From positions 3,527,001 through 3,591,000 of the forward strand of contig NZ_CP011797.1 in the NCBI RefSeq assembly GCF_002795845.1: DNA of 64,000 nucleotides, read 5' to 3'. Below are positions 1 to 64,000 of this stretch, one piece after another; the stretch's first letter is position 1, and every line of letters begins with the position of its first letter. Both the position numbers and the translations under genes were made by a program. Origin of the DNA: Reinekea forsetii (lineage in GTDB: Bacteria > Pseudomonadota > Gammaproteobacteria > Pseudomonadales > Natronospirillaceae). A model generated the notes under the pieces. That model searched no databases. It was given only the letters and a program-made list of their open reading frames with translations, and was not told the origin of the DNA.

Positions 1-1
1 G

Positions 2-397
2 ATCTTTGGTCCCGGCATTATTGCCGGCGTCTTGGCGATAGCCTTTCGCTCGGTTGGCTTTGTCGGAAAACTCTTGGGAGAAGCCATCGAAAATATCAAT
101 ATGGGTCCTGTTGAGGCCATCCAGGCAACTGGTGCACCCTGGCTGTCGGTCTTGATGAAGGGCTACTGGCCGCAAGTCATGCCTGCCTTTTTCAGCATCA
201 TCTTGTTTCGCTGGGATATAAATGTGCGCGAATCGGCCGTATTGGGCCTGGTCGGTGCCGGCGGTATTGGTGTGGTCATCAATGACGCGATGAATTTGTT
301 TGAGTGGCAACGCGTATCGATAGCCTTACTGGCCATCTTTGTCGTCGTTATTTTGGCTGAAATAGTGGTGGTCAACATTCGCAAGCGGTTAATCTAA
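2..397 (+). CDS. phnE: PhnE-type phosphonate ABC transporter permease, C-terminal part
   Basis: The reading frame is open from the first base, so the start lies outside the window. About 131 C-terminal residues are present. They contain the permease loop that docks to the ATPase (EAIENINMGPVEAIQATGA, close to the EAA motif of binding-protein-dependent permeases), followed by membrane segments typical of PhnE (SAVLGLVGAGGIGVVIND) and a final hydrophobic helix ending in basic residues. PhnE moves phosphonate or related phosphorus compounds through the inner membrane with PhnC and PhnD, which would lie upstream. The next gene starts within a few bases, so the two are probably co-transcribed. Family assignment is firm; the exact substrate is not visible. 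Confidence 0.85.
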   Translation: MFGPGIIAGVLAIAFRSVGFVGKLLGEAIENINMGPVEAIQATGAPWLSVLMKGYWPQVMPAFFSIILFRWDINVRESAVLGLVGAGGIGVVINDAMNLFEWQRVSIALLAIFVVVILAEIVVVNIRKRLI

Positions 398-403
398 TTG
401 CCT

Positions 404-1027
404 ATGAAAACCTTCAAAAACCACTACTTGATAATGCGTCATGGTGAAAGCGAGGCCAATGTGGCTGGCTTGATCGTCAGCGATCCGGCCATCGGGTGCA
501 CCCGCTTTGGTCTTTCAGCACCGGGGCGGCAGCAGGTTGGTGCCGCCGCGAGCGGATACGCGGGAAAACCCATCAGTGCGATTATCTGTTCCGATTTTTT
601 AAGAACCAGCCAAACCGCCAAGCTATTTGCAGACACCCTGGCGTTGCCAACGCCACAGTCTAACATCGGCCTACGGGAACGCTTCTTTGGCGCCTGGGAA
701 GGCAAGTCCGATAGCAACTACCCTGCCATCTGGGCTCTAGATCGGGAGCCGGCGCTGCAAAGGTCCGCCGGAATTGAAACCGTAGAGCAAGTTCGTCAAC
801 GCGGGCTCGGGGTCATCGAAGAACTCGAACAACACTATCAGCATGAGGTGATATTGCTGGTTGCGCACGGCGATCTATTGCAAATATTATTGACCGCTTT
901 CGTTGGCAAGCCTGCGCATCAGCATCGCACCTTAGCGCATCACCATCAGGCGGAAATTAAACCCTTAATTGCTTCTGGCCAGGAGTACCCCGGGCCATTA
1001 CTCGAGTGTTCGCGTAGCGCAAACTAG
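404..1027 (+). CDS. Histidine phosphatase superfamily (phosphoglycerate-mutase-like) protein
   Basis: The protein begins with the RHG signature of the branch-1 histidine phosphatases (LIMRHGESEAN, about residue 11 onward), whose histidine takes the phosphoryl group. A second active-site histidine is visible in LLVAHGDLLQ near residue 148. Length (207 aa) fits small phosphatases of this family. I chose the ATG at 404; a TTG at 398 directly after the permease stop is the alternative. Placement behind a PhnE permease suggests a role in phosphorus-ester metabolism, but the family is broad and the substrate cannot be read from sequence. The 3' end overlaps the convergent regulator gene by four bases. 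Confidence 0.8.
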   Translation: MKTFKNHYLIMRHGESEANVAGLIVSDPAIGCTRFGLSAPGRQQVGAAASGYAGKPISAIICSDFLRTSQTAKLFADTLALPTPQSNIGLRERFFGAWEGKSDSNYPAIWALDREPALQRSAGIETVEQVRQRGLGVIEELEQHYQHEVILLVAHGDLLQILLTAFVGKPAHQHRTLAHHHQAEIKPLIASGQEYPGPLLECSRSAN

Positions 1028-2562
1028 TTTGCCGACCCGCCACAGGCACCATAACAGGCCGGTTGACGCGGACACTCGCCGCCGCGCACGCAGATTAGTT
1101 GGGCGTCTTCCTGCACGCCACGGCTGATCCAGTTGATGTTCAGAATTTTCGCCACACGAGCGAATTCGTCGCGCAAATTTTTCGGAATTTGGGCGACCCC
1201 ACCGCTTACCGCGCACAGCGTTTTGAGTGCCTCCGCCATGGCCAAGGCATCTACGCCCTGAGCCTCAAGGGCCGGGTTAAGATCAATGCCGGCGCACAAG
1301 ACGTGGTCATTCCCGGCCATGTCAGCGACCCGTATCGACTCACAACAGAAGATCCTCGGCTCACCGGCCACCATCAGAACGGATATTTGGGCCGAGGAAC
1401 CGGTTTGTTGATCGGTCATCTTGCGAAATACCGCCCACTGCTGACAGGGATTTTCAAGACTGCGCATATTGCCCCAGGGCAATGGGATACCATTGCCGCG
1501 ATACACCGCCTTAAGCTTGCCGGGTGCGTAGGCATCAAAATAATGCCAGTGAGTATAGGGCGAGACCGCGGTCATGCGGCGCATGGCCACCGATGCCGAG
1601 ACGCCGACGTGCTGGTGCACCGACACTTCATAGCCATGACGTTCCAGCAACTGACGAAACGGGACCCTGGGACAAAGCAACGCGCCAGCAAAGAAGCTCG
1701 ATTCGAAACTGCGCCAGGCCTGCAAGATATCTTGGGCATCGACCGCGCTCTGCTCGGCCTGCACTTGACCCTGCCGGTCGAACCGGTCGCCATGAGAGCC
1801 CCCCACAGACTTGACGCTGTAATAACCGTCTTTACTGTGCAGGACACAGTGGCCGATGTAGACCGCCAGTTCGTATTTCAGGCGAGTCGGATAGGCACGC
1901 AAGACTTCGTTTAAGAATAAAACTCCCGGCGGTTCCATATAGGAACTGACGATGTTTTGGGAATAGACTCCCAGGCCATCAACTACACCACTGGCCGGCC
2001 GAGTAAACCAGCGAATGCTCAATCCTTGGGCTTCGGCCAAGACCATTAGATCCTCGACTGACAGCGGCATTCGCTTCTGACCCACCGCTTCTGCGGCGCG
2101 TTCCAAATCCGGGAAATGGTTCTGATGGTGCTCCTGATAGGCGCGAATCAATAGGTGAGCAAACTGTTGGCCCGACACGCCGGTTTGGCTCAACAATTCG
2201 GGCAGGGCAATCTGCAAAATATCATTGGAAAACAGAAAGCTCGGCTCCAAGGCCATCCCCAACAGGCCGCCCTGAGTGCGGCTCTTAACTGGGGTAATGG
2301 CCTGCGGCTCGGGCTCATCGTCAAGAAACCAGTCGATATCCTTTTGGAACACCGAGGCGATGGTCTCGAGCATATCGATACTGGGCACCCGTTTACCGCG
2401 CTCGATCATCGACAGATAAGACACCGACGGCGCTGCTTCAGGATCCACCCTGACACAGCGTGTCGAGAGGTCATCCATGGTCAGATTGTTCCGCTTGCGT
2501 ATATTGCGGATCTTGGTGCCGAGAAAGTGGGCTTGGCGGATCAGGCTTTTAGTGGCGCGCAT
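1024..2562 (-). CDS. XRE-family regulator with DUF3612/ScfR-RamB-like architecture
   Basis: A 512-residue transcriptional regulator. Residues 12-80 form an XRE helix-turn-helix (LGTKIRNIRKRNNLTMDDLS ... YLSMIERGKRVPSIDML). The middle carries a segment resembling the IrrE/ImmA fold, but the metal motif is degraded: LAVYIGHCVLH at about 232-242 stands where IrrE proteins have LAHELGHALLH, so the first His and the Glu are lost. The C terminus holds clustered cysteines (CVRGGECPRQPACYGACGG). Known relatives (RamB, ScfR) control glyoxylate-cycle or short-chain fatty acid genes. Here the divergent neighbour is a malate-synthase-like fragment, which fits that link. The DNA target and ligand are inferred, not seen. 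Confidence 0.75.
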   Translation of the reverse strand: MRATKSLIRQAHFLGTKIRNIRKRNNLTMDDLSTRCVRVDPEAAPSVSYLSMIERGKRVPSIDMLETIASVFQKDIDWFLDDEPEPQAITPVKSRTQGGLLGMALEPSFLFSNDILQIALPELLSQTGVSGQQFAHLLIRAYQEHHQNHFPDLERAAEAVGQKRMPLSVEDLMVLAEAQGLSIRWFTRPASGVVDGLGVYSQNIVSSYMEPPGVLFLNEVLRAYPTRLKYELAVYIGHCVLHSKDGYYSVKSVGGSHGDRFDRQGQVQAEQSAVDAQDILQAWRSFESSFFAGALLCPRVPFRQLLERHGYEVSVHQHVGVSASVAMRRMTAVSPYTHWHYFDAYAPGKLKAVYRGNGIPLPWGNMRSLENPCQQWAVFRKMTDQQTGSSAQISVLMVAGEPRIFCCESIRVADMAGNDHVLCAGIDLNPALEAQGVDALAMAEALKTLCAVSGGVAQIPKNLRDEFARVAKILNINWISRGVQEDAQLICVRGGECPRQPACYGACGGSAN

Positions 2563-2568
2563 TTTGTA

Positions 2569-2601
2569 AAATTCACAGTGTGTAATTTTTATTGTGAAAT
2601 T
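2569..2601. promoter_or_regulatory. Inverted repeat in the XRE regulator / malate-synthase-like intergenic region
   Basis: AAATTCACA (2569-2577) and TGTGAAATT (2593-2601) form an inverted repeat with 8 of 9 matches and a 15-base AT-rich spacer, just upstream of the regulator's ATG. It is a reasonable operator for autoregulation and for the divergent gene. Assignment to a protein is inference. Confidence 0.35.
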
Positions 2602-2743
2602 ATAACAAGAAGTACCCTATGCTACCAATCAAGCGATCGACATCGAGCCAAGAGCAGGCTTTGATGACCGGGTCGCTCAATGGACTTCGGTTCAGAACGG
2701 AAGCCTTTGGCGGCATTTGGCACCACCCAATAGAGAGAGACCT

Positions 2744-3289
2744 ATGATGACGACCTTAAACACGAGCGCACAGGATCCACGAGTCGATCAATTCCGTCCG
2801 GCGGTTGTGTCCGAAAACCCTATTCAGGCCGAGTCGATCGAACAGCAGCTAACCCTGGCCAACGAGTTTTTAGATCGGGTCTGTCCACTCGCCCATGGGT
2901 CCCATCGGGACGTGCAAAGCTATGTCGTTTACTACCAACATTTGCTGGCTTTTTTCCACGACGGCCAACAGAGTGGCCTGCGCCAATCGGTTCAGCTGGT
3001 CGGCCTCAATGGCCCCAAAGAGGCCCCGAGCTCGATCCTGCTCAAAGCAGATAGTGGACGTCATATCGAGTTGATTTTTGATCCGCAGGGTCAACGTGGG
3101 GCGCTGAATCGGGCCCATCTGGATGATATCCAGCTGGAAAGCAGCGGTTCCGTGGCAACTTCAGGAATGACCGGTGCCGAGCGCGCGCGGTGGTCGAGCC
3201 TGATCGGTCCCGACGCACGAGTCGCCCAGCCTGACGGGATCGCACGCGACTTCACGGGCACCGATGGTGATGCCTACCGAGTGGCCTGA
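2744..3289 (+). pseudogene. Malate-synthase-like fragment (truncated)
   Basis: Residues from about 38 to 133 (FLDRVCPLAHGSHRDVQSYV ... SSILLKADSGRHIELIFDPQG ... DDIQLES) resemble the segment of malate synthase G-type enzymes before the first catalytic motif: FLD..PL..GSH, then ILLKNNGLHIE, then the D..LES element. In the enzyme this is followed by the conserved CEDSVAAVDAEDK region and about 400 more residues. Here the sequence turns into unrelated, low-complexity coding after LES and stops at 3289. No catalytic half was found in the next 230 bases in any frame. The start was placed at the ATG after AGAGAGAG. Enzyme function is very unlikely; a small surviving protein of unknown role is possible. 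The homology is recalled, not computed. Confidence 0.5.
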
Positions 3290-3523
3290 AGACCTGCCAG
3301 TCGGCAGCGCAGCCGAGGCGCCCATGAAATAGGCGCCGAGAAGCATATTGAGCGGCCGTATTGGACCCCTGCCCTGGCCTGTCCTAGACTCAATGGAGTG
3401 CGGCGCGCACCGACATCGCGCTCATTTCGCGAACTAGGCCGCAACGTCAGCCAGTGCCGCTTGCTTCGGCCTGCCAATCCAGTAGCGTAACGGTTTTGCC
3501 TTTTTGCCCTTGGTCAGGATACT

Positions 3524-5422
3524 GTGAGCATGGAATACGAGCGTTACCATCTGGTGTTTGAGGGCTTCCTGCGCGAACTCAATCGCACCGAAATCAGCCT
3601 AGCGCTAAAGACCGAGCTGCAGCTTTCAGACGCGCAAGTGGCCGATTTGATGGCCGGTCGACGCACCGTATTGCAAAACAATGTGCCCAAAGATAGGGCC
3701 CAAACCCTTGGCCGACGGCTGACTAAGCAGGGCCTCAAGGTCTCAGCTCAGGCCTTAGCGATCAATCAAAAAAACAATCCTGCCGATCTGCGCCGGCATC
3801 TAATGGACGGCGGTATCGATCAATATTTTGCCAGCCGCTTTAAACACCCAGAAGACGAACTGGATACCCGTATCAGCCTATTAATACTGGCCAGTATTGC
3901 CGTGCTGAGCTATTTCGTTCTGCCGCTGGTTGGCCTGCGTCTATTGATGCCCACTCTGGCCTTCTCGGCTTGGGCGGCCCAACCCTTGGCGGTCCTAATA
4001 CAATTGTTCTTTGCCCTGCTGTTTTTTGCGCCCCTAATTTGGCTTTGGCCACGGTCAAGCCCGGTCGATGGCATTGAACTGGATGCGGACACCGAGGAGT
4101 TGCTCGACCACCTGGTGCGCAGCCTGGCCTACCATCTCGCGGCCCCGAGGGTACGGCGCATTGTGCTGGTTAAGGGCCCAGTGCTGACAATCAGGCAGAC
4201 GCCTCTGGACTGGCTGCAAAACCAGTCGACGCTGGAAATTGGCCTGCCGGTGCTCGAGGCGCTCACTCTACAGCAGTTTGTTGGCTTACTGGCCATGCGC
4301 ATGAGCCCGTTGGCCAGCGGCTTCTATGCCCGAACCTGGGGCCTGTTTCTGCAATGGTACAACGCCCTGCGCTCGCGCAATAAATCTTGGGCCCTGCTGC
4401 TAAGCGGCTGGGTGCTGCCGATGCACCAGCATCACGCCGAACGCAGCGCCCTTATTGTCCGCGATCTGGTTGGCGTGCAGGAAACGGCCCGGCTGCAACG
4501 CATCGAAAAACGCTTTACTGAGTTAAACCGTGACTGGCCCGAGTTCACCGAGTTCTGCCGCAACATGCGTATTCGCGGCAGCCAATGGAGCGCCTTGGTG
4601 GCCCAGGAGCCCGACGGCGATAAGCAACCGGATGCCGTTCAGGCGTTGTTCCGCATGGCCGCACCGGCGCTCTGGATCCTCTCCACCAGCGATGGCTATC
4701 AACGCGCCTTGGAGCGTAAACGGGACCAGACGCCTGCGTTCGAAATGACCGGCCGTGATCTGTGGCAACAATTTCAACGGCTTCGGCCGCTGCAGGAACG
4801 CTTTAAGCGGTTGATGATTCGGCCGGAGGCATTGGTGCCGCCCAGCGACGCCCAACGAAAACCAATGGCCTTGAACGCCCTGCACCTCAATCGGCTGGCA
4901 AAGGAGGTTCTAGATGCGCAACGGCGACGGGTCGAGCAGGCGTTGGGCCTGCAAACTCCAAGTAAAAAGGCACCGGATATGGCCAGATTGGTGGCCAAAT
5001 GGCGTGCGGCCAGTGCCGGTGTTTGGCCGGAAGATTGTTTAACCCATAAGGACTTCCCGCTAGCGAAGAGCGTCTTTCTAACCCTACAAACCTTACAGCA
5101 AATGAAATTATGGGCTGTCGAGGCGGGCCCACTTGCTGGCGCGCAGCTGGCGCTGCGCAATAAGCAGTTGATGCTGCTCTATCGCAAATGGCTCGAGCAA
5201 AGCGCCAAACTGCCCGCCTTACCGCTTTTGATGGGCGATGCCAAGACGCTACAGGCGCAAATTCAGCACAGTGCGGGCCCTACCTTGCTGGCAGAATGGA
5301 GCCCCGATGCGGCCATCGAACAACTCGACTTTTGGCTCACCATCATGATCTGTTATTGGACCTGGGTCGCTGGACAGATATTGCAACCGCCGACCCTGGT
5401 CGAGAAGATGGCCGACCATTAG
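3524..5422 (+). CDS. Membrane protein with degenerate M48-type peptidase region, function unknown
   Basis: A 632-residue protein. Residues 1-110 are soluble. Two hydrophobic spans (about 117-145 and 151-176) follow, and the rest is predicted cytoplasmic or periplasmic. Residues 236-262 (LEIGLPVLEALTLQQFVGLL, then AMRMSPLA) match the layout of M48 metalloproteases around their zinc helix, where LxxLLAHELGHL would be expected; here the HExxH positions read M-R-M-S-P, so zinc binding and catalysis are lost. I therefore read it as a pseudo-protease. The start is GTG with AGGAT five bases upstream; ATG at 3530 is an alternative. It stands alone between divergent or unrelated genes. I do not recognise a named family. 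Confidence 0.65.
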   Translation: MSMEYERYHLVFEGFLRELNRTEISLALKTELQLSDAQVADLMAGRRTVLQNNVPKDRAQTLGRRLTKQGLKVSAQALAINQKNNPADLRRHLMDGGIDQYFASRFKHPEDELDTRISLLILASIAVLSYFVLPLVGLRLLMPTLAFSAWAAQPLAVLIQLFFALLFFAPLIWLWPRSSPVDGIELDADTEELLDHLVRSLAYHLAAPRVRRIVLVKGPVLTIRQTPLDWLQNQSTLEIGLPVLEALTLQQFVGLLAMRMSPLASGFYARTWGLFLQWYNALRSRNKSWALLLSGWVLPMHQHHAERSALIVRDLVGVQETARLQRIEKRFTELNRDWPEFTEFCRNMRIRGSQWSALVAQEPDGDKQPDAVQALFRMAAPALWILSTSDGYQRALERKRDQTPAFEMTGRDLWQQFQRLRPLQERFKRLMIRPEALVPPSDAQRKPMALNALHLNRLAKEVLDAQRRRVEQALGLQTPSKKAPDMARLVAKWRAASAGVWPEDCLTHKDFPLAKSVFLTLQTLQQMKLWAVEAGPLAGAQLALRNKQLMLLYRKWLEQSAKLPALPLLMGDAKTLQAQIQHSAGPTLLAEWSPDAAIEQLDFWLTIMICYWTWVAGQILQPPTLVEKMADH

Positions 5423-5696
5423 CTATCCTAGGCCGATCGGGCACGGCATCCTAAAACTGAAGATCAGACGTGGATTGTTGACGCAATCATTACCGGCTTT
5501 CGCTCGTCTGCACTGGCACATCAGGCTATTATCGATCGATTATGTCATAACCAAAGCCAGAGTCGGTTTTAGGTCGACCCTCAATCCATTGTTGAAAATT
5601 TTTATTTCAGACGGCTATAGATCGCTAAGAACCCCGAGCGAGGCAGCACAGCTCCCTATACCGGTCTGAACAATCCGTTTATCTACTGGAGTCCGT
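5423..5696. other. Intergenic region, no gene recognised
   Basis: About 270 bases between the pseudo-protease and the DsbA-like gene. An open frame of 64 codons at 5475-5669 has no recognisable motif and no convincing ribosome site. AT-rich stretches before 5600 could hold the promoter of the downstream gene; I see no clear -35/-10 pair. Confidence 0.4.
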
Positions 5697-6434
5697 ATGA
5701 AAACCATTAAATTTTGCGCCCCTCTGCTCTTAAGCGTCGGGCTTCTCGCTGCCACCACTGGGTTTTCGCAGGCGGAAGAGTTCACCAAGGATGAAATAGG
5801 CTCGATGGTCCGGGAGTATATTCTGACCCACCCCGAGGTGATTTACGAAGCCATCGATATTTTGCAAAAAGAGGCCGAACAACAGCAGGGCCGGCAGGAA
5901 GGCGCCGCGCTACAGCAGATGGGCGACCTGCTGTTCAACAATCCGGTCGATCCGGTTGGCGGCAACGCGGACGGCACCGTCACCTTGGTGGAGTTTTTTG
6001 ATTATAACTGCGGTTACTGCAAACGCTCCGGTACGGTGTTGCAGACCTTGATTAAACAGAATCCGAACTTGCGGGTCGTTTATAAGGAATGGCCTATCCT
6101 GTCGGAGTCATCCGGTGAAGCGGCTAAAATCGCCTTGGCCGTCAACCTCGCCTTCCCTGACCAATATGAGGATTTTCATCGCGCCCTCTTATCGATGAGA
6201 AGCCTGCGCTCGGCCAATGATGTCTGGACCGTGGTCGACAAGTTGGCATTGGATCGGGCACCGATAGAGGCCGTGCTGACCGACCCGAAGGTTGGCCTGC
6301 ATCTGCAGCAGACCGCCACGCTGGCCCAACAGCTCGGCATTACTGGCACACCAGCCTTTGTAGTGGGCGATGTTATCCTCAAGGGCGCCTACCCCATCGA
6401 ACAAATCCAACAGGCCATTGACCAGCAGGGTTAG
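5697..6434 (+). CDS. DsbA-family periplasmic thiol:disulfide oxidoreductase (Com1/ScsC-like)
   Basis: A signal peptide (residues 1-26, cleaved after SQA) is followed by a short Com1-type helical N-terminal region (FTKDEIGSMVREYILTHPEV), which in relatives mediates oligomerisation. The thioredoxin fold starts near residue 92. The active-site pair is CGYC at 105-108 (FFDYNCGYCKR) and the cis-proline loop is GTPAF at 217-221. The protein (245 aa) would shuffle or form disulfides in the periplasm. The Gly-Tyr dipeptide between the cysteines is more typical of ScsC/Com1 proteins and isomerase-like members than of DsbA (CPHC). A DsbB-type partner is encoded at 17.8-18.4 kb, but whether the two work together is unknown. 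Confidence 0.9.
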   Translation: MKTIKFCAPLLLSVGLLAATTGFSQAEEFTKDEIGSMVREYILTHPEVIYEAIDILQKEAEQQQGRQEGAALQQMGDLLFNNPVDPVGGNADGTVTLVEFFDYNCGYCKRSGTVLQTLIKQNPNLRVVYKEWPILSESSGEAAKIALAVNLAFPDQYEDFHRALLSMRSLRSANDVWTVVDKLALDRAPIEAVLTDPKVGLHLQQTATLAQQLGITGTPAFVVGDVILKGAYPIEQIQQAIDQQG

Positions 6435-6457
6435 GCACGAGCAAAATTGGTATGTCG

Positions 6458-6487
6458 AGCCGAGGCGGAATCTGTCTCGGCTTTTTT
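6458..6487 (+). terminator. Rho-independent terminator after the DsbA-like gene
   Basis: AGCCGAG (6458-6464) pairs with CTCGGCT (6476-6482), followed by a run of T. It lies 24 bases after the stop codon and also covers the end of the convergent acyltransferase gene. Confidence 0.75.
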
Positions 6488-6499
6488 GTGTCCAATCGA

Positions 6500-7219
6500 T
6501 TAACTGACCCGGCCATGCAACTGGTTGCTAATGATGCTTGCGGCATGGGCCATCAAGTCCGCCGCGTCCGCCGTGCTGCTGTCCAGCGCGGGGTGAATGT
6601 GAATGTCGATAGTGCCAGCCCGCTTGGCAAACTGATCGTTACGCCAATACTGCCCGGCATTATGGGACACCGGCACCATCACACAGCCGGCCGCCTTAGC
6701 CAGCAGCGCGCCGCCCTGACGAAAGGGCAACAACTGGTGCGGTGAGGCTCGAGTGCCTTCGGGGAAGATCAACACCGAGTTGCCTTCGGCAATGCGTTGC
6801 GAGCCGAGCTCGATAACTTGCATCATGGCGTGGCGTTTGTTGGTGCGATCGATCGCGATGGGTTTCATCATCGCAAAGGTCCAGCCGAACAGCGGGATCT
6901 TGAGCAGACTGGCCTTGGCGACTTGGGATTGGGGATGAAACAGCAGCTGCAAAAAATAGGTTTCCCAGGCCGATTGGTGATTCGCGACGATCACACAGGC
7001 CTGTGGCGGCACATGCTCTAGGCCGTGCACCCTAACTCGGATACCTAGGATGTATTGGGTGCACAGGTGCATACCGCGAGCCCAGGCGCCGATCACTAGG
7101 TAATAACGCAGCGGATAGGGGATCATGTAGGCAAACAGCCCAAAGAAGGCCGCCCAAGTCAGCGTAAAGGGCACTACCAGCAAATAAAACAGAACGGTAC
7201 GAATTGTTGCCCACCACAT
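6500..7219 (-). CDS. plsC: 1-acyl-sn-glycerol-3-phosphate acyltransferase (PlsC family)
   Basis: A 239-residue membrane acyltransferase. A hydrophobic N terminus (MWWATIRTVLFYLLVVPFTL) is followed by the acceptor motif NHQSAWET near residue 78 and the glycerol-3-phosphate binding motif FPEGTR near residue 153. These residues carry acyl transfer from acyl-ACP or acyl-CoA to lysophosphatidic acid in phospholipid synthesis. The first motif reads H-x4-E instead of the classical H-x4-D; this variant is known to me from some proteobacterial lysophospholipid acyltransferases. I placed the start at 7219 because GAGGA lies nine bases upstream; the frame stays open to 7405 without further similarity. 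Confidence 0.85.
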   Translation of the reverse strand: MWWATIRTVLFYLLVVPFTLTWAAFFGLFAYMIPYPLRYYLVIGAWARGMHLCTQYILGIRVRVHGLEHVPPQACVIVANHQSAWETYFLQLLFHPQSQVAKASLLKIPLFGWTFAMMKPIAIDRTNKRHAMMQVIELGSQRIAEGNSVLIFPEGTRASPHQLLPFRQGGALLAKAAGCVMVPVSHNAGQYWRNDQFAKRAGTIDIHIHPALDSSTADAADLMAHAASIISNQLHGRVS

Positions 7220-7430
7220 ACGGGATGATCCTCGTTGCATCGACCTCCAGTTTACTGGCTTGCGCGCGTATGTCTGCCTTGAACGGTGAATAGACTGTTG
7301 CCTTTTTGGAATGATTTTCGCACTGGTGCGGAATGAAAAACTCGCGTTCAGGTAAATAGCGCCAGCCCCAAGAGCTTGGTTCGACACACCGAGCCTGCCA
7401 GTCACAGGATTTTCAGGCTCTAAAAACAGA

Positions 7431-7456
7431 AAAACCCGGCAGAGCCGGGTTTTTTT
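7431..7456 (-). terminator. Rho-independent terminator of rpmB-rpmG
   Basis: CCCGGC (7435-7440) and GCCGGG (7444-7449) with A-rich and T-rich flanks form a short hairpin that can act in both directions. It sits 14 bases after the rpmG stop on the minus strand. Confidence 0.75.
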
Positions 7457-7469
7457 AAAGCCAAATCAA

Positions 7470-7628
7470 TTACTTGATCTTAGCTTCTTTAAACATCACG
7501 TGTTGACGAATTTTTGGATCGTACTTCTTGAATTCCAGCTTATCTGGAGTCGTACGCTTGTTCTTGTCGGTCGTGTAAAAATAACCGGTACCGGCAGAAC
7601 TTACTAAACGAATTTTATCGCGTGCCAT
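7470..7628 (-). CDS. rpmG: 50S ribosomal protein L33
   Basis: The minus strand encodes a 52-residue basic protein beginning [20 protein letters not shown] and ending VMFKEAKIK, with the L33 core ([19 protein letters not shown]). It lies 12 bases downstream of rpmB in the standard gammaproteobacterial rpmB-rpmG order. The zinc-binding cysteine pairs of the C+ type are absent, so this is the zinc-independent form usual in gammaproteobacteria. Confidence 0.97.
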
Positions 7629-7640
7629 CTTTTGGACCCC

Positions 7641-7877
7641 TTAAACTTTTTCACCACGGGCACGTAAATCTGTTAATACAGACTCTATACCCCGTTTGTC
7701 GATGATGCGCATACCCTTTGCAGAGATACGCAGCTTAACGAAGCGTTTTTCGCCCTCAACCCAAAAACGGTGAGAGTGAAGATTCGGCAAAAACCGACGC
7801 TTAGTTTTAATTTGTGAGTGGGAAACATTATTCCCTGTTACTGGACGTTTTCCAGTAACTTGGCAAACTCTAGACAT
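7641..7877 (-). CDS. rpmB: 50S ribosomal protein L28
   Basis: A 78-residue basic protein of exactly the expected length, beginning [20 protein letters not shown] and ending [10 protein letters not shown], both L28 hallmarks. It precedes rpmG on the minus strand. GAGGCGACA upstream of the ATG supplies the ribosome site. L28 binds 23S rRNA in the large subunit. Confidence 0.98.
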
Positions 7878-8258
7878 TATCTGTCGCCTCTAATTGTCGG
7901 TGACACCGCATTAACAAAAATTCGACCGCAGGCAGTTTGAGTGCTTAGTGCATTAGTGCCGTTTCGACGTGGACGAATCACTTAACTGATTCGAGCTTCC
8001 AGACAAAACGCCAATGGCATAGTTTCGCATGAAATCTAAACAGCGCTTCAAGCAGTATTTGGGTGACCAAAACGCGATTGAAACTCTAACTAAGCTCCTC
8101 GAGACCTGGGGCCCTGATTCAAAGAGGCGCGTTTTATACCAGAACAAACCGCGAAGCTCAAGTACATTTGCTGTTTTTTTGTCCATGGCGCAACACTCCG
8201 TGCACCTCTGAACACCGTTAAAAGCCCCAAATAATCAGCCTTTACATGCTTTGGGCGG
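7878..8258. other. Intergenic region between rpmB and radC, no gene recognised
   Basis: About 380 bases. The part next to rpmB should contain the rpmBG promoter, though I cannot name confident boxes. Two open frames here (60 codons on plus, 77 on minus) overlap each other, show no known motif and lack ribosome sites. No tRNA or repeat was seen. Confidence 0.4.
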
Positions 8259-8933
8259 CTATAACAGGCCGCGTTCGGCAAAACTAATTACCACGCCCTG
8301 ACCGACTACCATATGATCAAGCAGCTGAACGTCGATGGTGGCCAGTGCGGCTTGGATACGGTCGGTCAGCAGCCGATCGGCGCTGCTCGGCTCGGCAATG
8401 CCGCTGGGATGATTGTGCGCGAGAATCACCGCGCCGGCATTGCAGCTCAGCGCCGCCTTAACCACTTCGCGCGGATAGACGGCGGCACGGTCGAGCGTGC
8501 CCTGAAAAAGAGTTTCAAACCGCAGCACGCGATGCTGACTGTCCAGCCAGATACAGGCGAACTGTTCGCTGGTCAGGTCACGCATCTGCGCCAAGAGAAA
8601 CCGCCGGGTGTCGCCGGGCGATGCGAGTGCCGGCTTAGCAATCAGTTCGGCCTTGAGATAACGGCGACTCATTTCTACCACGGCCTGTAATTGGACGAAC
8701 TTGGCTGGGCCCAAACCAGGACCCTGACAAAACTGGCGCTGGTTGGCCTGAAACAGGCTCGCCAGTGAGCCGAAGCGGTTAAGGATCGATTGGGCTAGGC
8801 CGACGGCATCGAGACCGGGCAGGCCGGTTCTCAAAAAGATGGCCAACAGCTCGGCATCCGATAAGGCGTCAGCTCCTTGGAGCAAGAGTTTTTCCCGCGG
8901 GCGCGATGCGGCGGGCCATTGTTTGATCGACAC
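8259..8933 (-). CDS. radC: RadC-family JAMM/MPN+ protein
   Basis: An N-terminal helix-hairpin-helix part ([24 protein letters not shown], then [12 protein letters not shown]) is followed by the MPN+ domain with the metal-binding motif HNHPSG ([18 protein letters not shown]). With the GTG start at 8933 the protein is 224 aa, the usual RadC length, and AAAAGGA lies seven bases upstream. The frame extends 54 bases further without similarity. RadC was once thought to be a repair protein; its enzymatic role remains unclear. It is divergent from coaBC, as in many gammaproteobacteria. Confidence 0.93.
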
Positions 8934-9117
8934 GGGCAGTCCTTTTGGCTCGCTGAGCAGGATGGCAGTGAACCCATATCCCGACAACCTATGCTATCCT
9001 GCCCGTCCTGGGCCGAGGTTACTGATGGGTTATATTGGGTAACCATATCAAACCGAAACGGGAACTCAAGACCGACCAACGCATCCAAGCGGAAACTTTA
9101 CCGACAGGCACTTCATC

Positions 9118-10347
9118 ATGACACTCAGCGCACTGCACAATAAACATATAGTGGTTGGCATCACGGGTGGCATAGCAGCCTATAAGTCGGCCGAATTGGT
9201 GCGTCTGTTTATCAAGGCTGGCGCCGAGGTTCGGGTGGTGATGACCGAGGCGGCGCAACATTTTATCACCCCGCTAACCCTACAGGCGCTGTCCGGCAAC
9301 CCGGTCAGTCGCAGCCTGTTGGATGAGCAGGCGGAACTGGGCATGGGCCATATCGAATTGGCACGCTGGGCCGATCTGGTCATTGTTGCGCCGGCGACGG
9401 CCGACTTTATTGCTCGAATGCAGGCTGGCATCGCCAATGATCTGTTGACCACCCTGCTGCTGGCGACCGAGGCACCGGTCGCGCTGGCACCGTCGATGAA
9501 TGAAAAGATGTGGCACCACGCCACCACGCAACACAATATCGCCGCCCTGCGTGCACGCCTGACGAATGTGCACTGGTTTGGTCCGGAGGCCGGATTTCAG
9601 GCCTGTGGTGATGTCGGTGCGGGACGCATGATGGAGCCGACGGATTTGGTCGCCAGCACGGCGGCCTGCTTTGCCGAAGGGCCGCTGGCCGGTCAACGGG
9701 TGGTGATCAGCGCCGGCCCAACCCGTGAGGCGATCGATCCGGTGCGCTACCTGTCGAACAACAGCTCGGGCAAGATGGGCTTCGCCTTGGCCCGGTCGGC
9801 GGCTCGCCTGGGCGCCGAGGTCTGTCTGATCGCCGGCCCGGTCAGCCTACCCACCCCAGCGGGTGTGGAGCGCATCGATGTGCTCTCCGCGCTCGATATG
9901 CACAGCGCCGCAAGCACCGCCCTAACCCGTTGCGACATCTTTATTGGCACCGCTGCGGTGGCCGACTTTCGACTGAGCTCGGTGGCCGAGCAAAAAATCA
10001 AGAAGGACTCAAGTGGTCCCGCCCCAAGCCTAGCGCTGGTCGAAAATCCGGACATCATTGCGATGGTCGCGCAGCATCCGTTGCGACCTCGACGCGTTAT
10101 TGCCTTCGCGGCCGAAACGGAGCATCTAGAGCAGCACGCCGGTAAAAAACTGGCCACGAAGCAGGTCGATGCGGTCGTGGCCAATGACGTGTCGCGCACC
10201 GACATCGGCTTCGGCGCGGAACACAATGAAATCCTCTGGGTCGGCGCGCACAACACCGTGGCCTTTGGCCCCGCCAACAAGTCCGCCGTGGCCGACTTCA
10301 TCCTTCAACAAATCATCAATTTGGATCTGCACCATGAACCGTCCTAA
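9118..10347 (+). CDS. coaBC: Bifunctional phosphopantothenoylcysteine decarboxylase / phosphopantothenate-cysteine ligase
   Basis: Both halves of CoaBC are visible. The FMN-dependent decarboxylase half (residues about 1-185) has the start [18 protein letters not shown], the PSMNEKMW motif and the GRM signature. The ligase half (about 190-409) starts [20 protein letters not shown] and contains the KIKK motif that contacts CTP and substrate. The enzyme converts 4'-phosphopantothenate to 4'-phosphopantetheine for coenzyme A. Length (409 aa) is normal. It overlaps dut by 14 bases, so the two are translationally linked. Confidence 0.97.
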
Positions 10348-10795
10348 CGTACAGCTTAAAATCCTCGACCCGCGCATGGGTACCGAATTCGAACTGCCCA
10401 CCTATGGCACGCCCGGCTCGGCCGGCATGGATCTGCGCGCCTGTCTGTCCGAGCCGCTCACGCTCGAACCGGGTCAAACTCAGCTGATCAGCACCGGCTT
10501 GGCGATCTTTCTCGATGATCCCTCGATCGCGGCGACCATCTTACCGCGCTCCGGACTGGGCCATAAGCACGGCATCGTGCTCGGTAACCTGGTCGGTCTG
10601 ATCGATTCCGACTATCAGGGTGAACTGATGGTGTCGTGCTGGAACCGTGGTCACAGCGCGTTCACCATCGAACCGGGCGATCGCATTGCGCAACTGGTTT
10701 TGCTCCCGGTATTGCAGGCCAACTTAACGCTGGTTGAGGACTTTGCACCGACTGACCGCGGCATCGGCGGTTTCGGCAGCACGGGCCGAGGTTAG
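10334..10795 (+). CDS. dut: Deoxyuridine 5'-triphosphate nucleotidohydrolase
   Basis: A 153-residue dUTPase with all five trimeric dUTPase motifs: [41 protein letters not shown] and the C-terminal [12 protein letters not shown] that closes over the active site. It converts dUTP to dUMP and keeps uracil out of DNA. It starts inside the 3' end of coaBC and is followed by the remains of algC, matching the coaBC-dut-algC-argB order of Pseudomonas and relatives. Confidence 0.98.
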
Positions 10796-10800
10796 GGGCG

Positions 10801-11217
10801 GTTTGAGCCAGATCAACACTATACGCCTTGGCTTAATGAGCAAAAACGACTTGGCCCTGGCGTTCGATGGTGACGGCGATCAACAGGTTGTGCTCAACAG
10901 CGGTGGTAAATCGATCCGTGCCGATCGCTTGTTGCTGCGGCGCGCCAAACAGGTGTTGCAGGCCCGTCCCGGCACCACCATACTGTTCGACGCAGAAAGC
11001 GCGCCAGCTCGACGACCCTATTGTCGAAAAACGGCGGCAAGGCGCTGCTGAGGCCGACTCTCGATGGCGCACGTCGACATCGCCAACGCCTCGGGCTTGG
11101 CTTGGCCCGGCACAGGCCAGGCTAAGCGGGTGATTCCGGGCCGGTCCGCAGGCCAACCTGATGCTGATTCAGGCAATGGTCAAAGAGCAGCTTTTGGCCG
11201 TTGACAGCCAGCTGTAA
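10801..11217 (+). pseudogene. algC: Decayed phosphomannomutase/phosphoglucomutase (algC remnant)
   Basis: Between dut and argB, the place of algC in Pseudomonas-like genomes, a coding remnant survives. The metal-binding loop is intact (DLALAFDGDGDQQ, FDGDGD at 10863-10880) and is followed by DRLLL..AKQVL, as in AlgC. Further on, recognisable pieces appear in other frames, and the last codons (11191-11217, LLAVDSQL then stop) match the AlgC C terminus (LKAVDSSL in the Pseudomonas enzyme as I recall it). FDGDGD and the terminal piece are in different frames and only about 310 bases apart, so large internal deletions and frameshifts have occurred. The catalytic serine domain is missing. Confidence 0.8.
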
Positions 11218-11269
11218 ATTCCTTTTTAATTCCGTCCCTAGCGAGGACTGATTGTTCTCACCTCGCTAG

Positions 11270-12854
<1,585 letters not shown>

Positions 12855-12867
12855 GCCGGCGGTGGTC

Positions 12868-13821
12868 CTAAAACTCGATATTCAGGCCCACACCAGCGTA
12901 AGCCACTCGCTCTGCCGCTCGATCCGGCCAATCAAGCTCGACAAAACCAAAGGCCGACACCTTGTCGGTCAGGTTCAGCTCCTGAACTAGGCTGGTGTAG
13001 TACTGCTCTTGATCGGCCGACCCTGGGCTGATCAGCCGATTAGCGCTCACCAACCACCTCAGGGTCGACGGGTTAGAGGCTAACCTGAAGGGAATGCGGG
13101 TAAAGCTTATCAGGGTCAGGGCACGGGCGTCGGACACCGAGCTGGTGCTCAGCTGCAGCCCTGCACCGACCGTCAGGCCCTTGCTGACCCAATCGCCGAT
13201 CAGGCGCATAAGCTGGCTGTTCTGATGCGTGCCATTGAGCTCCAGCGCGAGACTGAGTCGGCGTCGTGCGTCGGCGTAGTCGGCCGCGAACGACAACCCG
13301 GTTTCGCCGCCGAGTCGTTCCGCTGGTATCACCGCCCATTCAAGCTGCAGCCGATCGGCGATGACCGGGGCTCTATAACTCAGGCCATCGACGCTGCCCA
13401 GACCCACCGCCAAATTGTCGCTACTGGCCTGGCTGTAGCCCAAGGCTCCCGTCAAGGCATCCGGATCGCGATGCATCAACGTGAAGAATTTATTGCTGCG
13501 TGCCAGCGGGCTGTCGCCGTAAAATAGCGTTAGGGCCCCCTGATCGCTGCGCAGACCCACCTCGCTGCGCACCAGCTGCGGACAACAGCCATCCTGGGCG
13601 TAGGTCACCAGGCCCACGGCGAGGTCAAAAAAAGCACTATTGGCGGCCACCGGGGTGTCTCCGCGAAAACCAAATTCCGACAGGTGGGTCTCCAGTTGCA
13701 CATTCGAGCCGGCATCGGATGCAGCCAGTTGGCCATAGCCATTGGCCTGGCCGTAGAGCGACGTTTTAGCCTGTGCCGGCAGGGTAAGCAGGATCAAGTA
13801 CAGCATCACGAGCGGTTTCAT
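12868..13821 (-). CDS. Predicted outer-membrane beta-barrel protein, function unknown
   Basis: A signal peptide (MKPLVMLYLILLTLPAQA) precedes about 300 residues of alternating beta-strand pattern ending in an aromatic residue (GVGLNIEF), the classical recognition signal for outer-membrane insertion. The start of the mature part (KTSLYGQANGYGQL) resembles general porins (..YG...). Length (317 aa) suits a 16-strand porin-like barrel, but I find no diagnostic loop motif. Single gene, convergent with slmA. Substrate unknown. Confidence 0.65.
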   Translation of the reverse strand: MKPLVMLYLILLTLPAQAKTSLYGQANGYGQLAASDAGSNVQLETHLSEFGFRGDTPVAANSAFFDLAVGLVTYAQDGCCPQLVRSEVGLRSDQGALTLFYGDSPLARSNKFFTLMHRDPDALTGALGYSQASSDNLAVGLGSVDGLSYRAPVIADRLQLEWAVIPAERLGGETGLSFAADYADARRRLSLALELNGTHQNSQLMRLIGDWVSKGLTVGAGLQLSTSSVSDARALTLISFTRIPFRLASNPSTLRWLVSANRLISPGSADQEQYYTSLVQELNLTDKVSAFGFVELDWPDRAAERVAYAGVGLNIEF

Positions 13822-13966
13822 CTTGAATTTCTCCTATAATAGAGGCCGAAAGTGCCGCATCGCCTTGGAAAGAGGACGACTGCAGCGCCCGGAAAAAGTT
13901 ACTATACTGTCATCATGACCGGCCCGCGGGTCGGAATGTGCCGACCTTGACAAGGACACTCGCTCA

Positions 13967-14872
13967 ATGAATCAGCCTATTCCGGCCACACGGGTCACTG
14001 CGCCTAAAACCAACTTGCTGGTAACCGAGCCCACCGCGGTGCTGTTGTTCGATGCTCAGCACACCATTGTGGACGCCAATGAGAAGGCACGCCAATGGTT
14101 TGGCCAGATCCAGGCGCAGCAAACCAGCCTGGAAGAGGCCTGGCTGGCGAAATTGGGGTTGCAGTTGGTCGATCGCCATTTCCATCATCTGACTCTGAGC
14201 GACCTGCTATCCGGACAGTTGCCCGACCCCTATATAGGTTTGAGCGCAGGCAACCAAACTCGCTGGGCGCAATGGCATGTGCTGACCAGCCAACATCGGC
14301 AACAGCCTTGCCAAGCCCTGGTGTTGACCGATGTCTCCGATCTGATGCAATCCTTTCACGCCCTTCAACAGCATGCCGAAGACGCCGATACGCGTGACTT
14401 TGCCACTGGGCTCTATAATCGTCGCTATGCCTTGGAGCGGTTGACACAGATGCATCTGCAGGCCAAGCGCTATCAGTCGCCTTTCGCCATCGCCCTGATC
14501 GATATAGATCATTTCAAGCGCATCAACGATACCTTCGGTCACGCCTATGGCGATGAGGTGCTTGAGCGCCTGGCAAATGTCATTGGTAAAAGTTTTCGGG
14601 AAACCGATTTATGCGCCCGTTTTGGCGGCGAAGAATTTTTGATCCTGATGCCAGAAACCGAAACCGGTGCGGCCATTTTGTCACTCGATCGATTGCGCCA
14701 ACAGATCTCGGAATTAAAATGGACCCAGATGCAGCGCCCCGTCACGATCAGCTCCGGCGTGGTGCGCTGGCAGATGAACAAGAGTGTCGAGCAGCTGATT
14801 TTCTTAGTCGATCAACGCCTGGGTACCGCGAAAAAGGCCGGTCGCAACCAGGTCTGTGGCGACCTGCTCTAA
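13967..14872 (+). CDS. Diguanylate cyclase with N-terminal PAS-like sensor region
   Basis: Residues about 18-130 resemble a PAS domain (AVLLFDAQHTIVDANEKARQ). The C-terminal half is a GGDEF domain: DFATGLYNRRY, the metal-binding DIDHFKRINDTFGH, and the active-site loop ARFGGEEFLIL with GGEEF at 220-224. An RxxD inhibitory site (RETD, 211-214) stands five residues before GGEEF, so product inhibition by c-di-GMP is expected. There is no signal peptide or membrane helix, so it is cytoplasmic. The enzyme makes c-di-GMP from two GTP. The stimulus sensed is unknown. Confidence 0.93.
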   Translation: MNQPIPATRVTAPKTNLLVTEPTAVLLFDAQHTIVDANEKARQWFGQIQAQQTSLEEAWLAKLGLQLVDRHFHHLTLSDLLSGQLPDPYIGLSAGNQTRWAQWHVLTSQHRQQPCQALVLTDVSDLMQSFHALQQHAEDADTRDFATGLYNRRYALERLTQMHLQAKRYQSPFAIALIDIDHFKRINDTFGHAYGDEVLERLANVIGKSFRETDLCARFGGEEFLILMPETETGAAILSLDRLRQQISELKWTQMQRPVTISSGVVRWQMNKSVEQLIFLVDQRLGTAKKAGRNQVCGDLL

Positions 14873-14909
14873 GGCCCCAAGAGATCGGGCCGCAGGGACG
14901 AAATAAACG

Positions 14910-16337
14910 TTAGGCGACCGCATCGAGCGGTTGGTTTTCAATCAGGGCTTTGTGCAATGCCGCAATGGTCAGTTCGTAATGATCTTCGGCCACCACGACC
15001 CGTATATCCACCTGCCGGATACTCTGATAGATGGCCAGTACATTGATGTTTTTCGCCGCCAGAGCGCCCGACATGGATGCCAAAATCCCCGGCACGTTCA
15101 TGTCCGAGCCCAAGACCGAGACCATAGAAATCTTGCGACTGGTCATCTCGGCGTTGGGGAAATGCCGCTCCAACCTGGCCTGAATTCGCTCCACCACCTT
15201 GAGCCCGGTATCCAGATAGAGGGTGACGGTATTGGCGTTGTGCTCCTTGGCCAGCAAGGGCAGGTTGAATTCCTGCACCAAGCGCTGAATCTCGAGAAAT
15301 TGCTGCGGTTCGCCAACCATATCCTGATCAAACACACTCAAGGCGTAAATATGTTGAATCCCGGCGATGATTTCCACGCGTGGCGTTTTCGATCGATAGT
15401 CGTTGGTGATTAGGGTGCCGTCGTGATCGGGTTCAAAGGTATTTTTGACCCGCAACGGAATGTCCTTTTGGCGCAAACCCTTAGCCGCCTTGGGATGAAT
15501 CGCCTCCATCCCGATCAATGAAAGTTGATCGGCGACATCGTAATTGGTCCGCCCGATGGGCTTAACATTCTGTTCACCGACCACCATTGGATCGGCCGTC
15601 GACAGGTGGTATTCCTTATGGATCACGGCTTCGCGGGCTTCGGTCAATTCAGCAATCTTACTAAAGGTGATTTCGGAATAGCCTCGGTCGAAGGTCTGCA
15701 TCAGGCCCTCGGCGCACTGGGTGTAGCCGGTCACGATCGGCATTTCGGTGGCCAGGTCATAGCGCGAGAAGACCGTTAGGATTTTGTCATCGAGCGCGAG
15801 GTTGTCTTTTTCTCGCCAGCCGGAGAGATCAACGAAACGTGCATTGATGCCTTCGGATTGGAGCAGCAAGGCGACGTTAAAAGCACTGTGCGCCTCGCCG
15901 ACACCCGCGAGCATTTCGCGCACGGTCGCCAGATGTTCGTTAATCTGAAAGTGGCCGTAAGAACAAACCCGCTGCAAATCCAACAGGCAAGAGCGAATGC
16001 CCTCCATCCGTTCGGTAATGAATTGGTCAGCCTGCTTCAATATATGGGGCTGATCGAACAGCTGCGCGTTGAACTCACGCATCGCCTTGGCGGTATCGGT
16101 CAGCGCCTCGCTCCACTGCCAATCTGAATCGTTATTGGCAAAGAGCGCGTAGACGCCGGGTTCGCGAGATTTTTTGTGCTCTAACAAGCGATTGGTCATA
16201 CCGCCATAGGCCGACACGACAAAAATCCGTTGATACATCTGGGCCTGTGATCGGCCAATCTGAATAATATTGTCCCGCACGGCGGGATAATTACTCATGG
16301 AAGTTCCACCAATTTTCTCAACGGTATGCAGTGCCAT
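14910..16337 (-). CDS. Aspartokinase of the Ask_Ect type (second copy)
   Basis: A 475-residue aspartate kinase. It opens with MALHTVEKIGGTSMSNYPAV, where KIGGTSM replaces the KFGGTSV of ordinary LysC; this variant marks the ectoine-linked aspartokinases. Further shared blocks are VVSAYGG, DRGYSEITFSKIAELT, HKEYHLSTADP, GRTNYDVADQL and AIHPKAAKGLR. Two ACT domains follow (about 310-475). It is clearly a paralogue of the aspartokinase closing the ectoine operon at 26.4 kb. It stands alone here, between a diguanylate cyclase and a DUF4139-like gene. The frame opens at a GTG (16370); the ATG at 16337 aligns with the paralogue. No lysine riboswitch was recognised upstream. Confidence 0.9.
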   Translation of the reverse strand: MALHTVEKIGGTSMSNYPAVRDNIIQIGRSQAQMYQRIFVVSAYGGMTNRLLEHKKSREPGVYALFANNDSDWQWSEALTDTAKAMREFNAQLFDQPHILKQADQFITERMEGIRSCLLDLQRVCSYGHFQINEHLATVREMLAGVGEAHSAFNVALLLQSEGINARFVDLSGWREKDNLALDDKILTVFSRYDLATEMPIVTGYTQCAEGLMQTFDRGYSEITFSKIAELTEAREAVIHKEYHLSTADPMVVGEQNVKPIGRTNYDVADQLSLIGMEAIHPKAAKGLRQKDIPLRVKNTFEPDHDGTLITNDYRSKTPRVEIIAGIQHIYALSVFDQDMVGEPQQFLEIQRLVQEFNLPLLAKEHNANTVTLYLDTGLKVVERIQARLERHFPNAEMTSRKISMVSVLGSDMNVPGILASMSGALAAKNINVLAIYQSIRQVDIRVVVAEDHYELTIAALHKALIENQPLDAVA

Positions 16338-16510
16338 GTTCGGTTTGGTCCTAAGTTTTGCTGAGAACACTCAGCCAATGGGTCAAGGACCCTAAAGTTT
16401 AAGGCATTTAACTCTAAACTCAATAAAAGCCGTCACGCTCGGCAGTGGAAATTTCACAAGATGGTGGTGAATAATCAGCAATGGCTACTGGTCGCCCGAT
16501 TTAAAGGTCG

Positions 16511-17746
16511 CTATTTCACTATCCTGAGCTGCCCCCCGCTGCCCAGCTCCAGCTTGATCTCTTGGCTGGCATTGGCCTCCAGGGTAAGCGTCATCGGGGT
16601 TTTCTGGCTCTGCTTACCATTCCAGTGGCTTACCGTGAGGGCAATGCTGGCCGGCGCGATCGAGCGATTGACCACTGTCAGACGCCAAAGCCCTTCGCGG
16701 ACCATGGCACTGGTAAGATTCACCAGACTGCTCTGGCCCAGCGCCAGGGTCGCCTGCGCGCCTTGCCCAGGTTCATAATAACTGTCCAGCAGCGCTGCCT
16801 GACCATCGAACACGCCAACCTTAACCGGTCCCGCTAGGTCGGGTAAGAGGCCTTCGCTCTCGATTAAAATACTCGCCTGAGCCTGCTGCAGACCCTGTTG
16901 CCGGCTGTCCCATTGCAACTCATATTGCCGCGCCAACCGGCTCAGCACCGTCTCGGCAACCGGCAACCAGAGGTGGGTATTGGCCGCAAGGTTAAAGGGC
17001 TCAAGCGCGAATAGCGTTGGCACGCCCTGGCTCTGGCCGCTCTGCGGTTGCGCCATGTCCTGTTGCGCGCGCTCCATCGACAGCGCTCGCATCATGATCT
17101 GAGGCGGGCTTGGCACCTGAGCAAAGCTGTAGCCCGGCGCCTCGATGTCGTACTCGGACAAGTTGGAGACTATTAGCTCCTGATGCAGTTTGGGCGCCGC
17201 CGCTGTTATATCGAGCCGGTAACGCACCTGAGCGCTAATGGCCGAGTCTTGCCAAGCATAGAAGAGTCTATTGTTTTGCGTCTGCGGTTGGATCACGTTG
17301 AGTTCAAACGGGGTGTCGACCAGGGTGGTGAAATTCAACAAATGCCACTGACTTTGCGGCCAATAGCGCACGGTCTTGCCCTGTTGCAGGATCAGCTGAC
17401 TGGCACTCACCCCCCGCACCAGCCAGAGCCCAGCCTCACCTCTTATATTCACGGCCTCACCCTGGGTGGGTAACCGGCGCGGGTCGGGCGACGACCAGCT
17501 GAGCCGAGTGCCGGCGAGTTCGGTCTGCCACCAGAATTGCTCGGGGCTGAGCCGAGCCACCGGCAGACGAACCCGGGTTTCAGTCGCGTTCAGGGTTTCA
17601 CTGCGTGCTACCCAGGCGCCGTTGTTCGCTAGGTAGAGCCAATCCACCGCCAGACTTTCGGCGCTGCTCCAGTTAGCACAACTGGCGAGGCTGGCGAGCA
17701 ATAGCAAGGGTTTCAAACGATGGATCGCATAAGCGTGCGGTGCCAT
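16511..17746 (-). CDS. Exported DUF4139-like protein, function unknown
   Basis: A 411-residue secreted protein. The N terminus carries a signal sequence with a possible lipobox (LASC, Cys at 23), so it may be a lipoprotein. The mature part is rich in beta-strand. Its central part (YRLDITAAAPKLHQELIVSN) and the final Ig-like stretch resemble DUF4139 proteins, which I know only as envelope proteins without an established role. No catalytic motif is evident. It is a single gene with no functional hint from the neighbours. Confidence 0.55.
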   Translation of the reverse strand: MAPHAYAIHRLKPLLLLASLASCANWSSAESLAVDWLYLANNGAWVARSETLNATETRVRLPVARLSPEQFWWQTELAGTRLSWSSPDPRRLPTQGEAVNIRGEAGLWLVRGVSASQLILQQGKTVRYWPQSQWHLLNFTTLVDTPFELNVIQPQTQNNRLFYAWQDSAISAQVRYRLDITAAAPKLHQELIVSNLSEYDIEAPGYSFAQVPSPPQIMMRALSMERAQQDMAQPQSGQSQGVPTLFALEPFNLAANTHLWLPVAETVLSRLARQYELQWDSRQQGLQQAQASILIESEGLLPDLAGPVKVGVFDGQAALLDSYYEPGQGAQATLALGQSSLVNLTSAMVREGLWRLTVVNRSIAPASIALTVSHWNGKQSQKTPMTLTLEANASQEIKLELGSGGQLRIVK

Positions 17747-17845
17747 AAACGAGCTCCTAGCAGAGAGTCGGTTCTATTAGCGCTGGCTGGATTGTGACCA
17801 GGTGTCCGACTTAAAATTCAACAGTAAATGGATCGGCCGGCGATT

Positions 17846-18364
17846 TTAGCGGACGCCCCGCAAGCCCGAGGCCGCTCTCAGGACTAGGGCGCCAACGGCA
17901 ACGACCAGCAGCATGATAGCACCATAAAAAAGGCCCTCGCCCATGCTCAAGCCAAAGATAAAGTTCGGTGTGTAGCCGCACATGGTCTGGACTTCAAAGA
18001 CCTGAGGCCACCAGGCATCGAGCGCAAACCAAGCCGGGAAACCGGCATCCATGCCGCACTGCCCCTCATATTGGCCGCGTTCGACCAACACCGAGATTCG
18101 GCTGCGGTCAATCAGCACCGCCAGGGCAGCAACGAGGCCGACATGGGCGACACCCTGAGCCACCGGGCGCTCGGAACTCAGACCGAACAGGCCGAATAGC
18201 ACGCCGCTCAGGGTCCAAAAACGCGCCTGAATACAGAGCACACAGGGTGGCTCGCCGAGTATGTATTGATAAAACAAGGCCACGCTTTCTAAGGCTAGGC
18301 CAGCGGCCACAACGAGATACCAATACCAACGGGAGTGAACAAATTTTATCAGCACAGGCAGCAT
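17846..18364 (-). CDS. dsbB: DsbB-family disulfide bond formation protein
   Basis: A small inner-membrane protein (about 172 aa) with four hydrophobic segments. The quinone-side cysteine pair is in PPCVLCIQAR (second segment region) and the periplasmic pair is formed by CGMDAGFPAWF and CGYTPNFIFG. DsbB reoxidises periplasmic DsbA and passes electrons to ubiquinone. I chose the ATG at 18364 (MLPVLIKFVHSRWYWYLV); the frame extends to 18421. Length and cysteine layout fit the family. Confidence 0.88.
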   Translation of the reverse strand: MLPVLIKFVHSRWYWYLVVAAGLALESVALFYQYILGEPPCVLCIQARFWTLSGVLFGLFGLSSERPVAQGVAHVGLVAALAVLIDRSRISVLVERGQYEGQCGMDAGFPAWFALDAWWPQVFEVQTMCGYTPNFIFGLSMGEGLFYGAIMLLVVAVGALVLRAASGLRGVR

Positions 18365-18486
18365 AGTGGGTTCCAATGAGTTGGGTAGTAATGGTCGACC
18401 GGAGCGACAGATCGAGGCCAAGAAAAGTCAACGATAGCAGGCCAACTAAGGCTCGGCTGCGCAGCAAACTGTAAAAAACCCCAGTC

Positions 18487-20589
18487 TCAGACTCGTTCTA
18501 TCTTGGCCACCGCGGGCAGCGCATGCAGCCGGCGCAGCACTCGACTGAGCTGGGTTCGACCGGTCACGGCCACCAGCAGACTGACCCGCGAGGTAATCGC
18601 GTCAATATCCTGCATTTGGATACTTTCGATATTGGCTTCGGCATGTGAGACCGCATTGGCGACACTGGCCAAGACACCTCGGACGTTGCTCAAGTCAATG
18701 CGCAAATCGACCAGGAACTCCCCTTCCATCGATTTTTCCCAATGCAGATGCACACAACGATCTGGATCGTGGCGCAGGTCGGCGATATTGCGACACTGTT
18801 CGATGTGCACCACCATGCCCTTGCCTTTGGACATCACGCCGACAATCGGGTCACCCGGTATCGGCCGACAGCACTTGCCATACTTGATGCGCAGCCCTTC
18901 AGTACCCTGAATCGTGAGGCTGCCTTGAGGCGAGGTGAGGGTATCGCCTTGCGACAATTGCAAGAGTCGGCGCGCGATAATATAGACCGGCTTTTGGCCG
19001 CTGCCGATCTCTGCAAACAGGTGCTCGGCATCCTTTAGATTCGACTCGAGCAAGACGGTGCTGATGGCCTCGCCTGATACCGCTTCAAGGTCAGTGCCAA
19101 AATTGCGCAGCTGGCTGTCGAGCAGTTTTTTGCCCAAGCCGATGGCGTCCTGCTGCTCCATGGTGGCCAAAAAGTGGCGGATATTCGCCCGTGCCTTGGC
19201 GGTAAAGACGAAATTGAGCCAAGCCGGGTTGGCGCGCGCACCGGGTGCGGTAATCACCTTGATCGAATCACCGCTGATCAACGGCTGGCTCAGGGGCGAC
19301 AGCTTGCGATTGACCAGGCAGCCGACACAGGCGTTGCCGACATCAGTATGCACCGCGTAGGCAAAGTCGATCGGGGTCGCGCCGCGCGGCAGCTCCATGA
19401 TTTCACCCTTGGGGGTGAAGACATAGATTTCATCGGGGAAGAGGTCAATCTTAACGTTTTCGATAAACTCCATCGAATCGCCGGCGCGCTCCTGCATTTC
19501 CAACAAATTCTTCACCCAACGCCGGGCTCTGGCGTGCGTTTGGCCGCCTTGGGTGTCGTCGGTTTTGTACAGCCAATGCGCGGCGATGCCGTGATTGGCC
19601 ATGTCTTCCATATCCTGGGTGCGAATCTGGATTTCAATCGGTACGCCATTGGCACCAATCAGGTTGGTGTGCAGGGATTGGTAGCCGTTGGTTTTAGGTA
19701 CGGCTATATAATCTTTAAAACGATTCGGCACCGGCTTATAAAGATTGTGCACCGAACCCAAGATGCGATAACAGGAATCGACCGAGTCGGTGATAATCCG
19801 AAAAGCATAGACGTCGAGAATTTCTTTCAAAGATTTGCGCTTTTCGCGCATCTTTTTATAGATCGAATAGAGATGTTTTTCCCGGCCGCTGACCTGAGCT
19901 TCGATGCCTTCCTGCAGCAAGCGAGTTGCCAACGCCTCCTCAATATGCCGGACAACCTCTTTGCGGTGCCCCAACTGCTTGCGCATGGCAGAGCGAATCC
20001 GAGTAGCACGCAATGGGTAGATTGATTCAAAAGATAGATTTTCTAGCTCAATCCGCAGATCATTAATGCCCAGCCGCAACGCAATGGGGGCATAAATCTC
20101 GAGGGTTTCACGCGATTTACGGCGCTTCTTTTCCGGCGGCATCACGCCCATAGTGCGCATATTGTGCAGGCGGTCGGCCAACTTGACCAGAATCACGCGA
20201 ATATCCTTGGACATGGCCAGGACCATTTTCTGGAAATTCTCGGCCTGCTCTTCGACCTTACTTTCGAATTCCAAATGGGTCAGCTTGGACACGCCATCGA
20301 CTAGATCGGCGACACCCTGGCCAAACTGCTCGACGATCGCCTCCTTGGATACGGCCGTGTCTTCGAGCACATCATGCAGCATGGCGGCCATCAGACTCTG
20401 ATGATCCATATGCATTTCGCTGAGGATATTGGCAACCGCCAAGGGATGGGTGATATAGCGTTCGCCACTGCGCCGCATCTGACCTTCATGCGCCTGCTCG
20501 GCGTAAAAATAGGCCCGTTTGATACGCGCCACCTTTTCCGGTGACAGGTACTCATTTAGGCGCTCAGCGAGATCGTGTACGGTTGGCAA
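18487..20589 (-). CDS. spoT: Bifunctional (p)ppGpp synthetase/hydrolase
   Basis: A 700-residue RelA/SpoT homologue. The hydrolase HD domain is intact: RYITHPLAVA (His48) and AAMLHDVLEDT (HD at 72-73). The synthetase domain has DYIAVPKTNGYQSLHTN and EIQIRTQDMEDMANHGIAAHW. A TGS domain (EIYVFTPKGEIMELPRGATP, near 390) and a C-terminal ACT domain (about 630-700) complete the long-RSH layout. It makes and degrades the stringent-response alarmone. It follows rpoZ on the same strand, as in Escherichia and Pseudomonas, but a hairpin separates the two. Confidence 0.97.
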   Translation of the reverse strand: MPTVHDLAERLNEYLSPEKVARIKRAYFYAEQAHEGQMRRSGERYITHPLAVANILSEMHMDHQSLMAAMLHDVLEDTAVSKEAIVEQFGQGVADLVDGVSKLTHLEFESKVEEQAENFQKMVLAMSKDIRVILVKLADRLHNMRTMGVMPPEKKRRKSRETLEIYAPIALRLGINDLRIELENLSFESIYPLRATRIRSAMRKQLGHRKEVVRHIEEALATRLLQEGIEAQVSGREKHLYSIYKKMREKRKSLKEILDVYAFRIITDSVDSCYRILGSVHNLYKPVPNRFKDYIAVPKTNGYQSLHTNLIGANGVPIEIQIRTQDMEDMANHGIAAHWLYKTDDTQGGQTHARARRWVKNLLEMQERAGDSMEFIENVKIDLFPDEIYVFTPKGEIMELPRGATPIDFAYAVHTDVGNACVGCLVNRKLSPLSQPLISGDSIKVITAPGARANPAWLNFVFTAKARANIRHFLATMEQQDAIGLGKKLLDSQLRNFGTDLEAVSGEAISTVLLESNLKDAEHLFAEIGSGQKPVYIIARRLLQLSQGDTLTSPQGSLTIQGTEGLRIKYGKCCRPIPGDPIVGVMSKGKGMVVHIEQCRNIADLRHDPDRCVHLHWEKSMEGEFLVDLRIDLSNVRGVLASVANAVSHAEANIESIQMQDIDAITSRVSLLVAVTGRTQLSRVLRRLHALPAVAKIERV

Positions 20590-20645
20590 GGAAAGTCCAA
20601 ACTGGCTTATGAAGCTTCAGTGTATTCAAACCCATTCAAACGGCA

Positions 20646-20672
20646 ATAAAAAACCGGGCAAAGCCCGGTTAT
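20646..20672 (-). terminator. Rho-independent terminator between rpoZ and spoT
   Basis: AACCGGGC (20652-20659) and GCCCGGTT (20663-20670) form an eight-pair stem. On the minus strand it is followed by a T run. It lies between rpoZ and spoT, so it may end gmk-rpoZ transcripts or attenuate spoT. Confidence 0.75.
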
Positions 20673-20690
20673 TTTAGTGCGATCCTGTCT

Positions 20691-20900
20691 TTAGTCTTCG
20701 ATCTCGTCGAGAATAGAAGCATTGATCTTGCCTTCGGCAATTTCACGCAATGCAACGACCGTTGGCTTGTCATTACCCTGCTCAACGAATGTTTCTACTC
20801 CATCGTTCGAAATCTGGCGCGCGCGCTTGCTGGCAACCATGATTAATTCAAAACGATTCGCAACCTTATCTAAACAATCTTCAACTGTAACGCGTGCCAT
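20691..20900 (-). CDS. rpoZ: DNA-directed RNA polymerase omega subunit
   Basis: A 69-residue protein beginning [20 protein letters not shown] and ending ILDEIED, diagnostic of omega. AGGAG lies eight bases upstream of the ATG at 20900, which sets the start even though the frame extends upstream. It helps assemble and stabilise RNA polymerase and contributes to ppGpp response. It lies between gmk and spoT as usual. Confidence 0.97.
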
Positions 20901-21011
20901 GGTGATCTCCTGTGAGCTCGCTGGTGCAAGCCGGGCGATTGTACGGAAATTAGACGGTTTGGCAACCGGCATGATGGCTTAGAGCCCTTATCCGCATAAA
21001 TTAAGCTTGGC

Positions 21012-21707
<696 letters not shown>

Positions 21708-21786
21708 CTAAAGCCATGCTAACCTCAATTGATCCACTGCGCAGCGTATTGAGCAGTGGTCCCGGCCATCGGGAAGGTTTGCGTGG

Positions 21787-22314
21787 CTATTTGACGGGTG
21801 CCTTGCTGCTGTTAAAAGTATCGTGTTTCTCGACAGTGGTGCCCAGACGGTCAAGCAATCCGACATCGAGCACCGGCGACGCGTCGATATGCTGTGCATC
21901 CATCATGTGGGCGACGCGCTGCAGTGAGGCGATAATCATCATCTGTTCCCACTCGTGTAAATCACCAAACTGGCGCGCGAATTGATACTGCAAAGGCATG
22001 GGCGCCGACTTGAGCACCTCCTGTCCGGCGTCCGTTAACAGTGCAAAGACCTTGCGTTTATCGGTACTGGAGCGCGCCCGCTCAACCAGGCCACGCTTTT
22101 CCAAGCGATCGATGATGGTAGTGACCGTCGCCTGACTTAAATTAATAATGCCCGCCAGACCTCCGATAGTCATCTCGCCCCGCTCTCGAATAGTTTTCAG
22201 CAGAATGATCTGCGGAGCGGTCAGCCCCGTGGTCTTGGCCAAATGCTTAGAGTGCAGATCGGTGGCGCGAATAATTCGGCGCAGCGCCACCAGGACTTCG
22301 TCAACTTTTTCCAT
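21787..22314 (-). CDS. ectR: MarR-family regulator of the ectoine operon
   Basis: A 175-residue winged-helix protein with the MarR core: LTAPQIILLKTIRERGEMTI, then GLAGIINLSQATVTTIIDRLEKRGLV (recognition helix) and DKRKVFALLT (wing). Its divergent place immediately upstream of ectA matches ectR of methylotrophs and other halophiles, where it represses ectABC-ask. I placed the start at the ATG at 22314; a longer frame begins only at a TTG, and its first codons overlap a TATAAT box. Regulation by EctR is inferred from family and position. Confidence 0.85.
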   Translation of the reverse strand: MEKVDEVLVALRRIIRATDLHSKHLAKTTGLTAPQIILLKTIRERGEMTIGGLAGIINLSQATVTTIIDRLEKRGLVERARSSTDKRKVFALLTDAGQEVLKSAPMPLQYQFARQFGDLHEWEQMMIIASLQRVAHMMDAQHIDASPVLDVGLLDRLGTTVEKHDTFNSSKAPVK

Positions 22315-22350
22315 AGATTGCTCGTTAAATGCTTTATATATCAAATTGAA

Positions 22351-22380
22351 ATTATACCTCAAGCGTCGCTAGAGCCGACA
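22351..22380 (-). promoter_or_regulatory. Possible ectR promoter
   Basis: On the minus strand a perfect TATAAT (22351-22356) lies about 37 bases before the ectR ATG. The -35 position offers only TGTCGG (22375-22380, spacer 18), a weak match. Confidence 0.35.
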
Positions 22381-22427
22381 CCGCTTAAGGCTTTTAGCAT
22401 ATCTTTAGCCTACGATGAATTCTGACA

Positions 22428-22456
22428 TTGCAAACAGCCCTGAAATTTTATATTAC
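22428..22456 (+). promoter_or_regulatory. Possible ectA promoter
   Basis: TTGCAA (22428-22433), a 17-base spacer, then TATTAC (22451-22456), in a very AT-rich stretch. The leader to ectA would be about 150 bases, leaving room for EctR binding or a second promoter. An alternative -10, TATATT, starts two bases earlier. Confidence 0.35.
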
Positions 22457-22612
22457 TTAGTGTACTATGCTTTCTTTTTCGGCAAATTCAATTCATAAAT
22501 CGAAATTATCGGCATTTTTATGGCATAGGGCTAAACTCTATGATTAGCGTCAGGGAAAATTATTTAGATGCATAAATAATGAGCTCTAACTAAATATCGA
22601 AAGGACCCCAAC

Positions 22613-24446
<1,834 letters not shown>

Positions 24447-24454
24447 TCTAATTA

Positions 24455-24482
24455 GGCGTCTGTGGCCTAAGGCCCAGACGCC
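24455..24482 (+). other. Strong intercistronic hairpin between ectB and ectC
   Basis: GGCGTCTG (24455-24462) plus GGCC (24464-24467) pairs with GGCC (24471-24474) plus CAGACGCC (24475-24482), with one bulged T and a three-base loop. There is no T run, so it is not a standard terminator; it could protect the ectC message or set operon stoichiometry. Confidence 0.6.
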
Positions 24483-24496
24483 GCCTAGGAGTATCT

Positions 24497-24901
24497 ATGA
24501 TCGTTCGTAATATGATTCAGGCTGAACAGCAAGGCCGGAAAATAATGTCACCCGATGGCAACTGGGACAGTACCCGGTTGCTGTTGAAGGAAGATCAGAT
24601 GGGGTTTTCATTTCATATCACCACCATCTATAAGGGTGCAGACTTTCAAATGCACTATCAGAATCATTTGGAATCGGTCTATTGCATCAGCGGCGAAGGG
24701 GAAGTTGAAACCCTAGCCGATGGTCAAAAATATCCAATAGCACCAGGTACGCTTTACATCTTAGACAAGCACGATAAACATATCTTGCGTGGGTTCTCAG
24801 AGATGAAAATGGCCTGTGTCTTCAATCCGCCGTTGAACGGCAAAGAAGTGCATAACCCTGACGGCGCCTACGAGCTCGAAGCCGAATCGATCGACCAGTA
24901 A
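24497..24901 (+). CDS. ectC: L-ectoine synthase
   Basis: A 134-residue cupin. The N terminus [20 protein letters not shown], the metal-site region [15 protein letters not shown] and the [15 protein letters not shown] motif match EctC. The enzyme closes N-gamma-acetyl-diaminobutyrate into the ring of ectoine, a compatible solute. Length is normal. No ectD hydroxylase follows; the next gene is the aspartokinase. Confidence 0.97.
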
Positions 24902-24961
24902 GCCAACGTCACGTTGGAGAAGGAACGGTTCCTCGACGGAACACTAGACTCAGGGGACAAG

Positions 24962-26398
24962 ATGCACACCATTGAAAAGATCGGCGGTACGTCGATGAAC
25001 GATTATGCCTCGGTACGAGACAATATCGTATTTAAGCCGTCGCGTTTTAAGCATTATTACAATCGGGTTTTCGTCGTCAGCGCCTATGGCGGTGTCACCG
25101 ATAAGCTGCTTGAGTTCAAAAAAAGCGGTAAGGCGGGGGTGTTTAAACTCTTTGCCAGCAGTATGGAAGATGACAGCTGGCTCGACGCCATCACCGCTCT
25201 GAATGCTGATTTACATCAGATCAACGCCCAGCTGTTTGGCGACACAGAGGCGCTGGTCGAGGCCGACCAATTTATTAACGACCGGATCATCGACGCGCGC
25301 CAGTGCCTGCTCGACTTGCAGAGCCTATGCCATCACGGCCACTTCGCACTGGACGCCCACCTGGCGACGGTGCGCGAAATGCTGGCCAGCCTAGGCGAAG
25401 CCCACAGTGCCTGGAATACGGCTAAGTTGTTGCAACGCGATGGCGTGAACGCCTGCTTTATCGACCTGACCGGTTGGCGCGCCACAGAGCATATGTCGCT
25501 CGATGAGCGTATTCAAAAAGCCTTTGCGAGCATCGACTTGGCCACTTCGCTGCCCATCGTGACCGGCTATGCTCACAGTGAAAATGGCCTAATGTCGTCG
25601 TTTAATCGCGGGTACAGTGAAATGACCTTCAGTCGCCTGGCGGTACTGACCGACGCGACGGAAGCGATCATCCATAAAGAGTTTCACCTCTCAAGCGCCG
25701 ATCCGCGCCTGGTCGGCGAAGCCAAGGCCGTGCCCATTGGCCGCACCAATTACGATGTCGCCGACCAACTGGCCAACCTGGGGATGGAAGCCATACACCC
25801 AAAGGCGGCCAAAGGCTTGCGCCAAAGCAATATTCCACTGCGCATTAAAAACACCTTTGAGCCAGAGCACACCGGCACCCTGATTACCGGCGACTACGTC
25901 AGTGATGCACCGCGCGTCGAAATTGTCGCTGGCACCAAGGGCGTCTATGCCTTGGAAATTTTTGATCAGGATATGGCCGGACTGTTCCATATCTTCGACC
26001 CCAAGATTGTCACCATCATTAAGCGCTACAAGGCACATATTGTCTCCAAAGACATCAATGCCAACTCGGTCACCCACTATCTGACGACCAACCTAAAAAC
26101 GGTTAAGCGGATTCGCGCTGAATTGGAGGAAACCTTTCCGGAAGCCGAAGTGGATCAGAAGAAAGTCGCCATTGTCTCGGTGATCGGTAGCGACCTTAAA
26201 ATAAACGGTTTGTTGGCTCAGACCGCCTTGGCCATTTCCTCAGCCGGCATCAGCATACTGGCCGTGCACCAATGCATGCGCCAGGTTGATGTGCAGTTTG
26301 TGATTCAGGAAGAAGATTACGCCAACGCGGTTAAGGCCCTACACCAGTCCCTGGTCGAGATCCACGACCATGGTCGGGCTATCTGTTTGGCCTCCTAA
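24962..26398 (+). CDS. ask_ect: Ectoine-operon aspartokinase (Ask_Ect)
   Basis: A 478-residue aspartate kinase starting MHTIEKIGGTSMNDYASVRD, with AGGGG seven bases upstream of the ATG at 24962. It shares long blocks with the solitary copy at 14.9-16.3 kb. Two C-terminal ACT domains are present. Ask_Ect supplies aspartyl phosphate to ectoine synthesis and is known in other halophiles to escape the feedback that throttles housekeeping aspartokinases. It is the last gene of the operon, 60 bases after ectC; two small odd palindromes fill that gap. Confidence 0.95.
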   Translation: MHTIEKIGGTSMNDYASVRDNIVFKPSRFKHYYNRVFVVSAYGGVTDKLLEFKKSGKAGVFKLFASSMEDDSWLDAITALNADLHQINAQLFGDTEALVEADQFINDRIIDARQCLLDLQSLCHHGHFALDAHLATVREMLASLGEAHSAWNTAKLLQRDGVNACFIDLTGWRATEHMSLDERIQKAFASIDLATSLPIVTGYAHSENGLMSSFNRGYSEMTFSRLAVLTDATEAIIHKEFHLSSADPRLVGEAKAVPIGRTNYDVADQLANLGMEAIHPKAAKGLRQSNIPLRIKNTFEPEHTGTLITGDYVSDAPRVEIVAGTKGVYALEIFDQDMAGLFHIFDPKIVTIIKRYKAHIVSKDINANSVTHYLTTNLKTVKRIRAELEETFPEAEVDQKKVAIVSVIGSDLKINGLLAQTALAISSAGISILAVHQCMRQVDVQFVIQEEDYANAVKALHQSLVEIHDHGRAICLAS

Positions 26399-26427
26399 GG
26401 GCTGGCAGAACGCGGATCTTTAGAACT

Positions 26428-26452
26428 CGCCCTTGGTTCGGAGCCGAGGGCG
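26428..26452. other. Hairpin between ask_ect and yicC
   Basis: CGCCCTTGG (26428-26436) pairs with CCGAGGGCG (26444-26452) with one G-T pair and a seven-base loop. There is no T run on either side. It lies between convergent genes at the right-hand boundary of the ectoine locus. Confidence 0.45.
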
Positions 26453-26461
26453 GGCCAGACC

Positions 26462-27325
26462 TCACTCTATATTTTGTACCTGTTCACGCATCTGCTCGAT
26501 CAGCACTTTCAATTGGACCGCCGAACGGGTGATGTTTTCTTTGCTTGCCTTCGAGCCCAGGGTATTGGCTTCGCGATTGAATTCCTGCATCAGAAAATCC
26601 AACTTGCGGCCGACCGGGCCGGACTGCTTAAGAATAACCTGAGTTTCCTTGCAATGACCGTCGAGCCGATCGAGTTCCTCGGCCACATCGGCCTTTTGGG
26701 CCAGCAAGACCACTTCCTGTGCCAAGCGTTCCGGATCGAGCTCGACGCCCAGCCCTTGCACCTTGGTGCGCAAATTGGTTCGCAGGGTCTGCAACCATTC
26801 CGGTATTTCCTGCCGAATTTCGGCAACCAGGGTAGCGATCTCACTGACGCGCTGCAAAATCGCCTCGGCCAGTACCTGGCCTTCGCGCCGACGACCGTCG
26901 AGCAAGTCATCGAGCGCGTCGTCAAAGAGCACCAGCAGGCTCTCTTGCACTTGCTCTACGTCGAGTTCGGCGTCGATTAAGATGCCCGGATATTGCAGCA
27001 GCTCGAGCGGATTGAGCGCAGCGCTGTTGGCCACTTGCGCGTCAATCTTGGCCAAGGCCGCCAAGACCGAGCGGAGCCGGTCGGGATCGATATCCAAGCC
27101 CTGCTCGCCGCTGTTCAGATAAAACTTCACCGTAATCTCGACCTTGCCGCGCTGAATTTTTTGCTTCAGACGGTCGCGCAGTTTCAGTTCCAAGGAACGC
27201 AGGGTGTCATGCAGACGGAAGGTGGGTTCGAGATAGCGTTGATTGACCGATTTGATTTCGACTGACAGGGTGCCAAAGTCGAAGCTCTGTTGTTTGCGTG
27301 CAAACGCCGTCATGCTATGGGTCAT
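26462..27325 (-). CDS. yicC: YicC-family endoribonuclease
   Basis: A 287-residue protein with the YicC N terminus (MTHSMTAFARKQ) and the DUF1732-type C terminus (GRKLDFLMQEFNREANTLGSKA, then ITRSAVQLKVLIEQMREQVQN). YicC proteins are recently recognised endoribonucleases acting on RNA. It follows rph by 56 bases on the same strand, the common order. In many relatives gmk comes next; here the ectoine locus intervenes. Confidence 0.93.
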   Translation of the reverse strand: MTHSMTAFARKQQSFDFGTLSVEIKSVNQRYLEPTFRLHDTLRSLELKLRDRLKQKIQRGKVEITVKFYLNSGEQGLDIDPDRLRSVLAALAKIDAQVANSAALNPLELLQYPGILIDAELDVEQVQESLLVLFDDALDDLLDGRRREGQVLAEAILQRVSEIATLVAEIRQEIPEWLQTLRTNLRTKVQGLGVELDPERLAQEVVLLAQKADVAEELDRLDGHCKETQVILKQSGPVGRKLDFLMQEFNREANTLGSKASKENITRSAVQLKVLIEQMREQVQNIE

Positions 27326-27381
27326 GGGGTCTCCCCTTGCGGGTGAATCGGACCGGGCCGGCCGGCCCGGTCAGCGTGGGC

Positions 27382-28098
<717 letters not shown>

Positions 28099-28338
28099 GG
28101 TGACTCCTAACAAGATGGGTGAACAAAGAGCGGAGGATTATATAGGCGTGCCACCTGAATCACCACCAAGCAAAGGACTATAGACCGAGGGCCGAATAAG
28201 CACAGGCCCGGCTCAGAGCCGATCACATACCATGGTGTGGGCCCAGGCACACGAATATTTACCGCCCGCCCGGTTGTACCCGAGCCAGTTGTCCCTATCA
28301 TATAGGGTACTGTTGATGAATTTAAGGATCACCCGACC

Positions 28339-30381
28339 ATGACGGCGACCAACCCGCTGCTCGAGAATCACGAATTACCACCGTTCGAACTCTTCGAACC
28401 GGCCCATATAGCGCCGGCAATGACCGCGTTGATCGATGCGGCCAAGGCCACCATTGCGGCCAAACTGGACCAACCCGGTCCTGCCACCTGGGGCACGGTG
28501 ATCGAGCCGATTGAGCAGCAGTCGCGCCTGCTCGATAACGCCTGGGCCCTGTTCGGTCATCTCAACAGTGTGCAAGACTCGCCCAGCCTGCGCGCCGCCT
28601 ATGGCCTGGCACTCAATCAGATAACCGAGTTTTCGACCTGGTTGGGCCAGCATCCTGGGCTGTTCAAGGCCTATGAGCAGATCCACCAGCAGCCCGAATT
28701 CGCCACCCTGGCGCCCGCCGAGCAAGAGGCGGTGCGCCAAGCATTGCTCGACTTTCGACTCAGCGGCATCGACTTGCCGAGTGACCAGCAGCAGCGTTAC
28801 GCCCAATTGCAGAGCGAGCTGGCCCAGTTGCAGCAGAAATATTCCGAGCAGGTGCTCGATGCCACCCAGAGCTGGACTAAGGCCATCACCGAGGTCAGCG
28901 ATCTGGCCGGTTTGCCGGCGTCGGCCTTATCCACCCTGGCCCAATATGCCCGCCAAAAGCAGCTCGACGGTTGGTTAATTACCTTGGAGGCCCCGTCATT
29001 GATGCCGGTACTCACCTATGCCGATTCCCGTGCGCTGCGCGAAGAGGTTTATCGCGCCAACGTCACCCGGGCTTCTGAGCTGGGGCCGGACGCCGGCAAG
29101 TTCGACAACGGTCCGGTGATGACCGAGATTCTCAGCAAACGCCAGGCGCTGGCCGAACTGCTCGGTTATGGCAATTACGCCGAGGTCTCCTTGGCCACCA
29201 AGATGGCCGATTCCCCGGCGCAGGTCATCAGTTTCCTCGATGAGATGGCGGCCAAGGCCTATCCTCAAGCCCAGCAAGAATTCGCCGAACTGGCCGATTT
29301 TGCTCGCCGCGAGCTCGGCCTAAACGATCTGCAACCCTGGGATCTGGGCTATGCCTCGGAAAAACTGCGCGAGCAACGTTATAGCATCTCCCAAGAGGAG
29401 TTACGGCCTTACTTCCCGGCACCCAAGGCCCTGGTCGGCCTGTTCGAAACCGCCACTCGGCTGTTCGATGTCACCTTCGAGCCGGCCGAGGATTATCAGT
29501 CCTATCACCCCGATGTAACCCTGCACAACGTCTATGAAGGCGGTAAGCTGGTCGCACGCTTCTATCTCGATCTCTATGCCCGTGCCGGCAAGCGCGGCGG
29601 CGCCTGGATGGACGAGTGCCGGGGTCGGATGCGCGTCAACGACGGCGTGCAACTGCCGGTCGCCTATCTAACTTGCAACTTCACCCCGCCGGTCGATGGC
29701 AAGCCCTCCCTATTGACCCATGATGACCTGGTCACCCTGTTTCATGAGTTCGGTCACGGCCTACAGCATATGCTGACTCGGGTCGAGGTTAAGGCCGTCG
29801 CCGGCATTAATGGTGTGGCCTGGGATGCCGTGGAACTGCCCAGCCAGTTTATGGAAAATTGGTGTTGGCAAGAGGCCGCTTTGGCCTTTATTTCGGGCCA
29901 TGTCGATAGCGGTGCCGCCCTACCCAAGGATCTGCTCGAAAAACTGCTGGCGGCAAAAAACTTCCAGAGCGCCATGGCCAAGGTCCGCCAGCTGGAATTC
30001 AGCCTGTTCGATATGCATCTGCACATGCACGCGGGTGACTTTTCCAGCTCGGCGATTCAGGCGGTACTCGACCGAGTCCGAGCTGGCATCACGGTGCTCC
30101 CGGCGATTCCGGACAATCGCTTCCAAAACGGCTTTGGCCACGTCTTCGGCGGCGGATATGCCGCTGGCTACTACAGCTATAAGTGGGCCGAAGTGCTCAG
30201 CGCCGACGCCTTCAGCCGTTTTGAGGATGAGGGCGTGTTTAACGCCCAGGCTGGGGCTGACTTTCGCGAACTCATTCTCGGCCTCGGCGGCAGTGTGCCC
30301 GCGGCCGAGTTATTCGAACGTTTCCGCGGTCGCGCGCCGAGCATCGAGCCACTGTTACGCCACAATGGTATCGCCGTCTAA
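28339..30381 (+). CDS. prlC: Oligopeptidase A (M3 family)
   Basis: A 680-residue cytoplasmic zinc metallopeptidase. The HExxH motif is HEFGH at residues 469-473 (VTLFHEFGHGLQHML), and the third ligand lies in the downstream GVAWDAVELPSQFMENW block, both typical of M3A peptidases. The N terminus (NPLLENHELPPFELFEPAHI) fits PrlC. It degrades short peptides, including cleaved signal peptides. It stands alone. Confidence 0.96.
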   Translation: MTATNPLLENHELPPFELFEPAHIAPAMTALIDAAKATIAAKLDQPGPATWGTVIEPIEQQSRLLDNAWALFGHLNSVQDSPSLRAAYGLALNQITEFSTWLGQHPGLFKAYEQIHQQPEFATLAPAEQEAVRQALLDFRLSGIDLPSDQQQRYAQLQSELAQLQQKYSEQVLDATQSWTKAITEVSDLAGLPASALSTLAQYARQKQLDGWLITLEAPSLMPVLTYADSRALREEVYRANVTRASELGPDAGKFDNGPVMTEILSKRQALAELLGYGNYAEVSLATKMADSPAQVISFLDEMAAKAYPQAQQEFAELADFARRELGLNDLQPWDLGYASEKLREQRYSISQEELRPYFPAPKALVGLFETATRLFDVTFEPAEDYQSYHPDVTLHNVYEGGKLVARFYLDLYARAGKRGGAWMDECRGRMRVNDGVQLPVAYLTCNFTPPVDGKPSLLTHDDLVTLFHEFGHGLQHMLTRVEVKAVAGINGVAWDAVELPSQFMENWCWQEAALAFISGHVDSGAALPKDLLEKLLAAKNFQSAMAKVRQLEFSLFDMHLHMHAGDFSSSAIQAVLDRVRAGITVLPAIPDNRFQNGFGHVFGGGYAAGYYSYKWAEVLSADAFSRFEDEGVFNAQAGADFRELILGLGGSVPAAELFERFRGRAPSIEPLLRHNGIAV

Positions 30382-30486
30382 GCCTCTATCGGTCAGTGCT
30401 GCGCAGGCCCGGCGCGAAAATGCGCTGGCCTGTCGCCCGCCGGCCGTTTACAGTCGAGTATGTTTTGTCTATTGAGTCAGCCCAGC

Positions 30487-31497
30487 ATGGCAACGATCCG
30501 CGAAGTCTCAGAAGTGGCTCAAGTCTCGAGTGCGACGGTCAGCCGGGTCGTCAACGGCAACAAATGGGTGTCCACCGCAACCCGCGATCGAGTTCTGGCT
30601 GCCATGGCCGAGCTGGGCTATCAACCCAACTCCTTTGCCAGGGCCTTGGCGACCAATAGGTCGGAAACGATCGGTATGGTGGTGGGTGATCTGGCGGGAT
30701 CCTTCTTTGGTGGCATGATGCACTCGGCTGAGCAAGAGGTGCGCAAGGCTGGCAAACATCTGATTATCACCAGCGGCCACGACAGCATAGAGAGCGAACG
30801 CGATGCCATCGATTTTCTGCTGCAGCGCCGGGTTGATGCCCTGATTCTGCACCTAGATGTTATGTCCGACGAAGACCTTATCGCCCTCAATGCTAAGGTT
30901 CAGGTGCCCATTGTGTTGGTAAACCGACGGGTGCCGGAATTGGCTGGGCGCTGTGTCTCGCTCGATAACGAACTGGGCGGCTATCTGGCCACCCAGCACC
31001 TGCTCGAACTCGGTCATCGCGCCATTGCATGCATCACCGGGCCGCTCTATAAGGCCGATGCCCGGGCCCGACTGGCCGGCTATCGGCGTGCTCTGGAGCA
31101 GGCCAATTGCGACTATGATGAACACCTGGTGATTGAATCGAACTTCACGGAAAGTGGTGGCCAGGCCGCGGCTGCTCGCTTGCTCAGTCGACAGATTCCC
31201 TTTACCGCCCTATTCGCGCAAAACGACCATCTGGCCATCGGCGCCATGAACCAATTGAAAACACAACAGCTGCGTATTCCCGGGGACATCAGTCTGGTCG
31301 GCTATGACGACATGGTGATGGCGCCCTATGTCGAGCCGGCGCTGACCACGGTGGCCATTCCAGTCAACGAATTTGGCCGTCAGTCGGCCCTGCTGGCGTT
31401 AAACCTGACCGGCCCCCCTGACGTCCAGATCACCCACCGCTTTAAACCGACGCTGGTACTGCGCGACAGCACGGCTCGTGCCGTAAAAACCCTGTAA
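30487..31497 (+). CDS. LacI-family regulator of the GH1 beta-glucosidase
   Basis: A 336-residue repressor. The HTH and hinge helix are TIREVSEVAQVSSATVSRVV and PNSFARALATNRSETIGMVV; a periplasmic-binding-type sugar domain follows (about 60-330) with NDHLAIGAMNQLK and SLVGYDDMVMAPYVEPALTT. The ATG at 30487 fits the family start; the frame is open for nine more codons. It lies upstream of the beta-glucosidase in the same direction. Two TGTAA-N4-TTACA sites flank the intergenic region, and this protein is the natural candidate to bind them. The inducer is probably a beta-glucoside or glucose derivative (inference). Confidence 0.9.
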   Translation: MATIREVSEVAQVSSATVSRVVNGNKWVSTATRDRVLAAMAELGYQPNSFARALATNRSETIGMVVGDLAGSFFGGMMHSAEQEVRKAGKHLIITSGHDSIESERDAIDFLLQRRVDALILHLDVMSDEDLIALNAKVQVPIVLVNRRVPELAGRCVSLDNELGGYLATQHLLELGHRAIACITGPLYKADARARLAGYRRALEQANCDYDEHLVIESNFTESGGQAAAARLLSRQIPFTALFAQNDHLAIGAMNQLKTQQLRIPGDISLVGYDDMVMAPYVEPALTTVAIPVNEFGRQSALLALNLTGPPDVQITHRFKPTLVLRDSTARAVKTL

Positions 31498-31507
31498 TCG
31501 CTTACAG
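31492..31507. promoter_or_regulatory. Operator-like palindrome overlapping the lacI stop codon
   Basis: CTGTAA-TCGC-TTACAG is a perfect six-base inverted repeat with the CG-centred form of LacI operators. It covers the TAA stop codon of the regulator gene. A matching site lies 173 bases downstream, centre to centre. Confidence 0.5.
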
Positions 31508-31632
31508 TACGGCGCAGGCTAGGGTGAGTAATAACGCCTAAGTGGCCTGCGCCGGCTTTCTCAATATGACCCAAAAAACGCCTAATCCCTGGCCCTACAC
31601 TGCTTTAATGACCCGCATGGGTGGAAAATCTA

Positions 31633-31661
31633 TTGACAGGGTTGAGGCATAAAACTAGGCT
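31633..31661 (+). promoter_or_regulatory. Promoter of the GH1 beta-glucosidase gene
   Basis: A perfect -35 TTGACA (31633-31638) is followed by a 17-base spacer and TAGGCT (31656-31661) as -10. The operator lies four bases downstream, around the expected transcription start. Confidence 0.6.
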
Positions 31662-31665
31662 AGCA

Positions 31666-31679
31666 TGTAAGCGGTTACA
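31666..31679. promoter_or_regulatory. LacI-type operator downstream of the GH1 promoter
   Basis: TGTAAGCGGTTACA reads TGTAA-N4-TTACA with a CG-type centre, as in many LacI-family operators. Its place just after the -10 box suits repression. Apart from this, the promoter and the upstream palindrome, the 350 bases between the two genes show nothing recognisable. Confidence 0.6.
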
Positions 31680-31850
31680 GCCGATGATAAGGCCTGCTTT
31701 GACAACTTTGCTGGCGTGCCGAGCAACGGAAAAACCAATGGCCTTATCGGACTGTTCCCTGCACCCAATGCAACAGCTTTGCCCTACGCCCGATCTGCTA
31801 AATCGTTGGGCGGGCTCACCTAAACAACAGCAACAGAAAAGGACAGTAGA

Positions 31851-33185
31851 GTGAACTTTAATATTCCAGCGACCAGTAAATTGCGCGATAAAACATTTAC
31901 CTTTGGTGTGGCCACGGCCTCATTCCAAATAGAGGGCTCGAGCGCGGCCGATGGTCGCTGTGAAAGCATTTGGGATCGGTTCTGTGCGACCCCGGGTAAG
32001 GTCTTGCATGGCGACAATGGCGAACCGGCCTGCGATCACTATCGCCGCCTCGAACAAGATCTTGACCTGATCGAGTCGCTCGGCGTCGATGCCTATCGCT
32101 TTTCCATTGCCTGGCCACGGATCGAGCCCAGCCCCGGCGTGTGGAACGAAGCCGGTTTCGCCTTCTACGAGCGCTTAGTCGATGGCCTGATTGCCCGTGG
32201 TATCAAACCCTTTGCCACGCTTTACCATTGGGATCTGCCGCAATACTTGGAAGACCAGGGTGGCTGGATCAACCGCGAGACCGCCTATAAGTTCGCCGTC
32301 TACGCCGATAAGGTTAGCGCCCGTTTAGGCAATAGGGTGGCGTCCTATGCGACCTTTAATGAACCCTGGTGTTCCGCCTTCTTAGGCTATCGCTTTGGTA
32401 TTCATGCGCCGGGCCTGAAGAGCGATCGATTGGGCTTCCAGGCGGCTCATCATCTGTTACTGGCCCACGGTTTGGCGCTACCGGCGATGCGCGCCAATGC
32501 CCCCAAAGCTCAGCACGGAATAGTGCTCAACATGACCCCCTCCTACGCCAACAGCGACAGCCCTGAGGATCAGTTGGCAGCTGAGTTTGCCGATGCCGAA
32601 AACACCCACACCTACCTACAGCCGTTGTTGCAAGGCCGCTACCCGACATTAGTTTTCGCTCAACATCCGGACTGGGCACCGATCCAATTGGCCGAGGATC
32701 TGGCCATTATGGCCGCGCCGATCGACTTTCTCGGCATCAACTATTACACCCGTGGGGTCATCGAAAAAAGCGATAGCGGCGATTACCAGACGGTGCCGCA
32801 AGCGGACGCTAAAACGGACATCGGTTGGTCCATCTACCCGGCCGGCCTAACCGACCTGTTGGTCGATTTGAACGCACGCTATAGCAACTTACCACCGGTC
32901 TTTATCACCGAGAATGGCGCCGCCGACAACACCGAGCTGGTTGCTGGTGCGGTGCACGATACGATGCGCACCGACTACTATAACCAGCATCTCAATGCGG
33001 TGCACCAGGCGATCGAGGCGGGCGTTGATATACAGGGCTATTTTGCCTGGAGCCTAATGGACAACTTTGAATGGGCATACGGCTATAGCCAGCGCTTCGG
33101 TATCGTGCATGTCGATTACCAAACCCAGGTGCGCACCATCAAAACATCTGGCAAAAGCTGGCAACAATTTCTCGCCGACCGCTAA
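31851..33185 (+). CDS. Beta-glucosidase, glycoside hydrolase family 1
   Basis: A 444-residue GH1 (beta/alpha)8 enzyme. The acid/base Glu is E171 in YATFNEPW and the nucleophile is E354 in FITENGAA; the N terminus FTFGVATASFQIEGSSAADG is characteristic. No signal peptide, so it acts on imported beta-glucosides in the cytoplasm. No sugar transporter is adjacent, so uptake must be encoded elsewhere. It is controlled, most likely, by the upstream LacI regulator. Confidence 0.96.
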   Translation: MNFNIPATSKLRDKTFTFGVATASFQIEGSSAADGRCESIWDRFCATPGKVLHGDNGEPACDHYRRLEQDLDLIESLGVDAYRFSIAWPRIEPSPGVWNEAGFAFYERLVDGLIARGIKPFATLYHWDLPQYLEDQGGWINRETAYKFAVYADKVSARLGNRVASYATFNEPWCSAFLGYRFGIHAPGLKSDRLGFQAAHHLLLAHGLALPAMRANAPKAQHGIVLNMTPSYANSDSPEDQLAAEFADAENTHTYLQPLLQGRYPTLVFAQHPDWAPIQLAEDLAIMAAPIDFLGINYYTRGVIEKSDSGDYQTVPQADAKTDIGWSIYPAGLTDLLVDLNARYSNLPPVFITENGAADNTELVAGAVHDTMRTDYYNQHLNAVHQAIEAGVDIQGYFAWSLMDNFEWAYGYSQRFGIVHVDYQTQVRTIKTSGKSWQQFLADR

Positions 33186-33188
33186 CGC

Positions 33189-34544
33189 CTAGTCGCCCTG
33201 GGTCTGGCTGGGCAGGCTCAGATGAATCTGCAAACCACCCAGATCTGACCGGCGCATCGACAGTTGCCCACCGTAGCTGTCCACGACTGCCCAACAGATA
33301 TGCAGTCCGAGGCCGTGATGTTCGCTCCCGGACTCATCACGGCTGACACCGCGTTGACTTAACTGCTCATAGTCTGCGGCCGACAGGCCCGGGCCGTCGT
33401 CCTCCACGCTGCATTCCCAACCCTGTCCGTCGGCCCGCGGCGCAATCGACACGGCGACCAGCGTGGCCGCGAAACGCCAGGCGTTGTCGAGCAGATTGCC
33501 CAGTAACTCGAGCATATCATCGCGTTCGAAGGGCATCAGGCCGGGCGGTAAATTCAACTGCAATTCGATACCATTGGGGTTTTGCCGCGCCAGCAATTGG
33601 CCAATAACCGGCAGATCGGCGCGCGGATTAAAGCGTTGGCCCGGGCTTGGGTTACCGGCAATGGCGGCGCGCCGTAATTCACGCGTCACCAGGCCCTGCA
33701 ACTGCTCATATACCGCGAGCAGGTCCGTGCTCGCGTCGGGATGCTGTTGCGCCAGCCAACGCAGTTGCTGCAAGGGTCGTTTCAGTTCGTGCGCCAGATT
33801 GCCGACCGCCGTGCGGCTACGTTTGAGCTGTTTGACCGATTGCTGCAGGGCATGTTCGATTTCCGTTACCAATCCCGCGATTTCCAATGGGATGGCCGAC
33901 GGGAAAACCAACTCAGCACCGCCCTGCATGGCCTTAAGCGATTGTTGAACATCGTTAAAGACGCTCATCTCACGGGTAATAATGAATTTTTGCAGCAGTA
34001 ACAGGAGCGCTATGGCCACCGCAAGCAGGGCCAATAGACTCAGTTCGAACCGACGCTGCGCGGCGCCTAGGGGGGTGATGTCTTCGGTGATCCAAATCCG
34101 CAGCGCTTGCTGCTCCTTTTCGACCCGAAGCTCCAGCGAGAGCCATTCTTGATCTTTCGGGCCATCCCAATGCGCCAGAGTTGGCGCTGGCCTAGCCCGC
34201 CTGTCAGTCTGGTTGCGAAAGGGTGCTATATCGATATCCCAGAGCGAGCGTGAGCGAATCACCTGGTTCGGCGTGGTGATGGCAAAATAGTGCCCGGAGT
34301 AGGCGCGCTGGTATAGCTCGGATACCCGCGTCGGATCCAGCTGCAGCTGTTGGTCGGGATCGAGCACCAAGGCCGCCAGCAAGCCTTCGGCATCATGCAA
34401 CAGGCGGGCGGCGACAAACTCCTTGGTCAGCTGTTGCAGACCCAGATGCACCAGACTCAAGACCATCAACAACACCACGAGCAGACCCCAGAATAGATGC
34501 CGGCGCAGGCTGCGTTCTAGCGATAGGGCCGGTTTAGTCGTCAC
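33189..34544 (-). CDS. Sensor histidine kinase (PhoQ/QseC-like)
   Basis: A 451-residue membrane kinase. TM1 spans about 17-36 and TM2 169-187, enclosing a periplasmic sensor of about 130 residues. The phosphoacceptor His252 lies in VGNLAHELKRPLQQLRWLAQ. ATP-binding boxes follow: LGNLLDNAWRFA (N box), VEDDGPGL (G1) and HGLGLHICW (G2). The start codon overlaps the stop of the response regulator gene, so the pair is translationally coupled. The signal is unknown. Confidence 0.92.
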   Translation of the reverse strand: MTTKPALSLERSLRRHLFWGLLVVLLMVLSLVHLGLQQLTKEFVAARLLHDAEGLLAALVLDPDQQLQLDPTRVSELYQRAYSGHYFAITTPNQVIRSRSLWDIDIAPFRNQTDRRARPAPTLAHWDGPKDQEWLSLELRVEKEQQALRIWITEDITPLGAAQRRFELSLLALLAVAIALLLLLQKFIITREMSVFNDVQQSLKAMQGGAELVFPSAIPLEIAGLVTEIEHALQQSVKQLKRSRTAVGNLAHELKRPLQQLRWLAQQHPDASTDLLAVYEQLQGLVTRELRRAAIAGNPSPGQRFNPRADLPVIGQLLARQNPNGIELQLNLPPGLMPFERDDMLELLGNLLDNAWRFAATLVAVSIAPRADGQGWECSVEDDGPGLSAADYEQLSQRGVSRDESGSEHHGLGLHICWAVVDSYGGQLSMRRSDLGGLQIHLSLPSQTQGD

Positions 34545-35236
34545 AAGGCTGGCCCGCCATCAACTGGAGCTGGCTGCGCGGCGGTAAAGCTATAGCCCTG
34601 GCCTCTTTTGGTCGCAATGGCCGTCTTGCCGAGCAATTGACGCAGCCGGTTAACATAGACTTCGATCACATTGCTGTCGCGCAACATATCCTCTTCATAG
34701 ACGTGCTCGCTGAGCAGCGTCTTTGAGAGAATCACGCCCGGGTTCATCATAAAATAACGCAGCAGGCGAAACTCGATACCGGTCAGGGCATGACATTGCC
34801 CAGCGCCATCGGTCACGGTCTGCTGATCATTGTTCAGGCGCAATGGGCCGACCTGCAGGTCACTGTGGGTGATGCCATGGCGGCGGCGGATCAGCGCAGC
34901 GATACGGGCCAATAGCTCCTCTATATGAAATGGCTTACCCATATAGTCGTCCGCACCCGCCTTGAGGCCATCGACCCGTTCATGCCAGGCGTCCCGCCCG
35001 GTGAGGATCAAGACCGGCGTACTCACCCCCGCGGCGCGCCAATTGTTCAGCAGGGTCAGTCCACTTTTGCCGGGCAGCCCTAGGTCGAGCACGATCAAAT
35101 CCAAGTGCCGATCGGTCCCGGCGAACTCACCATCGATACCATCGCGGGCGATCTCTACCGCATAACCCTGTTGTTGCAGTTCGGGTTTGAGCAGGTCAAT
35201 AATCTGTGGGTCGTCTTCGACCAGTAATAACCGCAT
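34541..35236 (-). CDS. OmpR/PhoB-family response regulator
   Basis: A 231-residue regulator. The receiver domain has acidic residues E7-D8-D9, phosphoacceptor D51 (LIVLDLGLPG) and K102-like lysine in YMGKPFHIEE. The C-terminal winged helix ends with EVYVNRLRQLLGK, TKRGQGYSF, as in PhoP/QmeB-type members. It is encoded three bases after the PepSY gene and overlaps its kinase gene by four bases. Likely targets include the upstream PepSY and cytochrome genes (inference). Confidence 0.93.
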   Translation of the reverse strand: MRLLLVEDDPQIIDLLKPELQQQGYAVEIARDGIDGEFAGTDRHLDLIVLDLGLPGKSGLTLLNNWRAAGVSTPVLILTGRDAWHERVDGLKAGADDYMGKPFHIEELLARIAALIRRRHGITHSDLQVGPLRLNNDQQTVTDGAGQCHALTGIEFRLLRYFMMNPGVILSKTLLSEHVYEEDMLRDSNVIEVYVNRLRQLLGKTAIATKRGQGYSFTAAQPAPVDGGPAL

Positions 35237-35239
35237 CGA

Positions 35240-35557
35240 TCAGTCCTCGATTTCAAAGCCTAAGCTGAGCCCGGTTCGCGCATCATAGCGATATTCACGC
35301 ACCACGCCGTCGGCGTCGAGCAGTTCCAGCTCATAGATCCAGCGGTCGTCTTCGCGCTCCAACTCGATGTCGAGCCACTCCTGCTCGACCAGCTCTGGGT
35401 GCAAAGTGACCAGCTCGATTACCGCCAGCACGTCACCGCGCGCGACCAGCTCCAGAACTTGGTCCGAGCCCAAACGGGAGTCGGCCTGCGCCAGACTCAT
35501 GGCCAACAAAAAGATCATGCCTATCGGCCAAGCTCGGCATTGGGCGCCTATTGTCAT
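35240..35557 (-). CDS. Small periplasmic PepSY-domain protein
   Basis: A 105-residue protein with a signal sequence (hydrophobic residues 11-24, cleaved after AQA) and one PepSY repeat (SDQVLELVARGDVLAVIELV ... WIYELELLDADGVVREYRYD). Such single-domain PepSY proteins often precede PhoPQ/QseBC-like two-component genes and may tune the sensor or a peptidase in the periplasm. It lies three bases upstream of the response regulator gene. The function is not established. Confidence 0.8.
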   Translation of the reverse strand: MTIGAQCRAWPIGMIFLLAMSLAQADSRLGSDQVLELVARGDVLAVIELVTLHPELVEQEWLDIELEREDDRWIYELELLDADGVVREYRYDARTGLSLGFEIED

Positions 35558-35612
35558 CGGAAAAACCTCGCGCGATTGAACAAATCAGTAAGCATAGATC
35601 GCCACCCTGGGT

Positions 35613-36185
35613 TCAGGGGACACGACGTTGTTTTTTACCATTAAGCATCGCCCGAATGAGATTTTCACCGTGCAGATAGCTGCTGAGCAGCACGGCGGCG
35701 ACATGCACACCAATGGCGAGGATCAGAAGGCTGGCCATAATCTCATGCAAATCCTTAATCGGTAAAAACTCCCATGCCATTAGGGTGCTTTCGACGAGCG
35801 GGCCGTTGCCGTCAAAGCCGGCCAAGAGCATGCCGGTAAAGGCCATAAAGGCCAAGCCCAAGAGCAGACAGATGATCATCAGACCACCGGCCGGATTGTG
35901 GCCGAGATAGTGTTTCGGGTTGCCGGCCTTAAGTGCTAGCAAATAGCCTTTGATGGCTGCTGGGCGCGTCACAAAATCACTGAAGCGGGCGTGGCGACTG
36001 CCAACAAAACCCCAAACAGTGCGCACTCCGATCAATACGACGATGGCATAACCGCTCCATTCGTGCAGCCAGTCTAACTCGCCACCGGTCAGGTAAGATA
36101 GGCCAAAAAACACCACCAGCGACCAGTGAAACACACGGACCAATAGATCCCAGACGAGAACCTCTGTTTCGGGTAGAACTGTCAT
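35613..36185 (-). CDS. Cytochrome b561-family membrane protein
   Basis: A 190-residue protein with four hydrophobic segments. Haem-ligand histidines are visible in VRVFHWSLVVFFG (first helix), LDWLHEWSGYAI (second), and DLHEIMASLLILAIGVHVAAVL (last helices). This is the di-haem b561/Ni-Fe hydrogenase cytochrome b type. It probably passes electrons between the quinone pool and a c-type cytochrome; no partner is adjacent. It heads the operon of PepSY protein and two-component system. Confidence 0.88.
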   Translation of the reverse strand: MTVLPETEVLVWDLLVRVFHWSLVVFFGLSYLTGGELDWLHEWSGYAIVVLIGVRTVWGFVGSRHARFSDFVTRPAAIKGYLLALKAGNPKHYLGHNPAGGLMIICLLLGLAFMAFTGMLLAGFDGNGPLVESTLMAWEFLPIKDLHEIMASLLILAIGVHVAAVLLSSYLHGENLIRAMLNGKKQRRVP

Positions 36186-36304
36186 AACGCAACGCCTCTA
36201 TGCTGAATTAAATTAGCATACTGGGTTAAAGCTAAATTGAAGCTTAAAATAGGCGGTTAGATCCAACATAACCCGGTCCATTTTTGTTAACGCTTGAGGT
36301 TGCT

Positions 36305-36490
36305 ATGCCCCATTTAGAACAACACAAATCGCATCGTATTGGCTGGCTACGGGCTGCCGTGCTCGGCGCCCTTTCGGCCCGGGCAGGTGGCGCAGCCATG
36401 GCCAAGGGTGCTCTGCGCGTGGGTTTTTGGGGCGCACTGGCCATGCTGGTCACCGCGCAGATTGGTCAGTTTTTCGGGGTGGCCGCCTGA
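36305..36490 (+). pseudogene. Internal-deletion remnant of a VIT1/CCC1-family Fe/Mn transporter
   Basis: Only 61 codons remain. The first part (HRIGWLRAAVLGA) matches the conserved N terminus of VIT1/CCC1 proteins, which continues with NDGIVSTASL in intact members. Here it runs straight into ALSARAGGAAMAKGALRVGF and GALAMLVTAQIGQFFGV, which match the last 40 residues of the same family. About 170 internal residues and most membrane helices are gone, in frame. The junction falls at a shared LGA/LGAL sequence, suggesting recombination at short homology. Transport is not possible with this product; a small membrane peptide may still be made. Confidence 0.75.
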
Positions 36491-36641
36491 TCGGCCGCAC
36501 TTTTCGGGTCCACGACACCCGTTCGGACCGGAGCACAAGACTCCACCCCTCGAGTGAAGGGTCACTTTCCGCTACACTTGGGTTATCGACTGAGAAAATA
36601 TTGCTCTGTGCCTTCGGTTGGAATAATTGAGATCTAATGCG

Positions 36642-39350
36642 ATGCCCTTGCTTGTGCTCTTGGCTTGTTACTTATTTGCGGCCCATGCCGTTGCCGCGGC
36701 TCCGGCCAGCGGTGAGCGCTGGCAGCAAATTCAACAACCTCAATTCAACTTGATTTTTCAGGCAAAGATCGTCGCCGAGGCAGAGCGGGTCGCCGATGCA
36801 CTCAATCAATATCTAGCCAATCATCTCAGCGAAATGCCCCTCGATCGACCGATACGGCCTTTCTCCTTAGTACTCCACGCCAACGCCCACAGCTCGAATG
36901 GGTATGTTGGCCTGAGACCCTATCGGTCCAATTGGTATAACAAGCCGGCGGCCTTCTCTGGCCTGGAGTGGTACGACACCCTAGCGGTGCACGAAGGCCG
37001 CCATCTGATCCAATTTAATCAACTCAATGACCTACCCCTGGCTCGGGCCGCACGCGTTATCACCGGTGATACCGGCTTGGCGGCCTTTGCCGTGGTTGCC
37101 TTGCCCAATTGGTTTCTGGAAGGGGACGCGGTAGTCGCCGAAACGACTCAAACCCAGGCCGGTCGCGGTCGCAGGGCGGCCTTCGATCTGTGGTTTCGGA
37201 CCGATGCGTTGAGTCACGCCCCCTATTCCTATGAACGGGCTATGTTAGGCACCGGTTTCGATCGGGTGCCCTACCTCAGCCCCTATCTGCTCGGCTACTA
37301 TTTCACCGCCTATCTGCGCACCGAATACGGTTCCGATCTATTCGACCGCGCCATTGGCCACCTGGGTCGCTGGCCCGGCTTTACCTTTAATGGCGCGATC
37401 GAACTAGAGACCGGTGAAGGGCTCGCCTACCATTATCAGGCGATGATGACCCAGTTACGGCGCCAATGGCAGCAGCAGCTGGATGCGCTGAGCCTGACAC
37501 CGGTCACCGTTCTGTCGACCTCCCCAGGAGACCATTGGCAAAGCCTCTATCCGCTGGCGCTGGCAGACGATGGCGTGCTGGCGGCGCAGGTTGATGCCGC
37601 CGAGGGTAACTTCTTGGTTAAGATTCAGGCCCAACAGGTCACTCGACTCACCGCCATCCCGAACGATGTCGCACGCAGCTTCAGCTCCGAGTCCAAAACC
37701 CGAGTTATTAGCAGCACGCCACAACGCAGCTGCTGGATTGCCGAGATACCCGATCGCCGCAAGCCGCTGATGGCGACCGGCGAACTGGTCTGCTGGCAGC
37801 ACGATACCGGTCTAGTACAGCTCACACAGGGTGAAAAACTGACCGCCGTGGCCCAATCGGCCGAGGGCTTTGTGGCCCATCGCTTCACCAGCGCACGCAC
37901 CAGCGAGCTGGTGTTGCTCGGGCCGACCGGCCAGCAACTGAATAGCATCAGGCTCGCGGCACACAGCTTGGCGCACGATATCAAATCCACCGCAGACGGC
38001 TGGATCTTCGTGCTAACCGGCAGCGACCGGAATGGCATCTACCAGGTCGCGGCCGACCTAAGCGGTTTGGTGCGCCTGAAGGCGCTCGATCATGAGACTG
38101 TGCGCTCACCCCTGTTAACCAAAAACTGGCTGGTCTACCAATCGGATCGGACCGGCATCGACCAACTGATGGCGCGCTCGCGCAGCACTGGCAAGGAGTA
38201 TCAGATTAGCAGCCGACCCTTTGGCAGCTATTACCCGCTCTGGGACTCGCGCCAGCAACGCCTGGTGTTTGCCGATTACAGGGCCCAGGGTCAGCAGGTG
38301 GTCAGCGTACCCTTCTTCGATAGCGCAGCGCCCCAGGCGGATTGGCAGGCGGCCGAAACCCTGCCCAGGGCGACCCTCTATGCACAGGCCCTGATCCAGC
38401 CCACAGTCTTGCTGCCCGAGCGCAGGCAGGCCCTGGAGCGGAGCGATTATCCGGTCATGGCGCAACTGTGGAATCCGCACAGCTGGTGGATCAATCTGGA
38501 GAACGACCTGCTCATGGGCACGATCCATTCCGATGACGCACTCGGCAAGCTGAGTCTGACCGCCAGCGCCGGCTATTACCTGGCGGCGGACGATTGGCTG
38601 GCGCGGCTCGACGCCCAGTATCGCACCGCTCCGGGGCCGACGCTCGGCGTGCTGCTCGACCGGCAGCTGTTGGCGAATCTGCTGCCCAGCCAGAGCGCTG
38701 CGGTCGGCGTCAGTCAGGTCTTTACGGACCGCCGAGGCGCTTATCGCGCGCAGTGGACCCCGTCGCTGGCGCTGCAATTAACCCAAGCGCAGGGCTCTGC
38801 ATCAACATCCGCTCTGTTGGCTCAGCTCCAGTATGGCCTGGCGCACGACCGCCCGCCTCACTCCCTGGCGAACCCCGTTGCGCTCGATCAACGGTGGGCG
38901 GCACGGTCAAATCTAGCGGGCACGCAATTCGATGGAGTCAGTCAAACCGGCCTCACCGTTCCAGGCCTGTCCCGTCGTCACGCCGTCGATTTGGGCGTCG
39001 ATGCACAAGCCTTACAGAGCAACGCCCCACTGTTACTCGACAGTCGCTTGTTCGGTCCGGCCGATGCGCTCGGCTTAACGTTGCGCAGTGGTATCAATTA
39101 TCGCCTCAACCTGGGCGCCGTCGGCCAAACCCTGACGTCTTTGGCCTATTGGCGCAATACCCAAGTGGCGCTGAATGGGCGGGCGCAGTATGCCGACGAC
39201 CAGTGGAAAAGCGCCCTGGGCATCACATTGCAACCGAGTCTGAATCTGCTGCGCAACAGCAATCTCCTGCTCAGCCCCAGCTTGGCGCTCTATCGCCTGC
39301 AGAATGACAGCCTGCAGCTGAATATCAGCATCAGCCTAGGCGGGTTTTAG
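36642..39350 (+). CDS. Predicted outer-membrane protein with gluzincin metalloprotease, propeller-like and barrel regions
   Basis: A 902-residue exported protein. A signal peptide (MPLLVLLACYLFAAHAVAAA) leads into a metalloprotease-like domain with HEGRH at 117-121 (LAVHEGRHLIQFN) and WFLEGDA at 157-163 supplying the third zinc ligand Glu, the gluzincin arrangement. Residues about 290-590 contain repeated beta-blade-like stretches ending in short D/G turns (LLTKNWLVYQSDRTGIDQL), as in TolB-type propellers. The C-terminal 270 residues show an amphipathic strand pattern and end in ISISLGGF, an outer-membrane barrel signal. The start at ATG 36642 fits the signal peptide; TTG at 36627 is the alternative. 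The substrate is unknown. Confidence 0.75.
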   Translation: MPLLVLLACYLFAAHAVAAAPASGERWQQIQQPQFNLIFQAKIVAEAERVADALNQYLANHLSEMPLDRPIRPFSLVLHANAHSSNGYVGLRPYRSNWYNKPAAFSGLEWYDTLAVHEGRHLIQFNQLNDLPLARAARVITGDTGLAAFAVVALPNWFLEGDAVVAETTQTQAGRGRRAAFDLWFRTDALSHAPYSYERAMLGTGFDRVPYLSPYLLGYYFTAYLRTEYGSDLFDRAIGHLGRWPGFTFNGAIELETGEGLAYHYQAMMTQLRRQWQQQLDALSLTPVTVLSTSPGDHWQSLYPLALADDGVLAAQVDAAEGNFLVKIQAQQVTRLTAIPNDVARSFSSESKTRVISSTPQRSCWIAEIPDRRKPLMATGELVCWQHDTGLVQLTQGEKLTAVAQSAEGFVAHRFTSARTSELVLLGPTGQQLNSIRLAAHSLAHDIKSTADGWIFVLTGSDRNGIYQVAADLSGLVRLKALDHETVRSPLLTKNWLVYQSDRTGIDQLMARSRSTGKEYQISSRPFGSYYPLWDSRQQRLVFADYRAQGQQVVSVPFFDSAAPQADWQAAETLPRATLYAQALIQPTVLLPERRQALERSDYPVMAQLWNPHSWWINLENDLLMGTIHSDDALGKLSLTASAGYYLAADDWLARLDAQYRTAPGPTLGVLLDRQLLANLLPSQSAAVGVSQVFTDRRGAYRAQWTPSLALQLTQAQGSASTSALLAQLQYGLAHDRPPHSLANPVALDQRWAARSNLAGTQFDGVSQTGLTVPGLSRRHAVDLGVDAQALQSNAPLLLDSRLFGPADALGLTLRSGINYRLNLGAVGQTLTSLAYWRNTQVALNGRAQYADDQWKSALGITLQPSLNLLRNSNLLLSPSLALYRLQNDSLQLNISISLGGF

Positions 39351-39605
39351 AGCCGTGCAGCCGAAGATCAAAATCGGACTCTTGAATCGGCAAGGTTGCG
39401 TTTGGGCATATCGGCGTAACTGAAATCTCAGCCTATAAAGCTGCCGGCTGTGTCGGAACTGCCGATGGGCTTGGTCTCTGGTCCGCTGTCGAGGTAAGGG
39501 CTTAGGCAATAAAAAGCAAAAATTCTATTTTTTATTTGCATACTGGTTAATTTTCCAATACAACTAACTCAAAGCCAAATGCGAATAACGATAGGGATCC
39601 GATGT

Positions 39606-40808
39606 ATGGTACCAAAGCCCCCAAAAGTCCTTGCTGGACGCCAAAACTGGCTTAAGGCGTCAGACTTTAAGCTTGACGATTTGCAAGCGGTGCTGGCGCA
39701 CAAGCTGAAGCTGTCCGATCTAACATTTGCCGACGACATCCAGCAGCAGGTGCCGCTCTATGATGGACCCGCACTGTTGGCACAGATGCACGCCGACACC
39801 AGCGGTGAACAAAGCGCTCAAATACAATCTGAGTGGCAATGGGTGTGGGAGTCCGGGCCGGGTATTCTGGTGATTAAGCAGGCCTTTGCGGATGCCCAGG
39901 TAATCGATCGGGCCAAGTCCTTGTTTGATGATATCTATCAGCATGAAAAACTGGCAGAGCGCTCCGCCACGGACCATTTCGCCAAGCCCGGTGCCAATGA
40001 ACGCATTTGGAATGCCGCTGAAAAGCTCTGCGTTCAGGACCCAGAGCTCTTTGCACGCTATTACGGCAATGAGCTGCTGCGCCTGGCGGCCACCGCCTGG
40101 TTAGGGCCCGGTTACCAAATTACCTCACAAACCAACAGCGTCAACCCAGGGGGTCAGGCCCAGGTCGCGCATCGGGACTACCATCTGGGTTTTATGACGC
40201 CTGATCAGGCCGAGGCGTATCCGGCGCATATCCATCGACTGTCGCCCGCGCTGACGCTGCAATGTGCCATCGCGCATGTCGATATGCCCCTGGAAAGCGG
40301 ACCGACCCTCTACTTGCCGCATTCGCAAAAATATCCGCTCGGCTATCTGCTTGCCGACTGCGCGCCATTGCACGACTACTTTGCGACCCATAGAGTTCAG
40401 TTAGCGTTGGCAAAGGGCGACCTGGTACTGTTCAATCCGGCGCTGTTTCATGCCGCGGGTACCAATACTAGCAAGGATATCAAGCGCGCCGCCAACCTGT
40501 TGCAGATCTCATCACCCTTTGGTCGGGCCATGGAAAGTGTCGATCGTGCCAAGATGAGTCGGCTGCTGTTCCCACAGCTCAAAGCCTTGGCCGCCTCCGG
40601 TGAACTCAGTGCCGCGCAGATCGATGCCGTGATCGCCGCCTCGGCTGAGGGCTATGCCTTCCCGACCAATCTGGACCTGGACCCGCCGCGCGACGGTTTG
40701 GCCCCTCCGAGTCAGCAAGCACTGCTTCGCCAAGCGCTGGCTGAGCAGTGGAGTGAGGCGGCCTTTGAGCTGGCCTTAGAACGCCATGGCGAGAAACGCA
40801 CGACCTAA
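39606..40808 (+). CDS. Phytanoyl-CoA dioxygenase (PhyH) family protein
   Basis: A 400-residue Fe(II)/2-oxoglutarate oxygenase. The metal triad is visible as H189-R-D191 (VAHRDYHLGF) and H282 (LFNPALFHAAGTNTS); an arginine suited to bind 2-oxoglutarate follows at 294. Such enzymes hydroxylate or demethylate small molecules. It lies convergent with, and about 115 bases from, the module 1 cyclitol operon. Starts at 39606 (AGGGAT upstream) or 39579 are possible. A role in preparing a modified cyclitol is an inference from position only. Confidence 0.8.
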   Translation: MVPKPPKVLAGRQNWLKASDFKLDDLQAVLAHKLKLSDLTFADDIQQQVPLYDGPALLAQMHADTSGEQSAQIQSEWQWVWESGPGILVIKQAFADAQVIDRAKSLFDDIYQHEKLAERSATDHFAKPGANERIWNAAEKLCVQDPELFARYYGNELLRLAATAWLGPGYQITSQTNSVNPGGQAQVAHRDYHLGFMTPDQAEAYPAHIHRLSPALTLQCAIAHVDMPLESGPTLYLPHSQKYPLGYLLADCAPLHDYFATHRVQLALAKGDLVLFNPALFHAAGTNTSKDIKRAANLLQISSPFGRAMESVDRAKMSRLLFPQLKALAASGELSAAQIDAVIAASAEGYAFPTNLDLDPPRDGLAPPSQQALLRQALAEQWSEAAFELALERHGEKRTT

Positions 40809-40863
40809 ACTACCCACAACGATGCCGGCACTGGCGAGCGCTGCGTTTTTCGCTTCGGCGGTC

Positions 40864-40890
40864 ATAAAAAAGCCGCCAGATAGGCGGCCT
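40864..40890 (-). terminator. Terminator of the module 1 minus-strand operon
   Basis: GCCGCC (40872-40877) and GGCGGC (40883-40888) with a five-base loop, followed on the minus strand by TTTTTT. It lies after the aldolase gene, the last of the iolD-C-B-aldolase operon. Confidence 0.75.
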
Positions 40891-40923
40891 AGGGTACTCA
40901 GGGCGGGCTAAGATGGGTGTGCC

Positions 40924-41742
40924 TTAGAGCGAGCGCAACATCCGCCGCGCGACCTCCACCATCCGGTCTTCCAAATCGCTGAATATTTCATTGCGATCGA
41001 AGCGCTCTGGGTGCTCGGCCAAAATAAGGCGCAGCTCGCGACCGAATTCGCGGCGCAGCTCGGTACCAATATTGTATTTGCAAATACCCGAAGAACGACC
41101 CAACTCAGCGCGTTGCTTGGGGTCGACACCGGAGCCACCGTGAATCACTAAGGGCACATCGGTTAGTGCCTCAATCTGGCGCAGCAAAACTTCATCGAGC
41201 CGGGTGACACTGTCCGTTTGCAGGTGCACATTGCCGATCGATACGGCCATCGCATCCACACCGGTGCGCTGGGCAAACAGCTGCGCCTCCTCTGCGTCGG
41301 TGCCCAAGGACGCCGCACCGGCGGCATAACCGACTTGACCGATCTCGCCCTCAACCCCGACTTTGAGGCCCTGGGCCAACTCAACCACGGCGCGTGTTTG
41401 GACAATATTGTCGAGTAGCGGCAGATGCGAGCCATCAAACATCAGACCGGTGAATCCGGCCGCCAGTGCGGCGCGACACTCATCGATGGAGCGTGAGTGA
41501 TCCAGATGCACGACCACCGGCACGCTCACGCTATCGGCCACATGGCACATCATGGCACCCAAGATCGGCAGCGGCGTGTGCTTGCGACAACCCGGTCCGG
41601 CCTGCAAAATAAGCGGTCGCCGTTCGGCTTCCGCCGCCCGAGCATAGCCGCGCATATCTTCCCAGCCGAGGCACACCACGCCGGCCACGGCATAGTGGTT
41701 ACGCGCGGCATCCTGCAGTACGTCGCGCAGATTGGCGATCAT
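40924..41742 (-). CDS. iolJ: Class II (FbaA/IolJ-like) aldolase
   Basis: A 272-residue class II aldolase. Zinc-site residues appear in VVVHLDHSRS (H82 with catalytic D81), VSIGNVHLQT and LVIHGGSGVD. In inositol catabolism IolJ splits 2-deoxy-5-keto-D-gluconate 6-phosphate into dihydroxyacetone phosphate and malonic semialdehyde; tagatose- and fructose-bisphosphate aldolases are close relatives, so the assignment rests on the neighbours. Its ATG overlaps the stop of the IolB-like gene (ATGA). Module 2 carries no such gene but has a DUF2090 domain fused to its IolC. Confidence 0.85.
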   Translation of the reverse strand: MIANLRDVLQDAARNHYAVAGVVCLGWEDMRGYARAAEAERRPLILQAGPGCRKHTPLPILGAMMCHVADSVSVPVVVHLDHSRSIDECRAALAAGFTGLMFDGSHLPLLDNIVQTRAVVELAQGLKVGVEGEIGQVGYAAGAASLGTDAEEAQLFAQRTGVDAMAVSIGNVHLQTDSVTRLDEVLLRQIEALTDVPLVIHGGSGVDPKQRAELGRSSGICKYNIGTELRREFGRELRLILAEHPERFDRNEIFSDLEDRMVEVARRMLRSL

Positions 41743-42581
41743 TTGAACGCAGACCACATCGACTTCATACCCGGAATGGTCTCTAACTGACCGGCATGCT
41801 CGGCCTGAAAATGCGGCGTTAAACCGCGCTTGGTTAAGCCACCGAGAATGGTGAAGTAATACATCTGATAGCCGGGCAAAACGCAGCAGGGGTGATAGCC
41901 CTTATCGATAATAAAGGTCGAGCCGTCGACCACGTGAAAGGCCGCGCCGGGCTCACCATCGGTCGCTTGCAACATTTGCAGAGCAGAACCGTTGTTCGGT
42001 TTAAAACGAAAATTATAGGTTTCATCGTGGTGCGTCTCGGCATCGCCGCGATCGTCGGAATGCTTGTGACTCGGGAAGCCGGACCAACCGCCCTCGCCCA
42101 CAGTAAAGAGTTCTGACACCAACAAGAGGCCAACCCGACCCTGCTGTTTCATGCCGAGAATGTGTTTTATTTTACGATGGGTCTTGGTGTCATCCGAACC
42201 GTATTGAATCACATCGACATCATCGGCAAAGACCGCAAAGGGCTCCAAGACTTGATCAAACTTGGCACCGGCGATAAAGATTTCGGCCTGCTCGGAGTCA
42301 CAGACAATTTCCGCGGCCATGGCGGTAGGCACGTAAATGCCTTCCGGCTCGGCGTCCCAGACATCTTCACTGCGCAGACCGATCTGACCGATCGCATTGC
42401 CCTCGACCGACACGCTGATGCGCCCAGTGGCCGGCACGATACAGGTTTCATAGCCGGCCACACTGTATTGAAAGACTTCACCGCGCTTGAGTTTCACTAT
42501 ATTAAAATAGTTCAGTGGCACGCGATCGTGGTCGACGTCAACGATCGGTTTGTTCTGATTATCAAAGGGTTTAATGTGCAT
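41739..42581 (-). CDS. IolB-like 5-deoxy-glucuronate isomerase, divergent paralogue
   Basis: A 280-residue bicupin of the IolB/KduI type. C-terminal landmarks are HHDETYNFRFKPNNGSALQM, FIIDKGYHPCCVLPGYQMYY and the metal-site histidines around GFPSHKHSDDRGD. Compared with the canonical IolB at 55.6-56.5 kb it has the same domain plan but quite different sequence, for example GYHPCCVLPGY against GYHPVGAPHGY. It starts at 42581 inside the kinase stop (TGATG) and ends overlapping the aldolase start. It may isomerise a product made from a different cyclitol. Confidence 0.8.
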   Translation of the reverse strand: MHIKPFDNQNKPIVDVDHDRVPLNYFNIVKLKRGEVFQYSVAGYETCIVPATGRISVSVEGNAIGQIGLRSEDVWDAEPEGIYVPTAMAAEIVCDSEQAEIFIAGAKFDQVLEPFAVFADDVDVIQYGSDDTKTHRKIKHILGMKQQGRVGLLLVSELFTVGEGGWSGFPSHKHSDDRGDAETHHDETYNFRFKPNNGSALQMLQATDGEPGAAFHVVDGSTFIIDKGYHPCCVLPGYQMYYFTILGGLTKRGLTPHFQAEHAGQLETIPGMKSMWSAFK

Positions 42582-43573
42582 CACAGATCTCCAATAGGAT
42601 GTTGGTCGGCCGAGTGGGCCGCCTGAAATTCGTTGAGTTCGGCCAGGGTTGGCATCGCCGGGGCACAACCCACGCGGGCCACCACAATGGCGGCACAGGC
42701 ACTGGCCTGGAGCAGCGCCGTCGCGAAGGGTTCGGCGCGTGACAGACTCGCCAACAACCCGCCTAAGAATGCGTCACCGGCGCCAATGGGTTTGAGCGCA
42801 GTAACCGAGTAGATGCCGGTCTCGATGGCCGGACCCTGCGGGGCAAAGGCCAGCGAACCCTGGGCTCCACGCTTATAGATGACCCACTTGTTGCGCAACG
42901 CCAGCGAGCGCGCATAGGCCTCGCCCTGGGCATAGCTGCCGGACATATGACCAAACTCATCGTCGTTGCCGACTAGCAGGTCAACGCACTCGACCGCCTG
43001 TTGATAAACCTCCAGCGCGGCACTGGCGCTCTGCCAAGAGTAAGGCCGATAATCCAGATCAAGCACAGTGAGCACACCGGCGGCCTTGGCACGCTTCAAG
43101 GCCAAGAGCGTGGCGGCCCGAGACGGCTCGAGCGTTAGACACGTACCGGTGACCACGACCGCACGGAAACGACTGAAATCGATCGCCTCGATGTGCGCAA
43201 CGCTCATCTGAAAGTCAGCCGCCTGATTGCGATAAATAACGGTTTGCTGGTTTTCGATGCGCGATTCGGCCAAGGCCAGGCTGGTGCGGACGTCGCCGTC
43301 GAGTGTATGAAGGAGATCTGTCGCGATGCCATAATTCGCCAATTGCTGCACCACAAAGCGCCCGACCGCGTCATTGGAGACCGACGTGGCGAGCCAGGTC
43401 GGCTGTTCAAATCGGCTCAGCGCGGCGGCAATGTTGCCACTGGAACCACCCAGCTCGGCGCTAAAGTTGGTCGCCTCTTCAATACGAGTGCCGGGCGGAT
43501 GTGGATAAAGATCCATTCCGGCCCGGCCCATAACCAAAAACGGTAGGTCTGACGACGCCAGAATGGATAACAC
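42581..43573 (-). CDS. iolC: PfkB-family sugar kinase (IolC-like)
   Basis: A 330-residue ribokinase-fold kinase. FLVMGRAGMDLYPHPPGTRI and AELGGSSGNIAAALSRF near the N terminus match IolC; the anion-hole and catalytic base motif is PIGAGDAFLGG. It should phosphorylate 2-deoxy-5-keto-gluconate. The GTG start abuts the iolD stop. It lacks the DUF2090 extension present in the module 2 homologue and is instead followed by a separate class II aldolase gene. Confidence 0.88.
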   Translation of the reverse strand: MLSILASSDLPFLVMGRAGMDLYPHPPGTRIEEATNFSAELGGSSGNIAAALSRFEQPTWLATSVSNDAVGRFVVQQLANYGIATDLLHTLDGDVRTSLALAESRIENQQTVIYRNQAADFQMSVAHIEAIDFSRFRAVVVTGTCLTLEPSRAATLLALKRAKAAGVLTVLDLDYRPYSWQSASAALEVYQQAVECVDLLVGNDDEFGHMSGSYAQGEAYARSLALRNKWVIYKRGAQGSLAFAPQGPAIETGIYSVTALKPIGAGDAFLGGLLASLSRAEPFATALLQASACAAIVVARVGCAPAMPTLAELNEFQAAHSADQHPIGDL

Positions 43574-45436
43574 TTAGACCCCCTTGCGCTGACGGGCGCG
43601 ACCGGATTCAACTTCTTTATGCCCGGCGGTAACGCTGGCCGAATTGGAAATGGCTGGCGTGCCCACTTCCCACCAGGCGTGACCCTCGGTGGTCCAACCG
43701 TCATAGGGATCGACGTTCATCACGATGACATAGGTATTGGTCGAGGCTTTAGCGCGCAGAAAAGCCGCTTGCAACTGATCGACTGTGTCGACCCGCTCAG
43801 AGGTGGCACCCATACTCTGCGCATGGGCGGCAAAATCGACCCGATGCTGATTACTGGCGGTGGGCGTATCGGCAATGAGATTGTTATAGCTTTCATTACC
43901 CTTGCCCTTCTGCAGCTTATTGATCACCGCGAAGCCGCCATTATCCAGCACCATGATGATCAGTTTCTTCTCGGTCAGCACGGCGCTGTAAATATCCGAG
44001 TTCATCAACAGATAGGAGCCATCACCGGTCCACACAATGGTGTCACTGTCGGGCTGGGTTTCACTCTGGGCAATACGGGCGCCCCAACCACCGGCGATCT
44101 CATAACCCATGCAACTGAAACCGAATTCGATATCCACCGAGCTGGTTGCCAAGGTGCGCCAATTGGCCGCCAGTTCCGCCGGCAAGCCACCGGCGGCAGC
44201 CACGATACGGTCCTCAGGACTGCACATGCCATTGATCACGCCAATCACCTGGGCGTAACGGTTAGGACCCTGTTGACTGTCGGTGTTGCGCGCGCGGATC
44301 AACGCCCAGCTGGCATTTTCGTGCGCTGCCGTGGCCAGCCAAGCAGGGCTGCTGTGAAACGCACCCATTAGGGCGGACAGGGCCGGTAAACTCTCTTTCG
44401 CGCCGGCCACGACTGCCGTACCCCGATGCTTGAGCGCATCGAATCGTGCCGGGTTGATCTTGATTAACGCCGACTCTAGGGCAAACACGCTCCACGAACC
44501 GGTGGTAAAATCCTGCAGGCGCGTGCCAACGCAGAGCACCACGTCGGCCAGATTGGCTAAATTATTGGCCGACTCCGAACCGGTGACACCAATTGGGCCG
44601 CAGTTCAGCGGATGGTCCCAGAGCAAGTTGGCGCGCCCGGCGATGGTCTCGACCACCGGAATCTGATGCCGTTCGGCGAAGGCACGCAATTCCTCGATGG
44701 CATCACCATATTGCACGCCACCACCGGCGATAATAAGCGGCGTCTTGGCCTTAGCTAAGGCTTGTGCGGCCTGCTCCAGTTCGACCGGGTCGGGCATGAT
44801 GGCGCGCACACGGTGCACCACCGGTTCAAAAAATGACACCGGATAATCGTAGGTCCAACCCTGCACGTCCTGCGGCAAGCCGATAAAGGCAGGGCCGCAA
44901 TCGGCCGGATCCAACATGACCCCAAGCGCTTGCGGCAAAGACTGCAAAATTTGCGCGGGGTGGGTAATGCGGTCCCAATATCGGGTCACAGCCTTAAAGC
45001 TATCGGTGACCCCCAAGCTGGGGTTGTTGAAATGCTCGACCTGCTGCAGCACCGGATCGGGCAACCGGGTCAAGAAGTTATCACCACACAACATTAGCAT
45101 GGGTAACCGATTGGCCATTGCCAAGGCGGATGAGGTTACTAAATTCGCGGTACCGGGACCGGCGGATGCGGTACAAAACATAAAGCGCTTGCGCCGATAA
45201 AACTTGGCATAGGCCGCCGCAGCAAAACCCATAGATTGCTCATGTTGACCGCGATAAAGCGGCAGCTTGTCATGCGCTTCATACATCGCCTCACCCAGGC
45301 AGGTAACATTGCCATGGCCAAAGATACCGAACCCGCCGCCACAGATACGCTGGCGTTCGCCATCAAGCTCGATCCATTGGTTCTCGAGGTACTTTATGAT
45401 CGCTTGTGCTGTGGTTAAGCGTACCGTTTCAGACAT
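43574..45436 (-). CDS. iolD: 3D-(3,5/4)-trihydroxycyclohexane-1,2-dione hydrolase
   Basis: A 620-residue thiamine-diphosphate enzyme. The cofactor-activating Glu is E66 (YRGQHEQSMGFAAAAYAKF), and the metal/diphosphate motif is GDGSYLLMNSDI ... LDNGGFAVIN. Length and N terminus (TTAQAIIKYLENQWIELDGE) match IolD, which opens the ring of the diketone made by IolE. It is the only iolD in the window, so both modules would have to use it. It is the first gene of the minus-strand operon, with GGGAG before its ATG and a palindromic operator upstream. Confidence 0.95.
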   Translation of the reverse strand: MSETVRLTTAQAIIKYLENQWIELDGERQRICGGGFGIFGHGNVTCLGEAMYEAHDKLPLYRGQHEQSMGFAAAAYAKFYRRKRFMFCTASAGPGTANLVTSSALAMANRLPMLMLCGDNFLTRLPDPVLQQVEHFNNPSLGVTDSFKAVTRYWDRITHPAQILQSLPQALGVMLDPADCGPAFIGLPQDVQGWTYDYPVSFFEPVVHRVRAIMPDPVELEQAAQALAKAKTPLIIAGGGVQYGDAIEELRAFAERHQIPVVETIAGRANLLWDHPLNCGPIGVTGSESANNLANLADVVLCVGTRLQDFTTGSWSVFALESALIKINPARFDALKHRGTAVVAGAKESLPALSALMGAFHSSPAWLATAAHENASWALIRARNTDSQQGPNRYAQVIGVINGMCSPEDRIVAAAGGLPAELAANWRTLATSSVDIEFGFSCMGYEIAGGWGARIAQSETQPDSDTIVWTGDGSYLLMNSDIYSAVLTEKKLIIMVLDNGGFAVINKLQKGKGNESYNNLIADTPTASNQHRVDFAAHAQSMGATSERVDTVDQLQAAFLRAKASTNTYVIVMNVDPYDGWTTEGHAWWEVGTPAISNSASVTAGHKEVESGRARQRKGV

Positions 45437-45451
45437 TTTAAACTCCCACTA

Positions 45452-45480
45452 TTGATTTTCTAAGGTCAACAAGATATAAC
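45452..45480 (+). promoter_or_regulatory. Promoter of the module 1 dehydrogenase operon
   Basis: TTGATT (45452-45457), 17-base spacer, TATAAC (45475-45480). The palindromic operator begins two bases later, covering the expected transcription start, and the ATG follows at 45510, so the leader is very short. Confidence 0.6.
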
Positions 45481-45481
45481 A

Positions 45482-45499
45482 TTTGCAACCGGTTGCAAA
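45482..45499. promoter_or_regulatory. LacI-type operator between iolD and the dehydrogenase gene
   Basis: TTTGCAACCGGTTGCAAA is a perfect 18-base palindrome with the central CG pair of LacI-family operators. It lies in the 73-base gap between divergent operons and can block both. The same core occurs at 54102-54117. Confidence 0.75.
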
Positions 45500-45509
45500 C
45501 AGAGTATAT

Positions 45510-46613
45510 ATGAAAATAATAAATGTGGGGGTTATTGGTGGCGGATATATGGGTAAAGCCCATTCTGTCGCGGCGCGCAGCGTCAGTGCGGTCTTCGAAC
45601 TCGACGCTGAGATCGTATTGGCGGGCATCGCGGCATCCTCGCCCGCCAGCGCACAACGCTATGCCAAAAAGTTTGACGCGAGAATAGCTTTCGATAGCCC
45701 AGAGGAGCTGATCAACTCCGATCTGATCGATGCGGTGATTATCGCCTCGCCGCAGGACACCCACCTAGACTATGTACGCGCTTGCGCTGCAGTCGGCAAG
45801 CCGGTGCTGTGCGAGAAACCCATGGGCCGCAATACCGCCGAGGCGGCCGAGATTGCCCTAGCGGCCAAGGATATAGTCAATCTGGTCGGCTACAATTACA
45901 TCAACACGCCCGCCACGGCCCATGCGCGCCAGCTGATTGCCGATGGCGCGATCGGCGACATCACCTGGTTTCGCGGCGAGCACAATGAAGACTTTATGGC
46001 CCCAATTGGCTCCGGCGATGGCAATTGGCGCCTGCTCGGCGATGCCAATGGCACACTCGGCGATCTCGCACCCCATATGCTGCAGTGCGCCCTAACCCTA
46101 TGTGGACCGATCAACGCACTGGTCGCCGATATCACCAGCCGACCCGAAGTACGCGATCAAGATCCGAGCACGCCGTGCAATGACGACCAGGTGCAACTGA
46201 TGACCCGATTCGCCAACGGTGCCAACGGCCTGTTGTCGTTTTCGCGCGTCGCACATGGCTGCAAGATGCGCTACGCCTATGAGATCCATGGCACCCGCGG
46301 CAGCTTGCGCTTCGATCAAGAAGATCAGAACTCACTTTGGCTCTATCAACCCGAAGATGGACCGAACGCCGGTTTCAAACGCATTCTGGCCGGCCCGGAT
46401 CACGGTGACTACGGCTATTTTTGTCAGGGCCCCGCGCACGGCACCGGCTTTCAAGACCAAATTATTATTGAACAAGCCAACTTCTTTAAGGCGATTCTGT
46501 CCAATACCGTCGCGTGGCCATCGTTCGATGACGGCGTTGCCGTGATGCGGGTCATGGATGGTATTAGAGCATCCCACAAGACCTCCGGCTGGATCAGCCT
46601 TGCAAACAATTAA
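45510..46613 (+). CDS. Gfo/Idh/MocA-family dehydrogenase (module 1, first copy)
   Basis: A 367-residue NAD(P)-dependent oxidoreductase. The dinucleotide motif is VGVIGGGYMGKAHS at the N terminus and the catalytic EKP motif is VLCEKPMGRN; a C-terminal alpha/beta domain follows. Related enzymes oxidise myo-, scyllo- or chiro-inositol or related sugars. It begins 11 bases after the operator, with only a weak AGAG ribosome site. The two genes behind it follow at 18 and 9 bases. Stereochemistry cannot be read from sequence. Confidence 0.88.
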   Translation: MKIINVGVIGGGYMGKAHSVAARSVSAVFELDAEIVLAGIAASSPASAQRYAKKFDARIAFDSPEELINSDLIDAVIIASPQDTHLDYVRACAAVGKPVLCEKPMGRNTAEAAEIALAAKDIVNLVGYNYINTPATAHARQLIADGAIGDITWFRGEHNEDFMAPIGSGDGNWRLLGDANGTLGDLAPHMLQCALTLCGPINALVADITSRPEVRDQDPSTPCNDDQVQLMTRFANGANGLLSFSRVAHGCKMRYAYEIHGTRGSLRFDQEDQNSLWLYQPEDGPNAGFKRILAGPDHGDYGYFCQGPAHGTGFQDQIIIEQANFFKAILSNTVAWPSFDDGVAVMRVMDGIRASHKTSGWISLANN

Positions 46614-46631
46614 CCTAGGATACTAACTATA

Positions 46632-47522
46632 ATGGCAATACGTATTGGTAACGCGCCCTGCTCTTGGGGTGTTGAATTTGCGGACGATCCCCGTAATCCA
46701 CCCTGGCAACAGGTGTTACAAGATTGTGCGGCGGCCGGTTATCGCGGCATCGAGTTAGGCCCCGTGGGCTACCTACCCGAAGATCGGTCGCAACTCGACG
46801 ACGCCTTACAAAAAGAAGACCTGACCTTAACGGCCGGTGTGGTGTTCCAACCCTTCCACGATCCCGATGGCTTCGCAGACGTTTTCAAGACTGCGGAACG
46901 AACCGCTAACGCTTTGGCCTCTCAGGGTGCTCAGCACCTGGTGCTGATCGACTCGATATCAGCGCGGCGCGCACCGACGGCTGGACGCCCATCTGAGGCC
47001 GAGCAACTGAGCAGCAGTGAATGGCAGGGCTTTGTCGAGCGCATCAAAACCGTTGCAAAGATGGCGCGGGACGGCTATGGCCTAACGGTCAGCATCCACA
47101 GTCATGCGGCAGGCTTTATGGACTTCCATGATGAACTTGAGCGCTTGATGCAGGAGGTCGACGCCGATCTGCTTAAGTTGTGCATCGATACTGGGCATCA
47201 AACCTACGCCGGATTCGACCCGATTAACTTTATGGAGCGCTATTACGATCGTTTGGCCTATGTCCATTGCAAGGACATCGATCCTAAGATCAAAGCCGAT
47301 GTGATCCTTCAGCGCACCGACTTTTATAAAGCCTGTGGCGACGGTATCTTCTGCAACCTCGGCCAGGGTGAAGTGAAGTTCGATGCATTGCACAAATTAC
47401 TTACCCAACGTGGTTATCAAGGTTGGATGACCGTCGAGCAGGATTGCGATCCGTTGCTCGAGGTGTCACCCCTGAGCGATGCCATAGCCAACCGCGAATT
47501 TTTAGCCAGTATGGGCTTTTAG
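46632..47522 (+). CDS. Sugar phosphate isomerase/epimerase of the IolE/IolI type
   Basis: A 296-residue TIM-barrel protein of the AP-endonuclease-2 superfamily. The start MAIRIGNAPCSWGVEFADDP, the central HLVLIDSIS..R, and metal-site blocks CIDTGHQTYAG, YVHCKDID and MTVEQDCDP are visible. It resembles a group of IolE/IolI-like proteins found in actinobacterial and proteobacterial inositol clusters rather than canonical IolE (58.9-59.8 kb). It may dehydrate or epimerise the inosose made by the neighbouring dehydrogenases. Confidence 0.8.
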   Translation: MAIRIGNAPCSWGVEFADDPRNPPWQQVLQDCAAAGYRGIELGPVGYLPEDRSQLDDALQKEDLTLTAGVVFQPFHDPDGFADVFKTAERTANALASQGAQHLVLIDSISARRAPTAGRPSEAEQLSSSEWQGFVERIKTVAKMARDGYGLTVSIHSHAAGFMDFHDELERLMQEVDADLLKLCIDTGHQTYAGFDPINFMERYYDRLAYVHCKDIDPKIKADVILQRTDFYKACGDGIFCNLGQGEVKFDALHKLLTQRGYQGWMTVEQDCDPLLEVSPLSDAIANREFLASMGF

Positions 47523-47531
47523 GAGATACAG

Positions 47532-48665
47532 ATGACAACAATAAACTGGGGCTTAATCGGCGGTGGCCGAGGCAGTCAGATTGGACCGGCGCATCGGCTT
47601 GCGGCGCGGCTCGATGGCCTCTATAACTTTACCGCCGGCGCACTAGACCATCGCGCCGAGGAGGGTCGAGCCTATGGCCAAGAGCTCGGGTTGGAGCCAA
47701 GCCGAAGCTATGGTGACTGGCGCGAAATGCTTGCCGGCGAGTCTGCACGGGCCGACCGGGTGGACCTGGTCACGGTTGCCACGCCGAACAATACCCACTT
47801 TGAGATCACTAAGGCCTTTTTGGAGGCCGGCTTTAACGTTTTATGCGAAAAGCCGCTCACCATGACGCCGAAAGAAGCCCAAAGCCTAATCGGGGTGGCC
47901 CGCGAGAGTGGCAAAATATGCGCCGTCAATTATGGCTACACCGGTTACGCCTTAGTGCGTCATATGCGTGCCATGGTCGCGCGCGGAGATATCGGCAAGG
48001 TGCGCATGGTCTTTACCGAGTTCGCCCACGGTCATCATGCCGATGCCGCCGATGCCGATAATCCGCGCGTGCGCTGGCGCTATGATCCGGAGATGGTCGG
48101 TGTCTCGGCGCAATTCGCCGACTGCGGCATTCATGCCTTGCACCTGGCCACCTTTGTCACCAATCAGCGCGTTGAACGCCTCTCGGCGGACTGCGTCAGC
48201 CTGATCCCGAGCCGAACCCTGGAGGATGATGCGATGGTTAATTTTCGCATGTCTGAAGGCACCGTCGGTCGTCTCTGGACCTCTTCCTGCGCGCTCGGTC
48301 GGCAACATGGCTTGGGCATTCAGGTGTTTGGTGAAACCGGCGGGTTGCGCTGGACCCAAGAGCAACCGAACCAGCTCTTTTACACCCCGCTGGGCGGCCG
48401 AACGCAGATCATCGAACGCGGTGAGGGCGGTTTATCACCTGAGGCCGATCGCTCCAGTCGAGTGACCATCGGTCATTCCGAAGGCATGCCCCTGGCCTTT
48501 GGCAATATCTACTCTGAACTGGCCACCGCAATTCATGCGCTTAAGGCTGGTCAAACTCCGGACTTGGGCTTGGTGCCCTTGGTCGAAGCCGGGGCAGACT
48601 CCATCAGTGCGATTGCCGCAGTGGCCCGCTCTGGCAACAATAATGGTCAGTGGGTCGAGCTCTAG
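47532..48665 (+). CDS. Gfo/Idh/MocA-family dehydrogenase (module 1, second copy)
   Basis: A 377-residue oxidoreductase with the N-terminal nucleotide motif INWGLIGGGRGSQIGPAHR and catalytic NVLCEKPLTMT. A histidine-rich stretch (FAHGHHADAADADNPRVRWR) lies in the substrate domain. It belongs to a distinct subgroup from the first copy (which starts VGVIGGGYMGK), so the two probably act on different positions or isomers. It ends the plus-strand operon; the LacI gene is convergent. Confidence 0.85.
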   Translation: MTTINWGLIGGGRGSQIGPAHRLAARLDGLYNFTAGALDHRAEEGRAYGQELGLEPSRSYGDWREMLAGESARADRVDLVTVATPNNTHFEITKAFLEAGFNVLCEKPLTMTPKEAQSLIGVARESGKICAVNYGYTGYALVRHMRAMVARGDIGKVRMVFTEFAHGHHADAADADNPRVRWRYDPEMVGVSAQFADCGIHALHLATFVTNQRVERLSADCVSLIPSRTLEDDAMVNFRMSEGTVGRLWTSSCALGRQHGLGIQVFGETGGLRWTQEQPNQLFYTPLGGRTQIIERGEGGLSPEADRSSRVTIGHSEGMPLAFGNIYSELATAIHALKAGQTPDLGLVPLVEAGADSISAIAAVARSGNNNGQWVEL

Positions 48666-48754
48666 CGAGGCCGATCAGGCAGCCCTGCTCGCCGGATGGC
48701 TAGCGGGGTTGTTTAGCAGCTTAGGGATCATTAGGTTTAGAGCTTGGCCGCAGT

Positions 48755-49774
48755 TTAGCTGAGAGCCTTGGGCAAGGTATCGCGCTCGATGATTTGGCAC
48801 GGCAACAGCTTAGCGCTGGGCTGATAGGCCTCTTTCGATTGCAGCTGGGCTTGCAAACACTCTACCGTTACCTCAACAATCTGGGCCAGTGGCTGGGCCA
48901 CCGTGGTTAGGCGAATATTGTCCCACGCCGCCATCTCAACATTATTAAAACCAATAATGCCCACCGCTTCGGGTACTTGGATACCGCCACGGCGCAACGC
49001 GCTCATAGCACCGATAGAGACCACATCATCACCGCAAAAATAGCCCTGCGCTAGTTCACCGGCCATTAACCCCTGCATCGCCTCAAAGCCGCCTTCGAAA
49101 CTATAGGTTTGCGAATAACCAATTTGAAACTGGACCCCCGCATGTTCTTCAACAACATCCATAAAGCCCGCCAAACGATCGCGTGTCGAGGTTGAGCTCT
49201 CAGGCCCGCCTAGGAAGCCAACACTCTGGTAACCACAAGCCAGTAGACGGCGCGCTGCGATTCGTCCGGCTTCCCGGTTATCGATGCCAACCACATCAAA
49301 GTCACCATCATTGTCGCGGCCGAAGGCATGCACCACCGGCAAGCCCGCTTCGGCAAAGGCGCTGGCAAAGCTGATCGGCAGGGTTGAGGTCGCCACCACC
49401 ACAGCATCAACCTGATATTGCATCAATAGATCCAGACTGCGCAGCGGCTCGACTTCATCGGTGAGGTTAATTAACAGGGTGCGCAACCCGCGCGCTTGCA
49501 GCAGGCGGGTAAAGATATCGAACCACTCAAGGTAGACGGGATTGTGAAAGTTGTTGGCCACCAGACCGACCAGACCGGTCTGGCCGGTGGTCAGACTGCG
49601 CGCTAATATATTAGGTCGGTAGCCCAGTTCCTTAGCCGCCTCGCGCACCCGCAACAAGGTACTCGGCGCGACGGACGCCCCGACGGTAAAGCTGCGCGAA
49701 ACAGCACTGCGGCTAACGCCGGCAAGCTTAGCAACCTCTGCTAGCGTGACACGATTCTTCGTTGTTCGAGACAC
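48755..49774 (-). CDS. LacI-family repressor of module 1
   Basis: A 339-residue regulator. The DNA-binding part is VTLAEVAKLAGVSRSAVSRSF and the hinge is PNILARSLTTGQ; the effector domain follows (FLGGPESSTSTRDRL, IGIIGFNNVEMAAWDNIRLTT). The start codon is GTG (MSRTTKNRVT). Its place after the module 1 genes and the presence of LacI-type palindromes at 45482 and 54102 make it the likely owner of those sites. The ligand is probably an inositol isomer or a pathway intermediate. Confidence 0.88.
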   Translation of the reverse strand: MSRTTKNRVTLAEVAKLAGVSRSAVSRSFTVGASVAPSTLLRVREAAKELGYRPNILARSLTTGQTGLVGLVANNFHNPVYLEWFDIFTRLLQARGLRTLLINLTDEVEPLRSLDLLMQYQVDAVVVATSTLPISFASAFAEAGLPVVHAFGRDNDGDFDVVGIDNREAGRIAARRLLACGYQSVGFLGGPESSTSTRDRLAGFMDVVEEHAGVQFQIGYSQTYSFEGGFEAMQGLMAGELAQGYFCGDDVVSIGAMSALRRGGIQVPEAVGIIGFNNVEMAAWDNIRLTTVAQPLAQIVEVTVECLQAQLQSKEAYQPSAKLLPCQIIERDTLPKALS

Positions 49775-50009
49775 TCAGTATCCAGTTAGGGTAATGTTCG
49801 ATTAGCATCTCAACGGGTGTCGAAAGCCTTTTGCCATACTACCACGATAGGCTGCGTGAAGAGTCCGAGAAGCCGTCGATTAAACGTTCGACGTGGCAGA
49901 CGGATGGGAATTACTCCAATGAGCCATAAACTAGCGACCAGGACTCGCCCAGCGGGGAAAAGAACAGCTAAACAGCCCATCGCCTTAAACAGGGATGAGC
50001 CGGTTGTCG

Positions 50010-51014
50010 CTAGACCAGAATCTCAGAAAGGAGCACTGCACGCCCTTCTTCGACAGACTTCAGAGCAGCATCTGCCAAGGCCATTGCCATCAGACCATCA
50101 TGCCCGGTCGTGGGCGGTGCAATACCGTCCTCAACCGCCGCAACGAAGGCCCGAATCTCGGCTTCGTACGCCGGCATATAACGCTCCATAAAGAAGTTCA
50201 ACAGGGGCCGGCGCTGAAAGCCGTCGGCATTGGCGATCGTGACTCGATTCTCATGATGGTTCTCCGCTGACACCAAGCCCTTAGAGCCGAGCACTTCAAT
50301 CCGCTGATCATAGCCATAGGTTGCCCGACGACTGTTCGAAATCACTGCTTGACGCCCAGATGCAGTGGTCAGCAAGATATTGGCGCTGTCGTAATCGCCC
50401 GCCTTACCGATCTCGTCATCGACCAGAACCGATGCTGCAGCCTGGACTGTGGTTACCTCTTCGCCCAGCAACCAACGCGCCACGTCGAAGTCATGGATGG
50501 TCATATCGCGGAAGATACCGCCGGAACGCTTGATATAATCGACCGGAGGCGCGCCAGGGTCGCGACTGGTAATGGATACCATCTCGACCTTGCCGATCGC
50601 ACCGTCATCGATCGCCGTTTTAACCCCGATAAAATCCGGGTCGAAGCGGCGATTAAAACCGACCATCAAAGTACCCTTGGTCTCATTGACGACTTTTAAG
50701 CATTCCTTGACGCGCTGCAAACTGAGATCGACAGGCTTCTCACAAAACACCGCCTTGCCGGCGCGACAGAACTGTTCGATCAGGTCAGCGTGGGTGTCCG
50801 TCGGGGTGCAGATAATCACACCGTCGACATCATTCGCCGCGGCGATATCATCAATGGTCCGAATATCACAGCCATATTGATCTGCCATTGCCTGCGCAGC
50901 GGCGGCAAAGGGCTCCGCGATGGCGACCAGGGTGGCGCCTGCTGTTGCAGCGATGGCAGCAGCATGCGCCTTACCAATGCGCCCTGCACCCAAAATACCA
51001 ATGCGAATTGTCAT
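50010..51014 (-). CDS. iolG: Inositol 2-dehydrogenase
   Basis: A 334-residue Gfo/Idh/MocA enzyme closest to canonical IolG: IRIGILGAGRIGKAHAAAIA, AVFCEKPVDLS, and the catalytic region VGFNRRFDPDF ... GGIFRDMTIHDFDVARWLLG with the Asp-His pair. It oxidises myo-inositol to 2-keto-myo-inositol with NAD. It is the last gene of the transporter operon, 78 bases after the ATPase gene, which ties uptake to the first catabolic step. The 235 bases between it and the LacI gene show no gene. Confidence 0.93.
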   Translation of the reverse strand: MTIRIGILGAGRIGKAHAAAIAATAGATLVAIAEPFAAAAQAMADQYGCDIRTIDDIAAANDVDGVIICTPTDTHADLIEQFCRAGKAVFCEKPVDLSLQRVKECLKVVNETKGTLMVGFNRRFDPDFIGVKTAIDDGAIGKVEMVSITSRDPGAPPVDYIKRSGGIFRDMTIHDFDVARWLLGEEVTTVQAAASVLVDDEIGKAGDYDSANILLTTASGRQAVISNSRRATYGYDQRIEVLGSKGLVSAENHHENRVTIANADGFQRRPLLNFFMERYMPAYEAEIRAFVAAVEDGIAPPTTGHDGLMAMALADAALKSVEEGRAVLLSEILV

Positions 51015-51092
51015 GATTTTGCTCCGTTAGGCCCGGCCTAAACATATAATTGTTGAGTAAGATTAAAAATACGTCCGTTAACCGGCAGATGC

Positions 51093-51863
51093 TTAGGCAT
51101 CCACCTCGTACGCAGGGTCGGTTTTTGCGCCAGTAATATAGGCGACAACATCCTCACCCGAGGTATCTTCTTTGCGCAGGTTAGCGACAATGCGGCCACG
51201 TCGGAACACCACGATGCGGTCGACTAGATCAAAGACTTGGCGCATATTATGCGAGATTAGGATCAATGGCTCACCGGCCTCCTTGAGCGTCCGGACAATA
51301 TTTTCCACCTGCGCCGTCTCCTGCACACCCAGGGCGGCCGTCGGCTCGTCCATGATGGTCAGTTTTGAATGGAAGGTCGCGGTACGCGCAATCGCGACAC
51401 ATTGACGCTGGCCGCCCGACATATTACTGATCGGGTTATCGACGTTAGGAATCTTTACGCCGGTACGCTCGAGTGATTTAAGCGTCTCGCTGCGCATTGC
51501 CTTAAAATCCAAAATCGAAAAGGGTCCACATTTAAACAGGAACTTTTCACGACCCAAAAATAAATTATCCGGCACGTTCAGCGCGTCGGCTAAGGCTAGG
51601 TTCTGGAACACCGTTTCAATGCCAGCTTCTCGTGCTTCGAGCGGGCCGGCGAAATCAACCGCCTGGCCATCAAAATAAACCTTGCCAGAACTGCGTTGCT
51701 CGACGCCAGTAATCTGCCGTACAAAGGTCGATTTACCGGCACCGTTATCGCCCATAATGGCGACGTGCTCACCTTGCCGGATCTCGAAGTCCGCACCCAC
51801 CAGGGCCTGAACGCCACCGTAGTGTTTCGTGAGGCCTTCGGTTTTTAGAATTATATCGTTCAT
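51093..51863 (-). CDS. Sugar (inositol) ABC transporter ATP-binding protein
   Basis: A 256-residue ATPase with a single nucleotide-binding domain: Walker A GDNGAGKST, signature NMSGGQRQ, Walker B LTIMDEPTAA and the switch His in LILISHNM. Most CUT2 sugar transporters use a double-domain ATPase; this short FrcA-like form is the alternative. It energises import with the permease and binding protein encoded upstream on the same strand. Confidence 0.92.
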   Translation of the reverse strand: MNDIILKTEGLTKHYGGVQALVGADFEIRQGEHVAIMGDNGAGKSTFVRQITGVEQRSSGKVYFDGQAVDFAGPLEAREAGIETVFQNLALADALNVPDNLFLGREKFLFKCGPFSILDFKAMRSETLKSLERTGVKIPNVDNPISNMSGGQRQCVAIARTATFHSKLTIMDEPTAALGVQETAQVENIVRTLKEAGEPLILISHNMRQVFDLVDRIVVFRRGRIVANLRKEDTSGEDVVAYITGAKTDPAYEVDA

Positions 51864-51877
51864 CTCGAAATCCTCTA

Positions 51878-52954
51878 TTAATTACGCGCTGCTTGTTGCC
51901 GCGCTCGCCATTGATCGAGCAGCACGGCTGCGACAATAATGGCTCCCTTCGCCATCTCCTGATAGAAAGCATCAAGCTTCATAAAGGTAAATCCAGAAAT
52001 AATAACACCGAAAATCAACGCACCGATGCAAGTACCCAGTACCGAACCACGACCACCGGCGAGCGAAGTGCCGCCGATAACCGCCATCGCGATCGCATCC
52101 AGTTCGTACATCACGCCCATGCCAGATTGGCCAGTCAACGCCTTGGAACTGAGCACAATGGCCGCCAGGGCCGAGAGGAAACCGGCGATCGCATAGATTA
52201 GAACTTTGAGTCGATCGACATCGATGCCCGACATCCGCGCCGCCTGTTCATTCGAACCGATGGCGTAGGTATGCTTACCGTAGCGGGTATATTTGAGTAA
52301 CAGGTGCATGACCAGGGCGGCACCTAAAAAGATAAACACCGGGGTCATACCTGCGCCAATCGCGGCGTAATCTTCCTGCAGATACGAAATAGGCTTACCT
52401 TTCGTGGTCCAGTTGGCCACACCCCGGGCAAACAGCATCATGCCTAGGGTGACAATAAAGGGCGGTATCTTACCGTACGCAATCAACAGACCATTGATCA
52501 CCCCCGCGAGCAAACCTGCGGCCAGTGCCGCAACGATCGCAACAATAACGGGCAGATCAAGGAAGGCTATGCCCAAGACAGGGGCGGTATTCTCCATTCC
52601 ATATTGGTTAATGGAGCTCTGAGCAAACATCGTTCCGACCATTGCGGCAGCGCCAACAATTGAGCCCGAACTGAGGTCGATACCACCGGCGATGATCACC
52701 TGGGTCACACCCAAGGCAATGATGCCAATAATAGCAACTTGTAAAATAATGATTCGCAGACGCGCTTCGTTAAATAAGGTATCGATGCCGTCACGAGTAT
52801 TAAAAAGGAAACTATCACCAACAAAGAGTCGACCCAGCACCTCAAACAGTAAAACAATTACTACGAATGCTACAAAGACATTTAGTTCGGGTGGACGATG
52901 ACGTTTCTTAGGGTCGTACTTAAGACCACCAAGACCATGTGCTAAACCAGCCAT
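51878..52954 (-). CDS. Sugar (inositol) ABC transporter permease
   Basis: A 358-residue CUT2-family permease with about nine to ten membrane segments. Typical blocks are VIIAGGIDLSSGSIVGAAAM, GKIPPFIVTLGMMLFARGVA, YAIGSNEQAARMSGIDVDRL and GGTSLAGGRGSVLGTCIGAL. The ATG at 52954 has AGGAG eight bases upstream; the frame is open for 29 more codons that run through the preceding hairpin and are not coding. Confidence 0.92.
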   Translation of the reverse strand: MAGLAHGLGGLKYDPKKRHRPPELNVFVAFVVIVLLFEVLGRLFVGDSFLFNTRDGIDTLFNEARLRIIILQVAIIGIIALGVTQVIIAGGIDLSSGSIVGAAAMVGTMFAQSSINQYGMENTAPVLGIAFLDLPVIVAIVAALAAGLLAGVINGLLIAYGKIPPFIVTLGMMLFARGVANWTTKGKPISYLQEDYAAIGAGMTPVFIFLGAALVMHLLLKYTRYGKHTYAIGSNEQAARMSGIDVDRLKVLIYAIAGFLSALAAIVLSSKALTGQSGMGVMYELDAIAMAVIGGTSLAGGRGSVLGTCIGALIFGVIISGFTFMKLDAFYQEMAKGAIIVAAVLLDQWRARQQAARN

Positions 52955-53001
52955 GACACTATCTCCTGGGGGGTTATGGGGATTATGGGGAAGTATGTTT
53001 T

Positions 53002-53031
53002 TAAAAAAATAGGGGCTCAAGAAAGAGCCCC
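53002..53031 (-). terminator. Attenuator-like hairpin between binding protein and permease genes
   Basis: GGGGCTC (53012-53018) and GAGCCCC (53025-53031) with a six-base loop. Read on the minus strand it is followed by TATTTTTTT. It stands 16 bases after the binding-protein stop and would let that gene be expressed above the permease and ATPase genes. Confidence 0.7.
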
Positions 53032-53047
53032 AGTATAACAATCTTAC

Positions 53048-54001
53048 TTAGTTACGGTTCGCGTACTCATCAACATTTGACGGTAGGACGAGCTCGAATG
53101 GCACGTATACTTCACGGTCAACTTTCTCGCCGTTGAGCAGCTTGATGGCCGCGTTTATAGCGCCTTCGCCCTGAGCAGCAGCGTTCTGGAAGACAGTCAC
53201 ATCCAGATCTCCGCCTTTCATTGCAGCGATTGCATCATCAGTTGCGTCAACACCACCGATCACGACTGTATCCATATCGATACCAGCAGATTTCAATGCT
53301 TGAACAACACCCATCGCCATTTCGTCATTGTTCGCGATAACGAAGTCGAACGGCTCGCCAGTAGACAACCAGTTAGTCATGATGTCTTGTGCTTTAGTAC
53401 GCTGCCATTGACCAGTCGTCTTCGGTGCGACCAAGGTCATGAAGTTACACATATCCAAGCCCATTACCTGTTCGGCATCCGCGGTACGCTGAATAGCCGC
53501 TTCAGAGGTCAACTGACCCATCAGCAGGTAGCCGCGAGCGCCGCCCGCTTTGCCTTCGGCACGCAGTTGGTTACACATTGCGAATGTTTGCAACGTACCA
53601 GACTCGATCTCATTTGAAGCAACATAGGCCGCCATAGAACCCAACTGCTGGATCGGTATTGGCTTACGGTTAACGTAGATAGCTGGGATGCCGGCATCGG
53701 CCAATGCTTTAGTCATTGGTTGGGCCGCTGAAGAATCGACCGACTGGATGATGACCGCATCAACGCCGTTGGCGATAAAGTTATTGACCTGGTCTATCTG
53801 ACGACCTTGGTCGTTGTTTGCATCGACTTGAATCATTTCATGACCCAATGATTCCGCATAGGCTTCTGCACCGTTGCGCAAAATGGTCGAGAACTTGTCA
53901 TCAAACAGGTAAGCCGCGTAACCGAAGGTTAACGTGTCAGCTGCGTGAGCTTGGGCAAACAAAGCAGAGGCGAGACTAGCCGCCAGTAATGTTTTTTTCA
54001 T
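53048..54001 (-). CDS. Sugar (inositol) ABC transporter substrate-binding protein
   Basis: A 317-residue periplasmic binding protein. The signal peptide is MKKTLLAASLASALFAQAHA. The mature part has the type I sugar-binding fold: DQGRQIDQVNNFIANGVDAV, GIPAIYVNRKPI, FDFVIANNDEMAMGVVQALK and VVIGGVDATDDAIAAMKGG, as in ribose and inositol binders. It is the first gene of the operon transporter-iolG. Inositol specificity is inferred from the neighbours. Confidence 0.92.
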   Translation of the reverse strand: MKKTLLAASLASALFAQAHAADTLTFGYAAYLFDDKFSTILRNGAEAYAESLGHEMIQVDANNDQGRQIDQVNNFIANGVDAVIIQSVDSSAAQPMTKALADAGIPAIYVNRKPIPIQQLGSMAAYVASNEIESGTLQTFAMCNQLRAEGKAGGARGYLLMGQLTSEAAIQRTADAEQVMGLDMCNFMTLVAPKTTGQWQRTKAQDIMTNWLSTGEPFDFVIANNDEMAMGVVQALKSAGIDMDTVVIGGVDATDDAIAAMKGGDLDVTVFQNAAAQGEGAINAAIKLLNGEKVDREVYVPFELVLPSNVDEYANRN

Positions 54002-54089
54002 CTTTATCTCCGGCAGGTGTCTGGTCCACCCGTTTAATTTTTTTTATTGTCCAGAACCCCAGGTGGGGCAACCTCTCTATCCAAACACT

Positions 54090-54117
54090 TATTTAGAGCT
54101 TTTGCAACCGGTTGCAA
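54090..54117 (-). promoter_or_regulatory. Transporter promoter with overlapping LacI-type operator
   Basis: On the minus strand TTGCAA (54112-54117), a 16-base spacer and TAAATA (54090-54095) form a promoter 90 bases before the binding-protein gene. The perfect palindrome TTGCAACCGGTTGCAA (54102-54117) covers the -35 box and is identical in core to the module 1 operator at 45483-45498. Confidence 0.6.
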
Positions 54118-54237
54118 GCAGAAACTACCAGCTTCGCCCTAACCCTGCGGCCTGTACGAATTGTACTGATCTTCCTCAGCTTGCAAACCCTGCGTTGCAG
54201 CTACCGAAACACTCTAGCAACAATAATTTCAAATCAC

Positions 54238-54267
54238 AATAATTTAGAATAAATATTCTAAATTATT
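54238..54267. promoter_or_regulatory. Long inverted repeat upstream of the transporter (RpiR/IolR-type box)
   Basis: AATAATTTAGAAT (54238-54250) and ATTCTAAATTATT (54255-54267) are perfect 13-base inverted arms around AAAT. The core TAGAA-N6-TTCTA (54245-54260) recurs twice before iolB/iolC. The rest of the 370-base region between the transporter and rpiR genes shows nothing further. Confidence 0.65.
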
Positions 54268-54374
54268 TTTAATAGGCCTCATTTTGGTGCGCACTGCCAT
54301 CGCCAGCGGCCCAATCAAAGAGGCCCCTTGCAGGACAAGAAAAGCCGGTCGAACAAGGCGTCCTGACCAATGGG

Positions 54375-55211
54375 TTATGCCTTGGCGCGATTCGGATCGG
54401 TCAGACCTATGGCCAACGCCTGAGCCACGCAGAGCGAAGCCGACAAGGACCGAATGCCATGAATCGACGCTTCTTGCACCGCCAGGACCGCAGTCGCCTG
54501 TGCCGCAAGTGGGCTTAAGTGGCTGTCGGTGATCAGTACCACGGGTATGCCGCGGGCAAAGGCATCGCGGGCAACGTTCTGCGTTTCTTGGCCATAGGGA
54601 TGAAAACTGATCGCGATGAGAACATCATTTGCGCCCATTGAGCTGGCTTGCTCCTGCGTCAAGCCACCCACACCATCAATTAAAAACGCGCGCCGTTCCG
54701 CGTGACGCAGCGCATAGCCAAAATAAGAGGCGACAACAAAGGCCCGGCGCACGCCCATCACATAGATGGTCTGAGCGTCATTGAGCAGCTGCTCGGCCTT
54801 TTCAAGCTGAGCCAGGTCGACATCTGTCACCAGTTGGTCCAAGGCTGAGGAATTTGCTGCGGAAAACTGACGCAACAGGCTGATCGGGTTGGCATCAGCC
54901 TGGTCACCCTCGGACTCTCGGGCGATGCGCATTCTGTCGTTATAGCTAGGCGCCTCGGCGCGCAACTGCTCTTTGAATAGATTTTGCATTTCTGAAAAAC
55001 CACTGTAGCCAAAAGAGCTCGCAAAGCGCACGAGAGTGGACGGGTGCACCCCGGCATCACGCGCAATCACCACGACGGTGCCGAACGCAATTTCGTTGGG
55101 GTGATCGAGCAGGTACTGGGCGACCTGGAACAGGCGTTTACTCAAGTTTGTCTGGTTTGCCGTGATTTGCGCTTTAAGTTCAGCAAGCGTCTTAGCAGGC
55201 GGGTTTGTCAT
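54375..55211 (-). CDS. iolR: RpiR-family regulator of inositol catabolism
   Basis: A 278-residue regulator. An RpiR-type HTH (residues about 20-85: LSKRLFQVAQYLLDHPNEIA, VIARDAGVHPSTLVRFASSF) is followed by a SIS domain (about 125-260: IYVMGVRRAFVVASYFGYAL, ISFHPYGQETQNVARDAFA) that binds phosphosugars. Rhizobial IolR repressors have the same plan and lie in inositol clusters; a deoxy-ketogluconate phosphate is the usual inducer there. It probably binds the TAGAA-N6-TTCTA boxes nearby. The gene is transcribed toward the transporter genes. Confidence 0.88.
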   Translation of the reverse strand: MTNPPAKTLAELKAQITANQTNLSKRLFQVAQYLLDHPNEIAFGTVVVIARDAGVHPSTLVRFASSFGYSGFSEMQNLFKEQLRAEAPSYNDRMRIARESEGDQADANPISLLRQFSAANSSALDQLVTDVDLAQLEKAEQLLNDAQTIYVMGVRRAFVVASYFGYALRHAERRAFLIDGVGGLTQEQASSMGANDVLIAISFHPYGQETQNVARDAFARGIPVVLITDSHLSPLAAQATAVLAVQEASIHGIRSLSASLCVAQALAIGLTDPNRAKA

Positions 55212-55369
55212 TATCGGTGCGCTCTCTTAGTATTTGGTTTCGATTAAATCCACTGACCCAAACATCATCTTAAATAAATCTGCCGAAAAATGGTCTGGCT
55301 TGAGGCATACTCGGCGCAGCCTATTGTCTCGGCTACCATCGATATTCAAGCTCGCATTAAGGTTTTAAG

Positions 55370-55570
55370 ATGATCAGAGATCAAGATTTAGAGTTCTTTC
55401 GCCCGGTCTGGCGGCGCTATGCTGTCACCACAGTCTGTCTGCTTTGGGCCCTGTTCGAATGGCTGATTGCAGGCAGTCCATTTTGGGGCATGCTCACCGG
55501 TGCCATGGCAATCTATTGCTATTACCGCCTATTCTACACCTTCGAGCTGCCCGAAGAGCCTGAACAATAG
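55370..55570 (+). CDS. Small DUF3329-like membrane protein
   Basis: A 66-residue protein with two hydrophobic segments (RYAVTTVCLLWALFEWLIAG and FWGMLTGAMAIYCYYRLFY) and acidic ends. The pattern FFRPVWRR...ALFE....SPFWG resembles DUF3329 proteins of alphaproteobacteria. It is convergent with iolB and follows the rpiR promoter region. Function unknown; the intact composition and family resemblance suggest a real gene. Confidence 0.65.
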   Translation: MIRDQDLEFFRPVWRRYAVTTVCLLWALFEWLIAGSPFWGMLTGAMAIYCYYRLFYTFELPEEPEQ

Positions 55571-55639
55571 CGTTATTGAGGCGACTACGGATTGGCTTTG
55601 TCGCCCCGCCATCGACTGTAGCGCGCCTCTTACGGCGCC

Positions 55640-56464
55640 CTAACGTGAGGCCTTCAACTTATCGGCTTCGATAATCCAGGCGTGATCCGGATCGTTGTGG
55701 AAAATCCACTCTCGCGCTGGCCCGGCCATCACATTGAGATAGTAAGAGGTATAGCCGTGTGGTGCGCCAACGGGATGGTAGCCCTCCGGTACCATAACCA
55801 CGCCGTGATTCTCAATCGCCATGGTCTCGTCAATCGAGCGATTGTCGGTATAGACGCGCTGGAAAACAAAGCCCTGATCCGGATCGATACGGTGGTAATA
55901 GGTCTCCTCAAGCTTGGTCTCCGTTGGCGCCAGATCCCGATCGTGCTTATGCGGCGGGTAGCTCGACCAGTTGCCATCGGGTGTGATGACTTCACAGACG
56001 AGTAGTTTTTCAGCCGCCATATTACCGAACAAAATATTGCATACGTGACGTTGATTGGTGCCGATGCCGCGTGTTTCAAATCGAGTATGAGCCGGGGTGA
56101 TCAGCCGGGCTGGGTACTGTCCCATGGCCGGCGCTGAACATACAGCAAGTTCCAAATCGGTTTCCGCAGTTACCTCGTAGGCATCCGACGGCGGCACATA
56201 AACCGCGTATGGCGCTTTTTGTTCGAATAGGCTGGTGCGTTCACCGATATGCGACCAAGACTCTTTTAGCGTCTTAACGCTCGCCTTGCCAGTGAGAATA
56301 ACCAGACAGACCTCATTGTTGAGGGAGTCGGCCTTGAGTGATCGCCCCGCCTTAAGCTTATAAACCTCGAAACCAACGTATTCCCAACCCGCTGACTCTG
56401 GCGTGATATGTTGAATTCGGCCATTTTGATCGGGCTCTGATACAGGTGACAGTAAACGAGACAT
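55640..56464 (-). CDS. iolB: 5-deoxy-glucuronate isomerase
   Basis: A 274-residue bicupin of the canonical IolB type: WEYVGFEVYKLKAG, TPDGNWSSYPPHKHD (metal histidines), LEETYYHRIDPDQGFVFQRV and VVMVPEGYHPVGAPHGYTSY. It converts 5-deoxy-glucuronate to 2-deoxy-5-keto-gluconate. The ATG at 56464 has GAGGGA upstream. It is divergent from iolC across a 360-base region with two regulator boxes. A divergent paralogue lies in module 1. Confidence 0.95.
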   Translation of the reverse strand: MSRLLSPVSEPDQNGRIQHITPESAGWEYVGFEVYKLKAGRSLKADSLNNEVCLVILTGKASVKTLKESWSHIGERTSLFEQKAPYAVYVPPSDAYEVTAETDLELAVCSAPAMGQYPARLITPAHTRFETRGIGTNQRHVCNILFGNMAAEKLLVCEVITPDGNWSSYPPHKHDRDLAPTETKLEETYYHRIDPDQGFVFQRVYTDNRSIDETMAIENHGVVMVPEGYHPVGAPHGYTSYYLNVMAGPAREWIFHNDPDHAWIIEADKLKASR

Positions 56465-56579
56465 AGTTTCCCTCAATTGGTTGGTTTGCTCTGGCACGTG
56501 ACGGACCCACAAACGATTCAGCGTGCGCGCTGATGTCGATCGATACTAAAGGCTCTTTGTTCAGGACTAAAGCTCTTTT

Positions 56580-56595
56580 TAGAATTTTTATTCTA
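56580..56595. promoter_or_regulatory. TAGAA-N6-TTCTA box, iolB side
   Basis: TAGAATTTTTATTCTA: the five-base arms, extending to TAGAAT/ATTCTA, match the arms of the box upstream of the transporter. It lies about 115 bases before the iolB start codon. Confidence 0.6.
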
Positions 56596-56711
56596 TTTTA
56601 TGGTCTTTTTCGAATGAAATTGATCATTTAGTGTTCATCGGTCGCCCTAAGGTACTGATATTGTTTGCGAAAGTTACATTGTGAAATGTAGTTTCCAGAT
56701 ATTTGACTAAA

Positions 56712-56727
56712 TAGAAAAAAAATTCTA
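56712..56727. promoter_or_regulatory. TAGAA-N6-TTCTA box, iolC side
   Basis: TAGAA, six A, TTCTA; flanking A and T extend the arms to six bases. It lies about 100 bases before the iolC start codon. Apart from the two boxes the iolB-iolC region is AT-rich and holds no gene. Confidence 0.6.
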
Positions 56728-56828
56728 TTCTGTCGTATCTAAAAAATTTTATCGCCAAAATTTTCTGCGCTCTGCCCCCACAGATACCTATAAAAGCAGA
56801 GAACTAGACATACAGAGGACTAAAAAAA

Positions 56829-58757
56829 ATGAGCGACCTAAAAAAGACTGTCGGTGCGCGTAATCTCGATATTATCTGTGTCGGCCGCGCCGCGGTAGAT
56901 CTGTATGGCCAACAGATCGGCGCTCGCTTAGAAGACATGGGCAGCTTTGCGAAATACCTCGGTGGCTCATCGGGCAACATTGCCTACGGCACCGCCCGCC
57001 TGGGTTTGCGCTCGGCCATGCTGACCCGCGTCGGTGACGAGCATATGGGTCGTTTTGTGCGCGAGGAGTTTGACGCTGCCGGCGTCGACACCAGCCATGT
57101 CATCACCGATAGCGAACGCCTAACCGGCCTGGTAATTCTGGGCATAAAAGATCGCGACACCTTCCCGCTCATTTTCTATCGTAACGACTGCGCCGATATG
57201 GCCTTAAGCAAAGACGATTTTACGCCAACCTTTATCGCCTCGAGTCGCTCACTGTTGATTACCGGTACCCACCTGTCTAAGCCTTCGACATTTCAGGCCT
57301 GTATGACCGCCATCGACTATGCCAAGGACGCCGGCACCAAGGTCGTGCTCGATATAGATTACCGCCCTGTACTGTGGGGGCTGACTGGCATGGGCGAGGG
57401 CGAGAACCGCTTTGTCTCCGATGCCAATGTCAGCAAGCACCTGCAAAGCGTCTTGCCTTATCTCGACCTGATCGTGGGAACCGAGGAAGAGGTGCATATA
57501 GCCGGCGGCACGACCGATACCATCGCGGCACTGAAAACCATTCGCCGACTCACCAATGCCACCATTGTCCTCAAGTTAGGCGCCCTGGGCTGTACCGTGC
57601 TCGACGGCGACATTCCGCCATCTGAGGCGGATTTCGATGTCTTCACAGGCGTTCGGGTCGATGTATTAAATGTGCTTGGGGCCGGCGATGCCTTTATCAG
57701 CGGCTTCTTACGCGGCTGGCTAAACGGCGAAGATCACCAAACCTGTTGCCAGTATGCCAATGCCTGCGGGGCGTTGGTGGTATCTCGTCATGGCTGTGCG
57801 CCGGCCATTCCGTCCGCCGAAGAGCTTGATTATTATATCGAACATGCCGCGGATATTGCTCGACCCGACACGGACCGCGAGCTCAACTATTTGCATCGAG
57901 TGACCACCCGGCGCAAAGCGAAGTGGCATGAAATATTCGGCCTGGCCTATGACCACCGAATTCAACTCTTTAATATGGCTCGAGAAACCGGCACCGATGA
58001 GCAGCGCATCAACCTACTTAAGCAGCTCTTGGTCAAGGCCACCCAGCACGGTGCCGACGCGGCCCAGCTCGATGGCAATATCGGAGTGCTGATCGATGAT
58101 ACCTATGGGCAAGAGGCGCTCAATGATCTCACCGGACGAGGCTGGTGGATCGGTCGGCCGGTCGAGTTGCCGACCTCTAACCCCATTGAATTGGAAGGCG
58201 GACGGTCGATCGGCAGCCGATTGCGCGAGTGGCCGCTGGAGCATGTGGTCAAGTGCTTAATCTTCTACCATCCCGACCAGCCGCAAGAGCAGCGCAATCT
58301 GCAAGAGCGTCAGGCCAAGGAACTCTACGAAGCCTGTTGCGTCTCTGGTCACGAGTTACTGCTCGAACTGATCCCGCCTCGAGAGCTGGCACAGGATGAA
58401 GACACCTTGGTGCGGTCGCTGCAACGATTCTACAATCTGGGCATTCGACCCGACTGGTGGAAGCTGCCGGCACCCTCTGCGGCCACTTGGGCTAAGTTGA
58501 CTCAATTGATTCAGGCCCGAGCGCCGCATTGCCGCGGTATTCTGTTGTTAGGCCTGGATGCCCCTATTGAAGAGCTCAAGCGCGACTTTGCCAACTCCGC
58601 CGGGTTTGATATCTGCAAAGGCTTTACCGTCGGGCGGACCCTTTGGGCCAAGGAGAGCTATCGCTGGTTGGCGAATGAGATTAGTGACGAACAATTTATC
58701 GAACAGGTCGGCAATAACTACTTCGATCTGATTCAACACTGGCGGAATCGCGGTTAG
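56829..58757 (+). CDS. iolC: IolC-DUF2090 fusion: 5-dehydro-2-deoxygluconokinase with aldolase-like domain
   Basis: A 642-residue two-domain protein. Residues 1-330 are the PfkB kinase IolC (IICVGRAAVDLYGQQIGARL, KYLGGSSGNIAYGTARLG, NVLGAGDAFISGF). Residues about 345-642 are a DUF2090 domain (KWHEIFGLAYDHRIQLFNMA ... GILLLGLDAP ... GFTVGRTLWAKESYRWL), a TIM-barrel aldolase-type fold. Such fusions occur in proteobacterial inositol clusters lacking iolJ, so the second half probably replaces the aldolase IolJ. Both domains look intact. iolE follows after 98 bases. Confidence 0.93.
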   Translation: MSDLKKTVGARNLDIICVGRAAVDLYGQQIGARLEDMGSFAKYLGGSSGNIAYGTARLGLRSAMLTRVGDEHMGRFVREEFDAAGVDTSHVITDSERLTGLVILGIKDRDTFPLIFYRNDCADMALSKDDFTPTFIASSRSLLITGTHLSKPSTFQACMTAIDYAKDAGTKVVLDIDYRPVLWGLTGMGEGENRFVSDANVSKHLQSVLPYLDLIVGTEEEVHIAGGTTDTIAALKTIRRLTNATIVLKLGALGCTVLDGDIPPSEADFDVFTGVRVDVLNVLGAGDAFISGFLRGWLNGEDHQTCCQYANACGALVVSRHGCAPAIPSAEELDYYIEHAADIARPDTDRELNYLHRVTTRRKAKWHEIFGLAYDHRIQLFNMARETGTDEQRINLLKQLLVKATQHGADAAQLDGNIGVLIDDTYGQEALNDLTGRGWWIGRPVELPTSNPIELEGGRSIGSRLREWPLEHVVKCLIFYHPDQPQEQRNLQERQAKELYEACCVSGHELLLELIPPRELAQDEDTLVRSLQRFYNLGIRPDWWKLPAPSAATWAKLTQLIQARAPHCRGILLLGLDAPIEELKRDFANSAGFDICKGFTVGRTLWAKESYRWLANEISDEQFIEQVGNNYFDLIQHWRNRG

Positions 58758-58855
58758 GTTGGCCCAGCCACAGAGCCGCCGATTTAAACTAAAACCACAC
58801 ACATTTTATCAGCCAGCTTGCGGTCCAAACCCGGCTGGCGCTGAGGAGTAATGAC

Positions 58856-59755
58856 ATGACGGTACGCATCGGTATTAACCCGCTGACCTGGACCAACGAC
58901 GATCTTCCCGCCTTAGGTGCGGATACATCGCTGGAAACCTGCCTTTCCGAGGGCAAGCTGGCCGGTTACAGCGGCTTCGAACTGGGTCAGAAATTTCCTC
59001 GCCAAGCTGAGATTCTCAGCCCTATTCTCGACGCCCATGGCCTGGTACTGGTCTCGGGCTGGTACAGCAGCCTACTGCTGGAGCGCAGCGTTGAGGATGA
59101 GATCGCCGCGCTACAGGATCATCTGAACTTACTCAAGCAACTGGGCTCGACCGTAATGGTCTATTGCGAGGTCAGCCGCTGCATCCATGGCGATCTGGAC
59201 ACCCCGGTCAGCAAGCGTCCGAAGATGACCGAGGCTGAATGGCCGGAGTTTCTTACGCGGATCAACAAGGTCGGCGAATACCTACAAAGCCAAGGCGTGG
59301 CCTTGGCTTACCACCACCATATGGGCACGGTAATTGAGACCGAGGACGATATCGATCGCCTGATGGCCGGTACCTCCGAGGCCGTCGGTCTGTTACTCGA
59401 CTCTGGCCACCTAACCTTTGCCGGCGGGGATGTTGTTGCGGTCGCAACCCGACATGCGCAGCGTATCAAGCACGTGCACTGCAAGGATGTTCGTAAGGCA
59501 GTGTTAGCGGACAGTAAAAACCGTAATTTGAGCTTCTTAAATTCGGTTTTGAATGGCACCTTTACTGTGCCCGGCGACGGCTTTATTGACTATCCGGCTG
59601 TTTTTGCGGTGCTCAAGTCGCATAACTACAGCGGTTGGCTAGTCGTTGAGGCCGAACAGGATCCTGCTGTGGCGCATCCCCTGACCTATGCCAAGCTGGG
59701 CCATGCCAACCTGAGCCGACTCTGTGCCGACGCCGGTATTGACGTCGACGCTTAG
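58856..59755 (+). CDS. iolE: Inosose dehydratase
   Basis: A 299-residue TIM-barrel enzyme of canonical IolE type: IGINPLTWTNDDLPALGADT, CLSEGKLAGYSGFELGQKFP, LAYHHHMGTVIETEDDIDRL, LLLDSGHLTFAGGD and HVHCKDVR. It dehydrates 2-keto-myo-inositol to the trihydroxycyclohexanedione used by IolD. GAGGAG precedes the ATG. It is second in the iolC-iolE transcript. Module 1 carries a more distant IolE/IolI-like protein. Confidence 0.94.
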   Translation: MTVRIGINPLTWTNDDLPALGADTSLETCLSEGKLAGYSGFELGQKFPRQAEILSPILDAHGLVLVSGWYSSLLLERSVEDEIAALQDHLNLLKQLGSTVMVYCEVSRCIHGDLDTPVSKRPKMTEAEWPEFLTRINKVGEYLQSQGVALAYHHHMGTVIETEDDIDRLMAGTSEAVGLLLDSGHLTFAGGDVVAVATRHAQRIKHVHCKDVRKAVLADSKNRNLSFLNSVLNGTFTVPGDGFIDYPAVFAVLKSHNYSGWLVVEAEQDPAVAHPLTYAKLGHANLSRLCADAGIDVDA

Positions 59756-59847
59756 GGTTGAATCGTAAGGGTGCCCATTATCGCTGGGTACCCGACCTGC
59801 CCTGGCTCTCCGCCAGGGTCGCTGCAAGCATGGCACACCCTAGCTCT

Positions 59848-60762
59848 TCAACTATTGGCTTCGGACGCCGGTAACTCACTGCTGGTTTCAACACTGATGT
59901 GCTTGAGAAACTCAATCGCCGTCGCGATGCGCGGTATCCGCTCAGTCGTCGGGTGGTACACCAGATAGAACTCTCGTTCCACCTCCACCTCCGGCAGTAA
60001 GCGAATCAGCTCGTCATTGGCATTGAGCAAAAACCGATGCAACATCCCGATACCGGTACCGGCACGGACGGCCTCGACCTGGCCAATCGGCGAGTAGATG
60101 GATATTTGCGATTGCCATGCCGACCAGGCCGATTTAGGGGTGTTAAGCCTATCCGAGAAGAGTAGATCTTCGACATAGCCAACCAAGCGATGGTCGGCGA
60201 GTGCCTCAATGGAGTCAGGATAGCCGCGCCTGGCCAGGTAGTCGGGCGAGGCAAACAGGCCCAAGTTATAGGTTGCTAAGGGTGTGTAGCGCAATTTTGC
60301 TTCCGTCGGTTTGCCCACCATGATGGCTATATCGGCTTCTCGACGAGAAAGCGAAAAACCCCGCAATTGCGGCACAATCTCAACCCGTAACTCAGGGTTA
60401 GCATCCAATAAGCCATTCAGCTGGGGTGCTAACACCTTCAGCGCAAAGCCCTCCGGTGCGGCAATGCGCACTGTGCCACTGACCGAGGTCGGGTCGGAGC
60501 CGAAGATCTCACCCGCGGCCTCGATTTCGGCTTCGGCTCGCTCTAAATACACCAACAGGCGCTGTCCCTCGTCGGTGAGCGTCAGTCCCTTACTGTGACG
60601 GGTAAAGAGGGCAGTACCGGTGCGGGACTGCAGATGGGATAGATGACGGGACAAGGTAATGGACGCAATACCTAGGGTATCGGCCGCACGCCCCATGGTG
60701 CCGGAGCGGGCAACGGCTAAGAAATAGCGCGCGTCTTCCCAATTGAAACGATTCCGACTCAT
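59848..60762 (-). CDS. LysR-family regulator divergent from mmsA
   Basis: A 304-residue LysR protein. The N-terminal winged HTH is WEDARYFLAVARSGTMGRAA then LGIASITLSRHLSHLQSRTG; the effector domain follows (VRIAAPEGFALKVLAPQLNG, LRYTPLATYNLGLFASPDYL). It lies divergent from mmsA with a 120-base gap holding a perfect ATGATGCATCAT palindrome, so control of mmsA is likely. Convergent with iolE. Confidence 0.88.
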   Translation of the reverse strand: MSRNRFNWEDARYFLAVARSGTMGRAADTLGIASITLSRHLSHLQSRTGTALFTRHSKGLTLTDEGQRLLVYLERAEAEIEAAGEIFGSDPTSVSGTVRIAAPEGFALKVLAPQLNGLLDANPELRVEIVPQLRGFSLSRREADIAIMVGKPTEAKLRYTPLATYNLGLFASPDYLARRGYPDSIEALADHRLVGYVEDLLFSDRLNTPKSAWSAWQSQISIYSPIGQVEAVRAGTGIGMLHRFLLNANDELIRLLPEVEVEREFYLVYHPTTERIPRIATAIEFLKHISVETSSELPASEANS

Positions 60763-60795
60763 TGGCTGCCTCAGATCCTATGTGATACATCAAAA

Positions 60796-60807
60796 ATGAT
60801 GCATCAT
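60796..60807. promoter_or_regulatory. Palindrome between the LysR gene and mmsA
   Basis: ATGATGCATCAT is a perfect 12-base palindrome. A similar TGATACATCA lies at 60783-60792. Neither the LacI-type nor the TAGAA-N6-TTCTA box is present here, so mmsA appears to follow a different regulator, probably the divergent LysR protein. Confidence 0.4.
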
Positions 60808-60882
60808 ACAGGAATTATTTTACATTGTTATATCACTTTTGATGGCATTTAATAGGACCCAACCAAACAACGGAGAAGAACC

Positions 60883-62385
60883 ATGTCGGTCATAGGTAAC
60901 TTTATCGGCGGCGAACGCGTCGCATCCACGTCGGGCCGCACTGGACCGGTTTACAATCCAGCCACCGGTGCGCAAATAGCCACCGTCGCCCTGTCCAGCG
61001 CAGACGAGACCCGTGCAGCTATTGCCAATGCAGAAGCCGCTTTCAAAATCTGGAGCAAGGTAACGCCACTCAACCGCGCACGCGTCATGTTCAAATACAA
61101 AGAACTGATCGAAAAGCATGCCGATGAGATTGCCACCCTGATTTCACAAGAGCACGGCAAGGTCTTCTCCGACGCCAAGGGTGAACTGACCCGCGGCCTG
61201 GAAGTGGTTGAATTCGCCTGTGGCATCCCGCACTTACAAAAGGGTGAGCACAGTCTGAATGTTGGCCGTGGTGTTGACAGCTACAGCCAGATGATGCCGA
61301 TGGGTGTCTGTGCGGGCATCAGCCCCTTTAACTTCCCGGCCATGGTGCCGATGTGGATGTTTCCGGTCGCGATCGCCTGTGGCAACACCTTTATTATGAA
61401 ACCGTCTGAAAAAGATCCGTCAACGCCACTGCGTTTGGCTGAATTGCTCAAAGAGGCCGGTCTACCCGATGGTGTCTTCAATATTGTCAACGGCGACAAA
61501 GAAGCCGTAGACGTCCTGTTAACAGATGAGCGGATTCAGGCGGTCAGTTTTGTCGGCTCGACACCTATTGCTGAATACATCTATTCAACAGCCAGTGCCC
61601 ACGGCAAGCGTGTTCAGGCATTGGGTGGTGCAAAGAACCATATGATCGTTATGCCCGATGCGGAACCATCGCAGGTGGTCAACTCGCTGATGGGTGCGGC
61701 ATATGGATCGGCTGGCGAACGCTGCATGGCGATCTCGGTAGCCGTCTGTGTTGGTGATGAAGTGGCCGACCACCTGATCAAAGACCTCAGCGAGAATATC
61801 GCCACCATGACAGTTGGTGCGGGCATCAGCGACGGTCCAGAGGCACATATGGGCCCGCTCATTACCCGTGAACATGCCGATAAGGTGCTCGGTTTCATTG
61901 ACTCGGGCGTCGCTGAAGGTGCAACCCTGGTTGTCGATGGTCGCAACTTTGTCGTTTCTGGCCATGAAAATGGCTATTTTGTCGGACCGACCCTGTTCGA
62001 CAACGTCAAGGCCGGTATGCGTATTTATCAGGAGGAGGTCTTTGGACCGGTTCTCTGTGTGGTTCGAGTGAATAGCTATGAAGAAGCCTTAAACCTGATC
62101 AACGCTCACGAATATGGCAATGGTACGGCAATCTTCACACGCGACGGCGACACCGCACGTAACTTCGTTGAGAACGTCCAGGTAGGCATGGTCGGGGTTA
62201 ACGTCCCAATCCCCGTGCCAATGGCGTTCCACAGCTTTGGTGGCTGGAAGCGCTCACTGTTCGGCCCGTTGCATATGCATGGCCCAGATGGTGTGCGTTT
62301 CTATACCCGCATGAAGACCATTACCGCGCGTTGGCCGACCGGCCTGAGCGCGGGTCCGGAATTCACCATGCCCACGATGAAGTAA
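60883..62385 (+). CDS. mmsA: CoA-acylating (methyl)malonate-semialdehyde dehydrogenase
   Basis: A 500-residue aldehyde dehydrogenase of the MmsA/IolA group: VIGNFIGGERVASTSGRTGP, GVCAGISPFNFPAMVPMWMF, VSFVGSTPIAEYIY and the catalytic Cys in AYGSAGERCMAISVAV. The usual general-base Glu of hydrolytic aldehyde dehydrogenases is not in the corresponding ALGGAKNHM segment, as expected for CoA-dependent enzymes. It converts malonic semialdehyde from the aldolase step to acetyl-CoA and CO2. It is the last step of inositol breakdown and could equally serve valine catabolism. Confidence 0.95.
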   Translation: MSVIGNFIGGERVASTSGRTGPVYNPATGAQIATVALSSADETRAAIANAEAAFKIWSKVTPLNRARVMFKYKELIEKHADEIATLISQEHGKVFSDAKGELTRGLEVVEFACGIPHLQKGEHSLNVGRGVDSYSQMMPMGVCAGISPFNFPAMVPMWMFPVAIACGNTFIMKPSEKDPSTPLRLAELLKEAGLPDGVFNIVNGDKEAVDVLLTDERIQAVSFVGSTPIAEYIYSTASAHGKRVQALGGAKNHMIVMPDAEPSQVVNSLMGAAYGSAGERCMAISVAVCVGDEVADHLIKDLSENIATMTVGAGISDGPEAHMGPLITREHADKVLGFIDSGVAEGATLVVDGRNFVVSGHENGYFVGPTLFDNVKAGMRIYQEEVFGPVLCVVRVNSYEEALNLINAHEYGNGTAIFTRDGDTARNFVENVQVGMVGVNVPIPVPMAFHSFGGWKRSLFGPLHMHGPDGVRFYTRMKTITARWPTGLSAGPEFTMPTMK

Positions 62386-62404
62386 AATTTAGTCCGATGA
62401 AAAA

Positions 62405-62434
62405 GGCAATGCGCAAGCGCATTGCCTTTTTTTT
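62405..62434 (+). terminator. Terminator after mmsA
   Basis: GGCAATGCGC (62405-62414) and GCGCATTGCC (62417-62426) pair perfectly, followed by eight T; A-rich flank on the other side makes it usable by the convergent lipoprotein gene too. Confidence 0.9.
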
Positions 62435-62436
62435 GC

Positions 62437-62886
62437 CTATCGAACGGCTAAACCCCTAGCAATTAATTCCTCCCGAAGGCGCTCAATGCGCGCTCTGTTG
62501 ACACCAAAGTCAAATAGGCCAAACAGGGATTGAGAGCGCACCGCCAAACTGTTCGAATCATCAGTGACCAAGAGCTCGACAAAATCCGGAAAGCGAAACA
62601 AGGCACTGTGCCAGGTCACCCTAAGGTAACCAAAGCGCGCTTGCGTTAAAGAAGCGCCGGGCTGAGCCAAAACAGTCTGTTGAATGGCTTGCCAACTTTC
62701 GCGGCGCAACGGTGCGACCAGTTTTACCGGGGCGACTTGATAGAGCGGGATAATAGACTCGCTTGATACACAGTTTAAAAAAGGTGGGCATCGATCCAAT
62801 TGAAAATCGATCCCAGTCTGGGGAATGGACCGTGTTGACACACAGCCAACCAACATAACGCTAAGGGCGAGTAACAGATAACGCAT
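62437..62886 (-). CDS. DUF1499-family lipoprotein
   Basis: A 149-residue lipoprotein. The signal peptide ends in a lipobox LVGC (Cys15). The family pattern is visible: CPPFLNCVSSES, W..I...V, FRFPDFVELLVTD, VRSQSLFGLFDFGVNRARIE. DUF1499 proteins are common envelope proteins without an established function. Single gene between mmsA and the rRNA operon. Confidence 0.8.
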   Translation of the reverse strand: MRYLLLALSVMLVGCVSTRSIPQTGIDFQLDRCPPFLNCVSSESIIPLYQVAPVKLVAPLRRESWQAIQQTVLAQPGASLTQARFGYLRVTWHSALFRFPDFVELLVTDDSNSLAVRSQSLFGLFDFGVNRARIERLREELIARGLAVR

Positions 62887-62969
62887 CTTAATAAGGACCT
62901 CTGTAATGAGTTGGGCAGGCTAATGCTGAGCATACCTCAGAGCCATGATTATTTACGAGCAGGCATAAA

Positions 62970-63001
62970 AAAACCCGCAGCCGTTAGACTGCGGGTTTTT
63001 C
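62970..63001 (-). terminator. Distal rRNA operon terminator
   Basis: AACCCGCAG (62972-62980) and CTGCGGGTT (62989-62997) form a nine-pair stem; on the minus strand a run of seven T follows. It lies after the 5S-derived repeat. Confidence 0.85.
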
Positions 63002-63002
63002 G

Positions 63003-63110
63003 TTTTTAGGAGCTTGACGATGACCTACTCTCACAGGGGGCGGTGCGACGCCTCGCGTGATGCGGCAACCCGAGCCCACTAAAAAGTGGGTCTACCCATG
63101 TGAGAGTCCC
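63003..63110 (-). pseudogene. Partial 5S rRNA duplicate
   Basis: Bases 63003-63035 are identical to 63152-63184, i.e. the last part of the 5S gene plus its downstream leader into the terminator. The rest (63036-63110) is not 5S-like, but at its far end ACCCATGTGAGAGT (63094-63107) resembles the same 5S stretch in opposite orientation, so ACTCTCACA (63027-63035) and TGTGAGAGT (63099-63107) form an inverted repeat. It looks like the remains of a second 5S gene after deletion and rearrangement. Confidence 0.6.
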
Positions 63111-63118
63111 ACGCATAG

Positions 63119-63156
63119 CAAAAACCCCGACCGTTTCCGATCGGGGTTTTCTTTTT
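63119..63156 (-). terminator. Proximal rRNA operon terminator
   Basis: CCCCGA (63125-63130) and TCGGGG (63141-63146), with T-rich ends on both strands, just after the 5S gene on the minus strand. Confidence 0.75.
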
Positions 63157-63159
63157 AGG

Positions 63160-63278
63160 AGCTTGACGATGACCTACTCTCACATGGGGAGACCCCACAC
63201 TACCATCGGCGATACGTCGTTTCACTTCTGAGTTCGGTATGGGATCAGGTGGTTCCAACGCTCTATGTTCGTCAAGCA
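63160..63278 (-). rRNA. rrf: 5S ribosomal RNA
   Basis: The minus strand reads TGCTTGACGAACATAGAGCG, then CCACCTGATCCCATACCGAA, CTCAGAAGTGAAAC, CGCCGATGGTAGTGTGGGG and ends GTAGGTCATCGTCAAGC. This is a complete 5S with the terminal TGCTTGAC/GTCAAGC helix. Length is about 119 bases. It follows 23S in the usual order. Confidence 0.95.
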
Positions 63279-63441
63279 AACTGGTTGTCATAGCTCGCGT
63301 CTGTCATACGACAGCGCACGCTCTACGCAATTGGGTACTAAAAAAGCTCTCAACTTCCGGATACTGCTCAACTCATCTTGGTCGTTCTTTTCTTTCAGCG
63401 TATCTCTGAACTACCAACAGCTCAAACCACTTCGGCGTTAT

Positions 63442-64000
<559 letters not shown>

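Follow-up and report, generated by a model that had tools for sequence, protein, structure and literature searches.

The window (the whole 64,000-nucleotide stretch of Reinekea forsetii DNA analyzed) carries two unlike gene sets for inositol breakdown, and all genes named below are intact open reading frames. From their sequences, the two sets appear to use a common uptake system and one ring-opening enzyme, IolD. We read the locus as a composite inositol regulon, a LacI block and an IolR-type module with one IolD and a common transporter/IolG operon, and put the probability of this reading at about 0.66. Since similar sharing occurs in other bacteria, the pathway itself looks familiar and its layout unusual, and a wholly new system is not suggested.

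Two gene sets around one transporter

Module 1 and the oxygenase gene beside it consist of the following:
39579..40808, plus strand, PhyH-family Fe(II)/2OG oxygenase (PF05721), convergent to the module 1 aldolase
40924..41757, minus strand, class II FBA-type aldolase, IolJ-like (PF01116; HLDH, GNVH, IHGG and NIGTE motifs present)
41739..42581, minus strand, IolB', divergent 5-deoxyglucuronate isomerase (TIGR04378, 140.7 bits, below the cut-off of 205)
42581..43573, minus strand, IolC', 5-dehydro-2-deoxygluconokinase without DUF2090 (TIGR04382, 306.9 bits, cut-off 300)
43574..45436, minus strand, IolD (TIGR04377, 766.4 bits, over the equivalog cut-off of 715)
45510..46613, plus strand, GfoA, scyllo-inositol dehydrogenase type (best PDB sequence match 5ya8, 2.5e-68)
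46632..47522, plus strand, IolE', divergent inosose dehydratase (TIGR04379, 179.9 bits, below the cut-off of 290)
47532..48665, plus strand, GfoB, putative second Gfo/Idh dehydrogenase (EKP and DCGIH present)
48755..49774, minus strand, LacI-family regulator of module 1 (PF00356 and Peripla_BP_3)

The transporter and IolG unit, followed by module 2, comprises:
50010..51014, minus strand, IolG, myo-/D-chiro-inositol dehydrogenase type (TIGR04380, 428.8, cut-off 355; GFNRRFD and YGY motifs)
51093..51863, minus strand, sugar ABC transporter ATPase (family profile match)
51878..53041, minus strand, sugar ABC transporter permease (PF02653)
53048..54001, minus strand, sugar-type substrate-binding protein, SBP (PF13407; best PDB sequence match 4yo7)
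54375..55211, minus strand, RpiR-family regulator, IolR-like (PF01418 and SIS domains)
55640..56512, minus strand, canonical IolB (TIGR04378, 362.7, cut-off 205)
56829..58757, plus strand, IolC-DUF2090 kinase/aldolase fusion (NF047869, 911.1 bits, cut-off 600; PF09863)
58758..58855, 98-bp gap between IolC-DUF2090 and IolE, the canonical iolD site in the nearest relative
58856..59755, plus strand, canonical IolE (TIGR04379, 424.7, cut-off 290)
59848..60762, minus strand, LysR regulator (family profile match)
60883..62385, plus strand, MmsA, CoA-acylating (methyl)malonate-semialdehyde dehydrogenase (TIGR01722, 701.4, cut-off 448.5)

A sequence-only reading of the window had proposed that the B, C and E functions each occur as two dissimilar versions. 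The family profile scores confirm this, with IolB' and IolE' both failing the equivalogs that their module 2 counterparts pass. In a quick tree, where the IolB' branch is very long and long branches were flagged, IolB' sequences formed one group apart from canonical IolB. The start of IolB' is most likely 42581 (MHIKPF), matching locus L016. H156, H158, D186, H189, H212 and E269 are common to IolE' and IolE. Judged by sequence, the FBA-type aldolase is a probable 5-dehydro-2-deoxyphosphogluconate aldolase, whose four motifs we take to have catalytic roles. Base composition gave no clear anomaly that would indicate recent transfer (genes 0.51-0.61 GC, against 0.563 in window positions 1-39000).

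PMC9430895 defines an IolCatGC as at least three of iolB, C, D and E, with genes at most 10 kb apart. By profile scores module 2 is such a cluster, with B, C and E over cut-off; in module 1, C and D score over and B' and E' under. The order iolC-DUF2090, iolD, iolE was found in the nearest relative (genome G096, locus L108) and in five other clusters read. Search of the 98-bp gap by tblastn detected no remnant of a canonical iolD.

The transporter and iolG had been placed in module 2. In favor of this, the window iolG is closer to copies in canonical clusters (66-72%) than to module 1 copies (49-57%). An ATPase 75-88% identical to that of the window is, however, present in 40 of 80 module 1 stretches (hand count), and the operon's promoter has both site types described below, so the unit cannot be assigned to module 2 alone. 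Its assignment to module 1 only was abandoned as well, since this transporter type also adjoins canonical clusters (L116, L151, L153 and L156).

IolD across genomes

The earlier proposal of a single IolD holds genome-wide: one match exceeds the TIGR04377 cut-off and the next, at 232 bits, falls far under 715, so that no second IolD was found. MmsA and the transporter, also proposed to be single, were each seen once within this cluster.

We analyzed 44 genomes, 43 hand-picked from those of the 80 module 1 loci plus that of the window. IolD over cut-off was present in all 44, while 26 had no canonical IolB, IolE or DUF2090 over cut-off; from these profile scores, module 1 seems able to act by itself and not as an accessory. 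An IolG homologue (49-57%) lies in the same stretch in 25 of these 26. A second set of 75 genomes was selected for having both IolB' and canonical IolB, and is thus no test of IolB retention. Canonical IolD without module 1 IolD was found in 41 of them, module 1 IolD alone in 20 and both types in nine. This pattern requires at least seven changes of state on the IolB' tree, and IolD loss would appear from these sequences to run in both directions between the sets, any order of events being conjectural. IolE' is present in all 29 genomes with module 1 IolD; among the 46 without it, many of them drafts, IolE' is kept in 29 and was not found in 17, a pattern that may reflect module decay. An Aestuarium plasmid carries the mirror-image cluster, both sets with one canonical IolD. 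A hybrid Photobacterium operon combines true IolE and true IolD with an IolB' relative. This hints at IolB' catalyzing the usual isomerase step and favors same-function duplicates over separate isomer pathways; the record has three IolB-family places, so a canonical IolB may lie elsewhere in it.

As a composite regulon, the locus would work as follows. Block 1 (LacI, GfoA, IolE', GfoB, IolD, IolC', IolB' and FBA) would be an inositol pathway widespread in Rhodobacterales, and block 2 (RpiR/IolR, IolB, IolC-DUF2090 and IolE) the published IolR-type module minus its own iolD; between them lies the transporter and IolG operon, preceded by one site of the LacI type and one of the IolR type. Every enzyme activity in this scheme is a predicted one. 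Inositols would be taken up by the common transporter, IolG would oxidize myo- (and D-chiro-) inositol, and GfoA, perhaps with GfoB, scyllo- or other isomers. Inosose would be dehydrated by IolE or IolE', the ring opened by the single IolD and the product isomerized by IolB or IolB'. Phosphorylation and cleavage would fall to IolC' and FBA, or to IolC-DUF2090, and the last step to MmsA. Against this reading, IolB' and IolE' score under the equivalog cut-offs and their equivalence with IolB and IolE is putative; same-function redundancy also leaves the retention of both lower halves unexplained.

Operator-like sites and competing explanations

Candidate operators were located in the following positions:
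45483..45498, LacI-type operator TTGCAACCGGTTGCAA, perfect palindrome in the divergent iolD/gfoA promoter
54102..54117, second LacI-type operator, perfect 16-mer, 100 bp before the SBP start
54245..54260, IolR-type site TAGAATAAATATTCTA, upstream of SBP
56580..56595, IolR-type site 1, iolB/iolC divergent promoter
56712..56727, IolR-type site 2, iolB/iolC divergent promoter

The exact LacI-type 16-mer is present in 67 of the 80 loci L016-L095 (hand count). The three IolR-type sites are perfect copies of AGAA-N6-TTCT, a pattern that was derived from this window before the search and for which four matches also occur in 1 of 100 shuffles; G096 has TGGAA-N6-TTCCA. The window pattern resembles the published IolR palindrome GGAA-N6-TTCC (PMC2597717). 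A one-mismatch copy falls within lysR. No GGAA-N6-GGAA sites were found, with 2.28 expected by chance. The pairing of LacI and RpiR with these sites is inferred from position. With both site types at the transporter operon, uptake may be under the joint control of a LacI-family and an RpiR-family repressor; with only a LacI-type site at iolD, module 2 should work only if the LacI block is also on.

The sequence-only reading assigned module 1 to another inositol isomer or derivative (scyllo-, chiro- or methylated) joining the myo-inositol route at IolD. The apparent use of one IolD by both sets is supported, and GfoA keeps seven of eight substrate or catalytic residues of scyllo-inositol dehydrogenase (alignment read by hand), including the K-D-H triad, R178 and H318 that define the LgdA subfamily, though not Y163; extra isomers are thus plausible. 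The best PDB sequence matches of the extra dehydrogenase, GfoB, are 3v5n, 7d5m, 7d5n and 3dty, of which 3v5n and 3dty cluster with scyllo-inositol dehydrogenase in PMC5969746; no papers on 7D5M/7D5N were found in the open-licence literature. Module 1 also has a separate LacI regulator, a B. subtilis repressor of the LacI family, IolQ, controls a scyllo-inositol dehydrogenase (PMC5504672), and the window IolG is closer to copies from canonical clusters. What lacks support is the dependence of module 1 on myo-inositol machinery: it has its own full lower pathway, the sole recognizable route in those 26 genomes, nearly all with a neighboring IolG homologue. We therefore regard an isomer branch as a possible but clearly less probable reading than the composite regulon. 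The sequence-only reading had also missed the absence of iolD from module 2, the repeated occurrence of a lone IolD, the operator sites and the PhyH gene, which is outside the range it described.

The PhyH gene (39579-40808) is a possible member of the inositol set. In 18 of the 46 genomes having PhyH, an iol gene is found no more than 10 kb away from it, and H198, D200, H291 and R303 are invariant across ten aligned sequences. Its predicted structure has middling confidence (mean pLDDT 72.7), and the 50 matches listed for the model are Fe/2OG-type oxygenases giving no substrate hint. No PDB relative was found by sequence at 0.01, nor was anything linking PhyH with inositol or pinitol in bacterial catabolism among the matches listed in the open-licence literature. 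That PhyH is an unrecognized entry enzyme converting O-methyl- or deoxy-inositols to inositols alongside canonical IolB and both modules, the sets and repressors being kept for different cyclitol inputs via one IolD, is a doubtful proposal, and makes PhyH a candidate new entry step.

Module 2 could instead be a decaying remnant that lost iolD and contributes nothing. Partial canonical modules do occur, in G119 (IolG, IolC-DUF2090 and an IolB fragment) and in G328 (RpiR, IolC-DUF2090, PhyH and IolB, with no IolD or IolE between), but in the window IolB, IolC-DUF2090, IolE and RpiR have stayed intact, with 65-81% identity to the G096 proteins, and the three perfect IolR-type sites are still present, making decay unlikely. 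Least probable are two stereochemical lanes through a promiscuous IolD (IolE'/IolB'/IolC'/FBA and IolE/IolB/IolC-DUF2090, one diastereomer series each): the sets diverge more in IolB and IolE than in IolD (same/different residue in columns that each group conserves: IolD 131/21, IolB 41/29, IolE 30/13, counts that the composite reading also draws on) and IolE' often outlasts module 1 IolD, but its absence from the 17 genomes, the Photobacterium hybrid and an IolC' clearing the same kinase cut-off argue against them.

Relation to known systems

The putative divergent IolB'/IolE' pathway, widespread in Rhodobacterales, is under-called by standard equivalog cut-offs, by which 26 of 44 genomes would appear to be without iolB and iolE. 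Clusters with one enzyme, IolD, common to two co-resident pathways form a recurring natural experiment. The two-set, one-IolD arrangement is not described in the matches listed from the open-licence literature (titles and abstract starts, weak evidence). Calling the locus an undescribed system was nevertheless too strong: the Ruegeria TM1040 megaplasmid record names iolD, iolC, iolG and 5-deoxy-glucuronate isomerase in module 1, and the alphaproteobacterial (Caulobacter) RpiR/IolR module is published (PMC2597717).

As in the Ruegeria cluster, the window has LacI, two Gfo/Idh enzymes, a TIM barrel protein, IolD, IolC, IolB', a class II aldolase and iolG. A sugar ABC transporter belongs to that cluster too, but its ATPase and that of the window are only 37% identical; in the window, the LacI block and an IolR module flank iolG and another type of ABC transporter. 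IolC without DUF2090 and a class II aldolase recall the Bacillus-type iol operon of a Peribacillus plasmid, in which the genes are named iolB and iolE, whereas the window IolB' and IolE' are under the equivalog cut-offs. Like Paracoccus laeviglucosivorans LgdA, GfoA keeps K106, Y135, E165, R178, D191, H195 and H318, but Y163 is replaced by His; lgdA, too, belongs to a putative inositol gene cluster (PMC5969746). In PMC2597717, the Caulobacter IolR module has an RpiR regulator with a SIS domain, iol genes, an ABC transporter and a dehydrogenase, as here, and its regulon has the palindrome GGAA-N6-TTCC at the iolC, idhA and transporter promoters. The window block differs from it in being without iolD, in having AGAA-N6-TTCT sites and in the LacI-type operator added to its transporter operon.

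Gene content and distribution of module 1

All genes named in the sequence-only reading were found intact and at the coordinates given there. Module 2 (RpiR/IolR-like regulator, IolB, IolC-DUF2090, IolE, LysR and MmsA) is canonical by family score: IolB, IolE and IolC-DUF2090 reached 363, 425 and 911 bits, each above its cut-off, as did MmsA (701 bits) and IolG of the transporter unit (429 bits). Module 1 (LacI, the Gfo/Idh dehydrogenases GfoA and GfoB, IolE′, IolD, IolC′, IolB′ and a class II aldolase) is divergent as judged by the same scores: IolD (766 bits) and IolC′ (307 bits) pass their cut-offs, and IolB′ (141 bits versus a cut-off of 205) and IolE′ (180 versus 290) fall below them. The whole genome, a single contig of 3.66 Mb, contains one IolD over the cut-off. 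A second locus in this genome (L125, G000:C1:618001-638000) holds GfoB-like (38%) and IolE′-like (36%) genes; the IolE′-like protein scores 155 bits with TIGR04379, below the cut-off. A 907-aa ORF at 36627-39350 of the window matched nothing in NCBIfam, nor in Pfam at 0.001.

Scanning with IolB′ yielded 131 relatives, of which 80 (L016-L095), 65-77% identical, were kept. These were mostly from Rhodobacterales, with others from SAR116, Granulosicoccus, Bauldia and one Oceanospirillaceae MAG, the last being the closest of the 80. No close copy was found in 95 other genomes of the window's order, where 10 matched at 25-30% identity only; the six same-genus genomes among them gave no match. Base composition shows no sign of recent transfer. 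The common gene order is LacI, GfoB-IolE′-GfoA, divergent IolD-IolC′-IolB′-aldolase, and IolG last. The Ruegeria TM1040 record names module 1 genes iolD, iolC, iolG and 5-deoxy-glucuronate isomerase. The last annotation is also carried by a protein 39% identical to IolB′ on Rhizobium leguminosarum plasmid pRle248b (L129), where it is grouped not with iol genes but with an oligopeptide-type ABC transporter, a glycosyl hydrolase and a mandelate racemase.

In a sample of 44 IolB′-carrying genomes (the window's own and 43 picked from genomes of the 80 loci), canonical IolE, IolB and DUF2090 passed their cut-offs in 9, 12 and 13, respectively. Since 26 of the 44 have none of the three over the cut-off (union of the three counts), IolD is over the cut-off in 44/44, and 25 of those 26 carry in the same stretch an IolG homologue with 49-57% identity to that of the window, module 1 seems usually to work alone.

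The single iolD

The survey of this pattern covered 394 genomes, all from one family. An IolB-family match at 1e-30 was present in 214, the canonical cut-off was passed in 168, and 115 had at least two matches. The first 80 of these 115 were examined, and 75 hold IolB′ at 62-71% identity. In this sample, selected on both IolB types and including draft genomes, 29 genomes had module-1 IolD, and none was found in the other 46. Percent identity to the IolD of the window defined the types (61-69, 50-53 and 43-49%), with partial matches counted and two matches at 38% left out. The 46 had canonical IolD (41), a third type alone (3) or no IolD (2). IolE′ accompanied module-1 IolD in 29/29 genomes; of the 46 without module-1 IolD, 29 had IolE′ and 17 gave no IolE′ match. 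Both IolD types occurred in 9/75 and module-1 IolD alone in 20/75; DUF2090 is also absent from 19 of these 20, so that canonical IolB stands there without its module. An IolB′ tree with 58 rows (36 with module-1 IolD, 21 without, one unscored; L057 scored as absent from the fetched stretch alone) required at least seven state changes. The stretch examined of an Aestuarium zhoushanense plasmid has the two sets side by side and contains a single canonical IolD and a single transporter. As judged from these gene counts, the single-IolD pattern recurs, and module decay is a possible explanation.

The closest relative's genome, G096, has the two blocks on separate contigs with one IolD in each, and the canonical IolD is located between IolC-DUF2090 and IolE. 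The same order was seen in five other loci (L112, L114, L116, L117 and L126). The 98 bp between IolC-DUF2090 and IolE in the window contain no canonical iolD remnant. The simplest reading is that iolD was lost from module 2 in the window's lineage.

The transporter/iolG unit and predicted operators

Of the 80 module-1 stretches, 40 contain an ATPase that shares 75-88% identity with that of the window; some stretches end early and others carry another ABC type. The same ATPase type also adjoins canonical clusters (L116, L151, L153 and L156), and assignment of the transporter to module 1 was rejected on this ground. The window IolG is 68-72% identical to the IolG of these canonical clusters and 49-57% identical to most module-1 copies, to which it is thus less close, although it reaches 80% with the copy of L016. 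By kinship the unit (SBP, permease, ATPase and IolG) belongs to neither module in particular, and it is fairly called "shared".

The LacI-type site TTGCAACCGGTTGCAA, first noticed in the iolD/gfoA promoter region, is perfect at 45483-45498 and 54102-54117; allowing up to three mismatches, the window has one further match, at 6515 (0.33 expected overall). The exact 16-mer is present in 67/80 of loci L016-L095. The IolR-type site, TAGAA-N6-TTCTA, has three perfect copies, at 54245, 56580 and 56712, and a copy with one mismatch within lysR; 0.57 were expected and four matches arose in 1/100 shuffles, for a pattern derived from the window itself. The canonical clusters examined have related sites close to transporter, RpiR or IolB/IolC genes. 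Like those of the window, these resemble the published IolR palindrome GGAA-N6-TTCC (PMC2597717). L016 has a LacI-type 14-base core at 7064 and IolR-type sites before iolG and before a gene upstream of SBP. As mapped, the window's transporter/iolG operon has both predicted site types and iolD the LacI-type only; which regulator binds which site we infer.

Function of the duplicated enzymes

In a quick IolB tree built on 50 rows (the full 24 canonical and 26 of 104 IolB′), a branch of length 5.94 (SH-aLRT 100) set IolB′ apart from canonical rows from Bacillota, long branches meeting at this split. Among columns with at least 90% conservation in each of the two groups, 131 had the same and 21 a different residue in IolD, against 41 and 29 in IolB and 30 and 13 in IolE. 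An operon of Photobacterium sp. DA100 (L130) joins IolE (422 bits), IolD (865) and IolC (375), all above cut-off, to an IolB′ relative (164 bits, below cut-off; 52% identical to the window's), with a class II aldolase and RpiR. This combination favours the ordinary IolB step for IolB′; it is not conclusive, since that record has three IolB-family places. Plasmids of Pantoea and Qingshengfaniella (L131-L133) carry IolD-IolE-SDR clusters that also encode a hydroxyacid dehydrogenase, a succinate-semialdehyde dehydrogenase and an aldolase/citrate lyase family protein; neither IolB nor IolC was found within these stretches, which are possibly another inositol route downstream of IolD.

The neighbouring gene at 39579-40808, convergent with module 1, encodes PhyH, which its family, its fold and its invariant residues mark as an Fe/2OG oxygenase.

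PhyH has a homologue (42-56% identity) in 46/79 other genomes. In 18 of these 46 Rhodobacterales genomes it is 10 kb or less from an iol gene (at most 0.6 copies expected), a count in which iol positions are incomplete and relatives not independent; no link was seen in the other 28. It often adjoins canonical IolB (e.g. L148, L157, L180, L183-L190) and, in 13/32 PhyH regions examined, a gene of LacI-family appearance by sequence. Our guess is that PhyH demethylates or hydroxylates a cyclitol.

The best PDB sequence match of the binding protein is 4yo7, a structure reportedly solved with myo-inositol. GfoA best matches the scyllo-inositol dehydrogenase 5ya8 (2.5e-68) and keeps 7/8 residues named for such an enzyme in PMC5969746 (alignment counted by hand). 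IolG has two motifs, GFNRRFD and YGY, that PMC9603128 links to myo- and D-chiro-inositol. Module 1 had been proposed as a branch for another inositol isomer or derivative, feeding common ring-opening and terminal enzymes; this is possible for the dehydrogenases, given the likeness of GfoA to 5ya8, and unneeded for the remaining genes. The locus is a real, composite arrangement of a known pathway, and its single-IolD pattern is a recurrent one.
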